This document shows positions 1 to 64,000 of a DNA stretch of 64,000 nt, piece after piece. Position 1 is the first letter of the stretch. Each line of letters starts with the position of its first letter. Origin of the DNA: a virus; IMG/VR virus record IMGVR_UViG_3300025806_000014, positions 1 to 64,000 of that record; one strand, given 5' to 3'. The translations under genes and the position numbers were made by a program. The notes under the pieces were generated by a model, which worked only from the letters and a program-made list of their open reading frames with translations, did not search any database and was not told where the DNA came from.

Positions 1-3000
1 GCTCCTTGAGTTCCTACAGCTCCTTGTTTACCTACTTCTCCTGTTGCACCCTGTAAACCAATTGCACCTTGATTACCTGCAGCACCTTGATTACCTACAG
101 CACCTTGATTACCAATTGCACCAGTTGCTCCTTGTAAACCTACAGCACCTTGATTACCAGTTTTACCTTGTTCACCAGCTGCACCTTGAGTTCCAGCTGC
201 ACCTTGATTACCTGCAGCTCCTTGATTACCAATTGCACCAGTTGCTCCTTGTAAACCAACGGCTCCTTGATTACCTCTTGCACCTTGATTACCTATGGCT
301 CCTTGTTTACCGACTTCTCCAGTTGCACCTTGCAATCCAATTGCACCTTGATTACCAATTGCACCTTGTTCACCTACTGCTCCTTGATTACCTGCTGCTC
401 CTTGGCCTCCAGTTTTACCTTGTTGACCTGTTGCTCCTTGATTACCTATGGCTCCTTGTTTACCAACTTCACCAGTTGCTCCTTGTAAACCGATTGCTCC
501 TTGTTGACCAACGGCTCCTTGATTACCTACAGCACCTTGATTACCTAAAGCACCAATCTTACCTTGTGTACCTGTAGCTCCTTGTAAACCTACAGCACCT
601 TGTTCGCCTACTGCACCTTGATTACCTGCTGCACCTTGAGTTCCAACTGCACCTTGATTACCTATGGCTCCTTGTTTACCAACTTCTCCTCTATCACCAG
701 TTGCTCCTTGTAAACCAATTGCTCCTTGTGTACCTGTAGCTCCTTGTAAACCTATAGCACCTTGTTCACCTGCTGCTCCTTGATTACCTGCAGCACCTTG
801 ATTACCTATAGCTCCTTGTTTACCGACTTCTCCAGTTGCGCCTTGCAATCCAATTGCACCTTGATTACCTGCTACACCTTGTGTACCTGTAGCTCCTTGT
901 AAACCAGCAGCTCCTCTTAATCCCGTTGCTCCTTGATTACCTATAGCTCCTTGTTTACCAACTTCACCTGTTGCACCTTGTAAACCGACAGCACCTTGAT
1001 TACCTATTGCACCAGTTGCTCCTTGTTCACCAATTGCTCCTTGATTACCTAGTGCACCAATCTTACCTTGTGTTCCTGTTGCTCCTTGAGTTCCAACCGC
1101 TCCTTGTTTACCAACTTCTCCTGTTGCACCTTGTAAACCGATTGATCCTTGATTACCTACAGCACCTTGATTACCAATTGCACCTTGATTACCTATAGCA
1201 CCAGTAGATCCTTGTAAACCTACAGCACCTTGTTCACCTATAGCTCCTTGTTTACCTACTGCACCAATTTCTCCTGTTGCACCTTGTAAACCGATTGATC
1301 CTTGATTACCTATTGCACCTTGATTACCTGCTGCACCTTGGCCTCCAGTTTTACCTTGTTGACCTGTTGCTCCTTGAGTTCCAACTGCACCTTGTTTACC
1401 AACTTCTCCTGTTGCACCTTGTAATCCAATTGCACCTTGATTACCAATTGCTCCTTGATTACCTACAGCACCTTGTTCACCTGCTGCACCTTGTGTACCA
1501 GTAGAACCAGTAAATCCTCTATCACCTTGTGATCCAGTAGAACCTTGTAAACCTACAGCACCTTGGCCTCCAGTTTTACCTTGTTGGCCTGTTGCTCCTT
1601 GAGTTCCAACTGCACCTTGTTTACCAACTTCACCAGTTGCACCTTGTAAACCAATTGCTCCTTGATTACCTATTGCACCTTGATTACCTACAGCACCTTG
1701 ATTACCTAATGCACCAATCTTACCTTGTGTACCTGTTGCTCCTTGTTCACCTGCAGAACCTTGTTTACCAACTTCACCAGTTGCTCCTTGTAAACCGATT
1801 GCACCTTGATTACCAATTGCACCTTGATTACCTACAGCACCTTGTTCACCTACAGCACCTTGTTCACCTGCTGCACCTTGTTCACCTACAGCACCAGTTG
1901 CTCCTTGTAAACCTACTGCTCCTTGGCCTCCAGTTTTACCTTGTTGACCTGTTGCTCCTTGAGTTCCTACAGCTCCTTGTTTGCCTACTTCTCCTGTTGC
2001 ACCTTGTAAACCGATTGATCCTTGATTACCAATTGCACCTTGATTACCTACAGCACCTTGTTCACCTGCTGCACCTTGTTCACCTGCTGCACCTTGTTCA
2101 CCTACAGCACCAGTTGCTCCTTGTAAACCTACAGCACCTTGGCCTCCAGTTTTACCTTGTGTACCAGTTGCTCCTTGTTCACCTGCAGAACCTTGTTTAC
2201 CAACTTCTCCTGTTGCACCTTGCAATCCAATTGCACCTTGATTACCAATTGCACCTTGATTACCAACGGCACCTTGATTACCATCGGCACCAATCTTACC
2301 TTGTGTTCCTGTTGCTCCTTGTTCACCTATAGCTCCTTGTTTACCTACTGCACCAATTTCTCCTGTTGCACCTTGTAATCCAATTGCACCTTGATTACCT
2401 GTAGCTCCTTGTAAACCTATAGCACCTTGGCCTCCAGTTTTACCTTGTGTACCAGTTGCTCCTTGTTCACCTATAGCTCCTTGTTTACCTACTGCACCAA
2501 TTTCTCCTGTTGCACCTTGTAATCCAATTGCACCTTGATTACCTATTGCACCTTGTTCTCCTGCTGCACCTTGGCCTCCAGTTTTACCTTGTTGACCTGT
2601 TGCTCCTTGAGTTCCAACTGCACCTTGTTTACCAACTTCACCAGTTGCACCTTGTAAACCGATTGCTCCTTGGTTACCTGTAGCACCTTGTGTACCTGTA
2701 GCTCCTTGTAAACCAGCAGCTCCTCTTAATCCCGTTGCACCTTGTTTACCTACAGCACCAGTAGATCCTTGTAAACCAATTGCTCCTTGATTACCTATTG
2801 CACCTTGATTACCAATTGCACCAGTTGCTCCTTGTTCACCAATTGCTCCTTGATTACCTAATGCACCAATCTTACCTTGTGTACCTGTTGCTCCTTGTTC
2901 ACCTGCAGAACCTTGTTTACCAACTTCACCAGTTGCTCCTTGTAAACCGATTGCACCTTGATTACCTTGTGCTCCTTGATTACCTACAGCACCTTGTTCA

Positions 3001-6000
3001 CCTGCTGCACCTTGTGTACCAGTAGAACCAGTAAATCCTCTATCACCTTGTGATCCAGTAGAACCCTGTAATCCAATTGCACCTTGATTACCTACAGCAC
3101 CTTGATTACCTGCAGCTCCTTGTGTTCCTGTTTTACCAACTTCACCAGTTGCTCCTTGTAAACCGATTGCACCTTGATTACCAACGGCTCCTTGATTACC
3201 AATTGCACCTTGATTACCTACAGCACCAATCTTACCTTGTGTTCCTGTTGCTCCTTGTTCACCTGCAGAACCTTGTTTGCCTACTTCTCCTGTTGCACCT
3301 TGTAAACCGATTGCTCCTTGATTACCTATTGCACCAGTTGCTCCTTGATTACCTACAGCACCATCTTCACCTTGCGTTCCTGTTGCTCCTTGAGTTCCAG
3401 TTACACCTTTATCTCCAGTTGCTCCTTGTAATCCTATAGCACCTTGGTTACCTATTGCACCAGTAGAACCTTGTAAACCGACAGCACCTTGATTACCTAC
3501 AGCACCTTGGTTACCGTCAGCACCAATCTTACCTTGTGTTCCTGTTGCTCCTTGAGTTCCAACTGATCCTTGTTTGCCAACTTCACCAGTAGCTCCTTGT
3601 AAACCGATAGCACCTTGATTACCTACAGCACCTTGTGTTCCTGTTTTTCCAACTTCTCCTGTTGCACCTTGTAAACCGATTGCTCCTTGTTCACCTGCTG
3701 CACCTTGTGATCCAGTAGAACCCTGTAATCCAATTGCACCTTGATTACCTATTGCTCCTTGTTCACCTGCAGCTCCTTGTTTACCTACTGCACCAATTTC
3801 TCCTGTTGCACCTTGTAAACCGATTGATCCTTGATTACCTATTGCACCTTGGTTACCTATTGCACCTTGGTTACCATCAGCACCAATCTTACCTTGTGTA
3901 CCAGTTGCTCCCTGAGTTCCAACTGCTCCTTGTTTACCAACTTCACCAGTTGCTCCTTGTAAACCTACAGCACCTTGATTACCTATAGCACCTTGTTCGC
4001 CTGCTGCACCTTGTTCACCTGCTGCACCTTGTGTACCAGTAGAACCAGTAAATCCTCTATCACCTTGTGATCCAGTAGAACCTTGTAAACCAACGGCTCC
4101 TTGATTACCTATTGCTCCTTGTTCACCTGCAGCTCCTTGTTTACCTACTGCACCAATTTCTCCTGTTGCACCTTGTAAACCGATTGCACCTTGATTACCT
4201 ATTGCACCTTGGTTACCTATTGCACCTTGGTTACCATCAGCACCAATCTTACCTTGTGTACCAGTTGCTCCTTGTTCACCTGCAGAACCTTGTTTGCCTA
4301 CTTCTCCAGTTGCTCCTTGTAAACCGATTGCACCTTGGTTACCATCAGCACCTTGATTACCAATTGCACCTTGGTTACCATCAGCACCAATCTTACCTTG
4401 TGTACCAGTTGATCCTTGTAAACCTATAGCTCCTTGTTCACCATCAGCACCTTGTGATCCGCTTGCACCCTGTAATCCAATTGCACCTTGTGTTCCTGTT
4501 TTTCCAACTTCTCCTGTTGCACCTTGTAAACCTATAGCACCTTGTTTACCTATTGCACCAGTTGCTCCTTGATTACCAATTACACCACCTTCTCCAGTTG
4601 CTCCTTGTAAACCGATTGCACCTTGGTTACCATCTGCACCTTGTGTTCCTGTTTTACCAACTTCTCCTGTTGCACCTTGTAAACCTATAGCTCCTTGTTC
4701 GCCGTCAGCACCCTGAGATCCAGTAGAACCAGTAAATCCTCTATCACCTTGTGATCCAGTAGAACCTTGTAATCCAATTGCACCTTGTGTTCCTGTTTTT
4801 CCAACTTCTCCTGTTGCTCCTTGTAAACCGATTGCTCCTTGTTTACCAATATCTCCAGTTGCTCCTTGGTTACCAATTACACCGCCTTCTCCAGTTGCTC
4901 CTTGTAAACCGATTGCACCTTGGTTACCATCAGCACCTTGTGATCCAGTAGAACCTTGTAATCCAATTGCACCAATCTTACCTTGTGTACCAGTTGATCC
5001 TTGTAAACCTATAGCTCCTTGTTCACCATCAGCACCTTGTGATCCAGTAGAACCTTGTAATCCAATTGCACCTTGTGTTCCTGTTTTTCCAACTTCTCCT
5101 GTTGCACCTTGTAATCCAATTGCACCTTGTTTACCTATTGCTCCAGTTGCTCCTTGGTTACCAATTACACCACCTTCTCCAGTTGCACCCTGTAAACCAA
5201 TTGCACCTTGATTACCAATTGCTCCTTGATTACCTATTGCACCTTGGTTACCATCAGCACCAATCTTACCTTGTGTTCCTGTTGCTCCTTGTTCACCTAT
5301 AGCACCACCTTCTCCTGTTGCACCTTGTAATCCAATTGCTCCTTGGTTACCATCTGCACCTTGTGTTCCTGTTTTTCCAACTTCTCCTGTTGCACCTTGT
5401 AAACCGATTGCTCCTTGTTTACCAATATCTCCAGTTGCTCCTTGGTTACCTATTGCACCACCTTCTCCAGTAGCACCTTGTAAACCTATAGATCCTTGTG
5501 ATCCGCTTGCACCTTGGCCTCCAGTTTTACCTGCTTCTCCCGTTGCACCTTGTAAACCGATTGCTCCTTGTTTACCAATATCTCCCGTTGCTCCTTGGTT
5601 ACCAATTGCACCACCTTCTCCAGTTGCTCCTTGTAAACCTATAGCTCCTTGTTCACCATCAGCTCCTTGTGATCCACTTGCACCTTGTAAACCAATTGCT
5701 CCTTGTTTACCAATATCTCCAGTTGCTCCTTGTGTACCTATTGCACCACCTTCTCCAGTTGCTCCTTGTAAACCTATAGCTCCTTGGGTACCTGCAGCAC
5801 CCTGAGATCCAGTTGATCCGATTGCGCCACCTTCACCCTGTTCTCCTGTTGCTCCTTGAGTTCCAACCAGTCCTTTATCACCAGTTGCTCCTTGTAATCC
5901 TGTTTTACCAACTTCTCCTGTTGCACCTTGTAAACCTATAGCTCCTTGGGTACCTGCAGCCCCTTGTGATCCGCTTGCTCCTTGTAAACCAACTTCACCT

Positions 6001-6975
6001 TGTTTACCTGAAGCTCCTTGTGATCCAGTAGAACCAATTGTACCTCCTTCTCCAGTTGCTCCTTGTAAACCTATAGCTCCTTGTGTACCTGCAGCTCCTT
6101 GTGTTCCAGTAGAACCAATTGTACCACCTTCTCCTTGTGTTCCTGTTGCTCCTTGGGTTCCAGTTACACCTTTATCTCCAGTTGCTCCTTGTAAACCAAT
6201 TTCACCGGCTTCTCCTGTAGCACCTTGTAAACCAATTGCTCCTTGTGATCCAGTAGAACCTATTGCTCCGCCTTCACCAGTTGCTCCTTGTAAACCTATA
6301 GCACCTTGTTTACCAATATCCCCAGTTGCTCCTTGGTTACCAATTACACCACCTTCACCAGTTGCTCCTTGTAATCCAATTGCTCCTTGTTCACCTGCAG
6401 CTCCTTGTGACCCAGTAGAACCAATTGTACCACCTTCTCCAGTAGCACCTTGTAATCCAATTGCTCCTTGTTCACCTGCAGCTCCTTGTGTTCCTGTTTT
6501 ACCTACTTCTCCTGTTGCTCCTTGTAATCCAATTGCTCCTTGTTCACCTGCAGCTCCTTGTGACCCAGTAGAACCAATTGTACCACCTTCCCCAGTAGCA
6601 CCTTGTAAACCTGCAGCTCCTTGTGATCCAGTAGAACCTATTGCACCGCCTTCTCCAGTAGCACCTTGTAAACCTACAGCTCCTTGTTCACCCGCAGCCC
6701 CCTGTGATCCAGTAGAACCTATTGCACCACCTTCTCCAGTAGCACCTTGTAAACCTACAGCTCCTTGTTCACCTGCAGCTCCTTGTGATCCAGTAGAACC
6801 AATTGTACCTCCTTCTCCTGTTGCTCCTTGTAAACCTATAGATCCTTGTGATCCAGTAGAACCAATTGTACCGCCTTCACCAGTTGCTCCTTGTAATCCA
6901 ATTGCACCTTGTGATCCGCTTGCACCCTGAGCACCAGTAGCACCAGCAGAACCAGCACCACCACCGCCACCGGTT
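1..6975 (-). repeat. Long degenerate tandem repeat encoding Gly-X-Y triplets
   Basis: About 7 kb built from 9-nt units (Gly-X-Y) arranged in higher-order blocks. A block reading G-L-Q-G-A-T-G-E recurs every 20-40 residues, and a [10 protein letters not shown] block recurs at about 1512, 3034, 4050 and 4740. The part near the N-terminus (about 5500-6950) is richer in G-E-G-G and G-S-T-G-S-Q-G. The part nearer the C-terminus is richer in G-N-Q-G-A. Many identical stretches of more than 30 nt make this a likely recombination hotspot and an assembly risk. Confidence 0.9.
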
Positions 6976-7592
6976 GTACCTACATATCTAAATCCTGTTA
7001 CATATAATTCAAATCCTCCACTATAATTACCGCCGGCATTTGATGATATTGCACTTACTAAATCATTTGCTAGGAATAAAACTCCCATATCATAATTCCA
7101 TACCCAACCGACATAACCTGGATTATTATCTTGTTCAGCAGAAGTAAATATTTGATTGAATGTTCCAGCTGCACCATTTGGATCACCACTCCATAATATA
7201 ATACCATAACCACCTGATCCTGCACCAGATGCTTGTGGGACTGACGGTGGAGCAATCCAATTTTGTTTAACACCGGAAGATGGTGTATCTAAAGTATTAT
7301 AAGCTATCCATGTATTATCAGCTCCACTTGTAACTCTACTTAATCGCACTGCACTTGTTGCAGCAGAAAGATTCTCTATATTAGTAGGATCGGCAGCCGC
7401 ATTAGCTACAGCATCAGATAAAACATTTGCAGTAGGAATTAAATTATAATTTGTTAATATTCTAGAAGGTAAGACCTTAGGACTAAAGGCTAGTCTAGCT
7501 TCATACCATCTTGATCCTGAGTCAGCATCAATAACACCACCTGCCTGTACCTTAAAGGTTAACTTATTTACTTCTGTAGTACTAAATCCCAT
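1..7592 (-). CDS. Giant collagen-like (Gly-X-Y) tail-fibre protein, C-terminus outside window
   Basis: The ATG is at 7592-7590 and the frame stays open to the left edge, giving about 2,530 visible codons with no stop seen. Residues 1 to about 205 form a non-repetitive domain, presumably for attachment, ending in a poly-Gly linker. From about residue 206 every third residue is Gly, with triplets such as [15 protein letters not shown] and GKQ. The X and Y positions are rich in Ala, Gln, Asn, Thr, Val, Ile and Glu, and I saw no in-frame Pro. Gly-X-Y repeats are common in phage fibres, where they form trimeric rods. It lies last in a run of three fibre genes, so a tail-fibre or capsid-fibre role is inferred. 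The receptor-binding tip would be beyond the window. A glycine-rich polyproline-II bundle is an alternative to a collagen triple helix. Confidence 0.85.
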
Positions 7593-7603
7593 TTGTCTTT
7601 ATT

Positions 7604-7620
7604 CTCTTTTTATATTTATT
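7604..7620 (-). promoter_or_regulatory. Candidate late-promoter element before the giant fibre gene
   Basis: The minus strand reads AATAAATATAAAAAG about 12-27 nt before the ATG at 7592. It is a variant of the AATATATAA element found before many genes here and is nearly identical to the copy at 57203-57215. It also resembles the T4 late promoter core TATAAATA. Confidence 0.4.
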
Positions 7621-7621
7621 C

Positions 7622-10255
7622 TTAACCTTGAACAACAGTTCCGTTAGCATAAATTAATTTTATAATTATTTGGTTAATACGAACCGCTGCATTAACAATT
7701 TGTAATTCCATATAAAAACCTTCCGTTGCGTTAAATCCTCCAAATGTACCGGAGATTGTATTATTTGGACCAGATACAGTTGTTCTACATGCAGCTGAAG
7801 CTGTATCAACACCACTAGGTGGATCCAATATTGTAGTAAAAGGTGCCGAACCATGTAATGATAAAGGAACTGCACTATAACCAGTATTTCCACCACCACC
7901 TGATTGATTTTCTTTTCTTATGTAAATCTTAATATTTTCATTAACTAAATCTTCATATGCAGATGCACCAACAAAATCACCATTAAATTCAAATTCAAAA
8001 GATGCAATAGGATCTGTTAAACTTCCTGTTGTATGAAATAACCTATGATAAGTAGAAGTTACTTGATACCCTGCACCACTATAGTCAGGATTAGTTCCTG
8101 ATTTATCTGGTTTATATGAAGCTAATGAACCAGTTAATTGACCATAAGATGGACTATCACCGTTATCTTTAAAGAATTTATGTGGTTGAACAACATTACT
8201 TCCTACTGTACATGCTTGGCAGAATGGAGAAGAAGAACCTGTTTGGTTTGCTAATCCTGTTGCAGTTAATGTTGCCGCTGGATTAAATGCTGAATAACTA
8301 CCTGTTCTTTCTAATCTATATTGCTCATCATCAAACCTTTCTCTTAAAGTATTTGAATTCCCTGTTGTAGAATAAGTATCAACTAGAATGCTAGCTCCAG
8401 TAGAGTTTACTGTATTACCAACGTCCCATGGGTCATAAACATTAGCCTGCGCAAATGCATCAGTATTTCTAAATCTATAGTTAGTATTATTTATAGCCCA
8501 TGTATCATATATGAAAGCTACATTTTGCACATCAAATTGATTTGTCCATGCTGGCATACTACCATAAGCTAAATTCCATGCCTCTAATTGTCTAGTAGGT
8601 AAACCATAATCTTGTCCTTGTATTCTAAAATTCCAAACAGCAGCTGTACTTCGACCTTGAGTATTAGCATTAAAATTATCAATATCAGTAACATCTAATT
8701 CAAATTGTGAATTAAGTATATAATATTCTACTCCACTTAAATGTTTTGTTAATATACTAGTTGGTGTAGTAGATTCTATTATAGCTGTAGTACCATTAAT
8801 ATTTGGCGTAGATGGGTCTGTATCAAAAAATACATCGTTAGTTTCACCATTATAAGATGTTGATGAATTTCCGTTTGGTCCAAAATATGTGTATGTATTA
8901 CCACCATCAGTTGTAGTATCTGTTGTCATTTGAAAAGAAACATGATAACGCCCACCAGTAAAACCATTTGCAGCAAGAATAGTTCCAGCATCTACTGTGA
9001 TTGTAACACTAGCTTTAAATTTAGTTGGTAAATCGGCTCCGTAATTTGAAACTTGAAGTGTTATACCTGTACCGTTTGTAAATGTTTGATTTTGATATAA
9101 TGCATTAGTTGCAGAAGTATCTAAAGTACCACCCGTTAAAATATTAATACCATCTGCTTGATATACTCTAACTATAATTTTGGCATCACCTGTTGCATCT
9201 GCACTAAAACCTGTACATGGATTTAAAGTATTGTATATGATTCTTCCTGTTGTTACGGGAGTATCATATGTAGCTTTATTTGAACCTGCCCACGGAGTAT
9301 TGCCTCCACTACCAGTTTGGAACGGATTACCTTCAGCTGTTGGAGAACTAATTCTAGGAGAAGTAAAAGATTTATTTCCATCCACACTAGCATCATTAGT
9401 CCCATCTGTTGTATTAAAGTGAGATAAGAAAGTTGGCGTTGGTATATAAACATTTACTTGGCCAGGAGTTCCACTATCTTCTGCCAATACATCGGTACCA
9501 ACAAAGTTCATTGTGGTATATCCAGTTGCACCTACTTGTACACCTTCATCTTTTACTATAAGACTTCCACCACCTGCAGAAGAACCTGTTGCACCAGTTA
9601 ATCCTATAGAACCTTGAGCTCCACTAGCACCTATTTCACCAGCAGCACCTTGTGCACCACTTGCACCTATTTCACCAACACCCGTTGCTCCACTAGCACC
9701 TATTTCACCAGCAGAACCTTGAGCTCCACTAGCACCTATTTCACCAGCAGCACCTTGTGCACCACTTGCACCTATTTCACCAGCAGAACCTTGAGCTCCA
9801 GTTGCACCAACACCAGTTGCACCAATTCCACCAGCAGCACCCTGTGCACCACTTGCACCAATTCCACCTGCAGCACCTTGAGCACCAGTTGCACCAATTC
9901 CACCGGCTGCACCTTGAGCACCACTTGCACCTATTTCACCAGCAGCACCTTGAGCCCCAGTTGCACCTGGATTACCAGCACCACCGCTACCTACAAACTT
10001 CCAATTATTAATATTTGTATAACCTGCAACATTTAATAAAATATAAACGCCATTATTTGCAGGTGTAGAATCTTCTGCAACAGTTACAGTCATACCTACA
10101 TAAATATAAGTACCACCGTCATTGGCTTCCCATGTTGTAGCTAAAAGTAAATCAGCTTGAGTAGGTACAACAGCTCTTGCATCAAATGCACCAGCTACTT
10201 GCGGTTCAAAATTTGCCGATATTCCTAAAATTCCATTTGTTCTATTTCCTGCCAT
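7622..10255 (-). CDS. Tail-fibre protein with central Gly-X-Y segment
   Basis: An 877-residue protein. Residues 1 to about 88 are a globular N-terminal domain. Residues about 90-232 are an uninterrupted Gly-X-Y stretch built from 12-residue units such as G-A-Q-G-A-A-G-E-I-G-A-S. The remaining 640 residues are a Ser/Thr/Asn-rich, beta-looking C-terminal region with aromatic patches. This layout of base, collagen-like shaft and large distal domain is typical of phage fibres and adhesins. Its stop lies 30 nt before the start of the giant Gly-X-Y gene, so the two are probably co-expressed and may form parts of one fibre. No enzymatic motif was recognised. Fibre assignment is well supported by composition, but the receptor is unknown. 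Confidence 0.7.
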   Translation of the reverse strand: MAGNRTNGILGISANFEPQVAGAFDARAVVPTQADLLLATTWEANDGGTYIYVGMTVTVAEDSTPANNGVYILLNVAGYTNINNWKFVGSGGAGNPGATGAQGAAGEIGASGAQGAAGGIGATGAQGAAGGIGASGAQGAAGGIGATGVGATGAQGSAGEIGASGAQGAAGEIGASGAQGSAGEIGASGATGVGEIGASGAQGAAGEIGASGAQGSIGLTGATGSSAGGGSLIVKDEGVQVGATGYTTMNFVGTDVLAEDSGTPGQVNVYIPTPTFLSHFNTTDGTNDASVDGNKSFTSPRISSPTAEGNPFQTGSGGNTPWAGSNKATYDTPVTTGRIIYNTLNPCTGFSADATGDAKIIVRVYQADGINILTGGTLDTSATNALYQNQTFTNGTGITLQVSNYGADLPTKFKASVTITVDAGTILAANGFTGGRYHVSFQMTTDTTTDGGNTYTYFGPNGNSSTSYNGETNDVFFDTDPSTPNINGTTAIIESTTPTSILTKHLSGVEYYILNSQFELDVTDIDNFNANTQGRSTAAVWNFRIQGQDYGLPTRQLEAWNLAYGSMPAWTNQFDVQNVAFIYDTWAINNTNYRFRNTDAFAQANVYDPWDVGNTVNSTGASILVDTYSTTGNSNTLRERFDDEQYRLERTGSYSAFNPAATLTATGLANQTGSSSPFCQACTVGSNVVQPHKFFKDNGDSPSYGQLTGSLASYKPDKSGTNPDYSGAGYQVTSTYHRLFHTTGSLTDPIASFEFEFNGDFVGASAYEDLVNENIKIYIRKENQSGGGGNTGYSAVPLSLHGSAPFTTILDPPSGVDTASAACRTTVSGPNNTISGTFGGFNATEGFYMELQIVNAAVRINQIIIKLIYANGTVVQG
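9565..9990 (-). repeat. 36-nt tandem repeats encoding the Gly-X-Y shaft
   Basis: About a dozen near-identical 36-nt units encode alternating G-A-Q-G-A-A-G-E-I-G-A-S and G-G-I-G-A-T variants inside the 877-residue fibre gene. The units are more uniform than those of the giant gene, which suggests recent expansion. Confidence 0.8.
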
Positions 10256-10264
10256 TTTATATTA

Positions 10265-11395
10265 TTATGTTGTAAATCTTAATTGTCTTGCACCTATAGT
10301 AGCACCATTGTGTGTATATCTTGTATAATTAACAGATAGGCCCTGTATAGTTTGTTGAACTGCTGACTGTGTAAATGTTGATAAATTAATAGTATCCCAT
10401 GTCTGACTTAATGTATTAAATTGTTGTAAACCTGTAATAGTTGACCATGCATTTGGAATATCTATTTTTTGTTTTGCGCCACCTCCACCAGATTCAGTAA
10501 CCATTGGTACTTGTACATAAGTAGTCATTAATTGTAAACTTTGCTTAGTCATAACACCTAAACTAAATGTGGTTGCAAAAGCAGGATATACTCCTGTTAT
10601 AGTTCTTGTAATTGCAGAAGTAGTTCCTGCCGGTAAAGGAGAATTAAAATTACCTCCTACACTATCTTTAGGTTGAACACCTGCATCGTATGAAACAGAC
10701 CCAGTCCAACTTTGAGAACCTTGTAATACTGTATATGCCGCAACAGTTTCAGAATCAGATAAACTTGTACTTGCATTATTTGATACACCAGTACCTGTAT
10801 AATTATAAGTATTAGGTAATCCACTTCTCTTGTTACTCGCGGATGTATATTGTGGATTAATTGATCCTTGATTAAATGTGGAACTAAAACTTAAAGCAGT
10901 AGTTTCATTTATCTCTCTAAATCCTGATTGTGACAATACGAAGGCAGAAGAAGGGTTAGTTAATGTTGGATTTAATGTTGGATATAACATCTTATTCATC
11001 ATTTCTTCAAATGTTTGATTTGTAAACGTCGACCCTGCTGCTATATTATCAAAGGGTGAATTTCCAGGGAATGGCTGTGGTGTTGGTGTTGCATTTGTAT
11101 ATGTACTACCTGCACCTGCACTATAAATTGGAATATTTAAAATTCCAGCATTTAATGTTGCTGCACCACTAGTTCCTGTTGTTGTTAAGCTAGTTACTAC
11201 ACCAGAACCACCGCCTTGTGCATTAACTGTAATAGTAGTTCCTGATGGAGTTACTACACTATTAAGAGTTATATTTGTACCTGCAACTAATGTTGGGTTG
11301 TATGTAGCATCAATTAAATCATACAATGTTGTTTGTGTGATTAAATCTCCTGATTCGAATAATAGCTTTAATTGAAACTTAGGTAATACAGCCAT
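10265..11395 (-). CDS. Putative tail-fibre or virion structural protein (376 aa)
   Basis: A 376-residue protein rich in Thr, Ser, Asn and Gly, with a short N-terminal segment (residues 1-45) that could be an attachment module. A Gly-rich linker with a GGGSG run sits near residue 62, followed by beta-rich sequence. There are no cysteine clusters, membrane segments or catalytic motifs. The stop lies 9 nt before the start of the 877-residue fibre gene and the composition matches its neighbours, so it probably belongs to the same fibre operon, as a shaft, adaptor or assembly component. The family was not recognised and the assignment rests on context. Confidence 0.5.
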   Translation of the reverse strand: MAVLPKFQLKLLFESGDLITQTTLYDLIDATYNPTLVAGTNITLNSVVTPSGTTITVNAQGGGSGVVTSLTTTGTSGAATLNAGILNIPIYSAGAGSTYTNATPTPQPFPGNSPFDNIAAGSTFTNQTFEEMMNKMLYPTLNPTLTNPSSAFVLSQSGFREINETTALSFSSTFNQGSINPQYTSASNKRSGLPNTYNYTGTGVSNNASTSLSDSETVAAYTVLQGSQSWTGSVSYDAGVQPKDSVGGNFNSPLPAGTTSAITRTITGVYPAFATTFSLGVMTKQSLQLMTTYVQVPMVTESGGGGAKQKIDIPNAWSTITGLQQFNTLSQTWDTINLSTFTQSAVQQTIQGLSVNYTRYTHNGATIGARQLRFTT

Positions 11396-11411
11396 AGCAG
11401 TTAATAGTCTT

Positions 11412-11424
11412 TGTTTTATTTATC
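11412..11424 (-). promoter_or_regulatory. Weak candidate late-promoter element
   Basis: The minus strand reads GATAAATAAAACAAAG, 17-28 nt before the ATG at 11395. It is a looser match to the AATATATAA element seen elsewhere, in the right position for the fibre operon. Confidence 0.25.
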
Positions 11425-11815
11425 AACCCTTCATGATATTTAAAAACTTGTCAAATGATACTAGGTGCTTTTTCTTCTTTTTCTTTTTCTTCTTTTTTAT
11501 AGGCTCCAATAAATCACCGCTTCCGGTTTGTTGGCTACTAAAAGAATTTGCAGAACCTGGATTTCCAGGAAGTGTAGCATTACCCATACTCTGAACATTC
11601 ATGTTCGGATTAAGGTTTACCGTACCGGACTCGTTTTCTCCTATCTTGTTAGGTATTTCTTTTTCGTCAGTTTTAACAAAATCTTCTAATGTTTTAACTG
11701 GCAATTTTGACAACTCTTTAACCTCATCTGAAACATCAGAGGATTTAAGTTCTCCTTTCTTATATTGTAATGCTAATGCAAAAAATCTTCTTTGCGCTTT
11801 TGATTGAGCTGGCAT
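11423..11815 (-). CDS. Small basic DUF3008-like protein with deca-lysine run
   Basis: A 130-residue protein. The N-terminus M-P-A-Q-S-K-A-Q-R-R-F-F-A-L-A resembles the short phage/bacterial family DUF3008 (recalled by eye, not searched). The middle is polar and probably disordered. Residues 106-115 are ten consecutive lysines encoded by mixed AAA/AAG codons (11468-11497). They are followed by a C-terminal V-S-F-D-K-F-L-N segment that resembles the capsid-targeting-like motif of other proteins here. Its ATG overlaps the stop of the upstream nucleotidyltransferase gene (TAATG), implying translational coupling. The lysine run could bind DNA and neutralise its charge, but this is inference. Function is unknown. 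Confidence 0.6.
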   Translation of the reverse strand: MPAQSKAQRRFFALALQYKKGELKSSDVSDEVKELSKLPVKTLEDFVKTDEKEIPNKIGENESGTVNLNPNMNVQSMGNATLPGNPGSANSFSSQQTGSGDLLEPIKKKKKKKKKKHLVSFDKFLNIMKG

Positions 11816-13143
11816 TATTTAATATTCTTTTTTAAGAATGTTGTACAAAAGTTTAATAATTCTTTTCTTGCTGGAGCAATGTCACTCTTTTCTGTTGCAG
11901 GTCCACTTTTCCATTCTATCCAACCTTCTACTATTTCTTCTAATCCTTCTTCAAGACCACGCATAAGTTCGATATACTCTTCATTAAGTTTACTTTCATT
12001 ATAACTAACGATATCAGAATATTTAATTTCATGTTCTCCACCGTCTTGGTCTAATGCAAAAATAGTTTTATCTCCCCACATTGAATCATTATCATCATTA
12101 CCATTACCAAATGCATAAATGACATATTCTTCACCATTACCTAGTTGAATCATACCATCATCTTTTTTCATTTTCTTCATTAATGACTTCTTGTTGAATT
12201 TTGCTTCATTAACACTAAAGTCTGTTAGTGATTTTAAATTTTTCATATCTGTATTTTCTTTTATTGGTTGCATTATAGTTTGTAATGGTTTATAAAACTT
12301 ATGTATACTTTTAGGAGTCATTTTCTTAAAAGACTTTTCATCATCTATCTTTAAGGCATTCCTAACTTTAGATGCTGATATATTTTCTTCACCTCTTTTT
12401 ATTTCAAATCCTTTAAAGCTTGGATCTACTCCTAGATCATCTCTATATGATTGTTTATTAATCATAGCACCATAAGATTTCTTTCTATCAGTACCATAAC
12501 CCCACATCATAGGTTCGTATGTTGGTCTTGCTGCTGCAAACATTGTATCAATTGCTCCATTAGGAACTACAAAGCTCGCTTCTAAAAATGGATATTGCTT
12601 TTTCATTTTAGAAAACATAGCTTGTTGCATATCTTCATCAAATGGTCTTTTCTCTGGATCAGCTTTACCACCTCTTACCATATAAACAACAACAGGTAAT
12701 CCATTTTCTTTATACATTTTTTCAAATACTTTAACATGCCCTAATGTAAAGGGCTGGAATCTACCAACAAACATATTTACTGGTTTTTTACCTCTTTCTT
12801 TATGAGGTACATTTAAAGCTTCATTAAGTACAGTAGGAGTGGTTCTATTTTTTACTCTTTGTCCATAAGGAGAAAGTGAAAATGTTTTTATTCCTGCTTG
12901 ATCTTCACTAATATTAAATAAAGTTTTATTTCTACCTAACCATCTTTTATTAGCCTGGAGCTCAGTAAGAATTTTAGACATTTCCTCTTCAGTAATATGA
13001 CCGTCTGAAATAGCATCTAAAATTACACTTCTGATTCTAGCATTTGTAGATACATTCTTAGCAGGATATGCTTCTGTATATCTTCTTTTCACTATAATCT
13101 TCTTTTCATTTAAGAAATTATTTAAATCATTGATGTTTTCCAT
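11815..13143 (-). CDS. NMNAT/cytidylyltransferase-like nucleotidyltransferase with packaging-type motifs
   Basis: A 442-residue protein. G-R-F-Q-P-F-T-L-G-H (residues 127-136) matches the (H/T)xGH ATP-binding signature of the NMN adenylyltransferase/cytidylyltransferase superfamily. I-S-A-S-K-V-R (255-261) matches its C-terminal ISxTxxR motif. The domain therefore spans about 120-290 and should transfer a nucleotidyl group; NMN adenylation to NAD is the best guess. The N-terminus contains D-L-N-N-F-L-N-E, and a perfect T4-type prohead-protease site L-N-E|A lies at 108/109, just before the catalytic domain. A second M-K-N-L-x-x-L-T-D-F-S-V-N-E-A block lies at 300-314, just after it. The C-terminal 130 residues are unassigned. 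Capsid packaging and cleavage are inferred, and the substrate is unverified. Confidence 0.75.
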   Translation of the reverse strand: MENINDLNNFLNEKKIIVKRRYTEAYPAKNVSTNARIRSVILDAISDGHITEEEMSKILTELQANKRWLGRNKTLFNISEDQAGIKTFSLSPYGQRVKNRTTPTVLNEALNVPHKERGKKPVNMFVGRFQPFTLGHVKVFEKMYKENGLPVVVYMVRGGKADPEKRPFDEDMQQAMFSKMKKQYPFLEASFVVPNGAIDTMFAAARPTYEPMMWGYGTDRKKSYGAMINKQSYRDDLGVDPSFKGFEIKRGEENISASKVRNALKIDDEKSFKKMTPKSIHKFYKPLQTIMQPIKENTDMKNLKSLTDFSVNEAKFNKKSLMKKMKKDDGMIQLGNGEEYVIYAFGNGNDDNDSMWGDKTIFALDQDGGEHEIKYSDIVSYNESKLNEEYIELMRGLEEGLEEIVEGWIEWKSGPATEKSDIAPARKELLNFCTTFLKKNIK

Positions 13144-13154
13144 ACCTTATATAT

Positions 13155-15983
13155 TTACTTTACCATTTTGATTCCCATCATAGATGAAAAAGGATTCCAC
13201 ACCTGACCCTTTTGTTGAAACTTAAAGTTAGCACTACTAAACTTTTTAGTTTTAAATATAAATGCACCTGCTTTAACTTTAGTATCTAAATATACCTGTT
13301 TAACATCAGTTACCTTTTGTGTAAGCTGAGTAAGTACATCAGAATATTTTTCATTTAATGCATTTGCAGTTTCTACCATAATAGGATAGAAAATCATTCC
13401 TACTCTATTAGAATCATTTTTTTCCATTCTCTCCTTATATTCTTTTGCATATTTAGCCGCATCAATTTTACCTCTCCATGCTCCAGTTTTTTCTGCTAGC
13501 GTTTTTATAAATGATTCAAATTTATTTTGGTCTTCTTTAAATAATTCATCTAAAAATTTAATCAAGGCTTCTCTTGTTACAGATTTCTGATTTTGCTTAG
13601 CTTGCTGTAAAACATATGAATACCCTGATCCTTGGTTAGGTCCTAGTATATCAGCAGCTAAATTCATTACTTTATTATATGTTGTTGAATTTCTATATGT
13701 ATCTCCTGTTAATTCATATGGGTTTAGCCATACCTTAACTACATCTTCATAAAATGTTGTTTGATCTACATCTAACATAAGGCCATCATTTCTTTTAGCA
13801 TTATCAATCATTTTCATTATTGAAGATCCGCTCGGTGTACCCCCGCCGCCTGCCTTAGAAGAAACTTTATATTGATCAAATTCAAAATCAACTAATGCTG
13901 CATTTGAATTCTGAGGATATGCTAAACCTTCTCCCGTATCCTTAATTATATTAAACATCATTAATGCACCTAACACTTCACCAAAGTCATTAGAAAAGTT
14001 AGCAATAGATACTTGATCTATTCCATCAAAGAAAGGAGCACCAACTTTATATACTATAGGAGTTCCACTAGAAGCATAGACTTCAAAATCCGTAAAGGTG
14101 CCAACTTTATTTTTTAATACTATTTGCATAGAATCTTTAATGAATTGTTTATAATTGTCAGGATAAGACGTGTTATCTATAAACTGATTTACTTTAGTAA
14201 CAACTGCTACTCCCGTTTTATATGTAGTGCTTGCAAGATCCATTGCATCAGGAGTTAAATCTTTACCTTTTATTACTGCTGCTTCACCTGTCTTTGCACT
14301 TACTTTATAACGGTTAGTTAGAAAAATAGTATCTCCTCTTTTAAAGTCTTGCCCTAATATTTGTTTATTAGCCTTTAATATTATTTTATAAGTATGAAAT
14401 TGACCAGAAAAAGTTTTGCCAACATCTTTATGGTAATGGCCGTTAGGAAAGCCTTCCATCTTATATGCAGATGAAGGTACTTTTAAACTCTTTAAATATT
14501 TCTGAATGTTTTCTTCGGCTGTACCATCATTTGCTCCAAAATTAGCTCTTACATATTCTGGGCTATATTTAGCACCTGCAGAATCTTTTCTTGTTTTAGG
14601 AAAAGTTTTTTCATAATGCTTTAACCAATTGGCCTGCCTTTCTTTTACGTTAGGCTGTTTCTTTGCTTCATTTAAAACATCAACCTTTCCTAAATTAATA
14701 AAATTATTATAATTAAGAACCCTTTCTTCTACAACTAATTCTTCTAGATCTTTATGATTAACTTCTTCAGCTACTTTATTATTTAAGTATTCTCCAAATG
14801 TTGTAAATTCTTTAGAAGTTTCTTTATTAATGCTATCACTTATTTTAGAAACCATTTTATTAAAATCATCAATTACAGATGCTGTCATTACTGCGCCTAT
14901 TCTTTTAGGATTTCTTTTCTTTCTTAAAGATCCTAACATTATTTTATATAAGTTCTTTAATGAATCTGATTTTTGTAAAATTTCTTTAGTCCTACCATTT
15001 TTAATTAAATCTAAATTTACATCAAACTCAGGACCTTTTGCAAAATCAGCTTTTTGAATATCTAATTTTTGCAAATCAGCTCCTCTCTTAGTAGTATAAT
15101 CATTAAATAAGTTGTTTATTAATTCAATGTATCTTTCTTGTGGTGTGTTCATTAGCAATTCACCTGCTCTTAAACCTCTTTCTTCTATAAAAGCTAAAAT
15201 ATCTAATAAAAGAATTTCATTAATATCAGCAGGAGCTCTTCTTAAATCTACAGGCTCCTTATCTTTCATTAACATCTGAGTATAAGGATCAATCATTTTA
15301 GCTGTAAATGTTTGATTAGTACCTGGTCTGTAAAATTTAAAGATAATAGAATCAATAGGTTTATCTAAATCATTTTGTAAAGTAGTTTTATCGATAGTAG
15401 GATTTAAACAACCGATTAAATATTTTGCAAAAGAACTTGTACCAAATACTTCCATTTGGTCTTCTCTTGGTGTAGAAAGAAATTCTCTAATCTTTCTTTT
15501 TTGTTCTTCTTTTAAATATCCGCTGAATATAGGAATAAGTGGAGTAACTTGAAATGCAGAAGCCCAGTCTCTTAATACTCTAGGATCTTCAATTACTTTA
15601 GCAATTTTACCTTTAGAGTTCTTTACTTGGATATGAGTTAATATTAAATTATTATCAGGAAGATTATCATATTTAATAGCTCCTGGTTGATTATGAACAA
15701 AGTACTGAAAACAAAATCTCCAATGATCTGGTAAATCTTGTATATGCCCTTCTGTTTGTTTAAGTATGTATTGGATTGCCGGTTCATAATACATCATTAG
15801 TGTTCGGTCCACTATATTGATAGGCATTTTGCTATTGCCTTTAAAAAATTGTATTTGGTCTCCATGCTTCTCAAAAGCAAAAGACGATCCGGATAGTTTT
15901 TCGGTCACTAGCAAATAATCTTTAAATAGATCATTTACGAATTGTTGCCCTACTTCTTTATATATGTTTGTTAACTCTTTCAT
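13155..15983 (-). CDS. Large two-part protein: RNA-ligase-like N-terminus fused to unknown C-terminal domain
   Basis: A 942-residue protein. T-E-K-L-S-G-S-S-F (residues 27-35) resembles motif I of Rnl2-type RNA ligases (KxHG/KxDG, Lys29 as adenylated nucleophile). Possible motif III is at about 88-106 (F-Q-Y-F then a Y-D pair). Motifs IV/V may be D-S-I-I-F-K (211-216) and T-A-K-M (227-230), although the usual EG before motif IV is missing. Residues about 422-440 read L-N-Y-N-N-F-I-N ending in L-N-E|A, like an internal copy of the capsid-targeting/cleavage module, so cleavage could separate two products. The C-terminal half has a V-S-S-K-A-G-G-G-G segment preceded by acidic residues. That is only faintly reminiscent of PD-(D/E)xK nucleases. 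Ligase-fold membership is moderate and activity is untested. Confidence 0.6.
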   Translation of the reverse strand: MKELTNIYKEVGQQFVNDLFKDYLLVTEKLSGSSFAFEKHGDQIQFFKGNSKMPINIVDRTLMMYYEPAIQYILKQTEGHIQDLPDHWRFCFQYFVHNQPGAIKYDNLPDNNLILTHIQVKNSKGKIAKVIEDPRVLRDWASAFQVTPLIPIFSGYLKEEQKRKIREFLSTPREDQMEVFGTSSFAKYLIGCLNPTIDKTTLQNDLDKPIDSIIFKFYRPGTNQTFTAKMIDPYTQMLMKDKEPVDLRRAPADINEILLLDILAFIEERGLRAGELLMNTPQERYIELINNLFNDYTTKRGADLQKLDIQKADFAKGPEFDVNLDLIKNGRTKEILQKSDSLKNLYKIMLGSLRKKRNPKRIGAVMTASVIDDFNKMVSKISDSINKETSKEFTTFGEYLNNKVAEEVNHKDLEELVVEERVLNYNNFINLGKVDVLNEAKKQPNVKERQANWLKHYEKTFPKTRKDSAGAKYSPEYVRANFGANDGTAEENIQKYLKSLKVPSSAYKMEGFPNGHYHKDVGKTFSGQFHTYKIILKANKQILGQDFKRGDTIFLTNRYKVSAKTGEAAVIKGKDLTPDAMDLASTTYKTGVAVVTKVNQFIDNTSYPDNYKQFIKDSMQIVLKNKVGTFTDFEVYASSGTPIVYKVGAPFFDGIDQVSIANFSNDFGEVLGALMMFNIIKDTGEGLAYPQNSNAALVDFEFDQYKVSSKAGGGGTPSGSSIMKMIDNAKRNDGLMLDVDQTTFYEDVVKVWLNPYELTGDTYRNSTTYNKVMNLAADILGPNQGSGYSYVLQQAKQNQKSVTREALIKFLDELFKEDQNKFESFIKTLAEKTGAWRGKIDAAKYAKEYKERMEKNDSNRVGMIFYPIMVETANALNEKYSDVLTQLTQKVTDVKQVYLDTKVKAGAFIFKTKKFSSANFKFQQKGQVWNPFSSMMGIKMVK

Positions 15984-16003
15984 TATTAGTTTTTAGTTAT
16001 ACC

Positions 16004-16015
16004 TTTTATATATTA
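16004..16015 (-). promoter_or_regulatory. Candidate late promoter for the 942-aa gene
   Basis: The minus strand reads AATATATAAAAGG, about 20-32 nt before the ATG at 15983 and just downstream of a terminator, so it is well placed to restart transcription. It has the full AATATATAA core shared with at least eight other leaders. Confidence 0.5.
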
Positions 16016-16032
16016 GATTTAAAGAATGTTTA

Positions 16033-16065
16033 AAACAAAAAAGATGAGTCTTTTAACTCACCTTT
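16033..16065 (-). terminator. Rho-independent terminator
   Basis: On the minus strand a GGTGAGT / ACTCATC stem (7 bp with one G-T wobble, extended by three A-T pairs) surrounds a 6-nt loop and is followed by TTTTTTGTTT. It lies 40-70 nt after the stop of the 108-residue gene, at the end of the block that begins with UvsW or earlier. It is the clearest terminator in the window. Confidence 0.75.
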
Positions 16066-16105
16066 AATACACTTATATTATTTTCCTATTATTATTACAT
16101 ATTAA

Positions 16106-16432
16106 TTATGATACATCCATATAATCACCGTAGTCACATACTATGCCCTTTTTCTTTAGTTCCTTGCATACCTTATCCAAATCATCAGTTTCATAATATG
16201 CAGGTACTTGGTTTTTAATACCCATTGACTTTAATAACTTATTGGTATCATCTAATCCAATTTTAGATCTTTTACTAACATTAGCGGTTTTAGCTACATC
16301 ATATAAACTAGTTCCATAAAATCTACCACCTTGCTCAGTGTAAACAAAATTTATTCCTTTTATCTTAAATGACTTACCGCTACGGTCTTTATAATTTACG
16401 GCTTCATTTATAAATTCATTAAAGTTTTTCAT
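16106..16432 (-). CDS. Small putative virion internal protein (108 aa) with capsid-targeting-like N-terminus
   Basis: A 108-residue protein beginning M-K-N-F-N-E-F-I-N-E-A. This is very close to the T4 internal-protein leader M-K-T-Y-Q-E-F-I-A-E-A, whose F-I-A-E|A bond is cut by prohead protease gp21. The equivalent bond here is I-N-E|A at 10/11. The mature part would be a small mixed-charge protein with two Cys (C-K-E-L and V-C-D-Y near the C-terminus). It starts 1 nt after the stop of the 122-residue gene and is followed by a strong terminator. The function of the mature part is unknown. The leader resemblance is seen directly; packaging is inferred. Confidence 0.65.
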   Translation of the reverse strand: MKNFNEFINEAVNYKDRSGKSFKIKGINFVYTEQGGRFYGTSLYDVAKTANVSKRSKIGLDDTNKLLKSMGIKNQVPAYYETDDLDKVCKELKKKGIVCDYGDYMDVS

Positions 16433-16433
16433 A

Positions 16434-16802
16434 TTATGCTAATTTAGATTTACCATCCCATACTTTAACAATATAATCTTTACCATCTTTCTCTAAGTAG
16501 CGAGGATCTTTTTTAGTAGGTCTCATTAGTAAGCCGTATGAGTTTGAGCCTCTTCCATGTTTACCTATGTTTTTATCATGTCCTAATCTTTTCATAAAAT
16601 CAGATCCACCAGAAAAGTAAGAGGAGAAATAACCTCTGTTGCTTCTGTCATTAGGATCCAAGCCTTTATGCTTAACAATTAAGTTTTGTAAATCTTTCCA
16701 TTTAGATTTGCCTTTCTTTTCGGCATAATCCAATACCATCTTTTTAATAGTGTCCATATCTTTTGATTCATTAAGGGATTCAAATGTGTGTAAATAGTCC
16801 AT
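16434..16802 (-). CDS. Small basic protein (122 aa) with possible prohead-protease site
   Basis: A 122-residue protein starting M-D-Y-L-H-T-F-E-S-L-N-E-S, giving an L-N-E|S site at 12/13 that fits the T4 gp21 consensus (I/L)-x-E|(A/G/S). The rest is basic and Gly/Ser/Tyr-rich, with a helical stretch at about 16-48 (K-W-K-D-L-Q-N-L) and a N-R-G-Y-F-S-S-Y-F segment. An AT-rich 78-nt leader holding a TATATAAT element precedes the gene. The family was not recognised. A DNA-associated internal protein is plausible from its charge and leader, but this is inference. Confidence 0.55.
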   Translation of the reverse strand: MDYLHTFESLNESKDMDTIKKMVLDYAEKKGKSKWKDLQNLIVKHKGLDPNDRSNRGYFSSYFSGGSDFMKRLGHDKNIGKHGRGSNSYGLLMRPTKKDPRYLEKDGKDYIVKVWDGKSKLA

Positions 16803-16810
16803 GTTGTTTT

Positions 16811-16829
16811 TTATTTTATTATATAAATA
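16811..16829 (-). promoter_or_regulatory. Candidate promoter in AT-rich leader
   Basis: The minus strand reads ATATTTATATAATAAAATAA, about 9-27 nt before the ATG at 16802. It contains TATATAATAAA, as in the gp25 and 605-aa gene leaders. The plus strand of the same spot reads TATAAATA, but no plus-strand gene follows it. Confidence 0.35.
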
Positions 16830-16880
16830 TAATCAATTTTATTGGGATAAAAAAATTATTTCACTAAAAGTTATTAACAA

Positions 16881-18152
16881 TTATCTACCAAATTTAATTA
16901 TGCCCATTAATTGATTAATCGCAGCGAAGGTACCAGTTAACTTATAAATCTTACCTTTATATTTAAATACAATACCTTCAGTTGGAAATATAGATTCAAT
17001 ACCACCAATACGGCTTAGTCTTGCAAGCTCAGCTTCAACCTTTTTAATTTGTTCTACCCCACCTGTCTTTTTAATCTTACTTGCTTGAGTTTCTATTTCT
17101 TTTCTTAGTCTTTGTGCTTCACCAGATGGATTAGCAGCTAAGAAGTTAGAAGCATTCTTCATAATGATAGAACCGAGCTCTAAAAATAAATCTTCAAAAG
17201 GTCTAATGTTTTCTTTATATTTTTTACCTACATCCTCTTTATCAAACTTTTTAACTAATGCAGCTTCTTTAGGTCCAACTTGTTTTGCTAAAGATCTCAT
17301 GTTTAAACTCTTCTTGTCGCCGTATGCCCATCTTTTAAGTAAACCTTCTTTAACATCTTGAGATAATGTTGGAAATTCTTTATCTATTAATTCTCTCCAC
17401 CACATTTCATGGTATCTTGAAACTTCATCACCGTCGTTTAAACCATATCTTTTTTCTAGAGCATTGACTTGATTAATAAACTTTTTCTTATTTGCAGTAA
17501 AATCTAAATCTCTTTGTAATTGAATTACTTTTGGAGGTATAATTTTAAATGTTTTACCAATATCAGATTTTACCTTTTGAAGTATACTTGTTATTTCTTT
17601 GGCAGGTTTATTGTTTGTACCTATGATATTACCTTTACCGTCTGTTTCTTTTATTCCATGAAATTGTATAACATCAGTATCATAGTGGATAACATTTGGA
17701 TTCAATGAATAGATTAATTCCATATTCATAAAATCTTTTCCATTCTTAAAATACTTTTCTTGATCTGCTGGTGAAAGCTTTCTTAATAGCTTATCTAAAT
17801 CCCTAGCAGCAAAGATATAAGTATCTTCTACTAATTTTGATGCATGGCCTGTAAACATACTAACAATTCCGTTAAGATCTATTGGGTTTGCCATTTGTCC
17901 TTTATTTCTAGCAAATTTTACTTTGCCATCCTGCATAGTTACAAATAGGTTTTGCCCATCGGTCTTTTCAGTAGGATCTTCTTCAAAGTTTAGTTGGCCT
18001 CTAAGACCAGCATCAACCATTGCTTTAAAATCACCAAAGGTTAAATCTTTATCATCAAATGGATGTTGCATATGACCAGCAGCACCGCCTTCAAACAAAA
18101 ATGGCTGACTTTTGTCAGTCAGCCATTCTTCAAACAATTTTATATGTTTCAT
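16881..18152 (-). CDS. DNA/RNA ligase-like covalent nucleotidyltransferase with capsid-targeting-like N-terminus
   Basis: I choose the ATG at 18152 (423 aa). An upstream in-frame ATG at 18230 would overlap the preceding gene by 65 nt, and M-K-H-I-K-L-F-E-E-W-L matches the leader type of neighbouring proteins. Ligase-superfamily motifs are visible in order. Motif I is E-K-T-D-G (Lys63 nucleophile). R-N-K-G is at 82-85, and a motif III-like M-N-M-E-L-I-Y is at 142-148. Motif IV is E-G-I-V-F-K (392-397) and motif V is K-I-Y-K-L (401-405). It should form an enzyme-AMP (or GMP) intermediate and join or cap a polynucleotide end; substrate unknown. An F-L-F-E|G-G-A-A-G site (21/22) fits prohead-protease cleavage just before the enzyme domain, suggesting packaging in the virion. 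Confidence 0.7.
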   Translation of the reverse strand: MKHIKLFEEWLTDKSQPFLFEGGAAGHMQHPFDDKDLTFGDFKAMVDAGLRGQLNFEEDPTEKTDGQNLFVTMQDGKVKFARNKGQMANPIDLNGIVSMFTGHASKLVEDTYIFAARDLDKLLRKLSPADQEKYFKNGKDFMNMELIYSLNPNVIHYDTDVIQFHGIKETDGKGNIIGTNNKPAKEITSILQKVKSDIGKTFKIIPPKVIQLQRDLDFTANKKKFINQVNALEKRYGLNDGDEVSRYHEMWWRELIDKEFPTLSQDVKEGLLKRWAYGDKKSLNMRSLAKQVGPKEAALVKKFDKEDVGKKYKENIRPFEDLFLELGSIIMKNASNFLAANPSGEAQRLRKEIETQASKIKKTGGVEQIKKVEAELARLSRIGGIESIFPTEGIVFKYKGKIYKLTGTFAAINQLMGIIKFGR

Positions 18153-18165
18153 GTCTTTAGTTTTA

Positions 18166-19950
18166 TTATGATCCCATAGTAGATTGTAAAGCTCCAACCA
18201 TTGCTCCATAGTCTTCACCATACTTATCAATTAAACCATCAGCAGTTTCAGTTGCTTTAGTTTCATCAAAGTCATCTCCGAATGCATCTTTTAACATTTT
18301 CATTGCATATTCTTTAAATTCATCAGCAGATTTAATTTCAGCTTCATTTACTTTACCTAATTTATTAGCAGCAAGCTTTCTGAATTTTTCAGCAATTGAA
18401 TCATCAGGTAATACTTCTTCTTCTTCCTTTACAATTTCAGTACCATCAGCTTTATCATCTGCTTCACCTTTAACTACATCAGTAATTTTTTGATCAGGAG
18501 TAATTAGTTCTTTACCTTTACCTTCAATAGATTTAGGCTTACCCATATCCATCATATCTCCAGCAATACCTGCAGCAGTTTCTGGTCCATCACCTTTAAT
18601 TACAGGAATAGCTATTCCATCATCTCCAGCTTCTTCATCTTTAATTTCATCACCTTCAACTTTAGTAATTACTTCACCTACAGCTTCTTCAACAGATTCA
18701 TCCTTTTCGTCTTCATCTTCGAAATCTTCACCGTCGTGAGTTTTAGATTTATCACCTTTATTTCCACCTAGTACAACATCATCATACTTTTCATTTGCAG
18801 ATTCGTCTTTTTCATCCTCATCTTCAAAATCTTCGCCATCATGTGTTTTAGATTTATCACCTTTATTTCCACCTAGTACAACATCATCGTACTTTTCATT
18901 TGCAGATTCGTCTTTCTTATCATCTTCATCCTCATCTTCAAAATCTTCGCCATCATGTGTTTTAGATTTATCGCCTTTATCTCCACCGAATACAACTCTA
19001 TCATATGCTTCATTAACAAATGTTGAAAAAGACATTATTTTAGATTCGTTCTTTTCAGCATCTTCCTCTTCTTCTTTATCGTATTCAACATCTTTCTTTA
19101 AAGCATCGATTTGTTTATCATCAGATTTAACAGCTCCTTTATAATGGTCTGCTTTTTCTTTATCATCTTCAGAATCAACTTTCTTATCGCCTTTATCTTC
19201 TAATTCATCACCTTTCTTTTCATCATCTTTACCTTCTTCTTCATCATCTTCATTGACTTTTGCTTCAGCAAGAGGATCAGCAGACGCTGCTACAGGAACA
19301 GCATAATCTTCTGGCTCTTCATCATCATCATGATAAGAAATGTTTTTATTAATAGTTTCTTCTTTTTCTTTAATGAAATCTTCGAAAGCCATAATTCTTC
19401 TAGTAGCTTTTGGAGTTTCTTCTTCTTCTGAAGCTACATCAACACCGTCCTCATCTTCAACCTCATCGGCTTCAGCTGGAACTTCTGCTGTAATTTCTTG
19501 TTCATCAGAAACTTCTTCACCTTCTTTATCTTCTAAAGATTTAGTAGAACCAATTGCATTAACCTCATCTTCTATTTCTTTAGCTTTTCCAGATAATTCT
19601 TTTACTTCATCTTCAGCAACCTCAGAATCAGAATCAACAACTTCAGCGTCGCCTTCTTTATCTTCAGTACCTTCTAGTGATTTTGCTTTACCTTTGGCAT
19701 TCATTTCATCTTCAATATCTTCGGCTCTATCTTCTTCGATTTCATCCTCAGATATATCGTTACTTTTTGCAATTGTCTTAGACATTGCTTCGAGTTTTGA
19801 AAGAAGATCTTTCTCCTTTTTTAACTCTTCTATACTGTCAAAACCAATCTTTTTGATCAATTCATCAACAGCTTCTTTTGTTACTTTTGCTGACTCAGTG
19901 ATCGGTTGATCTTTTGCAGTCATTGCAGAAAACTTTTTGATTGACTTCAT
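18166..19950 (-). CDS. Highly acidic repeat protein, putative prohead core or internal virion protein
   Basis: A 594-residue protein dominated by Glu, Asp, Lys and Ser, largely low-complexity and probably disordered. The N-terminus M-K-S-I-K-K-F-S-A-M-T ends in P-I-T-E|S (19/20), a prohead-protease-type site. Internal modules I-M-A-F-E-D-F-I-K-E and I-M-S-F-S-T-F-V-N-E-A repeat the targeting-like pattern. Residues about 312-418 hold three 35-residue tandem copies containing Y-D-D-V-V-L-G-G. The last 90 residues look helical and folded. T4 core proteins (gp22, gp67, gp68) are similarly acidic and cut to peptides, so a scaffold/core or DNA-compaction role is plausible, but it is not adjacent to capsid genes here. 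It starts the block containing the ligase-like gene, 13 nt before it. Confidence 0.6.
   Translation of the reverse strand: MKSIKKFSAMTAKDQPITESAKVTKEAVDELIKKIGFDSIEELKKEKDLLSKLEAMSKTIAKSNDISEDEIEEDRAEDIEDEMNAKGKAKSLEGTEDKEGDAEVVDSDSEVAEDEVKELSGKAKEIEDEVNAIGSTKSLEDKEGEEVSDEQEITAEVPAEADEVEDEDGVDVASEEEETPKATRRIMAFEDFIKEKEETINKNISYHDDDEEPEDYAVPVAASADPLAEAKVNEDDEEEGKDDEKKGDELEDKGDKKVDSEDDKEKADHYKGAVKSDDKQIDALKKDVEYDKEEEEDAEKNESKIMSFSTFVNEAYDRVVFGGDKGDKSKTHDGEDFEDEDEDDKKDESANEKYDDVVLGGNKGDKSKTHDGEDFEDEDEKDESANEKYDDVVLGGNKGDKSKTHDGEDFEDEDEKDESVEEAVGEVITKVEGDEIKDEEAGDDGIAIPVIKGDGPETAAGIAGDMMDMGKPKSIEGKGKELITPDQKITDVVKGEADDKADGTEIVKEEEEVLPDDSIAEKFRKLAANKLGKVNEAEIKSADEFKEYAMKMLKDAFGDDFDETKATETADGLIDKYGEDYGAMVGALQSTMGS
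18695..19015 (-). repeat. Three 105-nt tandem repeats in the acidic protein gene
   Basis: Copies begin near 18695, 18800 and 18905, a 105-nt (35-codon) period. The third copy, nearest the N-terminus, has an extra Asp/Glu/Lys stretch and starts from the F-V-N-E-A module. The first two are almost identical. Confidence 0.8.
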
Positions 19951-19967
19951 TTTAGTTATTTTTATTT

Positions 19968-19979
19968 TTTTTATATATC
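19968..19979 (-). promoter_or_regulatory. Candidate late promoter before the acidic protein gene
   Basis: The minus strand reads GGATATATAAAAAAAATAA, 17-28 nt before the ATG at 19950, in the short gap after the UvsW gene. It keeps the ATATATAA core. Confidence 0.45.
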
Positions 19980-20006
19980 CATGTCTTAGTGAAAAGATAT
20001 TCTATA

Positions 20007-21512
20007 TTAGAATCTTATGTTCTGAACTTCGAATGGAAACTTTTCTTCTTTATATATTGTTCGCCTAGCAATACCGTGGCGGTAGATATAATTAACCCAA
20101 TCATGGTCTTCGGCTTTATATCTAAAATCATCTATAAAATCATAGATTTTTACAACATCTTTCGATGCATGCTTTCTTAATCCTCTACCAATACTTTGTC
20201 TGATAATTACTTCAGATTTAAAACTTTCGGTAAAAAAGATATTATGTATATTTTTAATTGAAATACCAGTTGAAAAGGTACCATAAGATGCTACAATAAT
20301 AACATCATCATTTTTTTCCATTCTGCTTTTAAACTCTTCTCTTATATCTACGTTAACAGAGCCGTCTACATAGTAAACCTTCTTGTCTGTTATATGCCTT
20401 AATTTATTATATAGTTTTTCACCGTATGCAATCTTATGAAATAGTACTAATGAATTAGATGTAGATTTTTTAATTACTTGACAAACAAAATCTAATCTCT
20501 TTTCACTTTGATTTATAAAATTTTGTTCTAATCCAAATAATCTTTGTCTATCTTGTGGATTTTTAGATAAAAATGAAAATGATTCCTTTTGTTCGTCTGT
20601 TGCATAATCCATATGAAGTTGCATAACTTTACAACTGGCAATAAAACCTTCTTGTTGTAATTGATTTGCTTTAACTTGAGTAACCAATGGGCCCATGGCA
20701 GACATTAAACTTAATCTATTAACAGTTCCTTTCTTAGGTATGGTTCCACTTAAACCAAATCTAAAATCACAATGCCAACACTTATCCATAATCTTTTGAA
20801 TAGAATTTGCTTTTGCTTTATGAGTTTCATCTACAAATACAGCATCAAATTGGCTAAAGTATTCCTCGTCCTTTTTAACTAAAGATTGATAAGTACCAAT
20901 AACTAGATTAGAACTTTTTCTTATTTTTACACCGGCATAAATTTGTTGAGTCTTTAAAGGAACTCCGCATTTATTATATTCATCAAAGTCACCAGTAGCC
21001 TGTAAGACTAGATTTACATTAGGGACAATCATTAATATCTTTTTCTTATTTAGCTTGTCCATAAGATAAGCAACTACCATAAAAGATATTAGTGTTTTAC
21101 CAGCAGATGTTGCTAATTCCGCTAAACACCTTCTATACTTTAATATTTTAAAAGCTGCATCTATTTGGTATTCTCTAGGTTTAAATTCTGGTTGCTTTTT
21201 AAATATTTTAGTAACCCATTTCCTAAACTCGTCTTCTTTGATTTCAGTATCAAATATATTGGTTATATTATTTAAGGTAACAGGAAAGTCATAATCTTTA
21301 CAGATATCTAATATTTCTTTCCATAGACCTGCAGGTATTTTATTTCTTTTTACAAATGATACATTACCATCCCATACTCTTTTTTTAACTAAAGGGTGAA
21401 AGCGCCAACCTTCAATCTTTTTAGTTAAACTACTTTTTAGTTGTTCATACTCTAATTCAGTACAAGCATCAATAACTAAAAACTTTTTATTTTCCGAGAG
21501 GGATAATTCCAT
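20007..21512 (-). CDS. uvsW: UvsW-like recombination DNA helicase
   Basis: A 501-residue superfamily-2 helicase, almost the length of T4 UvsW (503). The Walker A motif is A-T-S-A-G-K-T (134-140), Walker B is D-E-T-H (228-231), motif III is S-G-T (255-257) and motif VI is Q-S-I-G-R-G-L-R-K (439-447). About 110 residues before the Q-motif region (P-R-E-Y-Q-I-D-A-A) match the UvsW N-terminal extension. UvsW unwinds R-loops and branched recombination intermediates and helps switch T4 from origin- to recombination-dependent replication. Its ATG overlaps the stop of the UvsY-like gene (TAATG), and the uvsW/uvsY neighbourhood is also found in T4. Confidence 0.9.
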   Translation of the reverse strand: MELSLSENKKFLVIDACTELEYEQLKSSLTKKIEGWRFHPLVKKRVWDGNVSFVKRNKIPAGLWKEILDICKDYDFPVTLNNITNIFDTEIKEDEFRKWVTKIFKKQPEFKPREYQIDAAFKILKYRRCLAELATSAGKTLISFMVVAYLMDKLNKKKILMIVPNVNLVLQATGDFDEYNKCGVPLKTQQIYAGVKIRKSSNLVIGTYQSLVKKDEEYFSQFDAVFVDETHKAKANSIQKIMDKCWHCDFRFGLSGTIPKKGTVNRLSLMSAMGPLVTQVKANQLQQEGFIASCKVMQLHMDYATDEQKESFSFLSKNPQDRQRLFGLEQNFINQSEKRLDFVCQVIKKSTSNSLVLFHKIAYGEKLYNKLRHITDKKVYYVDGSVNVDIREEFKSRMEKNDDVIIVASYGTFSTGISIKNIHNIFFTESFKSEVIIRQSIGRGLRKHASKDVVKIYDFIDDFRYKAEDHDWVNYIYRHGIARRTIYKEEKFPFEVQNIRF

Positions 21513-21961
21513 TAGTATTCTTTATCGTCTAAACTTATTCTATTACGAATAGCAAATGCTAAGTTATCACATGTCTTTATGCATTCTTGGTAATAGTCCA
21601 TATGAGATTGTAGCATTTCCATTTGTGTTCTTAAATGAGATAAGTCAGCTTTAATAAAAGCAACCTTTTCACCACTTGTTAATTTAACATCATAATCAAT
21701 TGAATATTCTCTATACTTGATTTTATAGTATCTGTCATATGCACCTTGTCTTTTTTGTTTTGTAGTTTTAAAATCAGTAATTTTATCCAATAGGATTTGT
21801 CTATAAGATAACATATTTACTTGGCACTCGGATAAATTGCGAACTTCTTTTAGTAAACCAACCAAGTGGCTTATCTTTTCTTTCCAATCATCTCTATCTT
21901 TAGCTAATCTTTTTGCTAATTCTTCATTAGCCTCACCTGTTGCCATGTCATTATACTCCAT
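21512..21961 (-). CDS. UvsY-like recombination mediator (probable)
   Basis: A 149-residue, mostly helical protein, near the size of T4 UvsY (137). A Lys/Arg/Tyr-rich central region is followed by a C-terminal stretch L-A-F-A-I-R-N-R-I that resembles the UvsY C-terminus (G-F-A-I-K-H-I). UvsY loads the UvsX recombinase onto gp32-coated single-stranded DNA. Support comes from size, the C-terminal resemblance and its place directly before uvsW, as in T4 where the two genes are close neighbours. Sequence identity is low, so a different small helical replication protein remains possible. Confidence 0.55.
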   Translation of the reverse strand: MEYNDMATGEANEELAKRLAKDRDDWKEKISHLVGLLKEVRNLSECQVNMLSYRQILLDKITDFKTTKQKRQGAYDRYYKIKYREYSIDYDVKLTSGEKVAFIKADLSHLRTQMEMLQSHMDYYQECIKTCDNLAFAIRNRISLDDKEY

Positions 21962-22183
21962 TTAAAATATACCTTTATCTTTATTAATCTTTTTAAAACC
22001 CTTTACTTTAGGCTGAAACTTCTTTTTAGGTGCTGGTATAGAAAAATTAGTTTTAACTTCATCTAATTCAGATTTACCAAATGTAGAAAAAAGTTTTAGT
22101 CTTTTACTATTACTTTCTAAATCTTTATAAAAGTCATCTATTTCTTCATTCACAAAATTATTATAATTTTTTAAACTCATCAT
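21962..22183 (-). CDS. Small basic protein (73 aa) with targeting-like N-terminus
   Basis: A 73-residue protein beginning M-M-S-L-K-N-Y-N-N-F-V-N-E-E, the same pattern as the M-K-N-F-N-E-F-I-N-E-A leader found elsewhere, though with Val at the P3 position and Glu after the cut site. The C-terminal half is very basic (P-K-K-K-F-Q-P-K-V-K-G-F-K-K). Its ATG overlaps the primase stop by 4 nt (ATGA). It could be a small DNA-binding internal protein; function unknown. Confidence 0.5.
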   Translation of the reverse strand: MMSLKNYNNFVNEEIDDFYKDLESNSKRLKLFSTFGKSELDEVKTNFSIPAPKKKFQPKVKGFKKINKDKGIF

Positions 22184-23253
22184 ATAAAAATAATATCTAA
22201 TGAATCCTTTGTAAAATATTTATCCAGGTCACCTAAGCACCCAGATCTATTACTGTATTCCCATTTAACTAAATCATTTAAATCTTTAACCTTTCTTGAT
22301 GGAATGTCAAAATCCTTTAAAAACTTATCCCACATAAATACAGTTTGACCACCCTTAAGTTTTTCAATCATTCTTGTTTTACCTTCTAAATCATTATCAA
22401 AGAAATATCTTGCTGTAGGTATTTCATTAAATTCAATAATTTGTTTTTTAACTCCAGTTAAACCAATAGAGTTATTCATAAACATTGCATCAATAGGACC
22501 TTCAAATATTGAAAAATCTCGAGACATATCAACAGTTAAGATTCCAAATAACATTGATATCTTATTTAGGTTATCTAATTCTTCTTCGGTAACTTTTAAT
22601 GGTAATTTTAATCTGTCATAAATTCTTTCTATATTCCAAGTTTTATATTTAGGACCACCACTACCACCTAAGTCTCTAGTTTGGAATCCTAATATTTTAC
22701 CTTCAGGTGTTAAATTAAAAACATATAGTTCTCTACGCCTTGGGTCAAAACCAAACCTTTCAGTTTTATGATGGAGAAGCCTACTCTTTAAATAAGGATA
22801 TGCTTGGTATGTTAAAGTATTAATTGGATATACATTAAAACCTAAAGCTATTTCATCAAAAGTTAATGCTAATTCTTTTGCTTTATCAAAAAGATAAAAA
22901 TCTAAATTTTCTCCTAATGAAAAATGTTTACGATTTTCCTTAATATAATTAATAACATTAATTCTATCATCGCCTTCGAAGTTTTCATTATGTTCTGCTA
23001 AGAATACATCTAAGGAAGCATGAGCTGAACAATTATAACAATGAAAGTATAAATCATTCCAATAAATATTTCCTCTCTTTTTTCTTGGTGTATCATGAGA
23101 ATCACCACAGTAAGGGCATGCAAAATTTAACCTACCTTTACTCTCCAATATTCTTCTCTTCTCTGGATGAGTATGATTAGTATGAAGAACTCGGACTACC
23201 TTATCGATAATCCGAGCTTTCATTTCAGAAGATATTATTACTTCCTCTGCCAT
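22180..23253 (-). CDS. DNA primase, T4 gp61-like (zinc ribbon + TOPRIM)
   Basis: A 357-residue protein. The N-terminal zinc ribbon has C46-x2-C49 and C72-x2-C75 (C-P-Y-C-G and C-Y-N-C-S). The TOPRIM catalytic core shows E-G-P-I-D-A (Glu251, Asp255) and D-N-D (286-288), the acidic residues that bind metal. T4 gp61 (342 aa) has the same order and makes RNA primers with helicase gp41 at the fork. The gene lies 5 nt after gp32 and overlaps the next gene by 4 nt, in a compact replication operon. The gp41 helicase is not in the window. Confidence 0.88.
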   Translation of the reverse strand: MAEEVIISSEMKARIIDKVVRVLHTNHTHPEKRRILESKGRLNFACPYCGDSHDTPRKKRGNIYWNDLYFHCYNCSAHASLDVFLAEHNENFEGDDRINVINYIKENRKHFSLGENLDFYLFDKAKELALTFDEIALGFNVYPINTLTYQAYPYLKSRLLHHKTERFGFDPRRRELYVFNLTPEGKILGFQTRDLGGSGGPKYKTWNIERIYDRLKLPLKVTEEELDNLNKISMLFGILTVDMSRDFSIFEGPIDAMFMNNSIGLTGVKKQIIEFNEIPTARYFFDNDLEGKTRMIEKLKGGQTVFMWDKFLKDFDIPSRKVKDLNDLVKWEYSNRSGCLGDLDKYFTKDSLDIIFI

Positions 23254-23258
23254 ACTTA

Positions 23259-24182
23259 TTAAAGATCTAAACCATTAATGAAATCATCAAAGTCATCTTT
23301 CTTTTCTTCACCTTTTACAGGTTCAGCCTTAGGAGTTTCCTTTGTTTCAGTTGTTGCTTTAGTTGCAGCAGCTTCAGTAGCTTGTGTATTTACTGGTGCC
23401 GGTTTTGATCTTGTGATGTTTTGAATTGAATCACCTGGTGATGTGAATTGAGATAATACATTCATTACCTTTCCTCTTACTATATCATCCCATGCTTTAT
23501 AACCCCATGTTGATAAATCTGGTGCAGTACCTAACAACTCTAAAATTGCCTTACGGCTTTCATCACTGTTTGTAACCGCTTCACCTTCAATTGTCATTGG
23601 AGATTTATTTCCGTGGAATTTACTAGAATCATAATTTGGAAAACCACCTTTCTTTGAAATTACTAATTCAAAATTCTTGCCTTCAAAAGGATCGAATACT
23701 TGAGTAGGTTCATCAAATTGTGGATTCAGTTCTTCATCAATTTTAGTTTTGATTTTATAACCAAACTTCATGATTTTAACCTGCCCTTCAAGATCTCTGT
23801 TTTGTGGATCTTTTATGATTTGTACCAATGCATAGAATACTTCTCTACGCTTTAAACCTTCTGACATCTTTTTGTCTACAGCAGATTCAGAGTTTCTTAG
23901 TTTAAAGAACATATCCTGTACAGGACATTTTTCTCCAACCGTTGATGGTGAATCAGCATAAAAGCCGTTTCCCTCTCTGTCTTCTAACCAGTAGACATAC
24001 TTTCTTTCAAATGGTTTTCTTGGGTTTTTAGCATTAGGTAGAAACCTAATTAAAGAACGGTAAGTTCCGTCCTGTCCTTGATCTGGTTTAGGTGAATAAA
24101 GATCACTCCCTGCGGAAGATGGTCTTTCACCAGTGTCTAAATCTTTTACACTTACGTTAAAAATGTCGAATTCATTTGCCAT
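23259..24182 (-). CDS. 32: Single-stranded DNA-binding protein, T4 gp32-like
   Basis: A 307-residue protein, almost the length of T4 gp32 (301). The N-terminal third carries the gp32-type core (L-I-R-F-L-P-N, Y-V-Y-W, E-K-C-P-V-Q-D) and the C-terminus is an Ala/Thr/Lys linker ending in an acidic tail (D-D-F-D-D-F-I-N-G-L-D-L), the usual site for partner proteins. T4 gp32 binds zinc through one His and three Cys. Here I find only one Cys (Cys86) in that region, so the zinc site appears lost. It coats single-stranded DNA and organises primase, UvsY and polymerase. A 166-nt leader with an inverted repeat precedes it. Confidence 0.88.
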   Translation of the reverse strand: MANEFDIFNVSVKDLDTGERPSSAGSDLYSPKPDQGQDGTYRSLIRFLPNAKNPRKPFERKYVYWLEDREGNGFYADSPSTVGEKCPVQDMFFKLRNSESAVDKKMSEGLKRREVFYALVQIIKDPQNRDLEGQVKIMKFGYKIKTKIDEELNPQFDEPTQVFDPFEGKNFELVISKKGGFPNYDSSKFHGNKSPMTIEGEAVTNSDESRKAILELLGTAPDLSTWGYKAWDDIVRGKVMNVLSQFTSPGDSIQNITRSKPAPVNTQATEAAATKATTETKETPKAEPVKGEEKKDDFDDFINGLDL

Positions 24183-24196
24183 GTTAATTGCCTTTT

Positions 24197-24224
24197 TTTG
24201 TTATTATTAATTTATGATAACAAA
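24197..24224 (-). promoter_or_regulatory. Inverted repeat in the gp32 leader
   Basis: TTTGTTAT and ATAACAAA form a perfect 8-bp inverted repeat around a 12-nt AT-rich loop, 15-42 nt before the gp32 ATG. T4 gp32 represses its own translation through a folded leader next to an unstructured AT-rich start region, so this hairpin is a candidate operator. It could also act as a weak terminator. Confidence 0.35.
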
Positions 24225-24317
24225 CTCCGTATCTAAACGCCTTTTAATTTTTTATTGCCTATTTACTTCGCCTTGTTATCGCCTTTTAAAAAGTACCAAT
24301 ACTTTATTGATTCCTTT

Positions 24318-24331
24318 GTTTATTATATATC
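24318..24331 (-). promoter_or_regulatory. Candidate promoter upstream of gp32
   Basis: The minus strand reads GATATATAATAAACAAAG about 135-150 nt before the gp32 ATG, directly after the co-chaperonin gene. It matches the AATATATAA-type element except for the first base and would give a long structured leader. Confidence 0.35.
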
Positions 24332-24348
24332 CCCTAAGTCAGTTTGTT

Positions 24349-24633
24349 TCAGACTATTTTAACATTTTTATCTATTATTGCAGTTACATCACGTTCTCTT
24401 ATACTTAATACTGTTTCTCCTTTATATTTAAATTCACTACCAGCTAAATCATGAAAAAGTATTTTAATTCCTATTTTAAAATCTTTATCTTCTACCCCAT
24501 CTCCTACTCCAGTGATTGTACCTGAATACGGAGGTGCAAACATCCCTTCTTTTTTTAGTAAAATTATACTGCCTTGCTTCTCTGGTTGCTCATCTTTTTT
24601 TAAAAATATTCTATTTCCTAAAGGTTTTATCAT
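24349..24633 (-). CDS. GroES/gp31-like co-chaperonin
   Basis: A 94-residue protein with GroES features. It has the opening M-I-K-P-L-G-N-R-I-F-L-K, a loop region at about 16-35, G-x-I-T-G-V-G-D-G, and a C-terminal E-R-D-V-T-A-I-I-D strand. GroES (97 aa) and T4 gp31 (111 aa) cap the host GroEL. T4 needs gp31 to fold the major capsid protein gp23. The segment corresponding to the mobile loop (I-I-L-L-K-K-E-G) lies where GroEL contact is expected. It sits between the RuvC-like gene and gp32 in the replication block. It is closer to bacterial GroES than to gp31 in sequence. Confidence 0.8.
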   Translation of the reverse strand: MIKPLGNRIFLKKDEQPEKQGSIILLKKEGMFAPPYSGTITGVGDGVEDKDFKIGIKILFHDLAGSEFKYKGETVLSIRERDVTAIIDKNVKIV

Positions 24634-24718
24634 TTTATTTTAATTTTTTTTATAGAAAGCTGAAACAATGTTAACATGTTGCAATATAATTTTTAACTAT
24701 TCAGAGTAAGAAAAGTAT

Positions 24719-25378
24719 CTAATTGTTAGCCTTCAGGGCTTTAAGTATAAAGTAGGCATCAACGATGTCATCGATAGGTTTAGGTATTTTAATGCTGAAG
24801 TCTTTTCCTTGAGTCCATTTCCAAAGTTTAGTGCTCCTTAAGTTCTTATCATTAAGGACATCATCTTGGAATGCTTTAGCCATATAATGTTTATTTGCAT
24901 TTCCTTTCCCAGCAAGTTTCTTAACATGAGATGGTTGAAAGACAGATAAATTTTCTATAGAATACTTATCTATTAATTCTTTTCTTAAAAAAGTATTGTA
25001 CTGAATAATGTCTATAAATGAATTACCCTTGGAGCCATAAGAAAATCCTTCTAATGCAACTGCTACCTTATCACCTTCAAATAAGGTTGAAAATATATTA
25101 ACCATAAGTGAGCTAATATTTCCTGCATCCTCTAACTTCTGTCTCTCTCTAGGTAAAAACTCTTTACTTGTAACTTCTCTATTATAAGGAAATCCTAATA
25201 AAGCATTATCATCCATTAATTCTTTGTGTACACTGAATGCTTTAGGTATTTTTCTACCTTCTTCATCCCATATACGATTTCCGTAATTAAAAAAAGTTAT
25301 AAAGTGATATTTGCCATCGGCTGTTTCAACGCAGGCACCAGGACTATTTAATGAAAAGTCAATTCCTATGTGAATCAT
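24719..25378 (-). CDS. RuvC-like Holliday-junction resolvase
   Basis: A 219-residue protein with an RNase H-like resolvase pattern. The first acidic residue is Asp7 in H-I-G-I-D-F-S-L, the second is Glu110 in V-A-L-E-G-F-S-Y-G, and Asp203, Asp204 and Asp207 lie in P-I-D-D-I-V-D-A-Y. A Q-P-S-H-V-K-K-L-A-G-K-G-N-A-N-K stretch (148-163) matches the basic segment that precedes the last acidic pair in RuvC proteins. It would cut four-way junctions before packaging, replacing T4 endonuclease VII. The length is above bacterial RuvC (about 173) because of an insertion at about 25-100. It ends 85 nt before the co-chaperonin gene. Confidence 0.75.
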   Translation of the reverse strand: MIHIGIDFSLNSPGACVETADGKYHFITFFNYGNRIWDEEGRKIPKAFSVHKELMDDNALLGFPYNREVTSKEFLPRERQKLEDAGNISSLMVNIFSTLFEGDKVAVALEGFSYGSKGNSFIDIIQYNTFLRKELIDKYSIENLSVFQPSHVKKLAGKGNANKHYMAKAFQDDVLNDKNLRSTKLWKWTQGKDFSIKIPKPIDDIVDAYFILKALKANN

Positions 25379-25383
25379 TCTAA

Positions 25384-25740
25384 TTATATTCTCTTGCCGA
25401 TAACTGCACCTAGCGCAGCACCTACAAGACGTGAGGTTAATAAATCATACAGAACACCTTTAGTAACACCTAATACTTTAGCCACAGCTTTACCTATAGT
25501 TTTTCCTAATGCAAAACCAGTTAAACCACCAAATATACTTCCTAATAAACCTTCATTGATTATCTCCTCAACACAGTCTTCTAAATTCTTACCTTCTTTT
25601 TGAGCTTCAAGAATTCGTTCTACTGCCATATCAATTGCAGCATCTTGTTCTTCTGTTAAATCATGAGATTCATTTAATAAATCTTCTATGTTTAAAGAAT
25701 CTTCTTTATTTTCAATTAGGTAATCTTTAAATGTTTTCAT
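25384..25740 (-). CDS. Glycine-zipper membrane-active protein with prohead-protease-type sites
   Basis: A 118-residue protein beginning M-K-T-F-K-D-Y-L-I-E, again like the T4 internal-protein leader. Residues 11-63 are acidic and helical and contain L-N-E|S (24/25), I-L-E|A (45/46) and I-N-E|G (63/64), all fitting (I/L)-x-E|(A/G/S). Residues 64-118 are hydrophobic and Gly-rich (F-G-G-L-T-G-F-A-L-G-K-T-I-G, then A-A-L-G-A-V-I-G-K), the pattern of glycine-zipper membrane segments. Cleavage at 63/64 would release a 55-residue membrane-active peptide. A role in DNA passage across the host inner membrane is possible but is inference. It starts 25 nt after the tube gene and has its own AATATATAA element. 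Confidence 0.6.
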   Translation of the reverse strand: MKTFKDYLIENKEDSLNIEDLLNESHDLTEEQDAAIDMAVERILEAQKEGKNLEDCVEEIINEGLLGSIFGGLTGFALGKTIGKAVAKVLGVTKGVLYDLLTSRLVGAALGAVIGKRI

Positions 25741-25755
25741 TGGTGTTCTTTATTT

Positions 25756-25768
25756 GTTTATATATTAG
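25756..25768 (-). promoter_or_regulatory. Candidate late promoter before the glycine-zipper gene
   Basis: The minus strand reads CTAATATATAAACAAATAAA, with the core 17 nt before the ATG at 25740, overlapping the stop of the tube gene. It is one of the best matches to the shared element. Confidence 0.55.
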
Positions 25769-26319
25769 TCTATGTTAACTACGACATCTAATACATTATA
25801 TCCAAATGTTATATCAAAGGTTTGAAATTCTATCGTGTTACTTGAAAAATTTAAATCTAATGCACCTACTTCAGAGATAAACATATCTTTTAATTGCACA
25901 GTAACAAATATAGTTCCATCAGCATCTAACATTTGAACGCCTACACCTTCTGGTAAATATGGATGTTTTCCACTTAACTTATAGTAATAGTCAAACATTT
26001 CAATTGCCATCCAATAATTTACATAGCCATCAAATGCTTGCATAGTAACTGTCATTGTTTTATCAAATAATTGTTGCTTAGGTATACTTGATCTAAATGC
26101 ACGTTGATTTCCTGGGTAATCTACTTGGGTAACTGCATCAAAAGAAGGTCCTGGTAAATTAAGAGATTGAATTCCATAATTCCAATAATCTATAGGTTCT
26201 TTGATTATTCCGCCAGGTATTCTTGTAAGAAAAGGTTTATACTTTTTAGCAATTGGCTCAGGTATAAAATTTCTAGGGAAATCAAATTTAAATTGATTAT
26301 TTCTTGCGCTTAATATCAT
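25765..26319 (-). CDS. 19: Tail tube protein, T4 gp19-like
   Basis: A 184-residue protein (T4 gp19 is 163). It has the tube-protein layout: an N-terminal extension, then strands around L-N-L-P-G-P-S-F-D-A-V-T, a central helix W-M-A-I-E-M-F-D-Y-Y-Y, and C-terminal strands (V-T-V-Q-L-K-D-M-F-I-S-E-V-G and F-D-I-T-F-G-Y-N). It would polymerise into the inner tube inside a contractile sheath. No sheath gene is in the window. It follows a run of structural genes and precedes the glycine-zipper gene. Confidence 0.65.
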   Translation of the reverse strand: MILSARNNQFKFDFPRNFIPEPIAKKYKPFLTRIPGGIIKEPIDYWNYGIQSLNLPGPSFDAVTQVDYPGNQRAFRSSIPKQQLFDKTMTVTMQAFDGYVNYWMAIEMFDYYYKLSGKHPYLPEGVGVQMLDADGTIFVTVQLKDMFISEVGALDLNFSSNTIEFQTFDITFGYNVLDVVVNID

Positions 26320-26328
26320 GATTAATTG

Positions 26329-27327
26329 TTAATATGTATTTCTATCTGGATCAAATCCATTTCCTGGTCTACCATCAAATAAGTCAGGCTTAATCATAGA
26401 TCCAACTGAAGTTCTTCCAATAGTAAAATTCTGTAAATTCTTAGCTGCATTTCTAAAAAAGAATCTCTGTTTAGATTTAGTTTGTGCAACTATTGCTTTC
26501 TTCTTTGAAGCCATTATTTGTTGCTTTCTTAGTTTTTGTCTATTAGCAGCTGCTTGTGCCTCTTTGGCTCTACGGTTGATTAATTCTATAGTAGTGGACT
26601 TTAAGTCTTTAGATAATTCTGCTATTTCATTTGTTAATTCTTCATTACTATTTTGTAATCTTATTATAGTAGCATCATCTTCTTCACCTGAATTAATTAA
26701 TTCAGCATTTTCTGCTTTTAATCTAGTGTTTTCATCTTGTAACTTTGCTAATAATATACTATATTCTACTCTCATTTCCTCAATCTGTCTAGTAAGAGAT
26801 ATTCTATTTGCATCATCTACAGCTAGCCATATACCTTGATATAAAACTGATTCATCAGATGTAGATCCATCTTCACGATCAACCATTCTTGTAGATATGT
26901 AAAAATTATTGTTAGATAATGCTAGTATTTTTTTACTATCTGACCTAGTAATTCTAAAAAGTACCTCGCCTTTTGATAAATCTATTTCATCAACTTGAGT
27001 ATGGTTAAGTATATCAATTTCATCCTCTTCACCAATAAAGTTTAAATATAAATCACCTACATTACTTAAATCAATAGGAGTGTCCTCGCCATCAACTTCA
27101 TCAAACATTGTAAAAAGATAATAATCATCGAATAAAGATATTCTAATTGTACCATCACCTGAAGGTAAAGGCATTTCATTAACTGAAAGATTAACAAATT
27201 TTTGATAAAATTCCTTTTCAGTTTTAGTTAATGATATATTAGTTCTTACACCACCAACTACCTGTTTAGTTTTAGCTTTCTTTTGTATTTGTTCTGCTTG
27301 TGATAATTTACTCTGTCTCGCTGCCAT
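26329..27327 (-). CDS. Coiled-coil virion-associated protein (332 aa)
   Basis: A 332-residue protein with a beta-rich N-terminal half (about 50-180), a long coiled coil at about 183-270 (repeated E-x-x-x-L-x-x-E-N heptads), and a basic Gln/Arg/Lys-rich tail that becomes Gly/Pro-rich near the end. The N-terminal end is basic (K-K-A-K-T-K). It overlaps the 460-residue gene by 20 nt and lies 9 nt before the tube gene, so co-translation and a structural or assembly role are likely. The family was not recognised. A tape-measure role is unlikely because the protein is much too short. Confidence 0.5.
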   Translation of the reverse strand: MAARQSKLSQAEQIQKKAKTKQVVGGVRTNISLTKTEKEFYQKFVNLSVNEMPLPSGDGTIRISLFDDYYLFTMFDEVDGEDTPIDLSNVGDLYLNFIGEEDEIDILNHTQVDEIDLSKGEVLFRITRSDSKKILALSNNNFYISTRMVDREDGSTSDESVLYQGIWLAVDDANRISLTRQIEEMRVEYSILLAKLQDENTRLKAENAELINSGEEDDATIIRLQNSNEELTNEIAELSKDLKSTTIELINRRAKEAQAAANRQKLRKQQIMASKKKAIVAQTKSKQRFFFRNAAKNLQNFTIGRTSVGSMIKPDLFDGRPGNGFDPDRNTY

Positions 27328-28690
27328 TGGTTTGTGTTATTGTTTGAATTTTAACTGGAGAAATTGCAGCTTTAACTTTTATTCTATCCCTAAAGGTAGT
27401 TACATAACTAGTTTTTACTACTAATTTCTCTACAATTTGCTCAGTGGTATCTACATTAAGTGTTTCTGCACCACTACCACCACCGACTACAATTTGTTTT
27501 CCCGTATCATTATTAATTCTATTATATACATTAGCAACCGTTGGTACTACTCCTAAGTTAACTTGTATCATATTAGGTCCATAAATCTGTGGTTCAAATG
27601 ATGTTAGCTTAGCATTTTTAATTATCTGTGTAGCATCAGCTTTATTGTATAATCTTAATACATAATTTATAGAAAATGAAACGGCTTTATTTGCATTCTT
27701 AATAATAGGCCTAAATAATACAGGTTCATCAAATTCAGTATCTTGAGTTATAACTTGAAAACTAGTCTGTGTAAATACTTGCCCAACCTGTTCTGTAACA
27801 CTTATTTCATGAAATACTACATACTGTCCACCGGAAGAATTTAACTGTGCAATAAAATTACTAAAGGTAGATCCTGTTACTTGCCCTGATAATTCAAAGT
27901 AATCACCATTATCTGATTGAATTACTTGTGCATATAAATTATCATAGATATCTCTACTTAATATGGAAACCGAATTGATTTCTTGCATTTCATAAAAGCT
28001 ATACGCGTTTTCAACGATAGTTTGATAAATACCGGTTGCTCTTAGTGTAATTGGTGGAGTACTTAAAAATCCTTGTCCTTCAGTTATTTTATAAGCTACT
28101 CCATTAGGTTGAGATGCACTAAATAAATTATTCATAAAATATAGTGAAGGTACTCGCCATTCAATATAAGTAGCATAAAGCTTATCAGCTAATAAGAGTG
28201 GTTCTGGGCTAAACGTTGGTGTATCGGTTTTAAGAAAATTAATCGATGCCAGGTTTAACATAACATTATCTCTCCTAGGAGCTAATGCTTCAAATACAAT
28301 ACCATCAAATCCTTCAAAATTAAATCCAGCTACAAAATGTATTTTTATTTTATCATAAGCTACATCTAATTCTGGACTAAATGTTTGTAAAAGATCTGCA
28401 CTATCAGTTAATGCTGAACTAAAATCATTATAAGGAACACCAATGTCTGTGTCCAATGAAACATACTGAGTTTTAGTAGCATTGTTAGATGCAGCTGATA
28501 TATCTCTATAATTACCCATCACAGCAGAAACACTATCTGTATTAAAGAAATAAGTTCCTTTAGTATTAGTATCTCTCATAAGCTCAATAGGGTACGATGC
28601 TGTATTAAACGTAGTAGGCGTTGCCTGACTAGTATACACATACTCTATAAGTATTTGCTCAGATATTTGTATAAACCTTGATGATTCCAT
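27308..28690 (-). CDS. Virion structural protein, unassigned (460 aa)
   Basis: A 460-residue, beta-rich protein with many Asn, Thr, Ser and aromatic residues and no catalytic motifs or membrane segments. A Gly-rich V-V-G-G-G-S-G-A stretch near residue 404 links to a short C-terminal beta segment. It overlaps the following coiled-coil gene by 20 nt. Context and composition point to a baseplate-periphery, fibre or neck component. I do not recognise the family. Confidence 0.45.
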   Translation of the reverse strand: MESSRFIQISEQILIEYVYTSQATPTTFNTASYPIELMRDTNTKGTYFFNTDSVSAVMGNYRDISAASNNATKTQYVSLDTDIGVPYNDFSSALTDSADLLQTFSPELDVAYDKIKIHFVAGFNFEGFDGIVFEALAPRRDNVMLNLASINFLKTDTPTFSPEPLLLADKLYATYIEWRVPSLYFMNNLFSASQPNGVAYKITEGQGFLSTPPITLRATGIYQTIVENAYSFYEMQEINSVSILSRDIYDNLYAQVIQSDNGDYFELSGQVTGSTFSNFIAQLNSSGGQYVVFHEISVTEQVGQVFTQTSFQVITQDTEFDEPVLFRPIIKNANKAVSFSINYVLRLYNKADATQIIKNAKLTSFEPQIYGPNMIQVNLGVVPTVANVYNRINNDTGKQIVVGGGSGAETLNVDTTEQIVEKLVVKTSYVTTFRDRIKVKAAISPVKIQTITQTNGSETE

Positions 28691-28704
28691 TCTATTCTAT
28701 TTAT

Positions 28705-29490
28705 TTACCATTGCAAAAGCTTTGGGTTCCAAGAAATTCCTATTCCGATGTATGGTCCAAAATTACCATCACCAGTAATTCCCATTCCCATATTAACACC
28801 TAATCCAAAAGGTTTTCTATTTTTCATTTGTATACTTTTAAACTCAGGACTATTTTGATCAATCATAATTCCCTGAGTATTATTAAATGTTGTACCAGGA
28901 TAATCAGAAGTTAATTTAATAAAAACTTCCTTTGTATTTAAGTCCTGTGACAGCGTAGCATCTAACCATATATTTTGTTTCAATCCTATGGTAGCAGAAC
29001 CGAACATTAAACTATCAGTAAATGTATAAGGTAAAGATACATCAATTAATCTTGAGCTTTTTTCCCAATCACTTTTAGAATTAAAACTTAATACCGATTT
29101 AAACTCCACACCATCTTGTTTAACAACAGTGTCTTTTGATTTGACTGGAACTTCTACTATTCTTTCTTCTACGATTGTTTTGTATTTTACAATTGTTATA
29201 GGAGGTCTATTCTTTTCAAATTCTAAACTATCTCTTAATTCTTCTAAGGATAAATTAAGACCTTTTATTTCACCAACTGATTCTCCATTTTCATTTACAT
29301 AATTACGAATGGTATCATTAGCTGCCTCAAGATTATTTTGAAACCTAGTAACTTCACCCTTTGCCTGTTCAGTTTCATTGCATTGCCTAACTAGTAAAAA
29401 TAATAACACTATGATTCCTCCCAATAAAAACATCCTAGTGTTCTTTGGGTCTGTTAGAATACCAAGAATATTTTTAATAATTAAAATCAT
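28705..29490 (-). CDS. Membrane-anchored coiled-coil protein, possible spanin-like lysis factor
   Basis: A 261-residue protein. One N-terminal membrane segment (about 19-36, M-F-L-L-G-G-I-I-V-L-L-F-L-L-V) is followed by an acidic coiled coil (about 40-95), a periplasmic-looking linker and a C-terminal beta-rich end (Y-I-G-I-G-I-S-W-N). Proteins with an inner-membrane anchor, coiled coil and outer-membrane-like C-terminus occur in Bacteroidota phages, and spanins have a comparable topology. Its ATG overlaps the stop of the 77-residue coiled-coil gene (ATGA), suggesting the two work together. No holin or endolysin is visible nearby, so the lysis role is a hypothesis. Confidence 0.45.
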   Translation of the reverse strand: MILIIKNILGILTDPKNTRMFLLGGIIVLLFLLVRQCNETEQAKGEVTRFQNNLEAANDTIRNYVNENGESVGEIKGLNLSLEELRDSLEFEKNRPPITIVKYKTIVEERIVEVPVKSKDTVVKQDGVEFKSVLSFNSKSDWEKSSRLIDVSLPYTFTDSLMFGSATIGLKQNIWLDATLSQDLNTKEVFIKLTSDYPGTTFNNTQGIMIDQNSPEFKSIQMKNRKPFGLGVNMGMGITGDGNFGPYIGIGISWNPKLLQW

Positions 29491-29720
29491 TTTATATACT
29501 TCATTAACTTATTAGGTGTTACTTCAGTAGCTCCATATTTTTTTGCAATTTTATCAATAAACTTTTTTTCTTTAAGTTTCATTCCGTCTACTTCTTCAAA
29601 TAGACCATCTCTTTTCTTTGCTAAACTCTCAATACTTTTTTGCATTAAGTCTAAGGAAAGTTGAATTTCCCTGTACCTACTTACATATCCATTAAGTTCT
29701 TTTATTTCTTTCTTTGTCAT
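29487..29720 (-). CDS. Small coiled-coil protein (77 aa)
   Basis: A 77-residue Lys/Glu-rich helical protein with heptad-like spacing over residues 4-55, no Cys and no membrane segment. It is translationally coupled by a 4-nt overlap to the membrane-anchored protein that follows and may be its partner or regulator. The leader has no Shine-Dalgarno sequence. Function unknown. Confidence 0.5.
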   Translation of the reverse strand: MTKKEIKELNGYVSRYREIQLSLDLMQKSIESLAKKRDGLFEEVDGMKLKEKKFIDKIAKKYGATEVTPNKLMKYIK

Positions 29721-29737
29721 TTTAAGTTAATTAATTA

Positions 29738-32700
29738 TTAATTTCCTCCTTTGTTATGTACCAATATTTCATTTGTATAATAGTTATGATTACCACTAAC
29801 ATTGGTTATATTGTAAACAGTATATAAACCTTGCTCCTCTTTTGTAGATACTACTTTAGCCTTTTCTCCATTTAATTGATATACTTCAAAACCTTCTCTT
29901 AATTCAGCTGCATCTATTAGACCTACATTTTCACCATCTATATGATAGAATGGGTGATGTTCAGTTACCTTAAGAGTAGATCCATTGTCAAAGTCTAATA
30001 CAATTACCATACCTACATTTTCTATTACATCTAATCCACCTACGGTACCTACCTCAGTTGTTTGTTTTGATTCATTCCATGTTATTAACTCTTCACCTGA
30101 AATAATATCTTCAATATTTTTTGTATCTCCATTCGCTAAAGCTATTTCAGTCCCGGCTACAAAACACCCTGGTGAATTATCATAACCACTAATTGTTATT
30201 CTATTATTGTTAGTAGAGCCAATAGAAGATGACAGTATAGACCAGCCATGTTGTACTAGTGTTGAGAATGCATTAGCATCAGCAAAATTTACCTCAGCAC
30301 CCTGTTGTTGTACTTCTTTGCCATCCCAAAACATATCAATCATTTTATATCTACCGATCCCATCACCAGCATCAGTTGAATCTGTTGATACTGTTATTAC
30401 TTGATAACCATCAATAACCTGTGCAGAGCTACCACTACTGCTTGCTGCTGCCCACCAAGAGGTCCAGTTTCCTGTTGATGTAGGCGACTTAATTCTAAAC
30501 ATTGGTATCCTTAGATCAACCGACCCATAATTGCTAACAGAAAGTGTACCTCCTTGTTTAGTAGCCGAGTTGTACGCTAATGCCTGTACGTATAGTTTAA
30601 CTAATAACCTTTGCCCAGGGTATCCACCAATAGGAAAAGTAACTTTATAATCATAGCCCGGGTTCGATTGGCTAAATGCCGGCGACGGCTGAATAGATGG
30701 GTCAGCAGTAAAACCATAACCCGGTCCAAAGTTAAGAGAAATATACGGAACTGTTAATTCTAGAGTTGTTGGCATTCCTAAAGAAGGATATTGACCACTA
30801 GGTGTTAGACTTTGTGGTGTTCCAATCTGTCGTGTATTCCACCCATAATTCATAGGAGCGGACTGAGTTGAGCCCGGTGAATAAATTACTGAAGGGGTGT
30901 TATTAATAGATGAGTTTCTACCAGTTGCTCTTTTTAATACCCACGGTGATGCAAATGCAATTTTATTTTTACTTGCAGTAAAGTATTCATTATTATTACC
31001 ACTGTCTCTTACAGAAAATCCTAATGTATTATCCCACATAAAATTTATCGGAGCTACCGGACTCTGTGGTCCTTCGCTTCCCATTGCTATAGCTAATAAA
31101 CCTGCATCTAAACCGGTAGCCGTTTGAGTTCCACCAGTCCATGCTTGTAACATTGCACCTGGGGCTAAATCAGTAACACCATTATTTCCAGTTAATTCAA
31201 ATATATTAGTTGAACCGCTAGCATAACCAGTAGGATCTTTATATATAAGAGTCTGAAATGATTGTGGAGGGTATGATGCAATAAACCCTGCTATTGTTTG
31301 TGGTCCTACAAACCTTGTATGAGGTTGAGGAAGGTTCGTTGTAGGATTAACTCTTCCATAATCAATAACTATACTACAATTATTTAATGCAGTCTGAGTA
31401 GTTTTCTTTAAAATAATTTGACTATTTCCTTGTATATAAATATCACCTCCTATTACAGTGTTAGGGGCCTGTGAAAGGTTTTCAATAACAATATCCCCAG
31501 TGTTTGAAGTACTAGAATTAGATTGTTGAATATTAATATTTCCTGTACTGTTTGTATCTAATGAAATTCCACCACTTCCCGAGTTTAATGATATTGTACC
31601 TGCTGGATTTGAACCAGTTCTTGTATTTAATTTTAATTGACCACCTGAGTATAATTGTATATTTTGATTAGTTGAAGAAGTTAATTGAATTAAACCTGCT
31701 CTTATTTGTGCTACACCTACTTGTGCTGTTTGTTGTAATACAACTGGAAAGCCTGCACCTAATTCCATAAGAGTTGAACCTGCAGTACCTGCTGTAGTTA
31801 AACTAAACTTATTTCCACCTGGAGCGGAACCAACACCTACATTAATTGTAAAATCAGAATTCTCTCCGGAAAAATCCTGTGTAGTTCTTTGTCCTGTTTG
31901 AAATCCTATTGCTTTACCTGCAGTAAAACTTTGAGACTTTGCAGGGGTATTAAGTTGAATTCCTATTAAATCATCTGAGGTAGTTGGTGTCGTAGCTACT
32001 TTAGGCACATCTAAAATTAGACGGTCATCTTGTCCAATTTTAATATTGGATAAATTAGTCATTTCACTATTTACACCAGGCTGCCCTTGCCAATATTTTT
32101 CACCAGGAATTGCTCCTCCTCCTTGAAAAACAATAGCCTTACCACCAGAATCTTTTTGATGAATGAGTAAAGAAACATTATTACTCTGTGCACCAATTGC
32201 TATTTCATTAGGAATTATATAAGCATTTGTTAAAGGAATACCAGTCAGAGCAGTAGTCGTCGTAACAGCACCACCAATCATAACAGTAGGAATTCCTTCA
32301 TTAGTAGTGGTAGCACCTTGCCCACTACCAATAGGACCATTATAAATTGCAGTTTCTTGGTTTATTGATATAGGTCCACCAAATAAATCTCCCATACCAC
32401 CACCTGGTCCTTGTGGGCCCATTGGCCCTTCTAAATCAATAGTAGTCTGAGACCATGTTAATCCAGTATATTCCCAAACAACTCCATTAAATTGTAAATA
32501 ATAATCACCTTCTAATGGCGTACTAGTAGGTGGCACTGCAATTGGTGTGACCCCAGGTGCGGTTGTAGAAGTATCTTCATACCAGGTAGTTCCTTTAGGT
32601 CCTCTTCCACCAGCAGGCCCTACTGGTCCTATTGGCCCGGCTGGTCCTGCAGGCCCTCCACCATTAAGTAACAATTGGTCAAAATTAAAATTTGTTTTAT

Positions 32701-32755
32701 CGACCAGTTGTGAAATAGTATCTGATGCTATTATTTCTTGTATAGTGATTGGCAT
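29738..32755 (-). CDS. Collagen-like fibre protein with C-terminal Hint (intein/hedgehog-type) domain
   Basis: A 1,005-residue protein. Residues 1-30 form an attachment-like module shared with the 214-residue protein. Gly-X-Y stretches occur at about 33-55 (Pro-rich, true collagen style) and about 110-127. A long beta-rich fibre body follows to about 860. Residues 864-1001 are a Hint fold. It opens with C-F-V-A-G-T-E-I (Cys864, block A nucleophile). T-E-H-H-P-F-Y (block B, catalytic Thr and His) lies near 931-937, and the end is L-V-H-N (block G, Asn1001). Only K-G-G-N follows. Hint domains self-cleave or transfer their flank. Here the domain could detach from, or cross-link, a fibre. Catalytic residues look intact, but the outcome is unknown. 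Confidence 0.75.
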   Translation of the reverse strand: MPITIQEIIASDTISQLVDKTNFNFDQLLLNGGGPAGPAGPIGPVGPAGGRGPKGTTWYEDTSTTAPGVTPIAVPPTSTPLEGDYYLQFNGVVWEYTGLTWSQTTIDLEGPMGPQGPGGGMGDLFGGPISINQETAIYNGPIGSGQGATTTNEGIPTVMIGGAVTTTTALTGIPLTNAYIIPNEIAIGAQSNNVSLLIHQKDSGGKAIVFQGGGAIPGEKYWQGQPGVNSEMTNLSNIKIGQDDRLILDVPKVATTPTTSDDLIGIQLNTPAKSQSFTAGKAIGFQTGQRTTQDFSGENSDFTINVGVGSAPGGNKFSLTTAGTAGSTLMELGAGFPVVLQQTAQVGVAQIRAGLIQLTSSTNQNIQLYSGGQLKLNTRTGSNPAGTISLNSGSGGISLDTNSTGNINIQQSNSSTSNTGDIVIENLSQAPNTVIGGDIYIQGNSQIILKKTTQTALNNCSIVIDYGRVNPTTNLPQPHTRFVGPQTIAGFIASYPPQSFQTLIYKDPTGYASGSTNIFELTGNNGVTDLAPGAMLQAWTGGTQTATGLDAGLLAIAMGSEGPQSPVAPINFMWDNTLGFSVRDSGNNNEYFTASKNKIAFASPWVLKRATGRNSSINNTPSVIYSPGSTQSAPMNYGWNTRQIGTPQSLTPSGQYPSLGMPTTLELTVPYISLNFGPGYGFTADPSIQPSPAFSQSNPGYDYKVTFPIGGYPGQRLLVKLYVQALAYNSATKQGGTLSVSNYGSVDLRIPMFRIKSPTSTGNWTSWWAAASSSGSSAQVIDGYQVITVSTDSTDAGDGIGRYKMIDMFWDGKEVQQQGAEVNFADANAFSTLVQHGWSILSSSIGSTNNNRITISGYDNSPGCFVAGTEIALANGDTKNIEDIISGEELITWNESKQTTEVGTVGGLDVIENVGMVIVLDFDNGSTLKVTEHHPFYHIDGENVGLIDAAELREGFEVYQLNGEKAKVVSTKEEQGLYTVYNITNVSGNHNYYTNEILVHNKGGN

Positions 32756-32765
32756 TTCTTTTTTA

Positions 32766-35700
32766 TTATTTTTTAACTATCGTGACACTGAACCCATATG
32801 ATTCAGAGAAACCTGTTCTTTTATTATATATTAGCCTTAAATCAAATGGATTTGTATTTAAGGTTTTAGATGCTACATTATTATTAATAGTTAACCCTTT
32901 ACTAATCTTTTCCTCATTAGTTAATTCGGCTGTAGTATATGTAGATCCACCTTTAGTTCTACTTGCTAATGTATAAAAATCAACCTTTTCTATTTTATAT
33001 AACTTTAAAATATTTTCTTTTATGTATTGATTTACATCATCATCTAATGTTTCTAAATCACCATAACCAAATTCATCTTTTATATAAAGTAAAAACTGCT
33101 CTTTTATTGGAGTAAACAAATATTCCATTAATCTTTTTTGATTAAACAAATAAAATGTTTCTACTGGTGCAGATTGTTTTTTCTTAATAGCTCTAGTATT
33201 TAAAACGCCTTCTGACTTAATAGACCTTTTACTGATTGACACTGCAGGTTGATCCTGGTACATAAATGTTCCACTTATTAAACTCGGTTGTCTAATAGCG
33301 GCTTTTATAAAAGGGTCAGGTTTAAATGTTTCTAATACAATCGTTTCTGGAACTTTAAGATATTTGGATCCAAAAAATGATTTTCTTTCAAACATTGATC
33401 TTGTACCTATAACTTTTTCTATTGCTGATTTATCAATACTCTTTATAAAATAAGAAGGTTCCCAGTTAGAAGAAAACATATAAAAATCTCTATAATCAAT
33501 TCCTATTTCATTAATAAGAGGATATAAACTATTAAACGCGCTTTCTCTAGATAATTCTAAAACAGTAGATGGATCTTGTTCATTTACTTTATGATAAAAG
33601 AAATTTTGAATTTGTCCAAATTCTGGATCGGAACTATTAAACTGTGCATTCTTATATTTACATAACTCCATTACTTTTATTTTATATGCTGCATCTGGAA
33701 TAAGTACACTACCTGTCCCACCTGTAACTTCTTCAAAATCTAAATTTTGATAAGGGTCTCTAAATGATAATAAAGGTAATGCGTAAGGTTCATAATAACC
33801 AGCATGCCTAGCTATAGGAGTTATTCTTGGTGTCTTTTGCAAAGATAAATCATATCCTATTACATCAGCCAAGTTAAAGGCTGTTGGTTTTGCAGGATCT
33901 GGTAATACACCAACATAAATAGATTTTAAAATATCAGACTGTGCGCGTAATTCAATACCAAAGGTTTGCGCTAAACTTCCGTCTTTATTTTTAATTTGGC
34001 TACCATCGGCTGCAATTGTTTCATATATAATGCTAGGATTACCTTGATTAACAGAATCAAAAATATTACCGAAAGCAGCAGCAGTTAACCTATTATCAAA
34101 TTGTTGATAACCACCTTGGCTAATGTCATATTGAGCCGATCTTAACGCGTTGTTTGGTGGAGATCCAATAGGAAGGCTAACGTTAGTTGTAACACCACCT
34201 TCAGTTTTAGTAACGGTAGTAGCCGTAAGTGTGCTATTATCAATTACACCTTGGATTCCTTTAATTTCAAAACTTTGCTGCGCCGGTGTACCGATTCCAA
34301 TCCTCCATTTAATACTTCCGTATGAACCATCTTCTAATATTCTAACATCATTAACTAATTCAGGTAATGTACCGTCAAGGGCTGGCTGAAACCTAATTGT
34401 AAAGATACCATTTGAATCTTGTGTAGAAGTAGCAAATGAAACTGCCCCTCTTAGACTTGTTTTCTCATAATCATATTTACCATTACTTAATATTCTAGGG
34501 GAACAATCACTAAGAGTTACATATGAACTATTTAAAGAATATAAAGTTGTTCTATCTATAATAGAAGTACTATTAATATCTGGTTGCAAACATTTATCTA
34601 TGTAAGCCATAGAAATTAACATAACAACAGTTTTCCATTTTTCATTTTTTATAAATTTAACTTGAAATTCTGGTATGTTAGGATCTGGTGTTCTACCATC
34701 TGAGTTTAAATTAGGAACTAACATTACCGAAAATCTATAATCATTAAATTCACCATCTCTGACATAAGATAATGATCTTGCATTAAAATCAGCTTTCTCT
34801 GTACCTATTGCTTTATTTTTTGCTATAATTCTAACCCCTCTTAAAAATGTTTCTGAAAAATTCTTTTCATCACCACCATTTAATCTACCATACCTTAACT
34901 GCCTATCTATTTCAGTAATGCCTCTGGTTGTAAACTTTTGAACTACAAAGTAATCATTAAAATAATCTTTAATAACATTTTGAAATGTTCCTGGGACAAA
35001 TGCTTGCCCTGTTGCGAAATTAGCTTGTGTGTTATCTCTAGGCGCCTTATCTATATAACTCCAGGATTTTTCAATAGCATCTTTTGTAAAATAATTTGGA
35101 AATTCTGATAAGTAATACCATTCATGAGTATAACCACTAGCTTCTTGGATCTTATCCCATTTAGATGGTGCAAAATTATTTAAGCCAAATGCCTCGTTTG
35201 CATTTAGTCTATATGGATGGTTTCTAACATCTTTACCATTATTAACCCATGCCCATTTATTAATATATGGAGCAATTCTTGAAATAGCAGCTTGAGAAGT
35301 TAAAAAGTTTTCCTCTAATCTAACATATTCACTTTTAATATATTGTTCATCAGGGTTTTGTTTTTCGGCATCACCTACTAAACCGATAAGGTTATAAAAA
35401 CCACCATTATCATAAAAGCTTCTAATTTCAGGATTACTACTTACACCTTCATATTTAAGTGGCACTGCTCCTGCGACTGTTTGATTATATTCATTATATT
35501 CAAAATCTAATTCGCCTTCTTGGCTATATAAAGTACTATAAAAATCAAAATCAAAATCTTTAACTTCAAAAAATGAAAATCTACCAAACGAAGGTTTGTA
35601 ATCTGAGTATAAGGCCACTTGCCCAGATCGCGTTACCATTATTTGATTATCATTACATGTAATAATTGCGTACTTATCAATATCAGTATATCCAATAATT

Positions 35701-37520
35701 TCTCGTAAGCCATTATAAATAGGTTCATCAGTATAAGGAACCCAGTCACCTATAACCGCATAATTACCAGTAGTTTGTACATAATCACCTTTGGTAAATC
35801 TATCTTGGTCACCTAATGTAACTTTTAATAAACTATTTTTTACATCATTTCCACCAACAAAGTGTCCATCCAATTTTACTTCAGATGTTAAAGGATATGT
35901 TTCTGTTTGATCAAAAAATTCAGGATATTGATTATCTAATTTAAAATTTAATCTATTAAACCTAGATCCACTAAACCTTGATTTAACATAAACTGTACTA
36001 TCATTACAGGTAGCAACAAAAAATCTATCATTTTCACTAATACCTTTATTAATTGCAGATGCTATAGATTGAGCTACTTCTTGTATGGTTCCGTTTGGAT
36101 TAAAGAATCGTTCAAAGGATTTGCCAGGCGTTGGTGCTAATGTACTATTGGCAAAAATTTGACCAGTAAATTCGCTACCATCATAAAAAGCAATAGAGCT
36201 ACCATCTTGTACATTGTCTAATATCTTAATATACATTTGCGCTACACCTGCACGACTAATAATACTTGCATTAGCAAAAGTATCAGGCTCCTTATATCCA
36301 GTAAATAAAGATATGTCTACTTCAGTATCAAATAATCTTATCTGATCTTTATCCCAAGTTGATCCTTTTTTAATAGTATGAAAATCATCTTCTTTATCTT
36401 TAACATAAAATATAGACTCTACTTCATTAACTCTCTCCGGTGTTGGTAAGCCTGTTATAACTTCAGTTTTATCAGGATCTAAATAAAGTAATATACCATT
36501 TTCATTTGTTAACTTAAATGGAGTATTTAAAAATTGGGAAACTTCTGTTATAGAAGTTATAGTAGGCTGTTGTGATTTCTCAATATTTGTTCCTTTGTAA
36601 AAAGCCTCACCGGATATATCAAACTTACCTTCTTCAATATCATTAACATACATACCAAAATATCTATTAATAGAATAATCTTTAGCAGTAGGATCGTCAA
36701 ACAAAAATTCCATGTTTAAAAGATTTGCTAAAAGTATGCCATTATTCTGAAATCCTTGTGTAAATAAGTATTCATCTTGTATAATAGTTGAATCTTTTGT
36801 AACCATATCTTCATATGCAAAATTACCTGAACTTGTAAAACCTCCATTACTATATGATATTCCATTCCACAACATAGGCTCATCCCTTCTCCAAGTCATA
36901 TTTAATGGAACTTCTGGAAAGTTTTCTTGATTTCTATAATTTCTAATATAAGACCCTAATGCAGTACCTTGTGTTAAATCAAAAGTTTTAATTGCTGTGC
37001 AATTCTCCAAAACATTTTTATTAAAATTAACTGAGGTTTGCGCATTCGCCGTATCGGCATTTTCTGTTGCGGCTCTAAAGTTGTTGACAGCTGCTGGATT
37101 ATCTAATCTAAAAATTACAAAATAATTTGGTATTTGTTCATTTAACCAAAGTGGTGCAAAAGTACCTAGGCTTTGGGAATAGCTTTCTGATGCTACAGAT
37201 CTGGTACCAGCACAATAAAACATTTCATATTGATTACGATAATTGGAAAGTACAGCATCATCCTCATATTCTTGGAATATCTCATATGCGGCTTCTTTAG
37301 GAAACTTGCCATTATCAAAAAATTTAAAAACATCCTGGTCATAAGTACTAGTACCGTCGACTTTAAATGCTTTAAATTTCTGAGATGATAGTCGAGTATT
37401 AGCACTAAATGATTCTAGATAGATGTCTATACCATCAGACACAATCTTAACATTACCCGTTAACTTAGGGTTTGTTCTAATTAAACTATAGGATGCTTTA
37501 TCGAGCAGGTTTTCAGCCAT
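32766..37520 (-). CDS. Very large baseplate-periphery/virion protein (1584 aa)
   Basis: A 1,584-residue protein. The N-terminus reads S-Y-S-L-I-R-T-N-P-K-L-T-G-N-V-K, a style I associate with large virion proteins of Bacteroidota phages (recollection, not a search). It is rich in Asn, Asp, Tyr, Phe and beta-prone sequence, with no membrane segment and no recognised enzyme motif. It lies between two other oversized proteins and upstream of the Hint fibre gene, and has a good AATATATAA element 16 nt before its start. In T4 this position holds gp9-gp12 and fibre-attachment genes, so a peripheral baseplate or fibre-adaptor role is inferred. Confidence 0.55.
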   Translation of the reverse strand: MAENLLDKASYSLIRTNPKLTGNVKIVSDGIDIYLESFSANTRLSSQKFKAFKVDGTSTYDQDVFKFFDNGKFPKEAAYEIFQEYEDDAVLSNYRNQYEMFYCAGTRSVASESYSQSLGTFAPLWLNEQIPNYFVIFRLDNPAAVNNFRAATENADTANAQTSVNFNKNVLENCTAIKTFDLTQGTALGSYIRNYRNQENFPEVPLNMTWRRDEPMLWNGISYSNGGFTSSGNFAYEDMVTKDSTIIQDEYLFTQGFQNNGILLANLLNMEFLFDDPTAKDYSINRYFGMYVNDIEEGKFDISGEAFYKGTNIEKSQQPTITSITEVSQFLNTPFKLTNENGILLYLDPDKTEVITGLPTPERVNEVESIFYVKDKEDDFHTIKKGSTWDKDQIRLFDTEVDISLFTGYKEPDTFANASIISRAGVAQMYIKILDNVQDGSSIAFYDGSEFTGQIFANSTLAPTPGKSFERFFNPNGTIQEVAQSIASAINKGISENDRFFVATCNDSTVYVKSRFSGSRFNRLNFKLDNQYPEFFDQTETYPLTSEVKLDGHFVGGNDVKNSLLKVTLGDQDRFTKGDYVQTTGNYAVIGDWVPYTDEPIYNGLREIIGYTDIDKYAIITCNDNQIMVTRSGQVALYSDYKPSFGRFSFFEVKDFDFDFYSTLYSQEGELDFEYNEYNQTVAGAVPLKYEGVSSNPEIRSFYDNGGFYNLIGLVGDAEKQNPDEQYIKSEYVRLEENFLTSQAAISRIAPYINKWAWVNNGKDVRNHPYRLNANEAFGLNNFAPSKWDKIQEASGYTHEWYYLSEFPNYFTKDAIEKSWSYIDKAPRDNTQANFATGQAFVPGTFQNVIKDYFNDYFVVQKFTTRGITEIDRQLRYGRLNGGDEKNFSETFLRGVRIIAKNKAIGTEKADFNARSLSYVRDGEFNDYRFSVMLVPNLNSDGRTPDPNIPEFQVKFIKNEKWKTVVMLISMAYIDKCLQPDINSTSIIDRTTLYSLNSSYVTLSDCSPRILSNGKYDYEKTSLRGAVSFATSTQDSNGIFTIRFQPALDGTLPELVNDVRILEDGSYGSIKWRIGIGTPAQQSFEIKGIQGVIDNSTLTATTVTKTEGGVTTNVSLPIGSPPNNALRSAQYDISQGGYQQFDNRLTAAAFGNIFDSVNQGNPSIIYETIAADGSQIKNKDGSLAQTFGIELRAQSDILKSIYVGVLPDPAKPTAFNLADVIGYDLSLQKTPRITPIARHAGYYEPYALPLLSFRDPYQNLDFEEVTGGTGSVLIPDAAYKIKVMELCKYKNAQFNSSDPEFGQIQNFFYHKVNEQDPSTVLELSRESAFNSLYPLINEIGIDYRDFYMFSSNWEPSYFIKSIDKSAIEKVIGTRSMFERKSFFGSKYLKVPETIVLETFKPDPFIKAAIRQPSLISGTFMYQDQPAVSISKRSIKSEGVLNTRAIKKKQSAPVETFYLFNQKRLMEYLFTPIKEQFLLYIKDEFGYGDLETLDDDVNQYIKENILKLYKIEKVDFYTLASRTKGGSTYTTAELTNEEKISKGLTINNNVASKTLNTNPFDLRLIYNKRTGFSESYGFSVTIVKK

Positions 37521-37535
37521 GTATCTTTCACTTTT

Positions 37536-37547
37536 TTTATATATTCA
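37536..37547 (-). promoter_or_regulatory. Candidate late promoter before the 1584-aa gene
   Basis: The minus strand reads GGTGAATATATAAAAAAAG, with the core 16 nt before the ATG at 37520, in a 51-nt gap between two giant structural genes. Confidence 0.55.
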
Positions 37548-37571
37548 CCAAAAGATATAGCAATGGTTAAA

Positions 37572-40500
37572 TTACAGGTCTGCTTCCCCAATGAAAGTAT
37601 TAGCTCCACTTCTTCCTCCTCCGCCGCCACCTGACCTAGTACTTACGGCAGTTTGTGTTAATGAAGGTCTTAATGCTGATACAACTTTTTCTAAATCACT
37701 TAAGCCTTTAGTTACTGTTGCTTTAGGGAATACATCTATACTTAATCTATCAGATCTATAATTAGCAGAAACTTCAATATCAAATTGAACTACATCTGAA
37801 TTATTTGGATATAAATCAAACCCAATTCTTTTAGTATATGTTAAGTTAACAGTAGAACCTGTTTCATCACCACCAATATTACCTAAACCTGTACCTGATG
37901 TAGTTCCAAAATAATCAGTCATTCTATATTGGAATACCAAAGGAACACTAACAGCATTCTGTTGGCCAAACTGTATTACTTCTCTAGATTGTATAGAATC
38001 TCCATCTACTTGAATATTCAAATGATTATCAGAAGATATAAACAGATAAGATCCACAAGACTGCCTTCCTAAAGTATATTGGTCAAAACCTTCAAATGAA
38101 TTTTTAGCATTTCTAGAATAACCACCAGTAATATAACCAGCAGCAGTAGTATCCCACAGATTTACTAAAGCAGCCGACGATAATGATGGGCTAGGCTGAA
38201 GTACTTGTCCAGTATCAAAAGTAAGCCCTGCGTATGGCGCGCCTGTTGCGGTTGACAAATTATACAAGTCGGTAACATTTTCATTTAAATAAATTCCTTG
38301 TTGTTTTCCGTAAGGAGAATCAGAAGTTAACGGTGAAAACTTAGACTGTCTAAATAATACAGCAGCTGTACCATTACCGGCAACAGTACAATCTATTCCT
38401 CCACCTGGAATAATTACTGGCAATGTATTAATATCACCAGTTAAAGATTCATAAGCAGCTTTATATGCAGTGTAATTAGTTAAAAACGGGTGTGCAATTG
38501 AAACTGATACTAAATTATCAGCAGGTGTTTGCGAACCTGGATAAGAAGCTGTTGTAGTAGGAAGCCCAGTATCTAAAAATCCACCACCCCAAATAAATTG
38601 TGTTGTCGGATCAGAAACTGTAGTTGCAGCTGGTGCATTATAAAAATTTTCTAATGTATCTAAATTAAAAGTATAACCATTTGTTGGTAAATCTGCATTA
38701 AGATAACTATAAAAATTACCTTCGGCAGATACATCAGCAAATCTACTATAAATAAACTGATTCTTATTTTGTGTAGACTGAAATGGTGGTTGAGAAACCA
38801 TTTGCCCATACTTTGTGCTGGCAGTAACATCAGGATTTGTTAAAAGAATTGGTGATAGATCATATTTTCTAATCGTATTATAATCAGCATCATCACCCCT
38901 GTATGTAGCCCTATCATTTGACTGATTATCTTTACTATTATCTAGCCATGAATATGTTGCTGGTAAAATAACCGAACCATTTATTATACTTCCAGTGTTA
39001 GTTGGCGAATATAAGCCAGGGTTTTCAGATTGTTTTACCATCCTACTTCTATTACCAGTAATTCTAGCTATTAACTGTAAAGCAGTTTGTGATCTATTTG
39101 CAATGTTAATAAAATAAGTCTTTGAAACAATAGCACCTCTAGGATCATCCAATCCATCAACTTCTTGTGAATAGAATCCAGCAAATACTTTTGTAGTTGC
39201 ATTTCTTCTTAAATTAAATGTATTACCAGTATCATCAACTAAAGTAGTTACTAGTTCACCTTGTGCACTGCTTAGTATTTCTGAAAACAGATCCAATTGA
39301 TTTTGCATATCTTGTAATTTTGTAAACAAATCAATTGGTGTTTGATTCTCGGATAGAAAACCAGAAGCAATTACTGGAGATGAATGAGCAAAATATGTTT
39401 CATTAGCAGTAAAAGAACTGCTTAAGTGAGTAGGTAACCCAATAGATTCTAAATTTTCATTTAATGAAACTAGCGCTAAGTCTTCTTGGTTTTGAGTCAA
39501 TATAGATTCAAGAGCACTATCAGAACTTAAATCAGCTGGAAATTCTACTCTTATAGCTGTACTCCATTCACTTTCTAATGGATTAGCTGGCCACCCTGCT
39601 TCAGAAATAGATTTAACTTGTATTTCTACTTGTTCACCTTTTCTAATTGGAATGTCTAATTGATTAATATTTACTGCATCTGCATTATCATCATTAATAG
39701 CAACCCATTCATATAAACCAGTTATAGTATTTTTAACCCTAGGTCTTAATACACTATCCACTATTACATAATTAGAAAATGCACCTTGGCTAGTACCAGA
39801 CCCGTCAGTATAAGTAAATTGATCTACTGCATTAGCAGCACCGTCCGACGAAAGATACCTGTAACGATATTTAAATTTTATTATATCCTGTACACCTGTT
39901 TCAGGAGCTGATTTTTCTTGTGGCATTGCCCAGAATCCTCTTACTCTATATTTAGGAGTTATACTACTTACAGAATTATCAGATGCAAAAGAATCAATTT
40001 CGGTAACTACAGATGAATATAATTTAGCCTGTGATGCTCTTTCAGTAATTAAACCTTGTAACGCATTTTTATCTGAATCCCTTTCAACTTCAGTAGTATA
40101 ATTAGTTGTTTGTATTTTTGCTCTACTTTGAGAAATAGCAACATCTAATTCACTAAGTGTTGCTTGTATTGTACTCTTTTGATTATTTAAGTCTTTAAGC
40201 TGAACAATAGAATCTGAATTACTAACCTGGCCATTTATTAAAGCCACACTAAAATCCTCAGAAGTTAAAACTGGAGCATTAGGTGTTAAACCTTCCCTAC
40301 TTGTTGGCATCTTGTCTTGTGCAAACGATAAAAGATATCTACCAAAATCAACAGCATTCTGTTGATAATAATCTGCTAAAGTCTGCTGAGTACCAGCAGC
40401 ATTAATAGTTGTTAAATTATTTGTATAAAATCCACTACCCGGTGACCAATTAACAGCAGGTATTTTTGAATCTGGATCAATAGGTTTAATAAAGGTTACA

Positions 40501-41483
40501 CATCTTTCATTAAATCCAACAGTAACGTCTACCTCTAAAGTATCACTTAATGAAGATCCTATTTTTAAAACATCAGCACCTATACTTATAGTCCTAGAAC
40601 CTTCCTGTAATCTTACTGTAACGGAATTAGTACTAGCATCAATCTGTGTTACTGTGTATCGAGTATCAATTGGTGTAGATACTACTTCTAAACTATCTCC
40701 TACTTTAAGTTGTACAGTATCAGCAAAATCAGCCTCCGAATCTGTATAAAATATTTTATTTAACTTATATAATTTTTGAACAGTTGTTTGCTCTACACCA
40801 TTTACAGTTTCAGTAACACTTTCCTCTCCAATTCTAATTACACTAAAGTTACCAGAGTATCTCTTATCTCTTGGTGGTAAATCTACTACAGCCTCGTCTA
40901 ATACATAAGCTATATTCTTTTCTACAATTTGTTGTAAAAAAGTATCATAATCTATTACTGCATTCCCATTATAATTTGATTCAAAGTAATTAATTTTACT
41001 TTGTGAGTTTGTATCTAAAATGTATCTTTGTACAATAGCCCTTTCAGTATCAATAGGAGCCTGCCCTGTAATATCAAATGCTACAAATAATAATGGATTT
41101 ATTAATTCCTCAAAAAACCAATTAGGTTTAATATCAAATTCATTAATGGAATTTAATGAAGTAAGATCTTGTGCCTCGGTTGGTAATTTAGCTAAAACTA
41201 ATTTTCTAAATGTACCATCAGCTAATCTTATAGAACTATTACCGTCATTAAAGTTAGTAATAGTATTAATGTTTGTATTTAATCTGTCTACCGAATTTTT
41301 AAGAAAACCAAAACTTGGAATAGTAATCCTAGAATTTGTACCATCATTATTCTGAATGTTAACAGTTACAGAATCTCTACTTGATGTAATCGCTTGATTT
41401 ACTTTCTCAAAGCTCTCCAGTGAATTGTTAAAAAGTCTTAACAGTTCCGGAAGCATTGTTTGTATTGAATTATTTTCAGCCAT
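37572..41483 (-). CDS. Very large virion/baseplate protein (1303 aa)
   Basis: A 1,303-residue protein. The N-terminus is helical (residues 1-75). A coiled coil occurs near residues 420-480 (repeated L-x-x-x-I/L with Gln/Ser/Lys). It is followed by fibronectin-III-like beta sequence (about 495-640, including I-P-I-R-K-G-E-Q-V-E-I-Q-V-K). A second coiled coil lies near 710-740, followed by a long Ser/Thr/Asn/Gly-rich region and a final G-G-G-G-G-G-R-S-G linker. No enzyme motifs were found. By position after gp6/gp7-like genes it is probably a baseplate-arm or fibre-network component. The family was not identified. Confidence 0.5.
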   Translation of the reverse strand: MAENNSIQTMLPELLRLFNNSLESFEKVNQAITSSRDSVTVNIQNNDGTNSRITIPSFGFLKNSVDRLNTNINTITNFNDGNSSIRLADGTFRKLVLAKLPTEAQDLTSLNSINEFDIKPNWFFEELINPLLFVAFDITGQAPIDTERAIVQRYILDTNSQSKINYFESNYNGNAVIDYDTFLQQIVEKNIAYVLDEAVVDLPPRDKRYSGNFSVIRIGEESVTETVNGVEQTTVQKLYKLNKIFYTDSEADFADTVQLKVGDSLEVVSTPIDTRYTVTQIDASTNSVTVRLQEGSRTISIGADVLKIGSSLSDTLEVDVTVGFNERCVTFIKPIDPDSKIPAVNWSPGSGFYTNNLTTINAAGTQQTLADYYQQNAVDFGRYLLSFAQDKMPTSREGLTPNAPVLTSEDFSVALINGQVSNSDSIVQLKDLNNQKSTIQATLSELDVAISQSRAKIQTTNYTTEVERDSDKNALQGLITERASQAKLYSSVVTEIDSFASDNSVSSITPKYRVRGFWAMPQEKSAPETGVQDIIKFKYRYRYLSSDGAANAVDQFTYTDGSGTSQGAFSNYVIVDSVLRPRVKNTITGLYEWVAINDDNADAVNINQLDIPIRKGEQVEIQVKSISEAGWPANPLESEWSTAIRVEFPADLSSDSALESILTQNQEDLALVSLNENLESIGLPTHLSSSFTANETYFAHSSPVIASGFLSENQTPIDLFTKLQDMQNQLDLFSEILSSAQGELVTTLVDDTGNTFNLRRNATTKVFAGFYSQEVDGLDDPRGAIVSKTYFINIANRSQTALQLIARITGNRSRMVKQSENPGLYSPTNTGSIINGSVILPATYSWLDNSKDNQSNDRATYRGDDADYNTIRKYDLSPILLTNPDVTASTKYGQMVSQPPFQSTQNKNQFIYSRFADVSAEGNFYSYLNADLPTNGYTFNLDTLENFYNAPAATTVSDPTTQFIWGGGFLDTGLPTTTASYPGSQTPADNLVSVSIAHPFLTNYTAYKAAYESLTGDINTLPVIIPGGGIDCTVAGNGTAAVLFRQSKFSPLTSDSPYGKQQGIYLNENVTDLYNLSTATGAPYAGLTFDTGQVLQPSPSLSSAALVNLWDTTAAGYITGGYSRNAKNSFEGFDQYTLGRQSCGSYLFISSDNHLNIQVDGDSIQSREVIQFGQQNAVSVPLVFQYRMTDYFGTTSGTGLGNIGGDETGSTVNLTYTKRIGFDLYPNNSDVVQFDIEVSANYRSDRLSIDVFPKATVTKGLSDLEKVVSALRPSLTQTAVSTRSGGGGGGRSGANTFIGEADL

Positions 41484-41506
41484 TATCTAGGTTTCAATTT
41501 TATTAT

Positions 41507-43669
41507 TTATTTGATGCAATCATATACAAAACTTAACACTCCTTGCTCTGTACAAATTAGATCAATTATTGGAATGTTAGTATTGCTTAATTTAGCATTA
41601 GGTATAGTTGCAGCCAATTTTCCAAATGAACCAGTATTAAGTCTACTTGGAGAATCGGTATATATTTTTATATCACGAGATCCCATAAGAGGAATGTTGT
41701 TAAATGTTAGTCTTACTGTTTGTCCAGTTCTCCACTGAATATCAGTATCATCAATATAAATAGCTAAATCACCAGCAGCTGTATTTATAGTATCTAGTCT
41801 TAACATATTTGTATATGTTCCTAAATCTACAAATACCCTAGGATCAACTACATTTAAGTTTAATGGTGCAACTGTAGTAATTGGAACATTACCAGCATCT
41901 ACTGGTACCATTAAATTATATGCTTGCACATTATTAGATATTTGAATTTGATTAGGTGTGTTAGTGTTAACTGTTATACCTGTTCCTTGTCTAACAACTT
42001 CAGTGTTATATTGTAAAGTAGTAGCAACCTCACCGTTAGCTAATGCTTGAATTTCATCAGAGTTTTTAGCAATTAAATCTAACAATGTAGTACTACTTGC
42101 AAAAGCCAATGAAGCATTATCAATTTGTGTTTGTAAACTATTAATTTGCGACTGTAAGAATGCAGATGTACTAACTGAATTAAGAGTATTCTCAACAGCA
42201 GCTAATCTTAATTCCATGTCAGCTATCTCTAATTGCTGTCTTTGGAATATTTGAGCCGATGCTTGTAACTGCGCAGATGCATCTGAAAATAATCCCATTG
42301 AAAAAGTATTATAATCATTTACAATTGTATCAATACCTGCAGTACCAGGAGAAGCATCAAATCTTAAATTAATTTTAAATCCATAACTATTACCATTTTG
42401 GCCAGTTGTAAGATTAGGTTTATATTTCGGGTATCTTTGAATATATCCTCCATCAGTTGTAGGAGTTATATTGTCTAAAATTAAAATACCGTATAAGTTT
42501 GTTTTAGTTTTGCTAGAATCACTTAAGTCTACCATATCATAGTAAACCGCAACTGCATTAAATTCAAATGATTCAGCTAAGTCAGTTCCATTAAATTGTG
42601 GAATAGTACTTATTGTAGCATCTTGTACAATTTGTTGATAATCATTAGGATTAAAATCTACAGATATGCCATCAAGCTCAGATCTTACATATGCAGATCC
42701 GGTAAACCCAGTAGGATTATTATAATCTGCTGGATATTTTCTAATGTTAGCATTAAGAACACTTTCAAATGTAGTTGGTTCTGTGAAGTAAGCATCTACA
42801 GTATTAGGAGGTGTTGTTTCATCCATCCAGTTACCACCAGAAATTGGTAGTGCTGGGTCTGTTATTGAAGCCGTAGCATAAGGTAAAGTATACCCAGCAG
42901 GTCCTGCACCTTGTAAAGGTTGGTCATAATCATAATAAGCAAATATGTCTAATCCTTGTGGGTGGACTGTTGCTGAATTCCTTCCCATTATATACTCGCT
43001 TGTACCTTGGATTTTTAATGATGGTTGATAGTTATTATCAGATACTGAATCAAAGAGGATTGTAGGTGTTCTACCCACCTCTGTCGGTACATTAATATAT
43101 AATTCCGTATAAGCTTCTCCGGCTTTATCTACATTATTTACAATATCAATTTCACCAATATATCTAACTACTCTTCTATACTGTCGAGTCCCAGATAAAA
43201 CTTCATCTTCTTCAACAAATCTTTTATCTGTAATACTACTTGCTTTCTCTAATGCAGTAGCTTCTCTAAATCGCATAGCACCAGTTTCCTTTAACCATTT
43301 AAAGAATACTCTTTCTGTAACTGTTAGGTTAGTTGTGTTATCATATGTTGCATCACTGATAATAAGTTCTTCTAAATTCAGCGCGTAGTTTTGAAGACTT
43401 TCAGTAAAATTAACATTAGGATCACCTTTTAAGCCACCACTCCATATTGCACCATCTATTGTATCAAACTGCATATAGTTCTGAAAATTACTAAATGTGG
43501 TTGGATCTAATCTATCCATATCAGGTAGATTAAGAAGCACAAACTTAGAAAAGACTAACTTTAACTCATCATTATTGAGAGTTCTAGATAAGTCTTTAGC
43601 AGAGGAAGAGAACGTGTAAAATGTTCCCCCGTCTGCTTGCGGAGTTCTGATTAAGGGCGTTGTTGCCAT
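41507..43669 (-). CDS. Baseplate-periphery protein with coiled coil (720 aa)
   Basis: A 720-residue protein. The first 470 residues are beta-rich. A predicted coiled coil at about 470-540 (L-R-L-A-A-V-E-N-T-L, I-N-S-L-Q-T-Q-I) is followed by a compact C-terminal beta domain. This body, trimeric coiled coil and C-terminal knob layout fits short-fibre or baseplate-wedge accessory proteins such as T4 gp8-gp10, and the gene order is similar. It lies 21 nt after the 214-residue gene. No specific family was recognised. Confidence 0.5.
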   Translation of the reverse strand: MATTPLIRTPQADGGTFYTFSSSAKDLSRTLNNDELKLVFSKFVLLNLPDMDRLDPTTFSNFQNYMQFDTIDGAIWSGGLKGDPNVNFTESLQNYALNLEELIISDATYDNTTNLTVTERVFFKWLKETGAMRFREATALEKASSITDKRFVEEDEVLSGTRQYRRVVRYIGEIDIVNNVDKAGEAYTELYINVPTEVGRTPTILFDSVSDNNYQPSLKIQGTSEYIMGRNSATVHPQGLDIFAYYDYDQPLQGAGPAGYTLPYATASITDPALPISGGNWMDETTPPNTVDAYFTEPTTFESVLNANIRKYPADYNNPTGFTGSAYVRSELDGISVDFNPNDYQQIVQDATISTIPQFNGTDLAESFEFNAVAVYYDMVDLSDSSKTKTNLYGILILDNITPTTDGGYIQRYPKYKPNLTTGQNGNSYGFKINLRFDASPGTAGIDTIVNDYNTFSMGLFSDASAQLQASAQIFQRQQLEIADMELRLAAVENTLNSVSTSAFLQSQINSLQTQIDNASLAFASSTTLLDLIAKNSDEIQALANGEVATTLQYNTEVVRQGTGITVNTNTPNQIQISNNVQAYNLMVPVDAGNVPITTVAPLNLNVVDPRVFVDLGTYTNMLRLDTINTAAGDLAIYIDDTDIQWRTGQTVRLTFNNIPLMGSRDIKIYTDSPSRLNTGSFGKLAATIPNAKLSNTNIPIIDLICTEQGVLSFVYDCIK

Positions 43670-43691
43670 GTATTTTTTCTTTCTTTAATTA

Positions 43692-44336
43692 TTATGATAG
43701 TACATATCCTTGTCCACCAACTATGTACCAAACTGGAACGCCTGATCCATTGTCAATTGCCAAAAGATGTACACTTTCTCCTACTGCATTTAAAGTAATG
43801 TAATCATTAGTACCTGTTGTAACTAAGTTACTTGAGATACCTTGGATTTGTACACTACCGCTACCTTCGGTGCAAATAAAGAAAATTTCTTGTCCTATAC
43901 TTCCACTATATAAAGTAAGTGCTAATGTATTTGTAATATCTGTATTACCACACCTATTAATTGAATAAGGTGGAATTGCAGTACTATTACCAACATTAAT
44001 TGCCATACCTGCTCCAGCTGTGGTATCATTAAGAGGTGTAGGGTTTGTATCATTTCTGAATATAGCACCACCATTTAAATTTAAATTACCAGTCATTTTG
44101 ACATTTGTTAAAATATCAAAAGTACTAGCATTAATATCAAGTAGTATTGTACTAAGCCCAACTCTCAATGCCTCAGTTGAAAGATTGTTTAAATTAGTGA
44201 TTGTACCTGCGGTTGGAGCAAAGTATGTCTCCATCGCATTAATTTCACTAGCAAGAACATTAAAGTTATCATTAATTACTAACCTCGATCCTGATAAAGA
44301 ATCGGTTCCTAAAATTTCTGTTACGCTGATTGCCAT
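43692..44336 (-). CDS. Small fibre-like protein (214 aa) with shared N-terminal module
   Basis: A 214-residue protein. It starts M-A-I-S-V-T-E-I-L-G-T-D-S-L-S followed by I-N-D-N-F-N, matching the start of the 1,005-residue Hint fibre protein (I-T-I-Q-E-I-I-A-S-D-T-I-S, then T-N-F-N-F). The rest is beta-rich, with N-L-N-L-N-G-G repeats typical of phage-fibre beta-prism or head-domain regions. It begins just 1 nt before the stop of the 1,376-residue baseplate gene (44338). A short tail fibre or trimeric plug is plausible. Confidence 0.5.
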   Translation of the reverse strand: MAISVTEILGTDSLSGSRLVINDNFNVLASEINAMETYFAPTAGTITNLNNLSTEALRVGLSTILLDINASTFDILTNVKMTGNLNLNGGAIFRNDTNPTPLNDTTAGAGMAINVGNSTAIPPYSINRCGNTDITNTLALTLYSGSIGQEIFFICTEGSGSVQIQGISSNLVTTGTNDYITLNAVGESVHLLAIDNGSGVPVWYIVGGQGYVLS

Positions 44337-44337
44337 T

Positions 44338-47300
44338 TTATTTTGTTTGTTTTATATTTAAGATATTTCTACCTTTTTTATATTTATTCCCATTCGTATC
44401 TGTAAGTTCTAATGTTATCATATACTTTCCTGGGTCTTTAAAAAGATATGTTAGATACTTGCTTTCAAAATATATATCAGCCACTGATGAGTTAGTAGTA
44501 TTGGAGATGGTCCATCTAGGAGCATCCTTTCCAACTATTCTACATTTATCATAGACAAACATGGCCCATGACATCGGTGGTAATACTTTTCCATCATTAA
44601 TAAACTTAGCAGTTCCCCATGTAGGATTGCTAGTTATACTTTGGCTTGATTTATAAATTCTACTTAAACAATCTACATTTCCACCCGATGGTAATCTTTC
44701 AAATGGTACATAACCAGATGGATTACTCGGTAGTGCAAATATTGAATTTAATGTAGTAGTGTTAGGCTTTACTAATAGCTTACTTATATAATTTGTATAT
44801 AGAGCATGACCTAACGGATTGTTTGATTCAACTAATATAGGAGTATCGGCAGTCCATTCAGGTGCTAAAGTTCCACCACTTACATAAGTAGTAATAAAAT
44901 CCCACTCTGCATAAATTAACAAGTATAAATACTCTCTCATTAATAATGCATTAAATTCATCTAGCGACTGCCCAGGCTGCTGTGTGTAGCCTGATGTATC
45001 AAATACACCGTTTGAAATTGCTTCGGCCATTGCTGTATAGGTTGGCCCATATGCTGATGTTTGATTAAATACATTAGGATATGCACCAGGCAAACCAAAT
45101 GTTGTTATAGTATGAAGCAAATGTTCTAATACTTCTGTAATTTGGGCCTGCGGTGTAAGACCGTCATTTTGCCAAATAAAATCAACGTTTGCATTATTAT
45201 CATTAGTTTGATCCCACCCTGCTAAATCCTCTAAAGCTGGTGTATATGAACCCATCCCAATATAACCTATTCTTTGAATTGTTTTTAGTGATTGCATTTT
45301 TGCCAATACTGCTGCTTGTTTATTATAAATTATTCCAGCACTATCAGGATTTAATATCATTTCAGCACACCTTGCAATTTTTTCTACAAAAGCATCCTTA
45401 ACAGCCGGTGCTCCACTTATTGCACCTACTGAAAGTAAAGTCATTCCATTTATTGGTAATGCTTTAGCAAAAGGTGGGTATACTGTTGTTGCTGCTATTG
45501 GCCCACCAACATAATCTGTAGAATTACCAGTACCACTTGCACAAACTCTAAGTCCATTTGAATCTACAATATCTACTGATTTAAAATCTCCATGTTTGCC
45601 ATAATATCTAGAAACTGCTTGAACAAACATTTCACTATTAATAGAATTTAAAACTAAGTTATAAACATATTTATTAATAATAGGATTAGTGCTAACATTA
45701 AGCTGACTAACAGCATCTCCTAATGTAAGAGTTGATGCATCAAAGAAATGAGTACCTACTGTATTATCAAGCTCTGTAATTTGCAAATAAGTATTAGGCT
45801 TCATTTCACTAAACTGAAAAAATGCAGGAGTGTCACCAGTTGTAGCAGTCATTTCCCACCATAAGTGATAAGCATTATTCCAAGTACATAATGGACGATT
45901 TAAATTTTTCCATTGATAAGGGCCACTAAAACTAGCCTTACCATCATCTTGATAATTTAATAATTGAAAGTCTGTTGATGTTCCGATACCAAAAGTATTT
46001 AATATAGCATTAACTCTATCAAGAGAATCATATAAGCTTGGTGTTTCTTCATCCCATGTTACTGTAGGTGATTGTGGTAAATTCCATAAAGATCCATAAT
46101 TTTTCCATGTATATTTTCCTTCACTACTCCATGTATATCTTTCCTTTCTTCCTTGATACCATCCTGAATATTCTACTTCTCTAGCATCTACACAAATTGC
46201 ATCATGTTTTACTGATGATGAAATATTATTATATAAATCAAATAATTTCATTTCAACATTATAACTACCAACATAAGGTAAGGTTAAAGGGAGAGTTCCG
46301 TATTGTCCTATAGTTCCTCTTATTTGAAAAAAGTATGCAGGTGAAACATCAGATGCATCTTTATAAATTGTCCATTCTATTTCTGCAAAATTACCTGATT
46401 CTAAACCATCCCACGTAAATAAAGTTTCACCAGGTAATTGAATATCAGTAAACTGCCCACCGCTCGCAGGGTTTGCTAAAGTAGCGCTTGCAACAAATCG
46501 ATTAACATCGTTTCCATAACCTCTAATACATGGACCTATTTCATTAGTAACCTGTGACCAATCAAACCATAACCACGGATCAACTTGTGCCGTTTTAAAC
46601 GCAGCTACTTGATTAAATATCGAAGTTGTAATTGTCTGTATAGTATCTCCTGCAACTACTGTATGTGTTGCAGAGGTTCCTGTCGCAGGATCGCTTAATT
46701 TATAAACATCACCAACAGCTGCACCTTGAACATTAAAATCAAAAGTAAAAAAATCATTAGCATTTGTTAACTGTTCCCAAGTGCTATCAATATTATCCCA
46801 TGTTAAATTATTAAAGCTATCATTAGTTAAAGTAATTAATGCACCGGCTTTAGCACCAGGTTGATCTGGTAAATATTCAGAAGAATACCCTTGCTTATAA
46901 TCTAAACCTGCCACTTTATTTAAGTTAGGTGCATATCTTGCAAAATAAGCAGCATAGACACCAGCAACGTCTTTTAGCTGTACATTACCACCATTCTGTA
47001 AAGCACCTAGTACACTATTAGGATCAGGCCCAATTGGTGGTGGTGGTAAAATTTGACCAGGAGTATAATTCATTAACATATTTTGCCCTACTGAAGCGGC
47101 ACCTGCAGATAGTGGCGCAATATAAGCATTACAATAATTAATTATAGCCTGCCCCACAACAGCGGCTTCATCTAAACAAAATGAATCAAAAGTTCTTAAG
47201 TCTTCTATATAAGTACATGCAGCTGGAAAAACTTTAAAATCAGTATTAATACCAGCTTTTATAGTATTTGTATCATTTCTACTTATAGTGTTGGTAACCT

Positions 47301-48468
47301 CTAATAATCCAAAGAAATCAGCTTCTGCCGTAATACCTTTAATACGAGCATTAAGAGGAAGGTATTCATTTTCTAATTTTCTTTTTAAACCAAATAGTTT
47401 AATTAAGATTTCCTCAATAGTAAAATCTTGCAATTCTTCTGTTACTGGTAAATCCTCATCTGTAAATTTCCCAGGGACTATTTTATTAATTCTATAAATA
47501 AGACTAAATAAACTAGTCTTTCTAAAGTTTTTGTTTGGTAATGTTATTTGCTTATCATCAAACTGAGCAGTAGGAGAAAATAAATCTATTGAATTGCTTT
47601 GTATGTATTTTCCAAATTGTGGAGAATTAGCATTTACATTTCTCCAAAATTCTTTAAGCTTTAAATTATCATAACCAAAAAACTTAATAGCATTTATTAA
47701 ACCTTTATAAGAACCGATAAAAGGATATATGTTATTTCCTTCCATCATAATTTCTTTACGCTTAAGATTAATCTCTACATAATCAGGTAATGCTTCTTTT
47801 ATATTAGTTTCTCTAAAAACAGTACTATCAGATGCAATAACATTATAACCCATGTTTTGAGTCATAACTCTTAATCTCTCATCTTCTTCAATACTTTCAG
47901 CATACACCATAAATTCACCTACAATAGTGTTAGAACATTTATCAGTTATGATTAGTTTTCTCCTATAAGTATTTTCAAATTCAGATGAAAATGTTATATC
48001 AACCTGTAATGCTTCAGATTTAATTTGATCTGTTATAATAAAACCTGCAGCATTTGTAGTTTGATCAGGATCGTATTGCAAAGGTGCAACTAATTTATCA
48101 ACCTTTATTAATGGCGGGCCATCAGGTTCTTGTACTAATGCTGATTGTGTACCTGTATTAAAATCTTTGTTAAATTGAAATAAAAATATTTGATTAGGCT
48201 TTGTGGTTTTCCAACTTACTTCCCAATCACAAGTACTGCCTGTAGGATCAGGCTGGTTGTAACCATGTGGATAACCAAATTTAAAAGTACCACTATCCTT
48301 GTCTATCATTTTTTGCAAAATGAATATTTGGTTTACTTCAAATAAATCAATAGAAACTTGTGGCAAGAAAATGTCACCAGTCCACTTGTCAGTAGAACTG
48401 TCATATGCCATATTGTAATTCTTCCCATACTTATCGAAGAAATATAAATGTTGCCAATTTTTGGTCAC
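44338..48468 (-). CDS. Very large baseplate-wedge protein, gp7-position (1376 aa)
   Basis: A 1,376-residue protein starting at a GTG codon (48468); the first ATG would remove 19 residues including N-W-Q-H-L-Y-F-F-D-K. The N-terminal 400 residues include Y-K-G-L-I-N-A-I-K-F-F-G-Y-D-N-L-K, a pattern seen in tail proteins of the gpI/wedge type. Beta sandwich segments at about 690-780 and the last 60 residues (P-G-K-Y-M-I-T-L-E-L-T-D) look like PKD/Ig-like domains. T4 gp7 (1,032 aa) follows gp6, and here this gene follows the gp6-like gene after one small ORF, so a gp7-equivalent role is inferred from order. Sequence evidence is limited. Confidence 0.5.
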   Translation of the reverse strand: MTKNWQHLYFFDKYGKNYNMAYDSSTDKWTGDIFLPQVSIDLFEVNQIFILQKMIDKDSGTFKFGYPHGYNQPDPTGSTCDWEVSWKTTKPNQIFLFQFNKDFNTGTQSALVQEPDGPPLIKVDKLVAPLQYDPDQTTNAAGFIITDQIKSEALQVDITFSSEFENTYRRKLIITDKCSNTIVGEFMVYAESIEEDERLRVMTQNMGYNVIASDSTVFRETNIKEALPDYVEINLKRKEIMMEGNNIYPFIGSYKGLINAIKFFGYDNLKLKEFWRNVNANSPQFGKYIQSNSIDLFSPTAQFDDKQITLPNKNFRKTSLFSLIYRINKIVPGKFTDEDLPVTEELQDFTIEEILIKLFGLKRKLENEYLPLNARIKGITAEADFFGLLEVTNTISRNDTNTIKAGINTDFKVFPAACTYIEDLRTFDSFCLDEAAVVGQAIINYCNAYIAPLSAGAASVGQNMLMNYTPGQILPPPPIGPDPNSVLGALQNGGNVQLKDVAGVYAAYFARYAPNLNKVAGLDYKQGYSSEYLPDQPGAKAGALITLTNDSFNNLTWDNIDSTWEQLTNANDFFTFDFNVQGAAVGDVYKLSDPATGTSATHTVVAGDTIQTITTSIFNQVAAFKTAQVDPWLWFDWSQVTNEIGPCIRGYGNDVNRFVASATLANPASGGQFTDIQLPGETLFTWDGLESGNFAEIEWTIYKDASDVSPAYFFQIRGTIGQYGTLPLTLPYVGSYNVEMKLFDLYNNISSSVKHDAICVDAREVEYSGWYQGRKERYTWSSEGKYTWKNYGSLWNLPQSPTVTWDEETPSLYDSLDRVNAILNTFGIGTSTDFQLLNYQDDGKASFSGPYQWKNLNRPLCTWNNAYHLWWEMTATTGDTPAFFQFSEMKPNTYLQITELDNTVGTHFFDASTLTLGDAVSQLNVSTNPIINKYVYNLVLNSINSEMFVQAVSRYYGKHGDFKSVDIVDSNGLRVCASGTGNSTDYVGGPIAATTVYPPFAKALPINGMTLLSVGAISGAPAVKDAFVEKIARCAEMILNPDSAGIIYNKQAAVLAKMQSLKTIQRIGYIGMGSYTPALEDLAGWDQTNDNNANVDFIWQNDGLTPQAQITEVLEHLLHTITTFGLPGAYPNVFNQTSAYGPTYTAMAEAISNGVFDTSGYTQQPGQSLDEFNALLMREYLYLLIYAEWDFITTYVSGGTLAPEWTADTPILVESNNPLGHALYTNYISKLLVKPNTTTLNSIFALPSNPSGYVPFERLPSGGNVDCLSRIYKSSQSITSNPTWGTAKFINDGKVLPPMSWAMFVYDKCRIVGKDAPRWTISNTTNSSVADIYFESKYLTYLFKDPGKYMITLELTDTNGNKYKKGRNILNIKQTK

Positions 48469-48474
48469 TATCTT

Positions 48475-48744
48475 TTAATTTATTTTTTGATACCACTTAG
48501 GAACTGCAAAATTAAAATAAATTCTCAAGTATTTAACCCTGTTAATATAAAAGACCATAATAGGATTTAAGTAATCGGTTAAGAACTTACTAAGATGCCT
48601 ATTTCTAAACATATAAGAAGACATAGAATTTTTTAATAAATCAGGAGCATAATTATATCCTGTGTTTTTTAAATCCCATCCATTTTCATATGTAGCTCTA
48701 TATAAGCTAGGGAATCCTGTACTATCGTTTTTAACTGTTGCCAT
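48475..48744 (-). CDS. Small baseplate-cluster protein (89 aa)
   Basis: An 89-residue basic, aromatic-rich protein (many Tyr, Asn, Arg) with no membrane segment. It lies 1 nt after the gp6-like gene and 6 nt before the 1,376-residue gene, so it is tightly embedded in the baseplate operon. It may be a small wedge adaptor. The family was not recognised. Confidence 0.5.
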   Translation of the reverse strand: MATVKNDSTGFPSLYRATYENGWDLKNTGYNYAPDLLKNSMSSYMFRNRHLSKFLTDYLNPIMVFYINRVKYLRIYFNFAVPKWYQKIN

Positions 48745-48745
48745 A

Positions 48746-50602
48746 TTATTCTCCTTTTAATGCTTTTAGTGTTGGTGTATTTTGCAACCTACCTGTATTT
48801 AATCCTGCTGCATTTGTACCAGTTGCTATTGTTGTACCTCTATTTCTTTTAGTGCTATTATATTTTTCTTGCTGTATTTTATTATAAAGATTATTTGCAA
48901 TTGCTTCTTTATAGAATACATTAAGAGAACTAATTTTATTAGCTTCTGGTGTAGGCTCATAAAAAGTACCATTTCTATCTTTCCATCCACCTCTAATAAT
49001 AGCTATGTCATTATTTTCAATAATGATATCTCCAAAACTATCTAAACCTAATTGTGGATCTTCACCTTTCTTTAATACAATTTTTTTATTTTCTATTAGA
49101 ACTCTTTGATCAGTTACAGGATCTGTCCCATAAACTGGAATAAAGTAAAAACCATCTCTTATTGCTTTTTCATTCAACTCAGATATAAAGAATACATTTA
49201 CAGAATCAATACCTTCTACATTTTCAATTATAGAAATAATATCAGATCTTGGAATCCTATCTCTTCTATTTACATTTAAGAAATATTCATCTAAATTTTT
49301 TCTAATTTCAATTCTTATAGAATCTTTATCATAATTATCAAACCATCTTACTACAATATTAAGAGCATATTTTTTAACAACTGGATCTACTATTCTAGTT
49401 TCAGCAGTAACAACCTGTCTTCCGCTCTTATTTAAAATTTCATAAGTCATTTCCTTTTCTTGTGTAGTCATAGTAAACTCTACTTCAGGTACACTAAAAT
49501 AATCTAAATCACTTGTTAACTTTTTCTTTACATCTGGAATTAAGAATAGGTAAATAATATTGTCATCATCTAAGTATTCATCATTCTTAGTATTATAAGC
49601 ATCTATAAAAGACCAAAAATCATACTTACTTAAATAGTAAATATAATTATTAGGATTTGCTAATACAAATGAATTACTTGCATAAGGTGCAATCAACCTA
49701 GTAAATTGTGGATCTTCAGAATCAGATCCAAACATTGGATTTCTTGTAATGTTTATAGAAAGAATTTCATTTAAATCAGCCTGTTCTCCAGATGAATCTG
49801 TTCCTGGGTCTATAAATTTAATATCTAATTGTTTACCTCCAATATTTCCAGCCACACCCCTAGTCTTAACATATGTAACTCTAATTCTAGAACCTAATGC
49901 AGGCGGTTCTCCAAATTGATTATTTCCAAAAAATACACTTAATCCACCATTAACACTAGTTTTAACCATCGCGCATTTCTCTCCGTTATTCATGTCATAT
50001 ATTGAATCAACTAATTTCCATAATTTTCCGTCAACAAAAACCTCAACTAAATATTGATCAGTAGGGTCCTTAGTAGTTAAGTTATAACTTTGTAATGGAT
50101 TACCTGTACCAGTAAAGGCTTGATCTTCTTTTTCACCTTGAACAATTTCAACATTAACAAATGATTTGGTAGTTTTATCTAGTCTAATAAAATCGCTATT
50201 AAACTTTAAAAAGTAAGTTAAACTATTTTGCCCTACTTGAAAACTTGCACCATTCATAATTTGTACATAGTCACCATTAAGGAGGGTAGATGCACTTGTG
50301 TTTAAACGTAATCCAATAATACCTCTTGCAGATATACCTCTTGTAGGGTCATGACCGGTTAATCTAGATAAACCGTAGATAGATTCAATGTTTCGTGCGC
50401 GAGATATATTCAGCTCTGTGGCAATTGCTTCTATATAGAAAAATATCAACTCCCCTAAGTTAGACACAACAGTTAATATCTGGCCAAATGGTGAAGCCGG
50501 GGTAAATGTTTCTATGGCTTGATCGTAGGTACGCTGTAGGTATTCAAATGAATCTTCAAATAACTCAGTGGCTTTTAATCTTGTTTTACTAAAAAATGAC
50601 AT
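48746..50602 (-). CDS. 6: Baseplate wedge protein, T4 gp6/J-like
   Basis: A 618-residue protein (T4 gp6 is 660). The order of features fits the gp6/Baseplate_J family. There is a helical N-terminus with F-G-Q-I-L-T-V-V-S-N-L-G-E, then a beta domain around V-E-V-F-V-D-G-K-L-W, V-F-F-G-N-N-Q-F-G-E-P-P-A-L-G-S-R-I-R-V-T-Y (about 200-235), and a C-terminal I-E-N-V-E-G-I-D-S-V-N-V-F segment. gp6 dimers form the inner ring of the baseplate with gp25. Its gene follows gp25 after 13 nt, as in T4-like phages. Confidence 0.8.
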   Translation of the reverse strand: MSFFSKTRLKATELFEDSFEYLQRTYDQAIETFTPASPFGQILTVVSNLGELIFFYIEAIATELNISRARNIESIYGLSRLTGHDPTRGISARGIIGLRLNTSASTLLNGDYVQIMNGASFQVGQNSLTYFLKFNSDFIRLDKTTKSFVNVEIVQGEKEDQAFTGTGNPLQSYNLTTKDPTDQYLVEVFVDGKLWKLVDSIYDMNNGEKCAMVKTSVNGGLSVFFGNNQFGEPPALGSRIRVTYVKTRGVAGNIGGKQLDIKFIDPGTDSSGEQADLNEILSINITRNPMFGSDSEDPQFTRLIAPYASNSFVLANPNNYIYYLSKYDFWSFIDAYNTKNDEYLDDDNIIYLFLIPDVKKKLTSDLDYFSVPEVEFTMTTQEKEMTYEILNKSGRQVVTAETRIVDPVVKKYALNIVVRWFDNYDKDSIRIEIRKNLDEYFLNVNRRDRIPRSDIISIIENVEGIDSVNVFFISELNEKAIRDGFYFIPVYGTDPVTDQRVLIENKKIVLKKGEDPQLGLDSFGDIIIENNDIAIIRGGWKDRNGTFYEPTPEANKISSLNVFYKEAIANNLYNKIQQEKYNSTKRNRGTTIATGTNAAGLNTGRLQNTPTLKALKGE

Positions 50603-50615
50603 TCATTCTATTATT

Positions 50616-50978
50616 TTAAAAAAGAGCTCCTAAAACTCTTTCTTCATTTACAAAAATATCTACTAAACAACCATCTCTCTCCAATGTTGAAAAGAAACTT
50701 ACTTTAGTATCTACACTAAAGCCAGCAATATCTGGTAAACAGTATGCAGTTATCTGGCTATTAATATTGTTCTGTATAGTATTCTCACTTAATACCAATG
50801 AAAATATTAATTCATCTAGATTAGCTCCCATACCAGGTGAACCTAAAACATCACCCTTTGTTGTAAATAGGCAGTTTTCTATCTTAATAATTAATTGAGA
50901 TAAAGTATCACTAACCTCTAAAGTATTATCATTAAACTTTGGGGCTAATGCATCTCTGCTATAAATATCTCTAATCAT
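50616..50978 (-). CDS. 25: Baseplate wedge protein gp25 (GPW/gp25 family)
   Basis: A 120-residue protein (T4 gp25 is 132). It has the family's core: an N-terminal helix with L-S-Q-L-I-I-K-I-E-N-C-L-F-T, a G-D-V-L-G-S-P-G-M-G-A-N-L-D-E-L-I-F loop corresponding to the E-x-R region, and C-terminal beta strands. gp25 links gp6 to the tube and sheath start in the baseplate. It is directly followed by the gp6-like gene and preceded by a strong AATATATAA element. Confidence 0.8.
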   Translation of the reverse strand: MIRDIYSRDALAPKFNDNTLEVSDTLSQLIIKIENCLFTTKGDVLGSPGMGANLDELIFSLVLSENTIQNNINSQITAYCLPDIAGFSVDTKVSFFSTLERDGCLVDIFVNEERVLGALF

Positions 50979-50995
50979 AAAAGAATACTAATTTT

Positions 50996-51009
50996 TTATT
51001 ATATATTCT
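50996..51009 (-). promoter_or_regulatory. Candidate late promoter before gp25
   Basis: The minus strand reads GAGAATATATAATAAAAAAT, with the core 20 nt before the gp25 ATG (50978), in a 60-nt gap. It has an exact AATATATAA core. Confidence 0.55.
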
Positions 51010-51038
51010 CTTTTAATTTAATAGCTTTCAGATTATAA

Positions 51039-51902
51039 TTATCCTGTGAAAAAATAATCAACACCTTCATCGCCTTTTATTTCTTCAACTACTCGATCTA
51101 CTTCTTCTCTTCCTTCAGATGAAATCATATCATAATTAATTGTAATGTTACCTGGAAGATTAAATGAGAAGGTTCCTAAGATTCTAGATAATTGAATTTT
51201 AGCTTGCCCTATAACATATCTTTGGAATGCCTCATCTTCAAATAAAGCACAATCAGAAATGGTAGAAAATATTTCAAATATAACAGCACCTTTAGGAAGT
51301 TCTCCTTGAAATCTAAATTTCTTTGTTAATCTATTAAACGTATATGATATTTGTGGTAAAAGAACTTGTCTTGCATTATCCATGAATAATGAATTAACAA
51401 CATAGTACATTAAATTCTCACTACCAATACCTGCGCCATAAACATCATCATAAATAAATTTATCAATAGAGAAATCTACATCGTCTGCATTAAAGCTCAT
51501 ACTACCGAATCCACCATCTTCTCCACTGAATCCACCAATTTCAAATACATCATTAACTGAATAAACTCTTGAAGGCATTTTAACTATACCCCTAGGATTA
51601 TCAATATTAGCTTTATTAGTTATAACTTGTTTATCTTGCCCAGTTCCATAAGGTACACCTTGTTTAAATGCTGGTACTTGTAGAGCCCCTGCCGGTAAAG
51701 CAATATACATTTGCTCTACACTATCTTCATAAATTTTATAAAAATATTTTTTTGCTCTTTGTATAATATTATTTAATTCCTTCTTAGGAACTGTGAATGG
51801 GATTTGACAAGCGATAGTAAGATCATCATTAATTAATTTAATTAATTCATCTAAACACGCTGCATCCTCCGGATCATTACAATAAGTATTCTTATTAGCC
51901 AT
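51039..51902 (-). CDS. Conserved-looking virion structural protein (287 aa)
   Basis: A 287-residue protein. A helical N-terminus (I-I-Q-R-A-K-K-Y-F-Y-K-I-Y-E-D) is followed by mixed alpha/beta sequence with a Gly/Asp/Ser-rich loop (F-S-G-E-D-G-G-F-G-S-M-S-F) at about 120-140. The C-terminal helical end contains G-Q-A-K-I-Q-L-S-R-I-L-G-T-F. Its place directly before gp25 suggests a tail, neck or baseplate assembly part. I cannot assign it to a T4 gene, and a neck/tail-completion role is as likely as a baseplate role. Confidence 0.5.
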   Translation of the reverse strand: MANKNTYCNDPEDAACLDELIKLINDDLTIACQIPFTVPKKELNNIIQRAKKYFYKIYEDSVEQMYIALPAGALQVPAFKQGVPYGTGQDKQVITNKANIDNPRGIVKMPSRVYSVNDVFEIGGFSGEDGGFGSMSFNADDVDFSIDKFIYDDVYGAGIGSENLMYYVVNSLFMDNARQVLLPQISYTFNRLTKKFRFQGELPKGAVIFEIFSTISDCALFEDEAFQRYVIGQAKIQLSRILGTFSFNLPGNITINYDMISSEGREEVDRVVEEIKGDEGVDYFFTG

Positions 51903-51909
51903 ACTTTGT

Positions 51910-53202
51910 TTATATTTTTTCTATTTCAATTATTTCAGTATTTTCAAACTTAGCCATTTTAGTTGCTCTACCTTTTCTAAAAATACCACCTTCCATTTCT
52001 CCACTGAATACACCTCTCACTCCAAATACATATGAATCTTTACACATTACATTTTTACTAACATAAGAATCTTCTATTTTAGAATCAGCAACATCACTAG
52101 CCCCAAAAAGATTACTTTCAAATAATGAAGAATTTATTATTTCAGAACTAAATATATCACAATTTAAAATATTACCTTGAACTTTGCAATCTACAATATC
52201 GATTCCTTTTATTTCAAAGCATCTCATTAATTCAGCATTCTTTAATTGTATTCTTCCAGTATCAGCATCATAATTAACCAAACCTTCGTTAAGCCCTGCT
52301 TTAGTTAAAAGATTAAATAACTCTTCTCTCATCTTAGGATAAAATGTTTCTACTATTTGGTCATAAGTTTTGAGATCAACCATTAATTGAATTTTAGGAA
52401 ATTTCTTTTTAAATGTTTGATAATCTTTATAAGATTCTACAATACCACTATGCTTTTCTAAAATGCGATCTAATTTTTCAATGTCTTGTTGATTATAAAT
52501 AGGATCAGTTAAAGTTTCATATAATGATAAAACAAAATGTTCTGTTAAATCCATTATGGTATTATACTTCTTTTCATAATCCTTTCCACCAAGATATCTA
52601 AATTCAATATAATTCTTAGGTAACTTAGAAAAGTTTACACCGTAATACTTTTCGGATACAAACATGTAGTTCTTCCATGAAATTCTTTCAGGTGAAGGTT
52701 GAGTCATTCCACTTAAAGGAACAATAAATTTTATTGACTTAGCATAAACAGAATCTTTTCTGTTAGGAAATGCTTCATAAATTTTATCCTCATTAAAATT
52801 TAATACAAATTTTCCAATATCTAATGATGATACATTTGTAGGTGTTCCTAATTTTTTTCCATCAAAGGCTACATTAACATGAATAGAGCATCGTTCATTA
52901 GTAGACCCATTTTCACGGATCCATTTTAAAGTTTTTGCAATAATAAGTTTTGATTCAACAAACGGCATTGGTCCAGTGACCAATTCAATCATTCCAGTTC
53001 CACCAGAATTATCGGGCTCTAATTTAAAAATCTCATCAGAAGGAGTAAAATCACTATGGGCCTTTTCCTCTATTCTTATTTGTTTATTTAAAACATTAGA
53101 AAGGCTTCTTTTAACCTCATCTAATCCTTCATTAGCAAAGAATTCAAATTCTAATCCAATCTTGGATGCATATATAGCATTTAGTTGTTCGTTAGTGTAC
53201 AT
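51910..53202 (-). CDS. Predicted amidoligase fused to pentapeptide-like repeats
   Basis: A 430-residue protein. Residues 15-20 (I-G-L-E-F-E), E73 in I-E-L-V-T-G-P, C-S-I-H-V-N (His108, Asn110) and N-Y-I-E-F-R (Glu200) follow the order of acidic and His residues in the amidoligase branch of the glutamine-synthetase/GCS2-like fold. That family joins carboxylates to amines using ATP and is described in phages and in peptidoglycan or peptide modification systems. Residues about 330-415 contain short N-C-D-I-F, S-L-F-E-S-N-L-F-type repeats resembling pentapeptide beta-helix strands. It sits among baseplate genes 7 nt before the 287-residue gene, with its own promoter-like element. The substrate is unknown. 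Confidence 0.65.
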   Translation of the reverse strand: MYTNEQLNAIYASKIGLEFEFFANEGLDEVKRSLSNVLNKQIRIEEKAHSDFTPSDEIFKLEPDNSGGTGMIELVTGPMPFVESKLIIAKTLKWIRENGSTNERCSIHVNVAFDGKKLGTPTNVSSLDIGKFVLNFNEDKIYEAFPNRKDSVYAKSIKFIVPLSGMTQPSPERISWKNYMFVSEKYYGVNFSKLPKNYIEFRYLGGKDYEKKYNTIMDLTEHFVLSLYETLTDPIYNQQDIEKLDRILEKHSGIVESYKDYQTFKKKFPKIQLMVDLKTYDQIVETFYPKMREELFNLLTKAGLNEGLVNYDADTGRIQLKNAELMRCFEIKGIDIVDCKVQGNILNCDIFSSEIINSSLFESNLFGASDVADSKIEDSYVSKNVMCKDSYVFGVRGVFSGEMEGGIFRKGRATKMAKFENTEIIEIEKI

Positions 53203-53216
53203 GTAGTTCCTGATTT

Positions 53217-53229
53217 GTTTATATATTCA
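53217..53229 (-). promoter_or_regulatory. Candidate late promoter before the amidoligase gene
   Basis: The minus strand reads TTTGAATATATAAACAAATC, with the core 16 nt before the ATG at 53202. It is nearly identical to the copy before the glycine-zipper gene. Confidence 0.55.
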
Positions 53230-53242
53230 AACCAGGAATAGG

Positions 53243-54385
53243 TTATGCTATGTTCATTGTAATCTTACGATCGCTAACATTCACACTACCAATTTTTACA
53301 TTTATAGTATCACCTTTAGATAAATCAGCACCTTTTAATTTTGATTTATGAATTAATCCACTGATTCCTTTTTCCAATTCAACAAATGCACCGTATGAAG
53401 TTATTTTAGTTACCTTACCTTCAGTGATCATCATAGGTTTATATTTCTCATCAACACCATCCCATAAATCAATCTTAGGTCCTAATTGGCTAAGTATAAT
53501 TTTTCTATCTGATATAACTTCTTTAGCCCAGAATTTTATTTCATCACCAGGTTTAATATTTCTATCATCTAAAGCTTTTTGGAATTCCTCACTCAATTCA
53601 GCCTTAGGAATTAATCCTGTTAGGCATTCATCAAATTCTGCAAATACACCAAACTTAGTAGTACCTGTTACAAAACCAGTTCTAGGTTCTTTTATAGTTT
53701 CATTTAATTTTTCAATTGTGCTTGGAATCATTGTTCTTAAATATTCTCTATGAGATACTACAATAGTATCCTTATCTTTAGAAAATGTAATTGGCATAAC
53801 AACAATTTCTTTACCAACAATAGCATTAAAATCATGTAATTTATTTAGCCCTCCTAAAGAACCTGGCATAAAACATTTAATGCCTGCAACATCTACCCAA
53901 TAACCTCCATGAATTAATTCTTTAACTCTAGCAGTAAAGCCAACAGTAGCATTTCCAATTGCCTCTTTAATTTCTTTTAGTTTAACTTCTTTTATTGCGT
54001 CAGATATAGAAGCAATAACATCTCCAGTTTTTGGATTAGTTTTTATCTTAACATCAATCTCCATACCAACCTCTAGTTGTTCTACAATATAGTCAGGTTC
54101 TTTATCTAAAATACAGTAAGCAGTATATTTAGATTCAATATCAATAAGAGCTCTTTCTCCATCTTTAGACATAAATGAAATTTCGCCTCTTGTTATATAG
54201 CCTACACCATCTTCTATGAGTTGAGTTTTCTTTGCCTGGTGATCTGTAATTCCATATAAAGATAACGCATCAGCAGCATATGCTTCATTACACATTAATT
54301 TTGTACCTTCAGGAACTTGGACTTTTACTTTTTTTGTATCAAATGGATCATCACTTAATTGAATTGTGATTTCTTGTTCTGTCAT
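53243..54385 (-). CDS. Phage-encoded ribosomal protein S1-like RNA-binding protein
   Basis: A 380-residue protein with four S1-type OB repeats: about 60-130, 148-212, 234-300 and 318-378. The last two are most typical (G-F-V-T-G-T-T-K-F-G-V-F-A-E-F and G-K-V-T-K-I-T-S-Y-G-A-F-V-E-L followed by G-L-I-H-K-S). Bacterial S1 has up to six such domains and brings mRNA to the 30S subunit. The first 55 residues lack an S1 motif and could be an interaction segment. Its leader carries an AATATATAA element, so it may be made late. It could help translate AU-rich phage mRNAs or act in RNA protection. It is unusual within a baseplate gene cluster. Confidence 0.8.
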   Translation of the reverse strand: MTEQEITIQLSDDPFDTKKVKVQVPEGTKLMCNEAYAADALSLYGITDHQAKKTQLIEDGVGYITRGEISFMSKDGERALIDIESKYTAYCILDKEPDYIVEQLEVGMEIDVKIKTNPKTGDVIASISDAIKEVKLKEIKEAIGNATVGFTARVKELIHGGYWVDVAGIKCFMPGSLGGLNKLHDFNAIVGKEIVVMPITFSKDKDTIVVSHREYLRTMIPSTIEKLNETIKEPRTGFVTGTTKFGVFAEFDECLTGLIPKAELSEEFQKALDDRNIKPGDEIKFWAKEVISDRKIILSQLGPKIDLWDGVDEKYKPMMITEGKVTKITSYGAFVELEKGISGLIHKSKLKGADLSKGDTINVKIGSVNVSDRKITMNIA

Positions 54386-54411
54386 TATTTATTTTTTATG
54401 AGGTTATTATA

Positions 54412-54424
54412 GATTATATATTAC
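54412..54424 (-). promoter_or_regulatory. Candidate late promoter before the S1-like gene
   Basis: The minus strand reads GAGTAATATATAATCTATAA, with the core 28-36 nt before the ATG at 54385. The 95-nt gap also holds a 7-bp inverted repeat (54429-54454, TATGTAT/ATACATA) without a T-tract, so that repeat is not a clear terminator. Confidence 0.45.
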
Positions 54425-54480
54425 TCTTTATGTATCTGATATTAGTTATACATATAGGTTAGCAAATTGTTTAAGATTGT

Positions 54481-54759
54481 TTAAGTTATAACCCCCGGCC
54501 CAGTAGTTGCGCCAGTTTGAGCAGCAGGAGAACCTGCAGTTGCAACGGTGATTCCAGGTAGTACTGTTGCAGATTTTATATATGCAGTTATAGCTGGACC
54601 AGCTACACCAGCAAATGCGGCAGCGCCTGCAGCAATTACAGCATCTTTACTATTATCTTGAGTTCCTTCTGCACCAGTTGAATATGCAGCCATAGCTTCC
54701 ATTCCTGCTACAAAAGCAGCATCCATTGCAGAGTTAATTACGGGTGGTACTAAAGGCAT
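54481..54759 (-). CDS. Small Ala/Gly-rich baseplate-hub cluster protein (92 aa)
   Basis: A 92-residue protein with an Ala/Gly/Thr-rich sequence and a hydrophobic helix-prone centre (A-A-F-V-A-G-M-E-A-M-A-A-Y). It is followed by V-A-G-P-A-I-T-A-Y-I and a Gly/Thr-rich tail. It lies directly after the gp5-like spike gene, a position where small proteins capping or attaching to the spike tip are often found, but no PAAR motif is clear. Function unknown; structural role inferred from neighbours. Confidence 0.5.
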   Translation of the reverse strand: MPLVPPVINSAMDAAFVAGMEAMAAYSTGAEGTQDNSKDAVIAAGAAAFAGVAGPAITAYIKSATVLPGITVATAGSPAAQTGATTGPGVIT

Positions 54760-54780
54760 AATTTATTGTTTTAATTTATA

Positions 54781-54793
54781 GTTTATATATTAG
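54781..54793 (-). promoter_or_regulatory. Candidate late promoter before the 92-aa gene
   Basis: The minus strand reads CTAATATATAAACTATAAAT, with the core 25 nt before the ATG at 54759, overlapping the end of the spike gene. Confidence 0.5.
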
Positions 54794-55707
54794 TCAGTTG
54801 TATTCTTTGTACTTAATGCAGGATTTCCCGGTGACAACGGTGGGCTCACGGGAGCTCCTAAATTTCCAATATGAGTATGATTATTATAAAGATCATTAAT
54901 AAACTGAGTACCTTTAAGTACAGCATCAGTACCAGTCTCTCCTAAAATAATCTTAGGAGAATTGACGTGAGTTTTACCAGTAGCAGTTATAACAGCATCA
55001 ACACAATTAATAAGACAATTAGTATCGGCATTAATTACAGTATCAGCTCCACTATTAATTGTAAATTGAGCAGAGTGAGTAAATGTTATATTTCCATCAT
55101 TAAGCATTACTATAGAATCTCCGTTTGCATTTATTATTTCAACAGAGTTATCTGGCTTTACATTTACTGTAGTTGGACCTTCAGTAGTTGTATAATCCAT
55201 CATTAGCCCTTTTTCTTCTGTAAAGAAAACTTTAATATGCTCACCTTCTCTTTCATTAGTTGCTTCAGATACACCATCCTCTAATGTACCGGTTAAACCA
55301 AATGCAGTATCATAAATTAATACGTGAGAATTTTGATATGAAGGCTCTACTTCAGCTTTAGTTTCATCTGAAGGATAAATATTTTCATGATAAACTGGTT
55401 GATAAAAATTTCCATTATCAAATGTTATTCTAACAATAGATCCTAATTTAGGAATTTCAAATTTACCACTACCAGTATTACTTCCACCATACATTAACTG
55501 ATGCGGTCTAGACCAAGGTAAAGAAACGGTAGGAATCTTATATGCGCTCTCAGGATCTTCAGGATCTACGCGATCATCCATTTTTCCATATACTCTTATC
55601 TTACATCTCCCTTCAAAGATATCATCATTGCTATCCTCAACGATACCTACCCACTGTGTAGTTCTTAAATCGTCCGCATTAAAATTTGTTGGATTTGGTT
55701 TTCCCAT
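54790..55707 (-). CDS. Baseplate spike protein, gp5/gpV-like, without lysozyme domain
   Basis: A 305-residue protein. An OB-fold-type N-terminal domain (about 15-115, W-V-G-I-V-E-D and G-R-C-K-I-R-V-Y-G) is followed by a linker. The C-terminal region is a repetitive beta-helix-like needle (about 165-270; T-V-N-V-K-P-D-N-S-V-E-I, then N-S-G-A-D-T-V-I-N-A-D-T-N). The end is His/Pro/Gly-rich (N-N-H-T-H-I-G). T4 gp5 has a lysozyme domain between these parts; none is visible here, as in P2 gpV. It would form the trimeric membrane-piercing spike under the hub. The ATG overlaps the stop of the upstream gene (TAATG). Confidence 0.7.
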   Translation of the reverse strand: MGKPNPTNFNADDLRTTQWVGIVEDSNDDIFEGRCKIRVYGKMDDRVDPEDPESAYKIPTVSLPWSRPHQLMYGGSNTGSGKFEIPKLGSIVRITFDNGNFYQPVYHENIYPSDETKAEVEPSYQNSHVLIYDTAFGLTGTLEDGVSEATNEREGEHIKVFFTEEKGLMMDYTTTEGPTTVNVKPDNSVEIINANGDSIVMLNDGNITFTHSAQFTINSGADTVINADTNCLINCVDAVITATGKTHVNSPKIILGETGTDAVLKGTQFINDLYNNHTHIGNLGAPVSPPLSPGNPALSTKNTTD

Positions 55708-57191
55708 TAGTCAAATATATTATCGTTACTTATAGTAGAATTGCTTGGTGGACCTGAAGGACCAAATGCATTGATTGAACTTAATCCCTCTCCTACTGGC
55801 GCAGCAGGATCAAATACTTGGTTGGCATCTAAGCTACCACCAGCTGGTCCAGCTGGATCAAATGCTTTAGTTGGATTAAATGGTGCAGGATCATTTGGTA
55901 CACCTAATGGATTATCACCAATATTTCTAACGGCGCTGTCATTTCCAAATGTTTGCAAGCCACCATCATTTCCTTGTATAGCAGCACCTGCAGCAGCATT
56001 AATTAAAGCTTGTGGATTTGATATTGCACCAAGTAAACTATTTCTTAATCCAAATACATTTCCTAAAGTAATACCTTGTATTGCGCTTGACACAGTTCTC
56101 CCTACAGCATTAACAGCACCAGCAGCTGCATTGGCTAATTGATCTTTTCCAAATTGTTTTAGCTTATCTTTAAATCCAGGATTAGTATTGGCAGGAATTT
56201 TACTTTCGTCTAGCTTATCATTATATCCAGAGAATTGTGAAACATTCTCCATTCCACCATAATTAAATTTCATTTGTGTAGTAGCAATTTCCCCACCCGT
56301 ATTAGTTACGCCTTCAAATACATTTCCACTGGCAGCAGGATCAAACATACACTCAGTAAATTTAAAACCAACCTGTGAAGTATTTTGATTTATAAGTTTT
56401 AATGCCTCATCATCGTCTTTTTCTTTTCTAAAGACATTAAGCCAATTTCTTACTGTTTTAAATTTTCTAATTTCTTGTACGTAAATGTACACATCAAATC
56501 TTAATAAGTTTTTAGGAACAATAAATCTTTTATATCTTACATCATAAACAGCCATTTTATATAAACTAAACAATGCCGTAAGTTTTAAATCTAATGCTTC
56601 TAAACAACCTATAGTTATTCCTTCTTCTCCAGTAGTTCCAGTATAAGGATCAATCTCAAATTTTGTAGATTTATTCCAAGCTTCAATTAATCCATCAATT
56701 GTTTGCCAATAATATGGTCGTGTTTTATTAATTTCCTGCAATCCTTGTATAAATGCTTTTAAGTATTCAACTCTATTACTTTCTCCAATTTTTGCTAAGT
56801 AAGCTACTGCTGAAGGTATTGAAGGATAATTATCATTTGATCTACCATCTCTCTGTGTAGGGCCTTGTGCTAGGCTAACTTGTAAATTTCCGGCAATATC
56901 AGCAGCAGGATTTACTTCCGGTGCAGGAATGCCTTGATTACCTTCTACAGCACCTGCAAATAAAGGTGAAGTAATATCAAACATTAAACTAAAACCAAGA
57001 AAGGTAGGGTCATCTAGTGATGTTACTCCATTAGTACCTGAACCATAAGCAGTGGTAGCATTAGACACAAACCTTTTTGCAAAAGAGTAACTTTGTGGAA
57101 AACTCCCACTTCCTAAATATGAACCAAATGGTCCAGCTAATTGAGCTAGTGCATCACTACCTGCGGGGTTTGCTAAATCTACTAAAGGCAT
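55707..57191 (-). CDS. Tail tube initiator-like baseplate protein (494 aa)
   Basis: A 494-residue protein. The central part (about 185-265) with L-T-A-L-F-S-L-Y-K-M-A-V-Y-D, P-K-N-L-L-R-F-D-V-Y-I-Y-V-Q-E-I-R-K-F resembles the tube-like fold of T4 gp48/gp54 and gp19 relatives. Residues about 340-494 are Ala/Gly/Asn-rich and low-complexity, with F-D-P-A-G-P and F-N-P-T-K-A repeats. Its place between the hub (gp27-like) and spike (gp5-like) genes supports a baseplate-centre role such as tube initiation. The Pro/Gly-rich tail is unusual. Confidence 0.5.
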   Translation of the reverse strand: MPLVDLANPAGSDALAQLAGPFGSYLGSGSFPQSYSFAKRFVSNATTAYGSGTNGVTSLDDPTFLGFSLMFDITSPLFAGAVEGNQGIPAPEVNPAADIAGNLQVSLAQGPTQRDGRSNDNYPSIPSAVAYLAKIGESNRVEYLKAFIQGLQEINKTRPYYWQTIDGLIEAWNKSTKFEIDPYTGTTGEEGITIGCLEALDLKLTALFSLYKMAVYDVRYKRFIVPKNLLRFDVYIYVQEIRKFKTVRNWLNVFRKEKDDDEALKLINQNTSQVGFKFTECMFDPAASGNVFEGVTNTGGEIATTQMKFNYGGMENVSQFSGYNDKLDESKIPANTNPGFKDKLKQFGKDQLANAAAGAVNAVGRTVSSAIQGITLGNVFGLRNSLLGAISNPQALINAAAGAAIQGNDGGLQTFGNDSAVRNIGDNPLGVPNDPAPFNPTKAFDPAGPAGGSLDANQVFDPAAPVGEGLSSINAFGPSGPPSNSTISNDNIFD

Positions 57192-57202
57192 ATCTTTCTT
57201 CT

Positions 57203-57215
57203 TTTTATATTTATT
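57203..57215 (-). promoter_or_regulatory. Candidate late-promoter element before the tube-initiator-like gene
   Basis: The minus strand reads CCTAATAAATATAAAAAGA, about 12-24 nt before the ATG at 57191 and overlapping the hub gene's stop. It matches the element before the giant fibre gene (7604-7620). Confidence 0.4.
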
Positions 57216-58698
57216 AGGTCGTAGGAGTGAACTCTCGACGCACTAATTCTAATTTCATTCTAATAGGACCTGGTTTAGTTAATAACCATTCAACTCCTTT
57301 AATAACATAAAATCCTGTTAAGTATTCATTTACAATACCCTGTTGAGACTTAGGATCATTTTCATCTGTACCTCCACTTCTTTGTTGAGGCTCTTCTTCT
57401 CCTTCTATTTCATCTTGTTGTGTGGCTAATAAAGTATTTGGTATTGCGCTTCCAAATTCTAAAATTTGACAATAAATTCTACTATATCTTACAAGAGCAG
57501 GATTTACAGTATCTAATTCAATTGTCATTCCCATTTTATTAATCTCTGTAAGATTCTGATAATTCTGAACCGTTGCATATGTAAATTCAGGATGCACATT
57601 ATCACCTTGGGTACCTAAAAATTTATATTTAACTTGATCATTTCTAGGACCTTCTACTTCACCGTCTACTATTCTACCTTTTGTTGCAGGAATCATTCCT
57701 GGTGTATCATTGGTAAGAGGGTCTACAAATTCACTAACCCATTCTTTTGCATTAAGATCCCAATATTGAGTATATCTTTTATAACCGTTTGCCTTACTAA
57801 TTTCGCCACTCTTGTTAACCATTTGGTGTTTAGAAATATATCTAGCACCTCCTTGAAGATTTAACATATTACTTAAATAATTAGGAATTCCATCAACTTG
57901 ACCTTCTGTACCTTCTGCACCCATAGTATCACCAGCATTTGTAGTAAAACTTTCACTAGCTTCAATTGCACCTTCTTGACTAAATAATCTATTAACATCA
58001 ACCATAGTTAAGTAATAATATGGATCAATGTAACTAGTGAAAAATGTTTCATCACTTAAATAACTATTTGCTACAATATCCTGAATCCATGTTTCATAAG
58101 TATCATTAGGATTAGTCCAAGTCATAGTATCACTAGTTTCTTCTACATTAGATGCATAACCTAGTCCTAGTTTTTCTGAAATATTTAATAAAGCATCCCA
58201 GCTTGTAACTTCTTCCTCATATTCAACATTCTCTGTAAATAAATTTGGAACAAACATTCTACCTATTACTAAAAATTCACTTGCAGATTTTCCACCTCCA
58301 CCACCAATAGGCTTACAATCAACAACAGTAAAATCTATTCTTATCGGTTTAAATGTAGTCTCATCACCTTGTGATCTAATGTTAACTTGAATTAAGTCAC
58401 CATCTTTAGGATAAAACCTAGCACTAAACATTCCATCTACATCAGCAAATTGAATTCGACAAGTAGGGTAAAATGCATTATTTTTTAAACAAAAATAATT
58501 TAGCCTATCCATTTGGACATCATATCCATTAATTCTGATAACAGGAACAACAGAGGAAAACTTAGAAGGTTTTTCTTTTAAAGTTGAATCATCAGAATTA
58601 TCAGATCCACTTTCAACATCTAAGATTTCTAAAGGATCTAATAATATGGCAGGTTCTATGACTGTTAATATATTTCTTTCAACAATACTTTCTGACAT
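57214..58698 (-). CDS. Baseplate hub protein, gp27/gpD-like
   Basis: A 494-residue protein. Residues about 48-130 (V-P-V-I-R-I-N-G-Y-D-V, F-Y-P-T-C-R-I-Q-F-A-D, F-Y-P-K-D-G-D-L-I-Q-V) resemble the first barrel domain of gp27/gpD-type hub proteins, which form the torus between tube and spike. The rest holds a helical insertion (about 165-210) and beta-rich sequence, ending in G-F-Y-V-I-K-G-V-E-W. It is followed by the tube-initiator-like and spike genes, as expected for a hub. A long acidic loop near 455-475 (E-I-E-G-E-E-E-P-Q-Q-R-S-G-G) is unusual. Confidence 0.6.
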   Translation of the reverse strand: MSESIVERNILTVIEPAILLDPLEILDVESGSDNSDDSTLKEKPSKFSSVVPVIRINGYDVQMDRLNYFCLKNNAFYPTCRIQFADVDGMFSARFYPKDGDLIQVNIRSQGDETTFKPIRIDFTVVDCKPIGGGGGKSASEFLVIGRMFVPNLFTENVEYEEEVTSWDALLNISEKLGLGYASNVEETSDTMTWTNPNDTYETWIQDIVANSYLSDETFFTSYIDPYYYLTMVDVNRLFSQEGAIEASESFTTNAGDTMGAEGTEGQVDGIPNYLSNMLNLQGGARYISKHQMVNKSGEISKANGYKRYTQYWDLNAKEWVSEFVDPLTNDTPGMIPATKGRIVDGEVEGPRNDQVKYKFLGTQGDNVHPEFTYATVQNYQNLTEINKMGMTIELDTVNPALVRYSRIYCQILEFGSAIPNTLLATQQDEIEGEEEPQQRSGGTDENDPKSQQGIVNEYLTGFYVIKGVEWLLTKPGPIRMKLELVRREFTPTT

Positions 58699-58700
58699 AT

Positions 58701-59246
58701 CTATTGATTTATATTTGTACTATTTCTTGATGGTAAGTTTGCTCCTAGTTTAATTTTACCACCTTCGAATACTTTAGCAGCTTGTCCTTGCTGCAACATA
58801 TTTGGTGGAATTGGTGCCTTAACACCAGTCTTTTTTGTTTTAGCCTTTTGAATTAATCTCTGTATTCTGGATTGATCAATTTCACTCTGCCTTCCAGTAT
58901 CTACATACTGAGCTAAACTTGCACTTGGTCTTGTTGCAGTCTTTGGTCTTGCATATACTAAGTTTTCATCTTTTAATTGCGGTATAGCTAATATGTCTCC
59001 TTCTTGGATAACAAACGGATTAAAAATATTATTAATTACACATATAGCATCAACAAATTGTGTAGACCCAAAATATGTAGTTGATATTTTATCAATTCTA
59101 CCAACCTGATCTTGTGTAACATAATGTAATGCTTTAACACCTAACTCTCTTTTATATTTAAATGATGCAGCAGTTAAGTCATAATACTGTTCACCAGTTT
59201 TATCATCAGTTAATTTATTCTTTAATGTAAGAGATCTAATATTCAT
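58701..59246 (-). CDS. LysM-containing baseplate wedge protein, gp53-like
   Basis: A 181-residue protein. Residues about 40-92 form a LysM-like unit (D-K-I-S-T-T-Y-F-G-S, I-N-N-I-F-N-P-F-V-I-Q-E-G-D-I-L-A-I-P). T4 gp53 (196 aa) and similar baseplate proteins contain a LysM-like domain used for protein contacts rather than peptidoglycan binding. The C-terminal half is basic and low-complexity. It lies 2 nt before the hub gene, in a baseplate operon, which supports the wedge assignment. Confidence 0.65.
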   Translation of the reverse strand: MNIRSLTLKNKLTDDKTGEQYYDLTAASFKYKRELGVKALHYVTQDQVGRIDKISTTYFGSTQFVDAICVINNIFNPFVIQEGDILAIPQLKDENLVYARPKTATRPSASLAQYVDTGRQSEIDQSRIQRLIQKAKTKKTGVKAPIPPNMLQQGQAAKVFEGGKIKLGANLPSRNSTNINQ

Positions 59247-59260
59247 ATTTAATTATTCTT

Positions 59261-61078
59261 TTATGAGTCTATTAACATAGCAGTTAAGTTAGAAACATAT
59301 TCACTGTTTGTAGTCTGTGCTATTGAATTTTCAGCAGCTGGTCTATTTTTAAGATTAGATATTTGTTCATTTGTAAATCCACTAGGTGCAGCGGCTACAT
59401 TAGCAGACGTTTGTAAATTACTAGTTCCAGCATCTGGTATTGAACCATAAGTTGCAACTTCTTTTCCTGCTAAATTTAAAACATCTTCAACATTTGCGGC
59501 AGATGCATATATTCTACCTTGGCCAGCATTAAACATATTTTCTATATCACCTTTATCTCTTGGCTTACCGTGTTTTAGATCTACCTCAAATTTAACCTCC
59601 ATTGGAAAATCATCATAACCTAAACCTTGCCCTAATGTCATTTTAGTATTATCACATATCATATTACCCATCATAACAATTGGATTTAATGGATTACCAA
59701 CAGTAACATGCCAATCTCCAGTAGGTTCACCACTAATAAATGTTTTGGTAGCCTGAGTACCACTCGGTCCACCAACCTGGCTACCTAAAAATCCACCAAG
59801 CATATTACCTAGTAAATTTTTACCTACTTTCTTTAAACCATCTACAACACTATTTGCATCAAAGTTTCCATTTGAATCTCCAAATAAACCTTTAAATCCT
59901 GTCTCCACATCATTAACCACACTTCCCATATAACCTGAAAAGTTACCATTTCTTAACATACTAATATCACCGAATTGACTAGCAACATAACCACTACTTC
60001 CGTAATACCTATGACCGCCCCCAAAGAACTGAGCATTATTAGTAGTCATAGTTAACATATTACTAATAACATCAATCATTGCTATTTTAGGATTAACATA
60101 GCTTAAAGATCTAAGTTCATATTCAAATGTTAATGTCATATCATTTGCATATTTTAATCCTCTATCTCTAATCATTGTTTTATTCACAACATTTACTGGA
60201 CCTAATACAAAGTTTGCATAAGTAGTACCTAATCTGTCAGCCGTAGAACTTCCTGCTCCATTTTGTGCTCTAAATTTGGAACCTGCAGTTTGGCCCTTTG
60301 CAGCATCTGTAATTGCTCTACCTATTCCACCAAGCTTATTATAAAATGGTTGCTGTGTATAACCACCGCCAGCACTTCCTGTATCAACGGCTTCCATATC
60401 AGCAGTTAGTTCTTTATAATTTAATCCAAATGACATGCTCAATAAATCCTCTAACTTATTACCTGCAGTCTCACCTAAATAAGTTATTGCAGTTACACCT
60501 GCAACCTGTGTAGCATCTTGTCCTCCACCATCACCAGATTCTTTACCTTTCATCTTAACATTATAATGATAAACGTTATCAGGAACAGCTGTTGGAAATC
60601 TTCTTAAAGTTACCAAATGATTAACTGGAATTCTTTTGTAATATTTAGAATATAAAAAATCCGATGGCTTATAACCTATTTTAGGATAATTTTTTTCAAA
60701 GTAATTTATGATTCTAGGTAATGAAACATTAGTAGCACCAACCCCACCCATTAAAGGATTTTCTGCAGAATCTATATAATTTTCTTTTGAATTTTTAGTA
60801 AGAGAACCGTGAAATCCTTGAAAATTAAATAAAGCATATTTATTTGCTATTGAAGATGCAATAGGTTTACCTGACATACCAGCAGAGACTGTTGCTGCAT
60901 CAGCGGCTGTTCCGGAACCACCATAAAAGTTTTTGCTATATAATTCAGCAACACCTTTAGCAAAACCAGAAGCTTCTCCACCAAATGCACTAACTCTGTT
61001 TGAATTTGTTTTGGCCTCCATATCAGGAGTCATTGCATCATTAAGTGATTGAATTTTATCAGATAAGTTAAAGCCCAT
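59261..61078 (-). CDS. Baseplate/tail-tube-cap-like protein (605 aa)
   Basis: A 605-residue protein. The N-terminal half is Gly/Ala/Ser-rich with several aromatic patches. The conserved-looking core is at about 455-525: G-D-W-H-V-T-V-G-N-P-L-N-P-I-V, then G-L-G-Y-D-D-F-P-M-E-V-K-F-E-V-D-L-K-H-G-K-P-R-D-K-G-D-I-E (shown here with gaps between segments). This beta-rich pattern with a W-x-V-T-V-G-N-P core fits tube-cap or tube-like baseplate proteins such as gp48. Its position before gp53- and hub-like genes supports this. A possible coiled region near 395-435 is Gly-rich. Assignment is moderate. Confidence 0.45.
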   Translation of the reverse strand: MGFNLSDKIQSLNDAMTPDMEAKTNSNRVSAFGGEASGFAKGVAELYSKNFYGGSGTAADAATVSAGMSGKPIASSIANKYALFNFQGFHGSLTKNSKENYIDSAENPLMGGVGATNVSLPRIINYFEKNYPKIGYKPSDFLYSKYYKRIPVNHLVTLRRFPTAVPDNVYHYNVKMKGKESGDGGGQDATQVAGVTAITYLGETAGNKLEDLLSMSFGLNYKELTADMEAVDTGSAGGGYTQQPFYNKLGGIGRAITDAAKGQTAGSKFRAQNGAGSSTADRLGTTYANFVLGPVNVVNKTMIRDRGLKYANDMTLTFEYELRSLSYVNPKIAMIDVISNMLTMTTNNAQFFGGGHRYYGSSGYVASQFGDISMLRNGNFSGYMGSVVNDVETGFKGLFGDSNGNFDANSVVDGLKKVGKNLLGNMLGGFLGSQVGGPSGTQATKTFISGEPTGDWHVTVGNPLNPIVMMGNMICDNTKMTLGQGLGYDDFPMEVKFEVDLKHGKPRDKGDIENMFNAGQGRIYASAANVEDVLNLAGKEVATYGSIPDAGTSNLQTSANVAAAPSGFTNEQISNLKNRPAAENSIAQTTNSEYVSNLTAMLIDS

Positions 61079-61092
61079 ATAAGAAAGGTATT

Positions 61093-61106
61093 TTTATTAT
61101 ATATTT
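61093..61106 (-). promoter_or_regulatory. Candidate late promoter before the 605-aa gene
   Basis: The minus strand reads GTTAAATATATAATAAAAAT, with the core 18 nt before the ATG at 61078, overlapping the stop of the preceding gene. Confidence 0.55.
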
Positions 61107-61668
61107 AACCTAAGCTGTTAAGATACTTATCAATGCTTAAGCTACTTTTTTCAAATTTATCTGCCCATCCTTTTTTATATCTAGCATCAAATTCTCTTAC
61201 ACTATCTATGGAGAGTGGTCCTTTAAAAAATGGCCTAGATGATATATCTCTAATCTCTTTTAAGTTTTTGGAAATCATATATAGTTGAACCTTTTCAAAT
61301 AGTTCTGATAATCCAACTTTTGTTTTGGTACACATAACCGATTCTATAACTACATAAAATCTTTCTCTATCTTTTTCATTTAATCTATCTTCTAAAGCTT
61401 TAGCAGTTTTAAAGTCTTCAGCCTTAAGAATCATTTTCCTTGCTCTATTTTCAAACATATGTCTAAAATTCATATCAAAGAAATGCTGTTTAAGAAATCT
61501 CATATTATCATAAAACTTAATAATACGAATTTGATAAAGAGGATTTACCGGATCCCATTTGGAATCTAAGATTTTACCTTTAACTGGTAAAAGTATGTTA
61601 GGATTAGTATGAGATGCTAAAAGGCAGTATACATTTTGTCCTTTGTTAAATATCCTATGTGTTTTCAT
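61105..61668 (-). CDS. Unassigned protein (187 aa) upstream of baseplate block
   Basis: A 187-residue basic protein, mostly helical, with I-R-I-I-K-F-Y-D-N-M-R-F and H-M-F-E-N-R-A-R-K-M-I-L-K stretches and a beta-like N-terminus (N-V-Y-C-L-L-A-S-H). No enzyme motif or membrane segment was recognised. Its ATG overlaps the stop of the preceding 129-residue gene by 4 nt. By position it may be a baseplate assembly factor of the gp26/gp51 type, but there is no direct sequence support. Confidence 0.5.
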   Translation of the reverse strand: MKTHRIFNKGQNVYCLLASHTNPNILLPVKGKILDSKWDPVNPLYQIRIIKFYDNMRFLKQHFFDMNFRHMFENRARKMILKAEDFKTAKALEDRLNEKDRERFYVVIESVMCTKTKVGLSELFEKVQLYMISKNLKEIRDISSRPFFKGPLSIDSVREFDARYKKGWADKFEKSSLSIDKYLNSLG

Positions 61669-62054
61669 TCAAATTCTATTATGTCATCGAATAGCTCAGC
61701 AGTGCCGTTGACAGTAATATCAGGTGAATGATAAATTTTATAAGTAATAGGTTTATCAGATAATGATTCTACGTATGTTTGTATTCCGCCAACCGTTTCT
61801 TTATTAAGATTTCCTAAAACATAAAATATTGTTGTAGAAATATTACGACCTATTGCATTTTGTAACTGTCTCATTAAATAAGATGATACTACTGCATCTG
61901 AAGGTTCGTATTGATAAAAATCATTTTTTGTAAGTTTGTTAAATATATCCATATAATTTATACACTCAATACTTCTAGGAACATTACCTAAAAAAGTTTT
62001 GACGCGTAATGCATCATTAGAGTATATGAAATTAAATTCTATATGTTCTTCCAT
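61665..62054 (-). CDS. Unassigned protein (129 aa)
   Basis: A 129-residue acidic alpha/beta protein with I-F-Y-V-L-G-N-L-N-K-E-T-V-G-G (about 80-94). No known motif is certain; there is no P-loop and no Cys cluster. It overlaps the 109-residue gene by 16 nt and the 187-residue gene by 4 nt, so the three are probably translated as a unit. Function unknown. Confidence 0.5.
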   Translation of the reverse strand: MEEHIEFNFIYSNDALRVKTFLGNVPRSIECINYMDIFNKLTKNDFYQYEPSDAVVSSYLMRQLQNAIGRNISTTIFYVLGNLNKETVGGIQTYVESLSDKPITYKIYHSPDITVNGTAELFDDIIEFE

Positions 62055-62368
62055 TCTTCTAATTCCTTAAGCTCACTCTTAAGTTTCTTTATTTTAAATT
62101 CAATATCTTTAGGAGTAGGTTCAAAGTGAGTACCCCATTTTGTATTAATATCTAATACAGTTTTATCAAATTTACTACCAACCTCTAAACCGAGATCATC
62201 GCATAAATCAAAAAAGAATCTTTTTACATAACTGTATTGATTCTTATCATTTTCATTTGATTCATAAACATCAGTTGAGGTAAAATGTTCTCGCCCTCCA
62301 CCATGATTATCATCAATTACTTTTTTGATTACACCATTTCTGGCAGGTTCTAAAATTATCTTAATCAT
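62039..62368 (-). CDS. Unassigned protein (109 aa)
   Basis: A 109-residue protein with a Gly/His-rich loop (D-D-N-H-G-G-G-R-E-H-F) near residues 19-29, an aromatic helix (Y-V-K-R-F-F-F-D-L-C-D-D) and a C-terminal Lys/Glu-rich helix (I-K-K-L-K-S-E-L-K-E-L-E). The sequence does not match any family I recognise. Genes overlap on the 3' side and it abuts the 128-residue gene on the 5' side. Confidence 0.5.
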   Translation of the reverse strand: MIKIILEPARNGVIKKVIDDNHGGGREHFTSTDVYESNENDKNQYSYVKRFFFDLCDDLGLEVGSKFDKTVLDINTKWGTHFEPTPKDIEFKIKKLKSELKELEEWKNI

Positions 62369-62755
62369 TTACGATTTTCTTTTGTATAAGTTTTCTCTTA
62401 GTTCTTTGAAGACTTTTCTTGCCTCTTTCTTATCTTTATGCCAAGTAGACTTATCTTTAATTGTAATAAGAGCTAATGCATCTCTTAACTTTTCTATTTC
62501 TTTATCTGTATAACCTTGTTCTTTCCAATATGCTATCTTATTATTTTCAACTTGTTCTAATTTGGCATATATAGATTTTTCAGCAGCTTCAACATTAGCT
62601 TCATGTATCTCTTTGCCTTTTTCTCTAGTTTGTTTACAGATTTCTAACCAGTCTTTAAATGATAATTTATTTTTCATTTTTAGAATTCCTTGGTGTTTCA
62701 TAGCCGCTCTTCTTTGGCGACGGTTAGGTATAGTTTGATTTGCAGTCTCGCTCAT
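62369..62755 (-). CDS. Basic helical protein (128 aa) with Arg-rich N-terminus
   Basis: A 128-residue, very basic protein. The N-terminus carries P-N-R-R-Q-R-R-A-A-M-K, followed by long helices rich in Lys and Glu. This composition fits a nucleic-acid-binding or assembly protein. It starts a block of five closely packed or overlapping genes and has a strong AATATATAA element 13 nt before its ATG. The family was not recognised. Confidence 0.5.
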   Translation of the reverse strand: MSETANQTIPNRRQRRAAMKHQGILKMKNKLSFKDWLEICKQTREKGKEIHEANVEAAEKSIYAKLEQVENNKIAYWKEQGYTDKEIEKLRDALALITIKDKSTWHKDKKEARKVFKELRENLYKRKS

Positions 62756-62765
62756 ATGATTAATT

Positions 62766-62778
62766 TTATTATATATTA
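62766..62778 (-). promoter_or_regulatory. Candidate late promoter before the 128-aa gene
   Basis: The minus strand reads AGTAATATATAATAAAATTA, with the core 13 nt before the ATG at 62755. It is among the closest to its start codon and begins a run of overlapping genes. Confidence 0.55.
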
Positions 62779-62794
62779 CTAGCTATTAAGTGTG

Positions 62795-63352
62795 CTATTC
62801 GCCTTTGTACTTGCTCTCGATTAATGATTGTACACTGTTGTGTAAACAGTCTAATATTTCATCTTCAGATAATTGATCTAAAATAAATGATTGTAATTGT
62901 TCATTAACTTCTTCTTTATCAAATGATGTACTCATTAATTCATAAACACCTTTAGTAGGAATGTTTACAGGAAATTCTAAAAGAAGCTTTACTTTATTAT
63001 TTTTCTTTTGTTTATCAAATAAAACTCTAATAGGTGATGGTGTAGTATCTAAAGCAGGAATAATAGGATCGCTCTTGGTAATTGGATCTACTGGTGTAGC
63101 ACTTTGGTTTAAAGGATCAACAGTTGAATTTGGGGTGTTTATAAATTCACCAGCTATATCCGCATCTAATTCTTGTATAAATTCAGATCTCAATTCTGTT
63201 GATAATCTACCACCTTCATTAAATGTTATCCAATCAGGACCTTCTTCTTTGATAGTAACTACTGAACCAGATTGGTCTCCCTTAATCCACTGGTAATATT
63301 TAAGCTCCTGCACTTCTTCTTGTGGAGTTTCCTCAATGTTATCTTTTTGCAT
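62795..63352 (-). CDS. Acidic unassigned protein (185 aa)
   Basis: A 185-residue acidic protein. The N-terminal third is beta-like (Y-Y-Q-W-I-K-G-D, G-S-V-V-T-I-K-E-E-G-P-D-W-I-T-F). The middle is a disordered Pro/Ser/Thr linker, and the C-terminal 75 residues are alpha/beta and acidic (L-D-Q-L-S-E-D-E-I-L-D-C-L). No family was recognised. A weaker AT-rich promoter-like leader (minus strand AGTATAATAATAAATAG, about 63361-63376) precedes it. It may be a chaperone or assembly factor for the fibre gene upstream, but this is inference. Confidence 0.5.
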   Translation of the reverse strand: MQKDNIEETPQEEVQELKYYQWIKGDQSGSVVTIKEEGPDWITFNEGGRLSTELRSEFIQELDADIAGEFINTPNSTVDPLNQSATPVDPITKSDPIIPALDTTPSPIRVLFDKQKKNNKVKLLLEFPVNIPTKGVYELMSTSFDKEEVNEQLQSFILDQLSEDEILDCLHNSVQSLIESKYKGE

Positions 63353-63403
63353 TTGTTGTCTATTTATTATTATACTTTAAATATAATAATTGTTTAAGAT
63401 ATG

Positions 63404-64000
63404 TTAAGATTTGTAAACTTGGTAAGTCATAGAACATGGTTGGTTAAAGTAACTTGCTTCACCACTTAAATTTTCAACAGACCATCCAAAGTAAATTAAA
63501 TCACCAACAGTCATTTGTAAAGCTGCATCACATACCATTTCATGTGCAAATATACATGTACTACCATTTGCTCCTGTTTGAACCTGGTGAGATGCTGTAT
63601 TAGTTGTTCCTGGGAAAGGTATTAATGTTTGTGTTGCATTTGCAGGATCCCATGTACCATTTACATTAATATAAGATGCCGTTGTTCGTAAAGCAGATAA
63701 GTTGGTAACTGTTCCAACTGCTGTTCTATTAAACCATAATACTCCACGAATGGTAATTGTATCACCAATTCCAAAGTTTTGATTTACTCTATAACCTGCA
63801 TTCATATTATAAGTATTTAGAGCACCTGAACCAGATAAAACTATAGCTGTTTGGTTTTGACTAAATCCTGGGCTTGATGGTAAAGATGCACCGGTGCTTT
63901 GACCGAAGCTATAAAGACCTGCACCATATTCAGGAATAAATGCCCTATATTGTCTATTTCCTGCCCAGAGTAATGTTTCACCACTACCACTACCACCAGA
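63404..64000 (-). CDS. C-terminal part of a fibre-like structural protein (truncated by window edge)
   Basis: The stop is at 63404 and the frame is open to the right edge, so the gene extends beyond 64000. About 198 residues are visible. An internal ATG at 63805 is probably not the start, since the upstream 65 codons are open and coding-like. The visible part begins with a Ser/Gly-rich linker (S-G-G-S-G-S-G), then T-L-L-W-A-G-N-R-Q-Y-R-A and a beta-rich C-terminal domain with four Cys residues. The Gly-rich linker followed by a beta domain is typical of phage tail-fibre tips. The receptor is unknown. Confidence 0.65.
   Translation of the reverse strand, partial: SGGSGSGETLLWAGNRQYRAFIPEYGAGLYSFGQSTGASLPSSPGFSQNQTAIVLSGSGALNTYNMNAGYRVNQNFGIGDTITIRGVLWFNRTAVGTVTNLSALRTTASYINVNGTWDPANATQTLIPFPGTTNTASHQVQTGANGSTCIFAHEMVCDAALQMTVGDLIYFGWSVENLSGEASYFNQPCSMTYQVYKS

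Follow-up and report, generated by a model that had tools for sequence, protein, structure and literature searches.

We suggest that the genes between positions 11423 and 25740 come from a divergent T4-like phage and encode internal head proteins, which would be targeted to the head by leaders, cut by a gp21-type protease and released with the DNA at infection. We put the probability of this reading at about 70%. The window, 64,000 nt of IMGVR_UViG_3300025806_000014, is part of an 83.6-kb T4-like phage fragment. Sequence comparison assigns the tag system to a widespread marine phage family, where it is carried by NMNAT-like proteins, RNA-ligase-like proteins and swappable domains. Packaging of the tagged proteins is likely, and their cleavage we infer to be probable. 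The T4-type tag on the enzymes and swappable domains therefore makes their entry into the host together with the DNA probable.

Table 1. Features of the block (slash, predicted cut)
Feature	Position	Strand	Basis or detail
130-aa DUF3008-type protein	11423..11815	-	PF11450 E 6.7e-5, just under cut-off
442-aa NMNAT-like protein	11815..13143	-	PF01467 E 7e-7
Second internal leader-like module MKNLKSLTDFSVNEA, site MKNLKSLTDFSVNE/A, in NMNAT-like protein	12202..12246	-	C-terminus behind it differs or is absent in relatives
Predicted cut site PTVLNE/A (TVLNE/AL), upstream of NMNAT domain	12817..12837	-	sequence comparison
942-aa protein	13155..15983	-	conserved ligase-like N-domain 1-430, cut site, exchangeable C-domain 440-942
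Linker LNYNNFINLGKVDVLNE/A (site NNFINLGKVDVLNE/A): leader-like segment, predicted cut, domain-swap junction	14664..14717	-	
108-aa internal-protein candidate, MKNFNEFINE/A, E at 10 (T4 register)	16106..16432	-	
122-aa internal-protein candidate, MDYLHTFESLNE/S	16434..16802	-	leader counts
RNA-ligase-like nucleotidyltransferase, 423 aa	16881..18152	-	motifs
Leader MKHIKLFEEWLTDKSQPFLFE, predicted cut E/GG	18090..18152	-	28 distinct leaders
594-aa acidic protein	18166..19950	-	leader MKSIKKFSAMTAKDQPITE/S; internal modules MAFEDFIKE, MSFSTFVNE/A
73-aa protein, leader-like N-terminus MMSLKNYNNFVNEE	21962..22183	-	
118-aa protein	25384..25740	-	leader MKTFKDYLIE/N; internal LLNE/S, IINE/G (...EEIINE/G), then glycine-zipper-like tail

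Leader modules, predicted cut sites and the prohead protease

All seven proteins that the sequence-only reading had named as bearing modules or sites were found in the sequence. The 73-aa protein is an extra fit beyond these seven. The bare (I/L)xE(A/G/S) site occurs 12 times in the seven proteins versus 5.9 ± 2.4 times in shuffles; because this is near chance, the count was dropped as evidence. The module anchored at the N-terminus is in excess, with 4 versus 0.64 in this record, 8 versus 0.89 in G004, 11 versus 1.08 in a 181-kb relative and 8 versus 1.78 in T4, the positive control, where the hits include two internal-protein genes and gene 24. By the same N-terminal count, a general leader excess was not found in phage Mel-JY01. 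The module is present in at least half of the members of 8 out of 126 families, with 0.23 expected when N-termini are permuted; in 1000 permutations eight families were never reached. Chance probably accounts for three of these families (two of tail-fibre type, and MNTFDKIK).

Candidate leaders include MKNFNEFINEA and MKHIKLFEEWLTDKSQPFLFEGG, and leader-type N-termini occur on unrelated proteins. The 108-aa and 118-aa proteins have the leader in T4 register 10; it is found in 70% of the members of the 118-aa family, and the 108-aa protein weakly matches phrog_2667, 'internal head protein' (E 0.028). Longer leader variants are seen on other proteins, and the tag pattern reaches well past 11423-25740.

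The predicted cut sites match the gp21 rule (L/I)-x-E and lie right at domain borders. P3 and P1 are fixed and P2 is free (13 and 14 distinct sites compared); judged from such alignments, the (L/I)-x-E site is maintained by selection. What stands of the leader and cleavage module first proposed is thus the tags themselves and the border sites, conserved amid varying surroundings, but not the bare site on its own. A gp21-type (S77) prohead protease, which the sequence-only reading had named as a check, is present in the 181-kb near relative and in three other long relatives (profile search, over cut-off in 4/4); it retains both the His block and the Ser block of T4 gp21. The record covers only part of its genome and lacks the head genes, and the protease lies outside its 83.6 kb. 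In the relatives the S77 protease carries a fused extension, itself rich in sites, which in G001 form tandem Y-x-x-Y-(L/I/V)-x-E repeats.

Could the amphipathic N-terminal module be a general localisation tag, one that sends proteins to a membrane or a replication compartment, for instance, rather than to the head? Leader-like N-termini are also frequent in phages of 634-735 kb, and leader-like helices occur at C-termini as well, both of which would fit such a tag. However, the exact match to the T4 register and to the gp21 site rule, together with the presence of a gp21 homologue in all long relatives examined, makes this explanation very improbable.

The NMNAT-like protein and its virion homologues

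The 442-aa protein scores 29.9 bits against PF01467 (cut-off 21), and its motifs GRFQPFTLGH and IS-x-x-x-V-R are present in 41/41 relatives. By sequence, it has the (H/T)xGH and IS-x-x-x-x-R-type motifs of the NMN adenylyltransferase/cytidylyltransferase-like superfamily. Its N-terminal leader is MENINDLNNFLNE; the next residue is K, not A/G/S, which counts against the main reading. The predicted site before the NMNAT domain has L/I/V at P3, E at P1 and A/G at P1' in 14/14 distinct sites, and it is retained though the upstream partner domain differs among relatives. Behind the second internal leader the C-terminus is exchangeable. In the adjoining DUF3008-type protein, a segment, NPNMNVQSMGNATLPGNPGS, is common to the N-arm of the G001 major capsid protein and co-varies by clade, and the C-terminal end forms a leader-like helix, HLVSFDKFLNIM.

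Virion proteomics has detected NMNAT-like proteins in S-SCSM1, S-SZBM1, S-CREM2 and S-CBWM1, and for S-SCSM1, a Synechococcus phage, both the NMNAT and the DUF3008 homologue (SSCSM1_93, with a virion-protein annotation) are on record as part of the virion. Virion presence is thus documented for homologues in other phages, and NMNAT packaging as such is not new, which amends the sequence-only reading. The S-SCSM1 leader is of textbook T4 type, MKSFLQFLKE/A.

The enzymes might instead be ordinary cytoplasmic proteins of metabolism or RNA repair during infection, with the cyanophage detections being contaminants and the leaders incidental. The S-SCSM1 authors left packaging versus co-purification open, those of S-CREM2 also warn of co-purification, and leaderless NMNAT-like proteins exist in other large phages such as 121Q (gene 418) and the Microcystis phage Mel-JY01, which encodes an NMNAT-ligase fusion and on which no literature was found. 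We nevertheless consider this unlikely, since all five NMNAT-like proteins inspected from cyanophages have a leader in the exact T4 register, as do many unrelated proteins in the present set, and since the E/GG site described below is retained while the leader around it drifts.

The RNA-ligase-like, 942-aa and acidic proteins

The RNA-ligase-like gene had been read from a TTG at 18230 (449 aa); the ATG at 18152 is the most likely start, and most relatives begin there with MKHIK/MKYIK. In this family E/GG is invariant across 28 distinct leaders. The motifs KTDG, RN, NMEL, EG-x-VF and KLTG, and with them K63-x-D-G, E145, E392-G-x-V and K404 (motifs I, III, IV and V, assigned by eye), are invariant in 22 sequences, so that by sequence all ligase-superfamily motifs appear to be retained. 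T4 RNA ligases 1 and 2 rank first in the PDB fold search, at a non-significant E of 0.4-1.2; a PDB sequence search found no ligase match. In BFVD ligases rank weakly, and the significant matches are to viral cytidyltransferase-like fusion proteins. These motifs and non-significant fold matches, weak as structural evidence, suggest an RNA-ligase-like protein. Pfam, PHROGs and PDB profile searches gave no usable family for either this or the 942-aa protein.

In the 942-aa family (I/L/V)xE is present at 23/23 distinct junctions, and directly behind the site the C-terminal domain is swapped between close relatives; E439-A440 is invariant in the 12 sequences with the same type of C-domain. At the motif-I position, aligned by eye, the N-domain has EK in the clade, EN in LR756500 and ED in the 634-735-kb phages. 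Judged from this alignment the N-domain lacks a conserved motif-I lysine and is at best a degenerate nucleotidyltransferase; therefore the three nucleotidyltransferases proposed earlier reduce to two, the NMNAT-like and 423-aa proteins, and one degenerate. Profile comparison showed no relation between the 423-aa and 942-aa families, and they are therefore not called paralogues. No Pfam identity was found for the swapped C-terminal domains, and a nuclease-like reading of the C-domain of the 942-aa protein (SSKAGxGG, by eye) found no support. Its AlphaFold model has a pTM of 0.34, and the fold search from it was uninformative.

The 594-aa acidic protein, which adjoins the enzymes in 56/56 long loci, is possibly a core or scaffold component. 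In T4, gp21 cuts gp22 and further core proteins to pieces (PMC9026906). The acidic protein might likewise be core or scaffold, as might the 942-aa N-domain; their sites would then serve core break-up, and the enzymes would be passengers without a function in the host. The acidity and internal modules of the 594-aa protein and the site-filled protease extension of the relatives agree with this, but structural passengers would not need the invariant catalytic motifs of the 423-aa and NMNAT-like proteins, and we hold it to be slightly less probable still than contamination.

Proposed delivery and known systems

We suggest the following sequence for internal head proteins. Every cargo protein, or in a fusion every domain, would bear a capsid-targeting leader M-K-x-Phi-x-x-F...(L/I)-x-E, which would bring it into the prohead core. 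There a gp21-type protease would cleave behind (L/I)-x-E, freeing the mature domain inside the head, and the mature domains would exit together with the DNA on infection. Such a cargo would comprise an NMN-adenylyltransferase-type enzyme, an RNA-ligase-like nucleotidyltransferase and small internal proteins, with residues 1-430 of the 942-aa protein as a conserved carrier for exchangeable C-terminal domains fused behind the cut site. We infer injection and a biochemical role in NAD or RNA metabolism: the enzymes would likely act ahead of any phage gene expression, NAD being rebuilt from NMN after a NAD-depleting defence or ligation, and cut RNA being sealed or adenylylated.

The set of packed enzymes proposed from the sequence gains from the tags, the protease in relatives and the virion homologues of the NMNAT-like and DUF3008-type proteins, but the picture of a single leader plus enzyme gives way, several genes being modular polyproteins. 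More tentatively, and with somewhat less than even odds, we propose a modular head-delivered payload of carrier/enzyme polyproteins, with repeated targeting and cut sites as linkers and an exchangeable C-terminal effector slot. It would be common to T4-like cyanophages, marine phages and, in part, the largest phages (up to 735 kb), and would deliver a kit for NAD repair and RNA sealing before phage expression. For the NMNAT-like proteins recurrent in cyanophage virions, the T4-type leader gives direct and testable grounds for regarding them as packaged cargo. Applied to sequence alone, the leader rule can also catalogue candidate injected proteins in hundreds of uncultured marine and huge phages. 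Should the enzymes act on entry, NAD would be restored or RNA mended ahead of transcription, with a timing advantage over NAD-depleting or tRNA-cutting defences. The swappable C-terminal slot would supply as yet uncharacterised anti-host or anti-defence domains.

With T4 IPI-IPIII and Alt the block shares the leader register (residues 4, 7, 8, 10), the (L/I)-x-E rule and a gp21-type S77 protease; unlike in T4, enzymes of NMNAT-like and RNA-ligase-like type are among the cargo, several cargo proteins are polyproteins joined by leader-like linkers and ending in C-domains that can be exchanged, and the protease of the relatives has a long extension with repeats fused to it. The 423-aa protein resembles T4 RNA ligases 1 and 2 in KxDG, the motif III E, the motif IV EG-x-V(F) and the motif V lysine, and in its first-ranked fold matches, whose sequence and fold similarity is not significant; it differs from them in the roughly 245 residues that separate motif III from motif IV and in bearing a head-packaging leader. 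The polyvalent proteins, including P1 DarA/DdrB, are described in PMC5512222 as multidomain, exchangeable, head-packaged, processed and anti-defence, a likeness that the block may share. Here, by contrast, cutting is predicted by a gp21-type protease at repeated leader-like linkers, and the passages of that source which were consulted do not name the NMNAT/RNA-ligase combination; domain swapping itself is seen, and a Pfam search found no known polyvalent domains in the swapped C-domains. Closest are the NMNAT-like/cytidylyltransferase virion proteins of T4-like cyanophages (T4-GC 190), with a related NMNAT domain, the T4-register leader in five homologues (including S-SCSM1) and a DUF3008 neighbour. 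In contrast to these, the window's clade has a KRRYTE module, followed by an internal cut site, ahead of the NMNAT domain, which is about 27-30% identical to theirs, and the gene adjoins the RNA-ligase-like and 942-aa genes.

Leader-bearing proteins and their gene block

We suggest that the leader-tagged proteins of this T4-like phage are packaged in the head, with a probability of about 0.85. The tag and site examples of the sequence-only reading were all located in the window. Bare (I/L)xE(A/G/S) sites occur in seven example proteins at only ~2 times the expected number, hence their frequency alone is a weak argument. Unlike them, the N-terminally anchored leader is strong evidence. According to the T4 rule, residues 4 and 7 target the protein, residues 8 and 10 are required for cleavage, and the cut falls behind L/I-x-E (PMC9026906). 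By this rule, leader N-termini exceed the expectation from shuffles in the near relative G001 (11 vs 1.08), in another long relative, G004 (8 vs 0.89), in the whole record (4 vs 0.64) and in T4 itself (8 vs 1.78), where the hits, assigned to genes from sequence and position, include two internal-protein genes and gene 24. The leader is carried by at least half of the members in 8 of 126 protein families, compared with 0.23 by permutation (8 was reached in 0 of 1000 runs); three of these families are probably due to chance.

The viral record is incomplete at 83,616 bases, of which the window is 64 kb and stretches L001 and L002 cover the remainder. Fibre genes of this one phage contain four collagen-like (G-x-y repeat) stretches, and since the record starts within one of them, the assembly probably broke in such a repeat. 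Neighbouring genes are T4-like (UvsW-type helicase, single-strand binding protein, tail tube). The 423-aa ligase-like protein has 271 relatives among viral contigs, the best 80 of 271 being kept (~62-100% identity). G001 (181,663 bases) also has the gene block, with a ligase-like protein ~95-97% identical to that of the window. Gene order is essentially constant across the 56 loci that span 15 kb or more: 118 aa, 73 aa, helicase, acidic protein, 423 aa, 942 aa, NMNAT, DUF3008; none of the 56 lacks the 423-aa or the 942-aa gene.

Leader genes also cluster elsewhere. Two additional G001 clusters hold ten more; one leader gene there has a SnoaL/CaMKII association-like domain (PF08332, E 3.5e-17) and one a DUF5824 domain. 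The second cluster of the record, on the strand opposite to the window block, has the leaders MSKIPEFDKFNE, MASIDLIPGFESFNVNE↓A and MISNFDSFLNE↓K (arrows mark predicted cuts). Leader-like N-termini (MKKFSQYINEQ, MLELNYNDFLNED, MVINFEEYSLNEK, MIKKFYQFINE) surround a 942-N-domain homologue in phages of 735 kb (L153) and 634 kb (L152), among the largest known. Leader-like helices are found C-terminally as well, in the window (HLVSFDKFLNIM), in far-clade ligase-NMNAT proteins (FMTFEQFVKKD) and in cyanophage S-SCSM1 (RTFKEFLEYIE), perhaps for C-terminal targeting.

Coordinates of the features discussed
Feature	Location	Strand	Stretches read
DUF3008 protein, 130 aa	window 11423-11815	-	
C-terminal leader-like helix	window 11426-11467		
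DUF3008 segment common with capsid protein	window 11552-11611		
NMNAT-like protein, 442 aa	window 11815-13143	-	
942-aa protein	window 13155-15983	-	
423-aa ligase-like protein	window 16881-18152	-	
Acidic protein, 594 aa	window 18166-19950	-	
Collagen-like stretches	window 1-6700, 7622-10255, 29738-32755; L001:3405-8324		
Second leader cluster of the record	L001:14108-15986 (record ~74.1-76.0 kb)	+	
Additional G001 leader clusters	G001:C1:72940-78051 and 92487-97259		L090, L091, L092
G001 prohead protease	G001:C1:18182-19903		
G001 major capsid protein	L088:1011-2939		
S-P4 gene preceding NMNAT-like gene	L155:282-1214		

Predicted cut sites and the prohead protease

The 423-aa family has 28 distinct leaders, 20 to 32 residues long, and in each of them (I/L/V)-x-E stands immediately before an invariant GG, with P3, P1 and P1' of the predicted site fixed and P2 free; the homologue in the huge phage LR756500 reads MKFLKSYEEFLNENLILE↓GG. 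Mel-JY01, a cultured Microcystis phage, has the site NIIAE↓GG between its NMNAT and ligase-like domains. The NMNAT-domain site (L/I/V)xE↓(A/G)L is retained with either upstream partner, the KRRYTE module of the window or the 942-type N-domain of the far clade. Residues 1-430 of the 942-aa protein are conserved, unrelated domains substitute beyond NNFINLGKV...(I/L/V)xE in close relatives, and the predicted site is present in 23 of 23 distinct junctions. Relatives of the 442-aa protein lack, or have exchanged, the C-terminus that follows its complete internal leader, MKNLKSLTDFSVNEA. Such retention of P3, P1 and P1' amid changing surroundings would be the expected trace of a protease site, and we consider cleavage at the named bonds probable.

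A gp21-like protease, proposed as a check of the packaging claim, was found in relatives: Peptidase_S77 (gp21) matches exceed the curated cut-off in all four long relatives, and the identical search recovers T4 gp21. The His and Ser blocks GEL(N/D)HP and SSRG/SSRA and the N-terminal LLI align to T4 gp21. Unlike the T4 enzyme, that of G001, G002, G003 and G004 continues into a 380-630-residue extension and looks like a protease-scaffold fusion. In G001 the extension has tandem Y(S/T)x(Y/H)(L/I/V)xE units and 23 (L/I/V)xE sites vs 9.4 in shuffles, an apparent self-cutting scaffold. The excess is clear in G004 (30 vs 16.2) and not in the extension of G002 (27 vs 23.1).

Nucleotidyltransferase-like proteins and virion composition

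The 423-aa gene most likely starts at 18152 rather than at an upstream TTG, because most relatives begin there. Ligase-superfamily motifs are in order and invariant in 22 sequences, with an unusual ~245-residue stretch separating motifs III and IV. Top PDB matches of its structure model (pLDDT 70, pTM 0.48) are T4 RNA ligase 1 and 2, at non-significant E of 0.4-1.2; in a viral library, 825-944-aa cytidyltransferase-like proteins are among the strongest matches, and the weak ones are mostly ligases. The 442-aa protein has an NMNAT/cytidylyltransferase domain (PF01467) whose two active-site motifs are found in 41 of 41 relatives. Of the three nucleotidyltransferases claimed, the NMNAT-like and ligase-like proteins keep their motifs, but in the 942-aa N-domain the motif-I lysine is not conserved across the family, and the name degenerate or carrier domain suits it better.

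T4-like cyanophages have an NMNAT-like gene (T4-GC 190), with the leader in T4 register in five of five examined: S-SM2 (MKSFFQFLSE↓A), S-SCSM1 (MKSFLQFLKE↓A), S-P4 (MKKFSAFLNE↓A), P-SSM2 (MKSFSQFLTE↓T) and S-CRM01 (MKLFNQFFKE↓A). Published virion proteomes list NMNAT-like/cytidylyltransferase proteins for S-SCSM1 (PMC9602691), S-SZBM1 (PMC9146016), and S-CREM2 and S-CBWM1 (PMC10665884). The NMNAT-like protein of S-SCSM1 has a virion-protein annotation, and SSCSM1_93 of this phage, a homologue of the window DUF3008 gene by N-terminal similarity, is likewise annotated as a virion protein. The S-SCSM1 (PMC9602691) and S-CREM2 (PMC10665884) authors state that packaging and co-purification are inseparable in their data, and no prohead protease is mentioned in the searched text on S-SCSM1. 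The leader favours packaging over co-purification.

By eye, the gene preceding the S-P4 NMNAT-like gene has ligase-like motifs (KWDGAPA...EGFVI...YKIVD), so the ligase-like/NMNAT pair may recur in cyanophages. The DUF3008 protein has a segment, NPNMNVQSMGNATLPGNPGS...GSGD, in common with the N-arm of the G001 major capsid protein, and in the far clade both proteins have an alternative version, NIGGMGxVxLP...GSGD, as if they bound one common partner.

Possible role and comparison with known systems

By analogy with T4 internal proteins and Alt, the tagged proteins would rather likely enter the host. That they restore NAD and seal RNA on entry is a tentative proposal. An economical idea is that NAD would be consumed by the ligase-like enzyme and the released NMN recycled by the NMNAT; the Mel-JY01 NMNAT-ligase fusion fits this idea and does not prove it.

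T4-type internal proteins, gp21 processing and NMNAT in virions are already known. What is new relative to the literature compared is that NMNAT-like virion proteins carry an explicit leader, that their RNA-ligase-like partner has a conserved predicted cut site, and that the polyproteins are built with C-terminal domains that can be exchanged.
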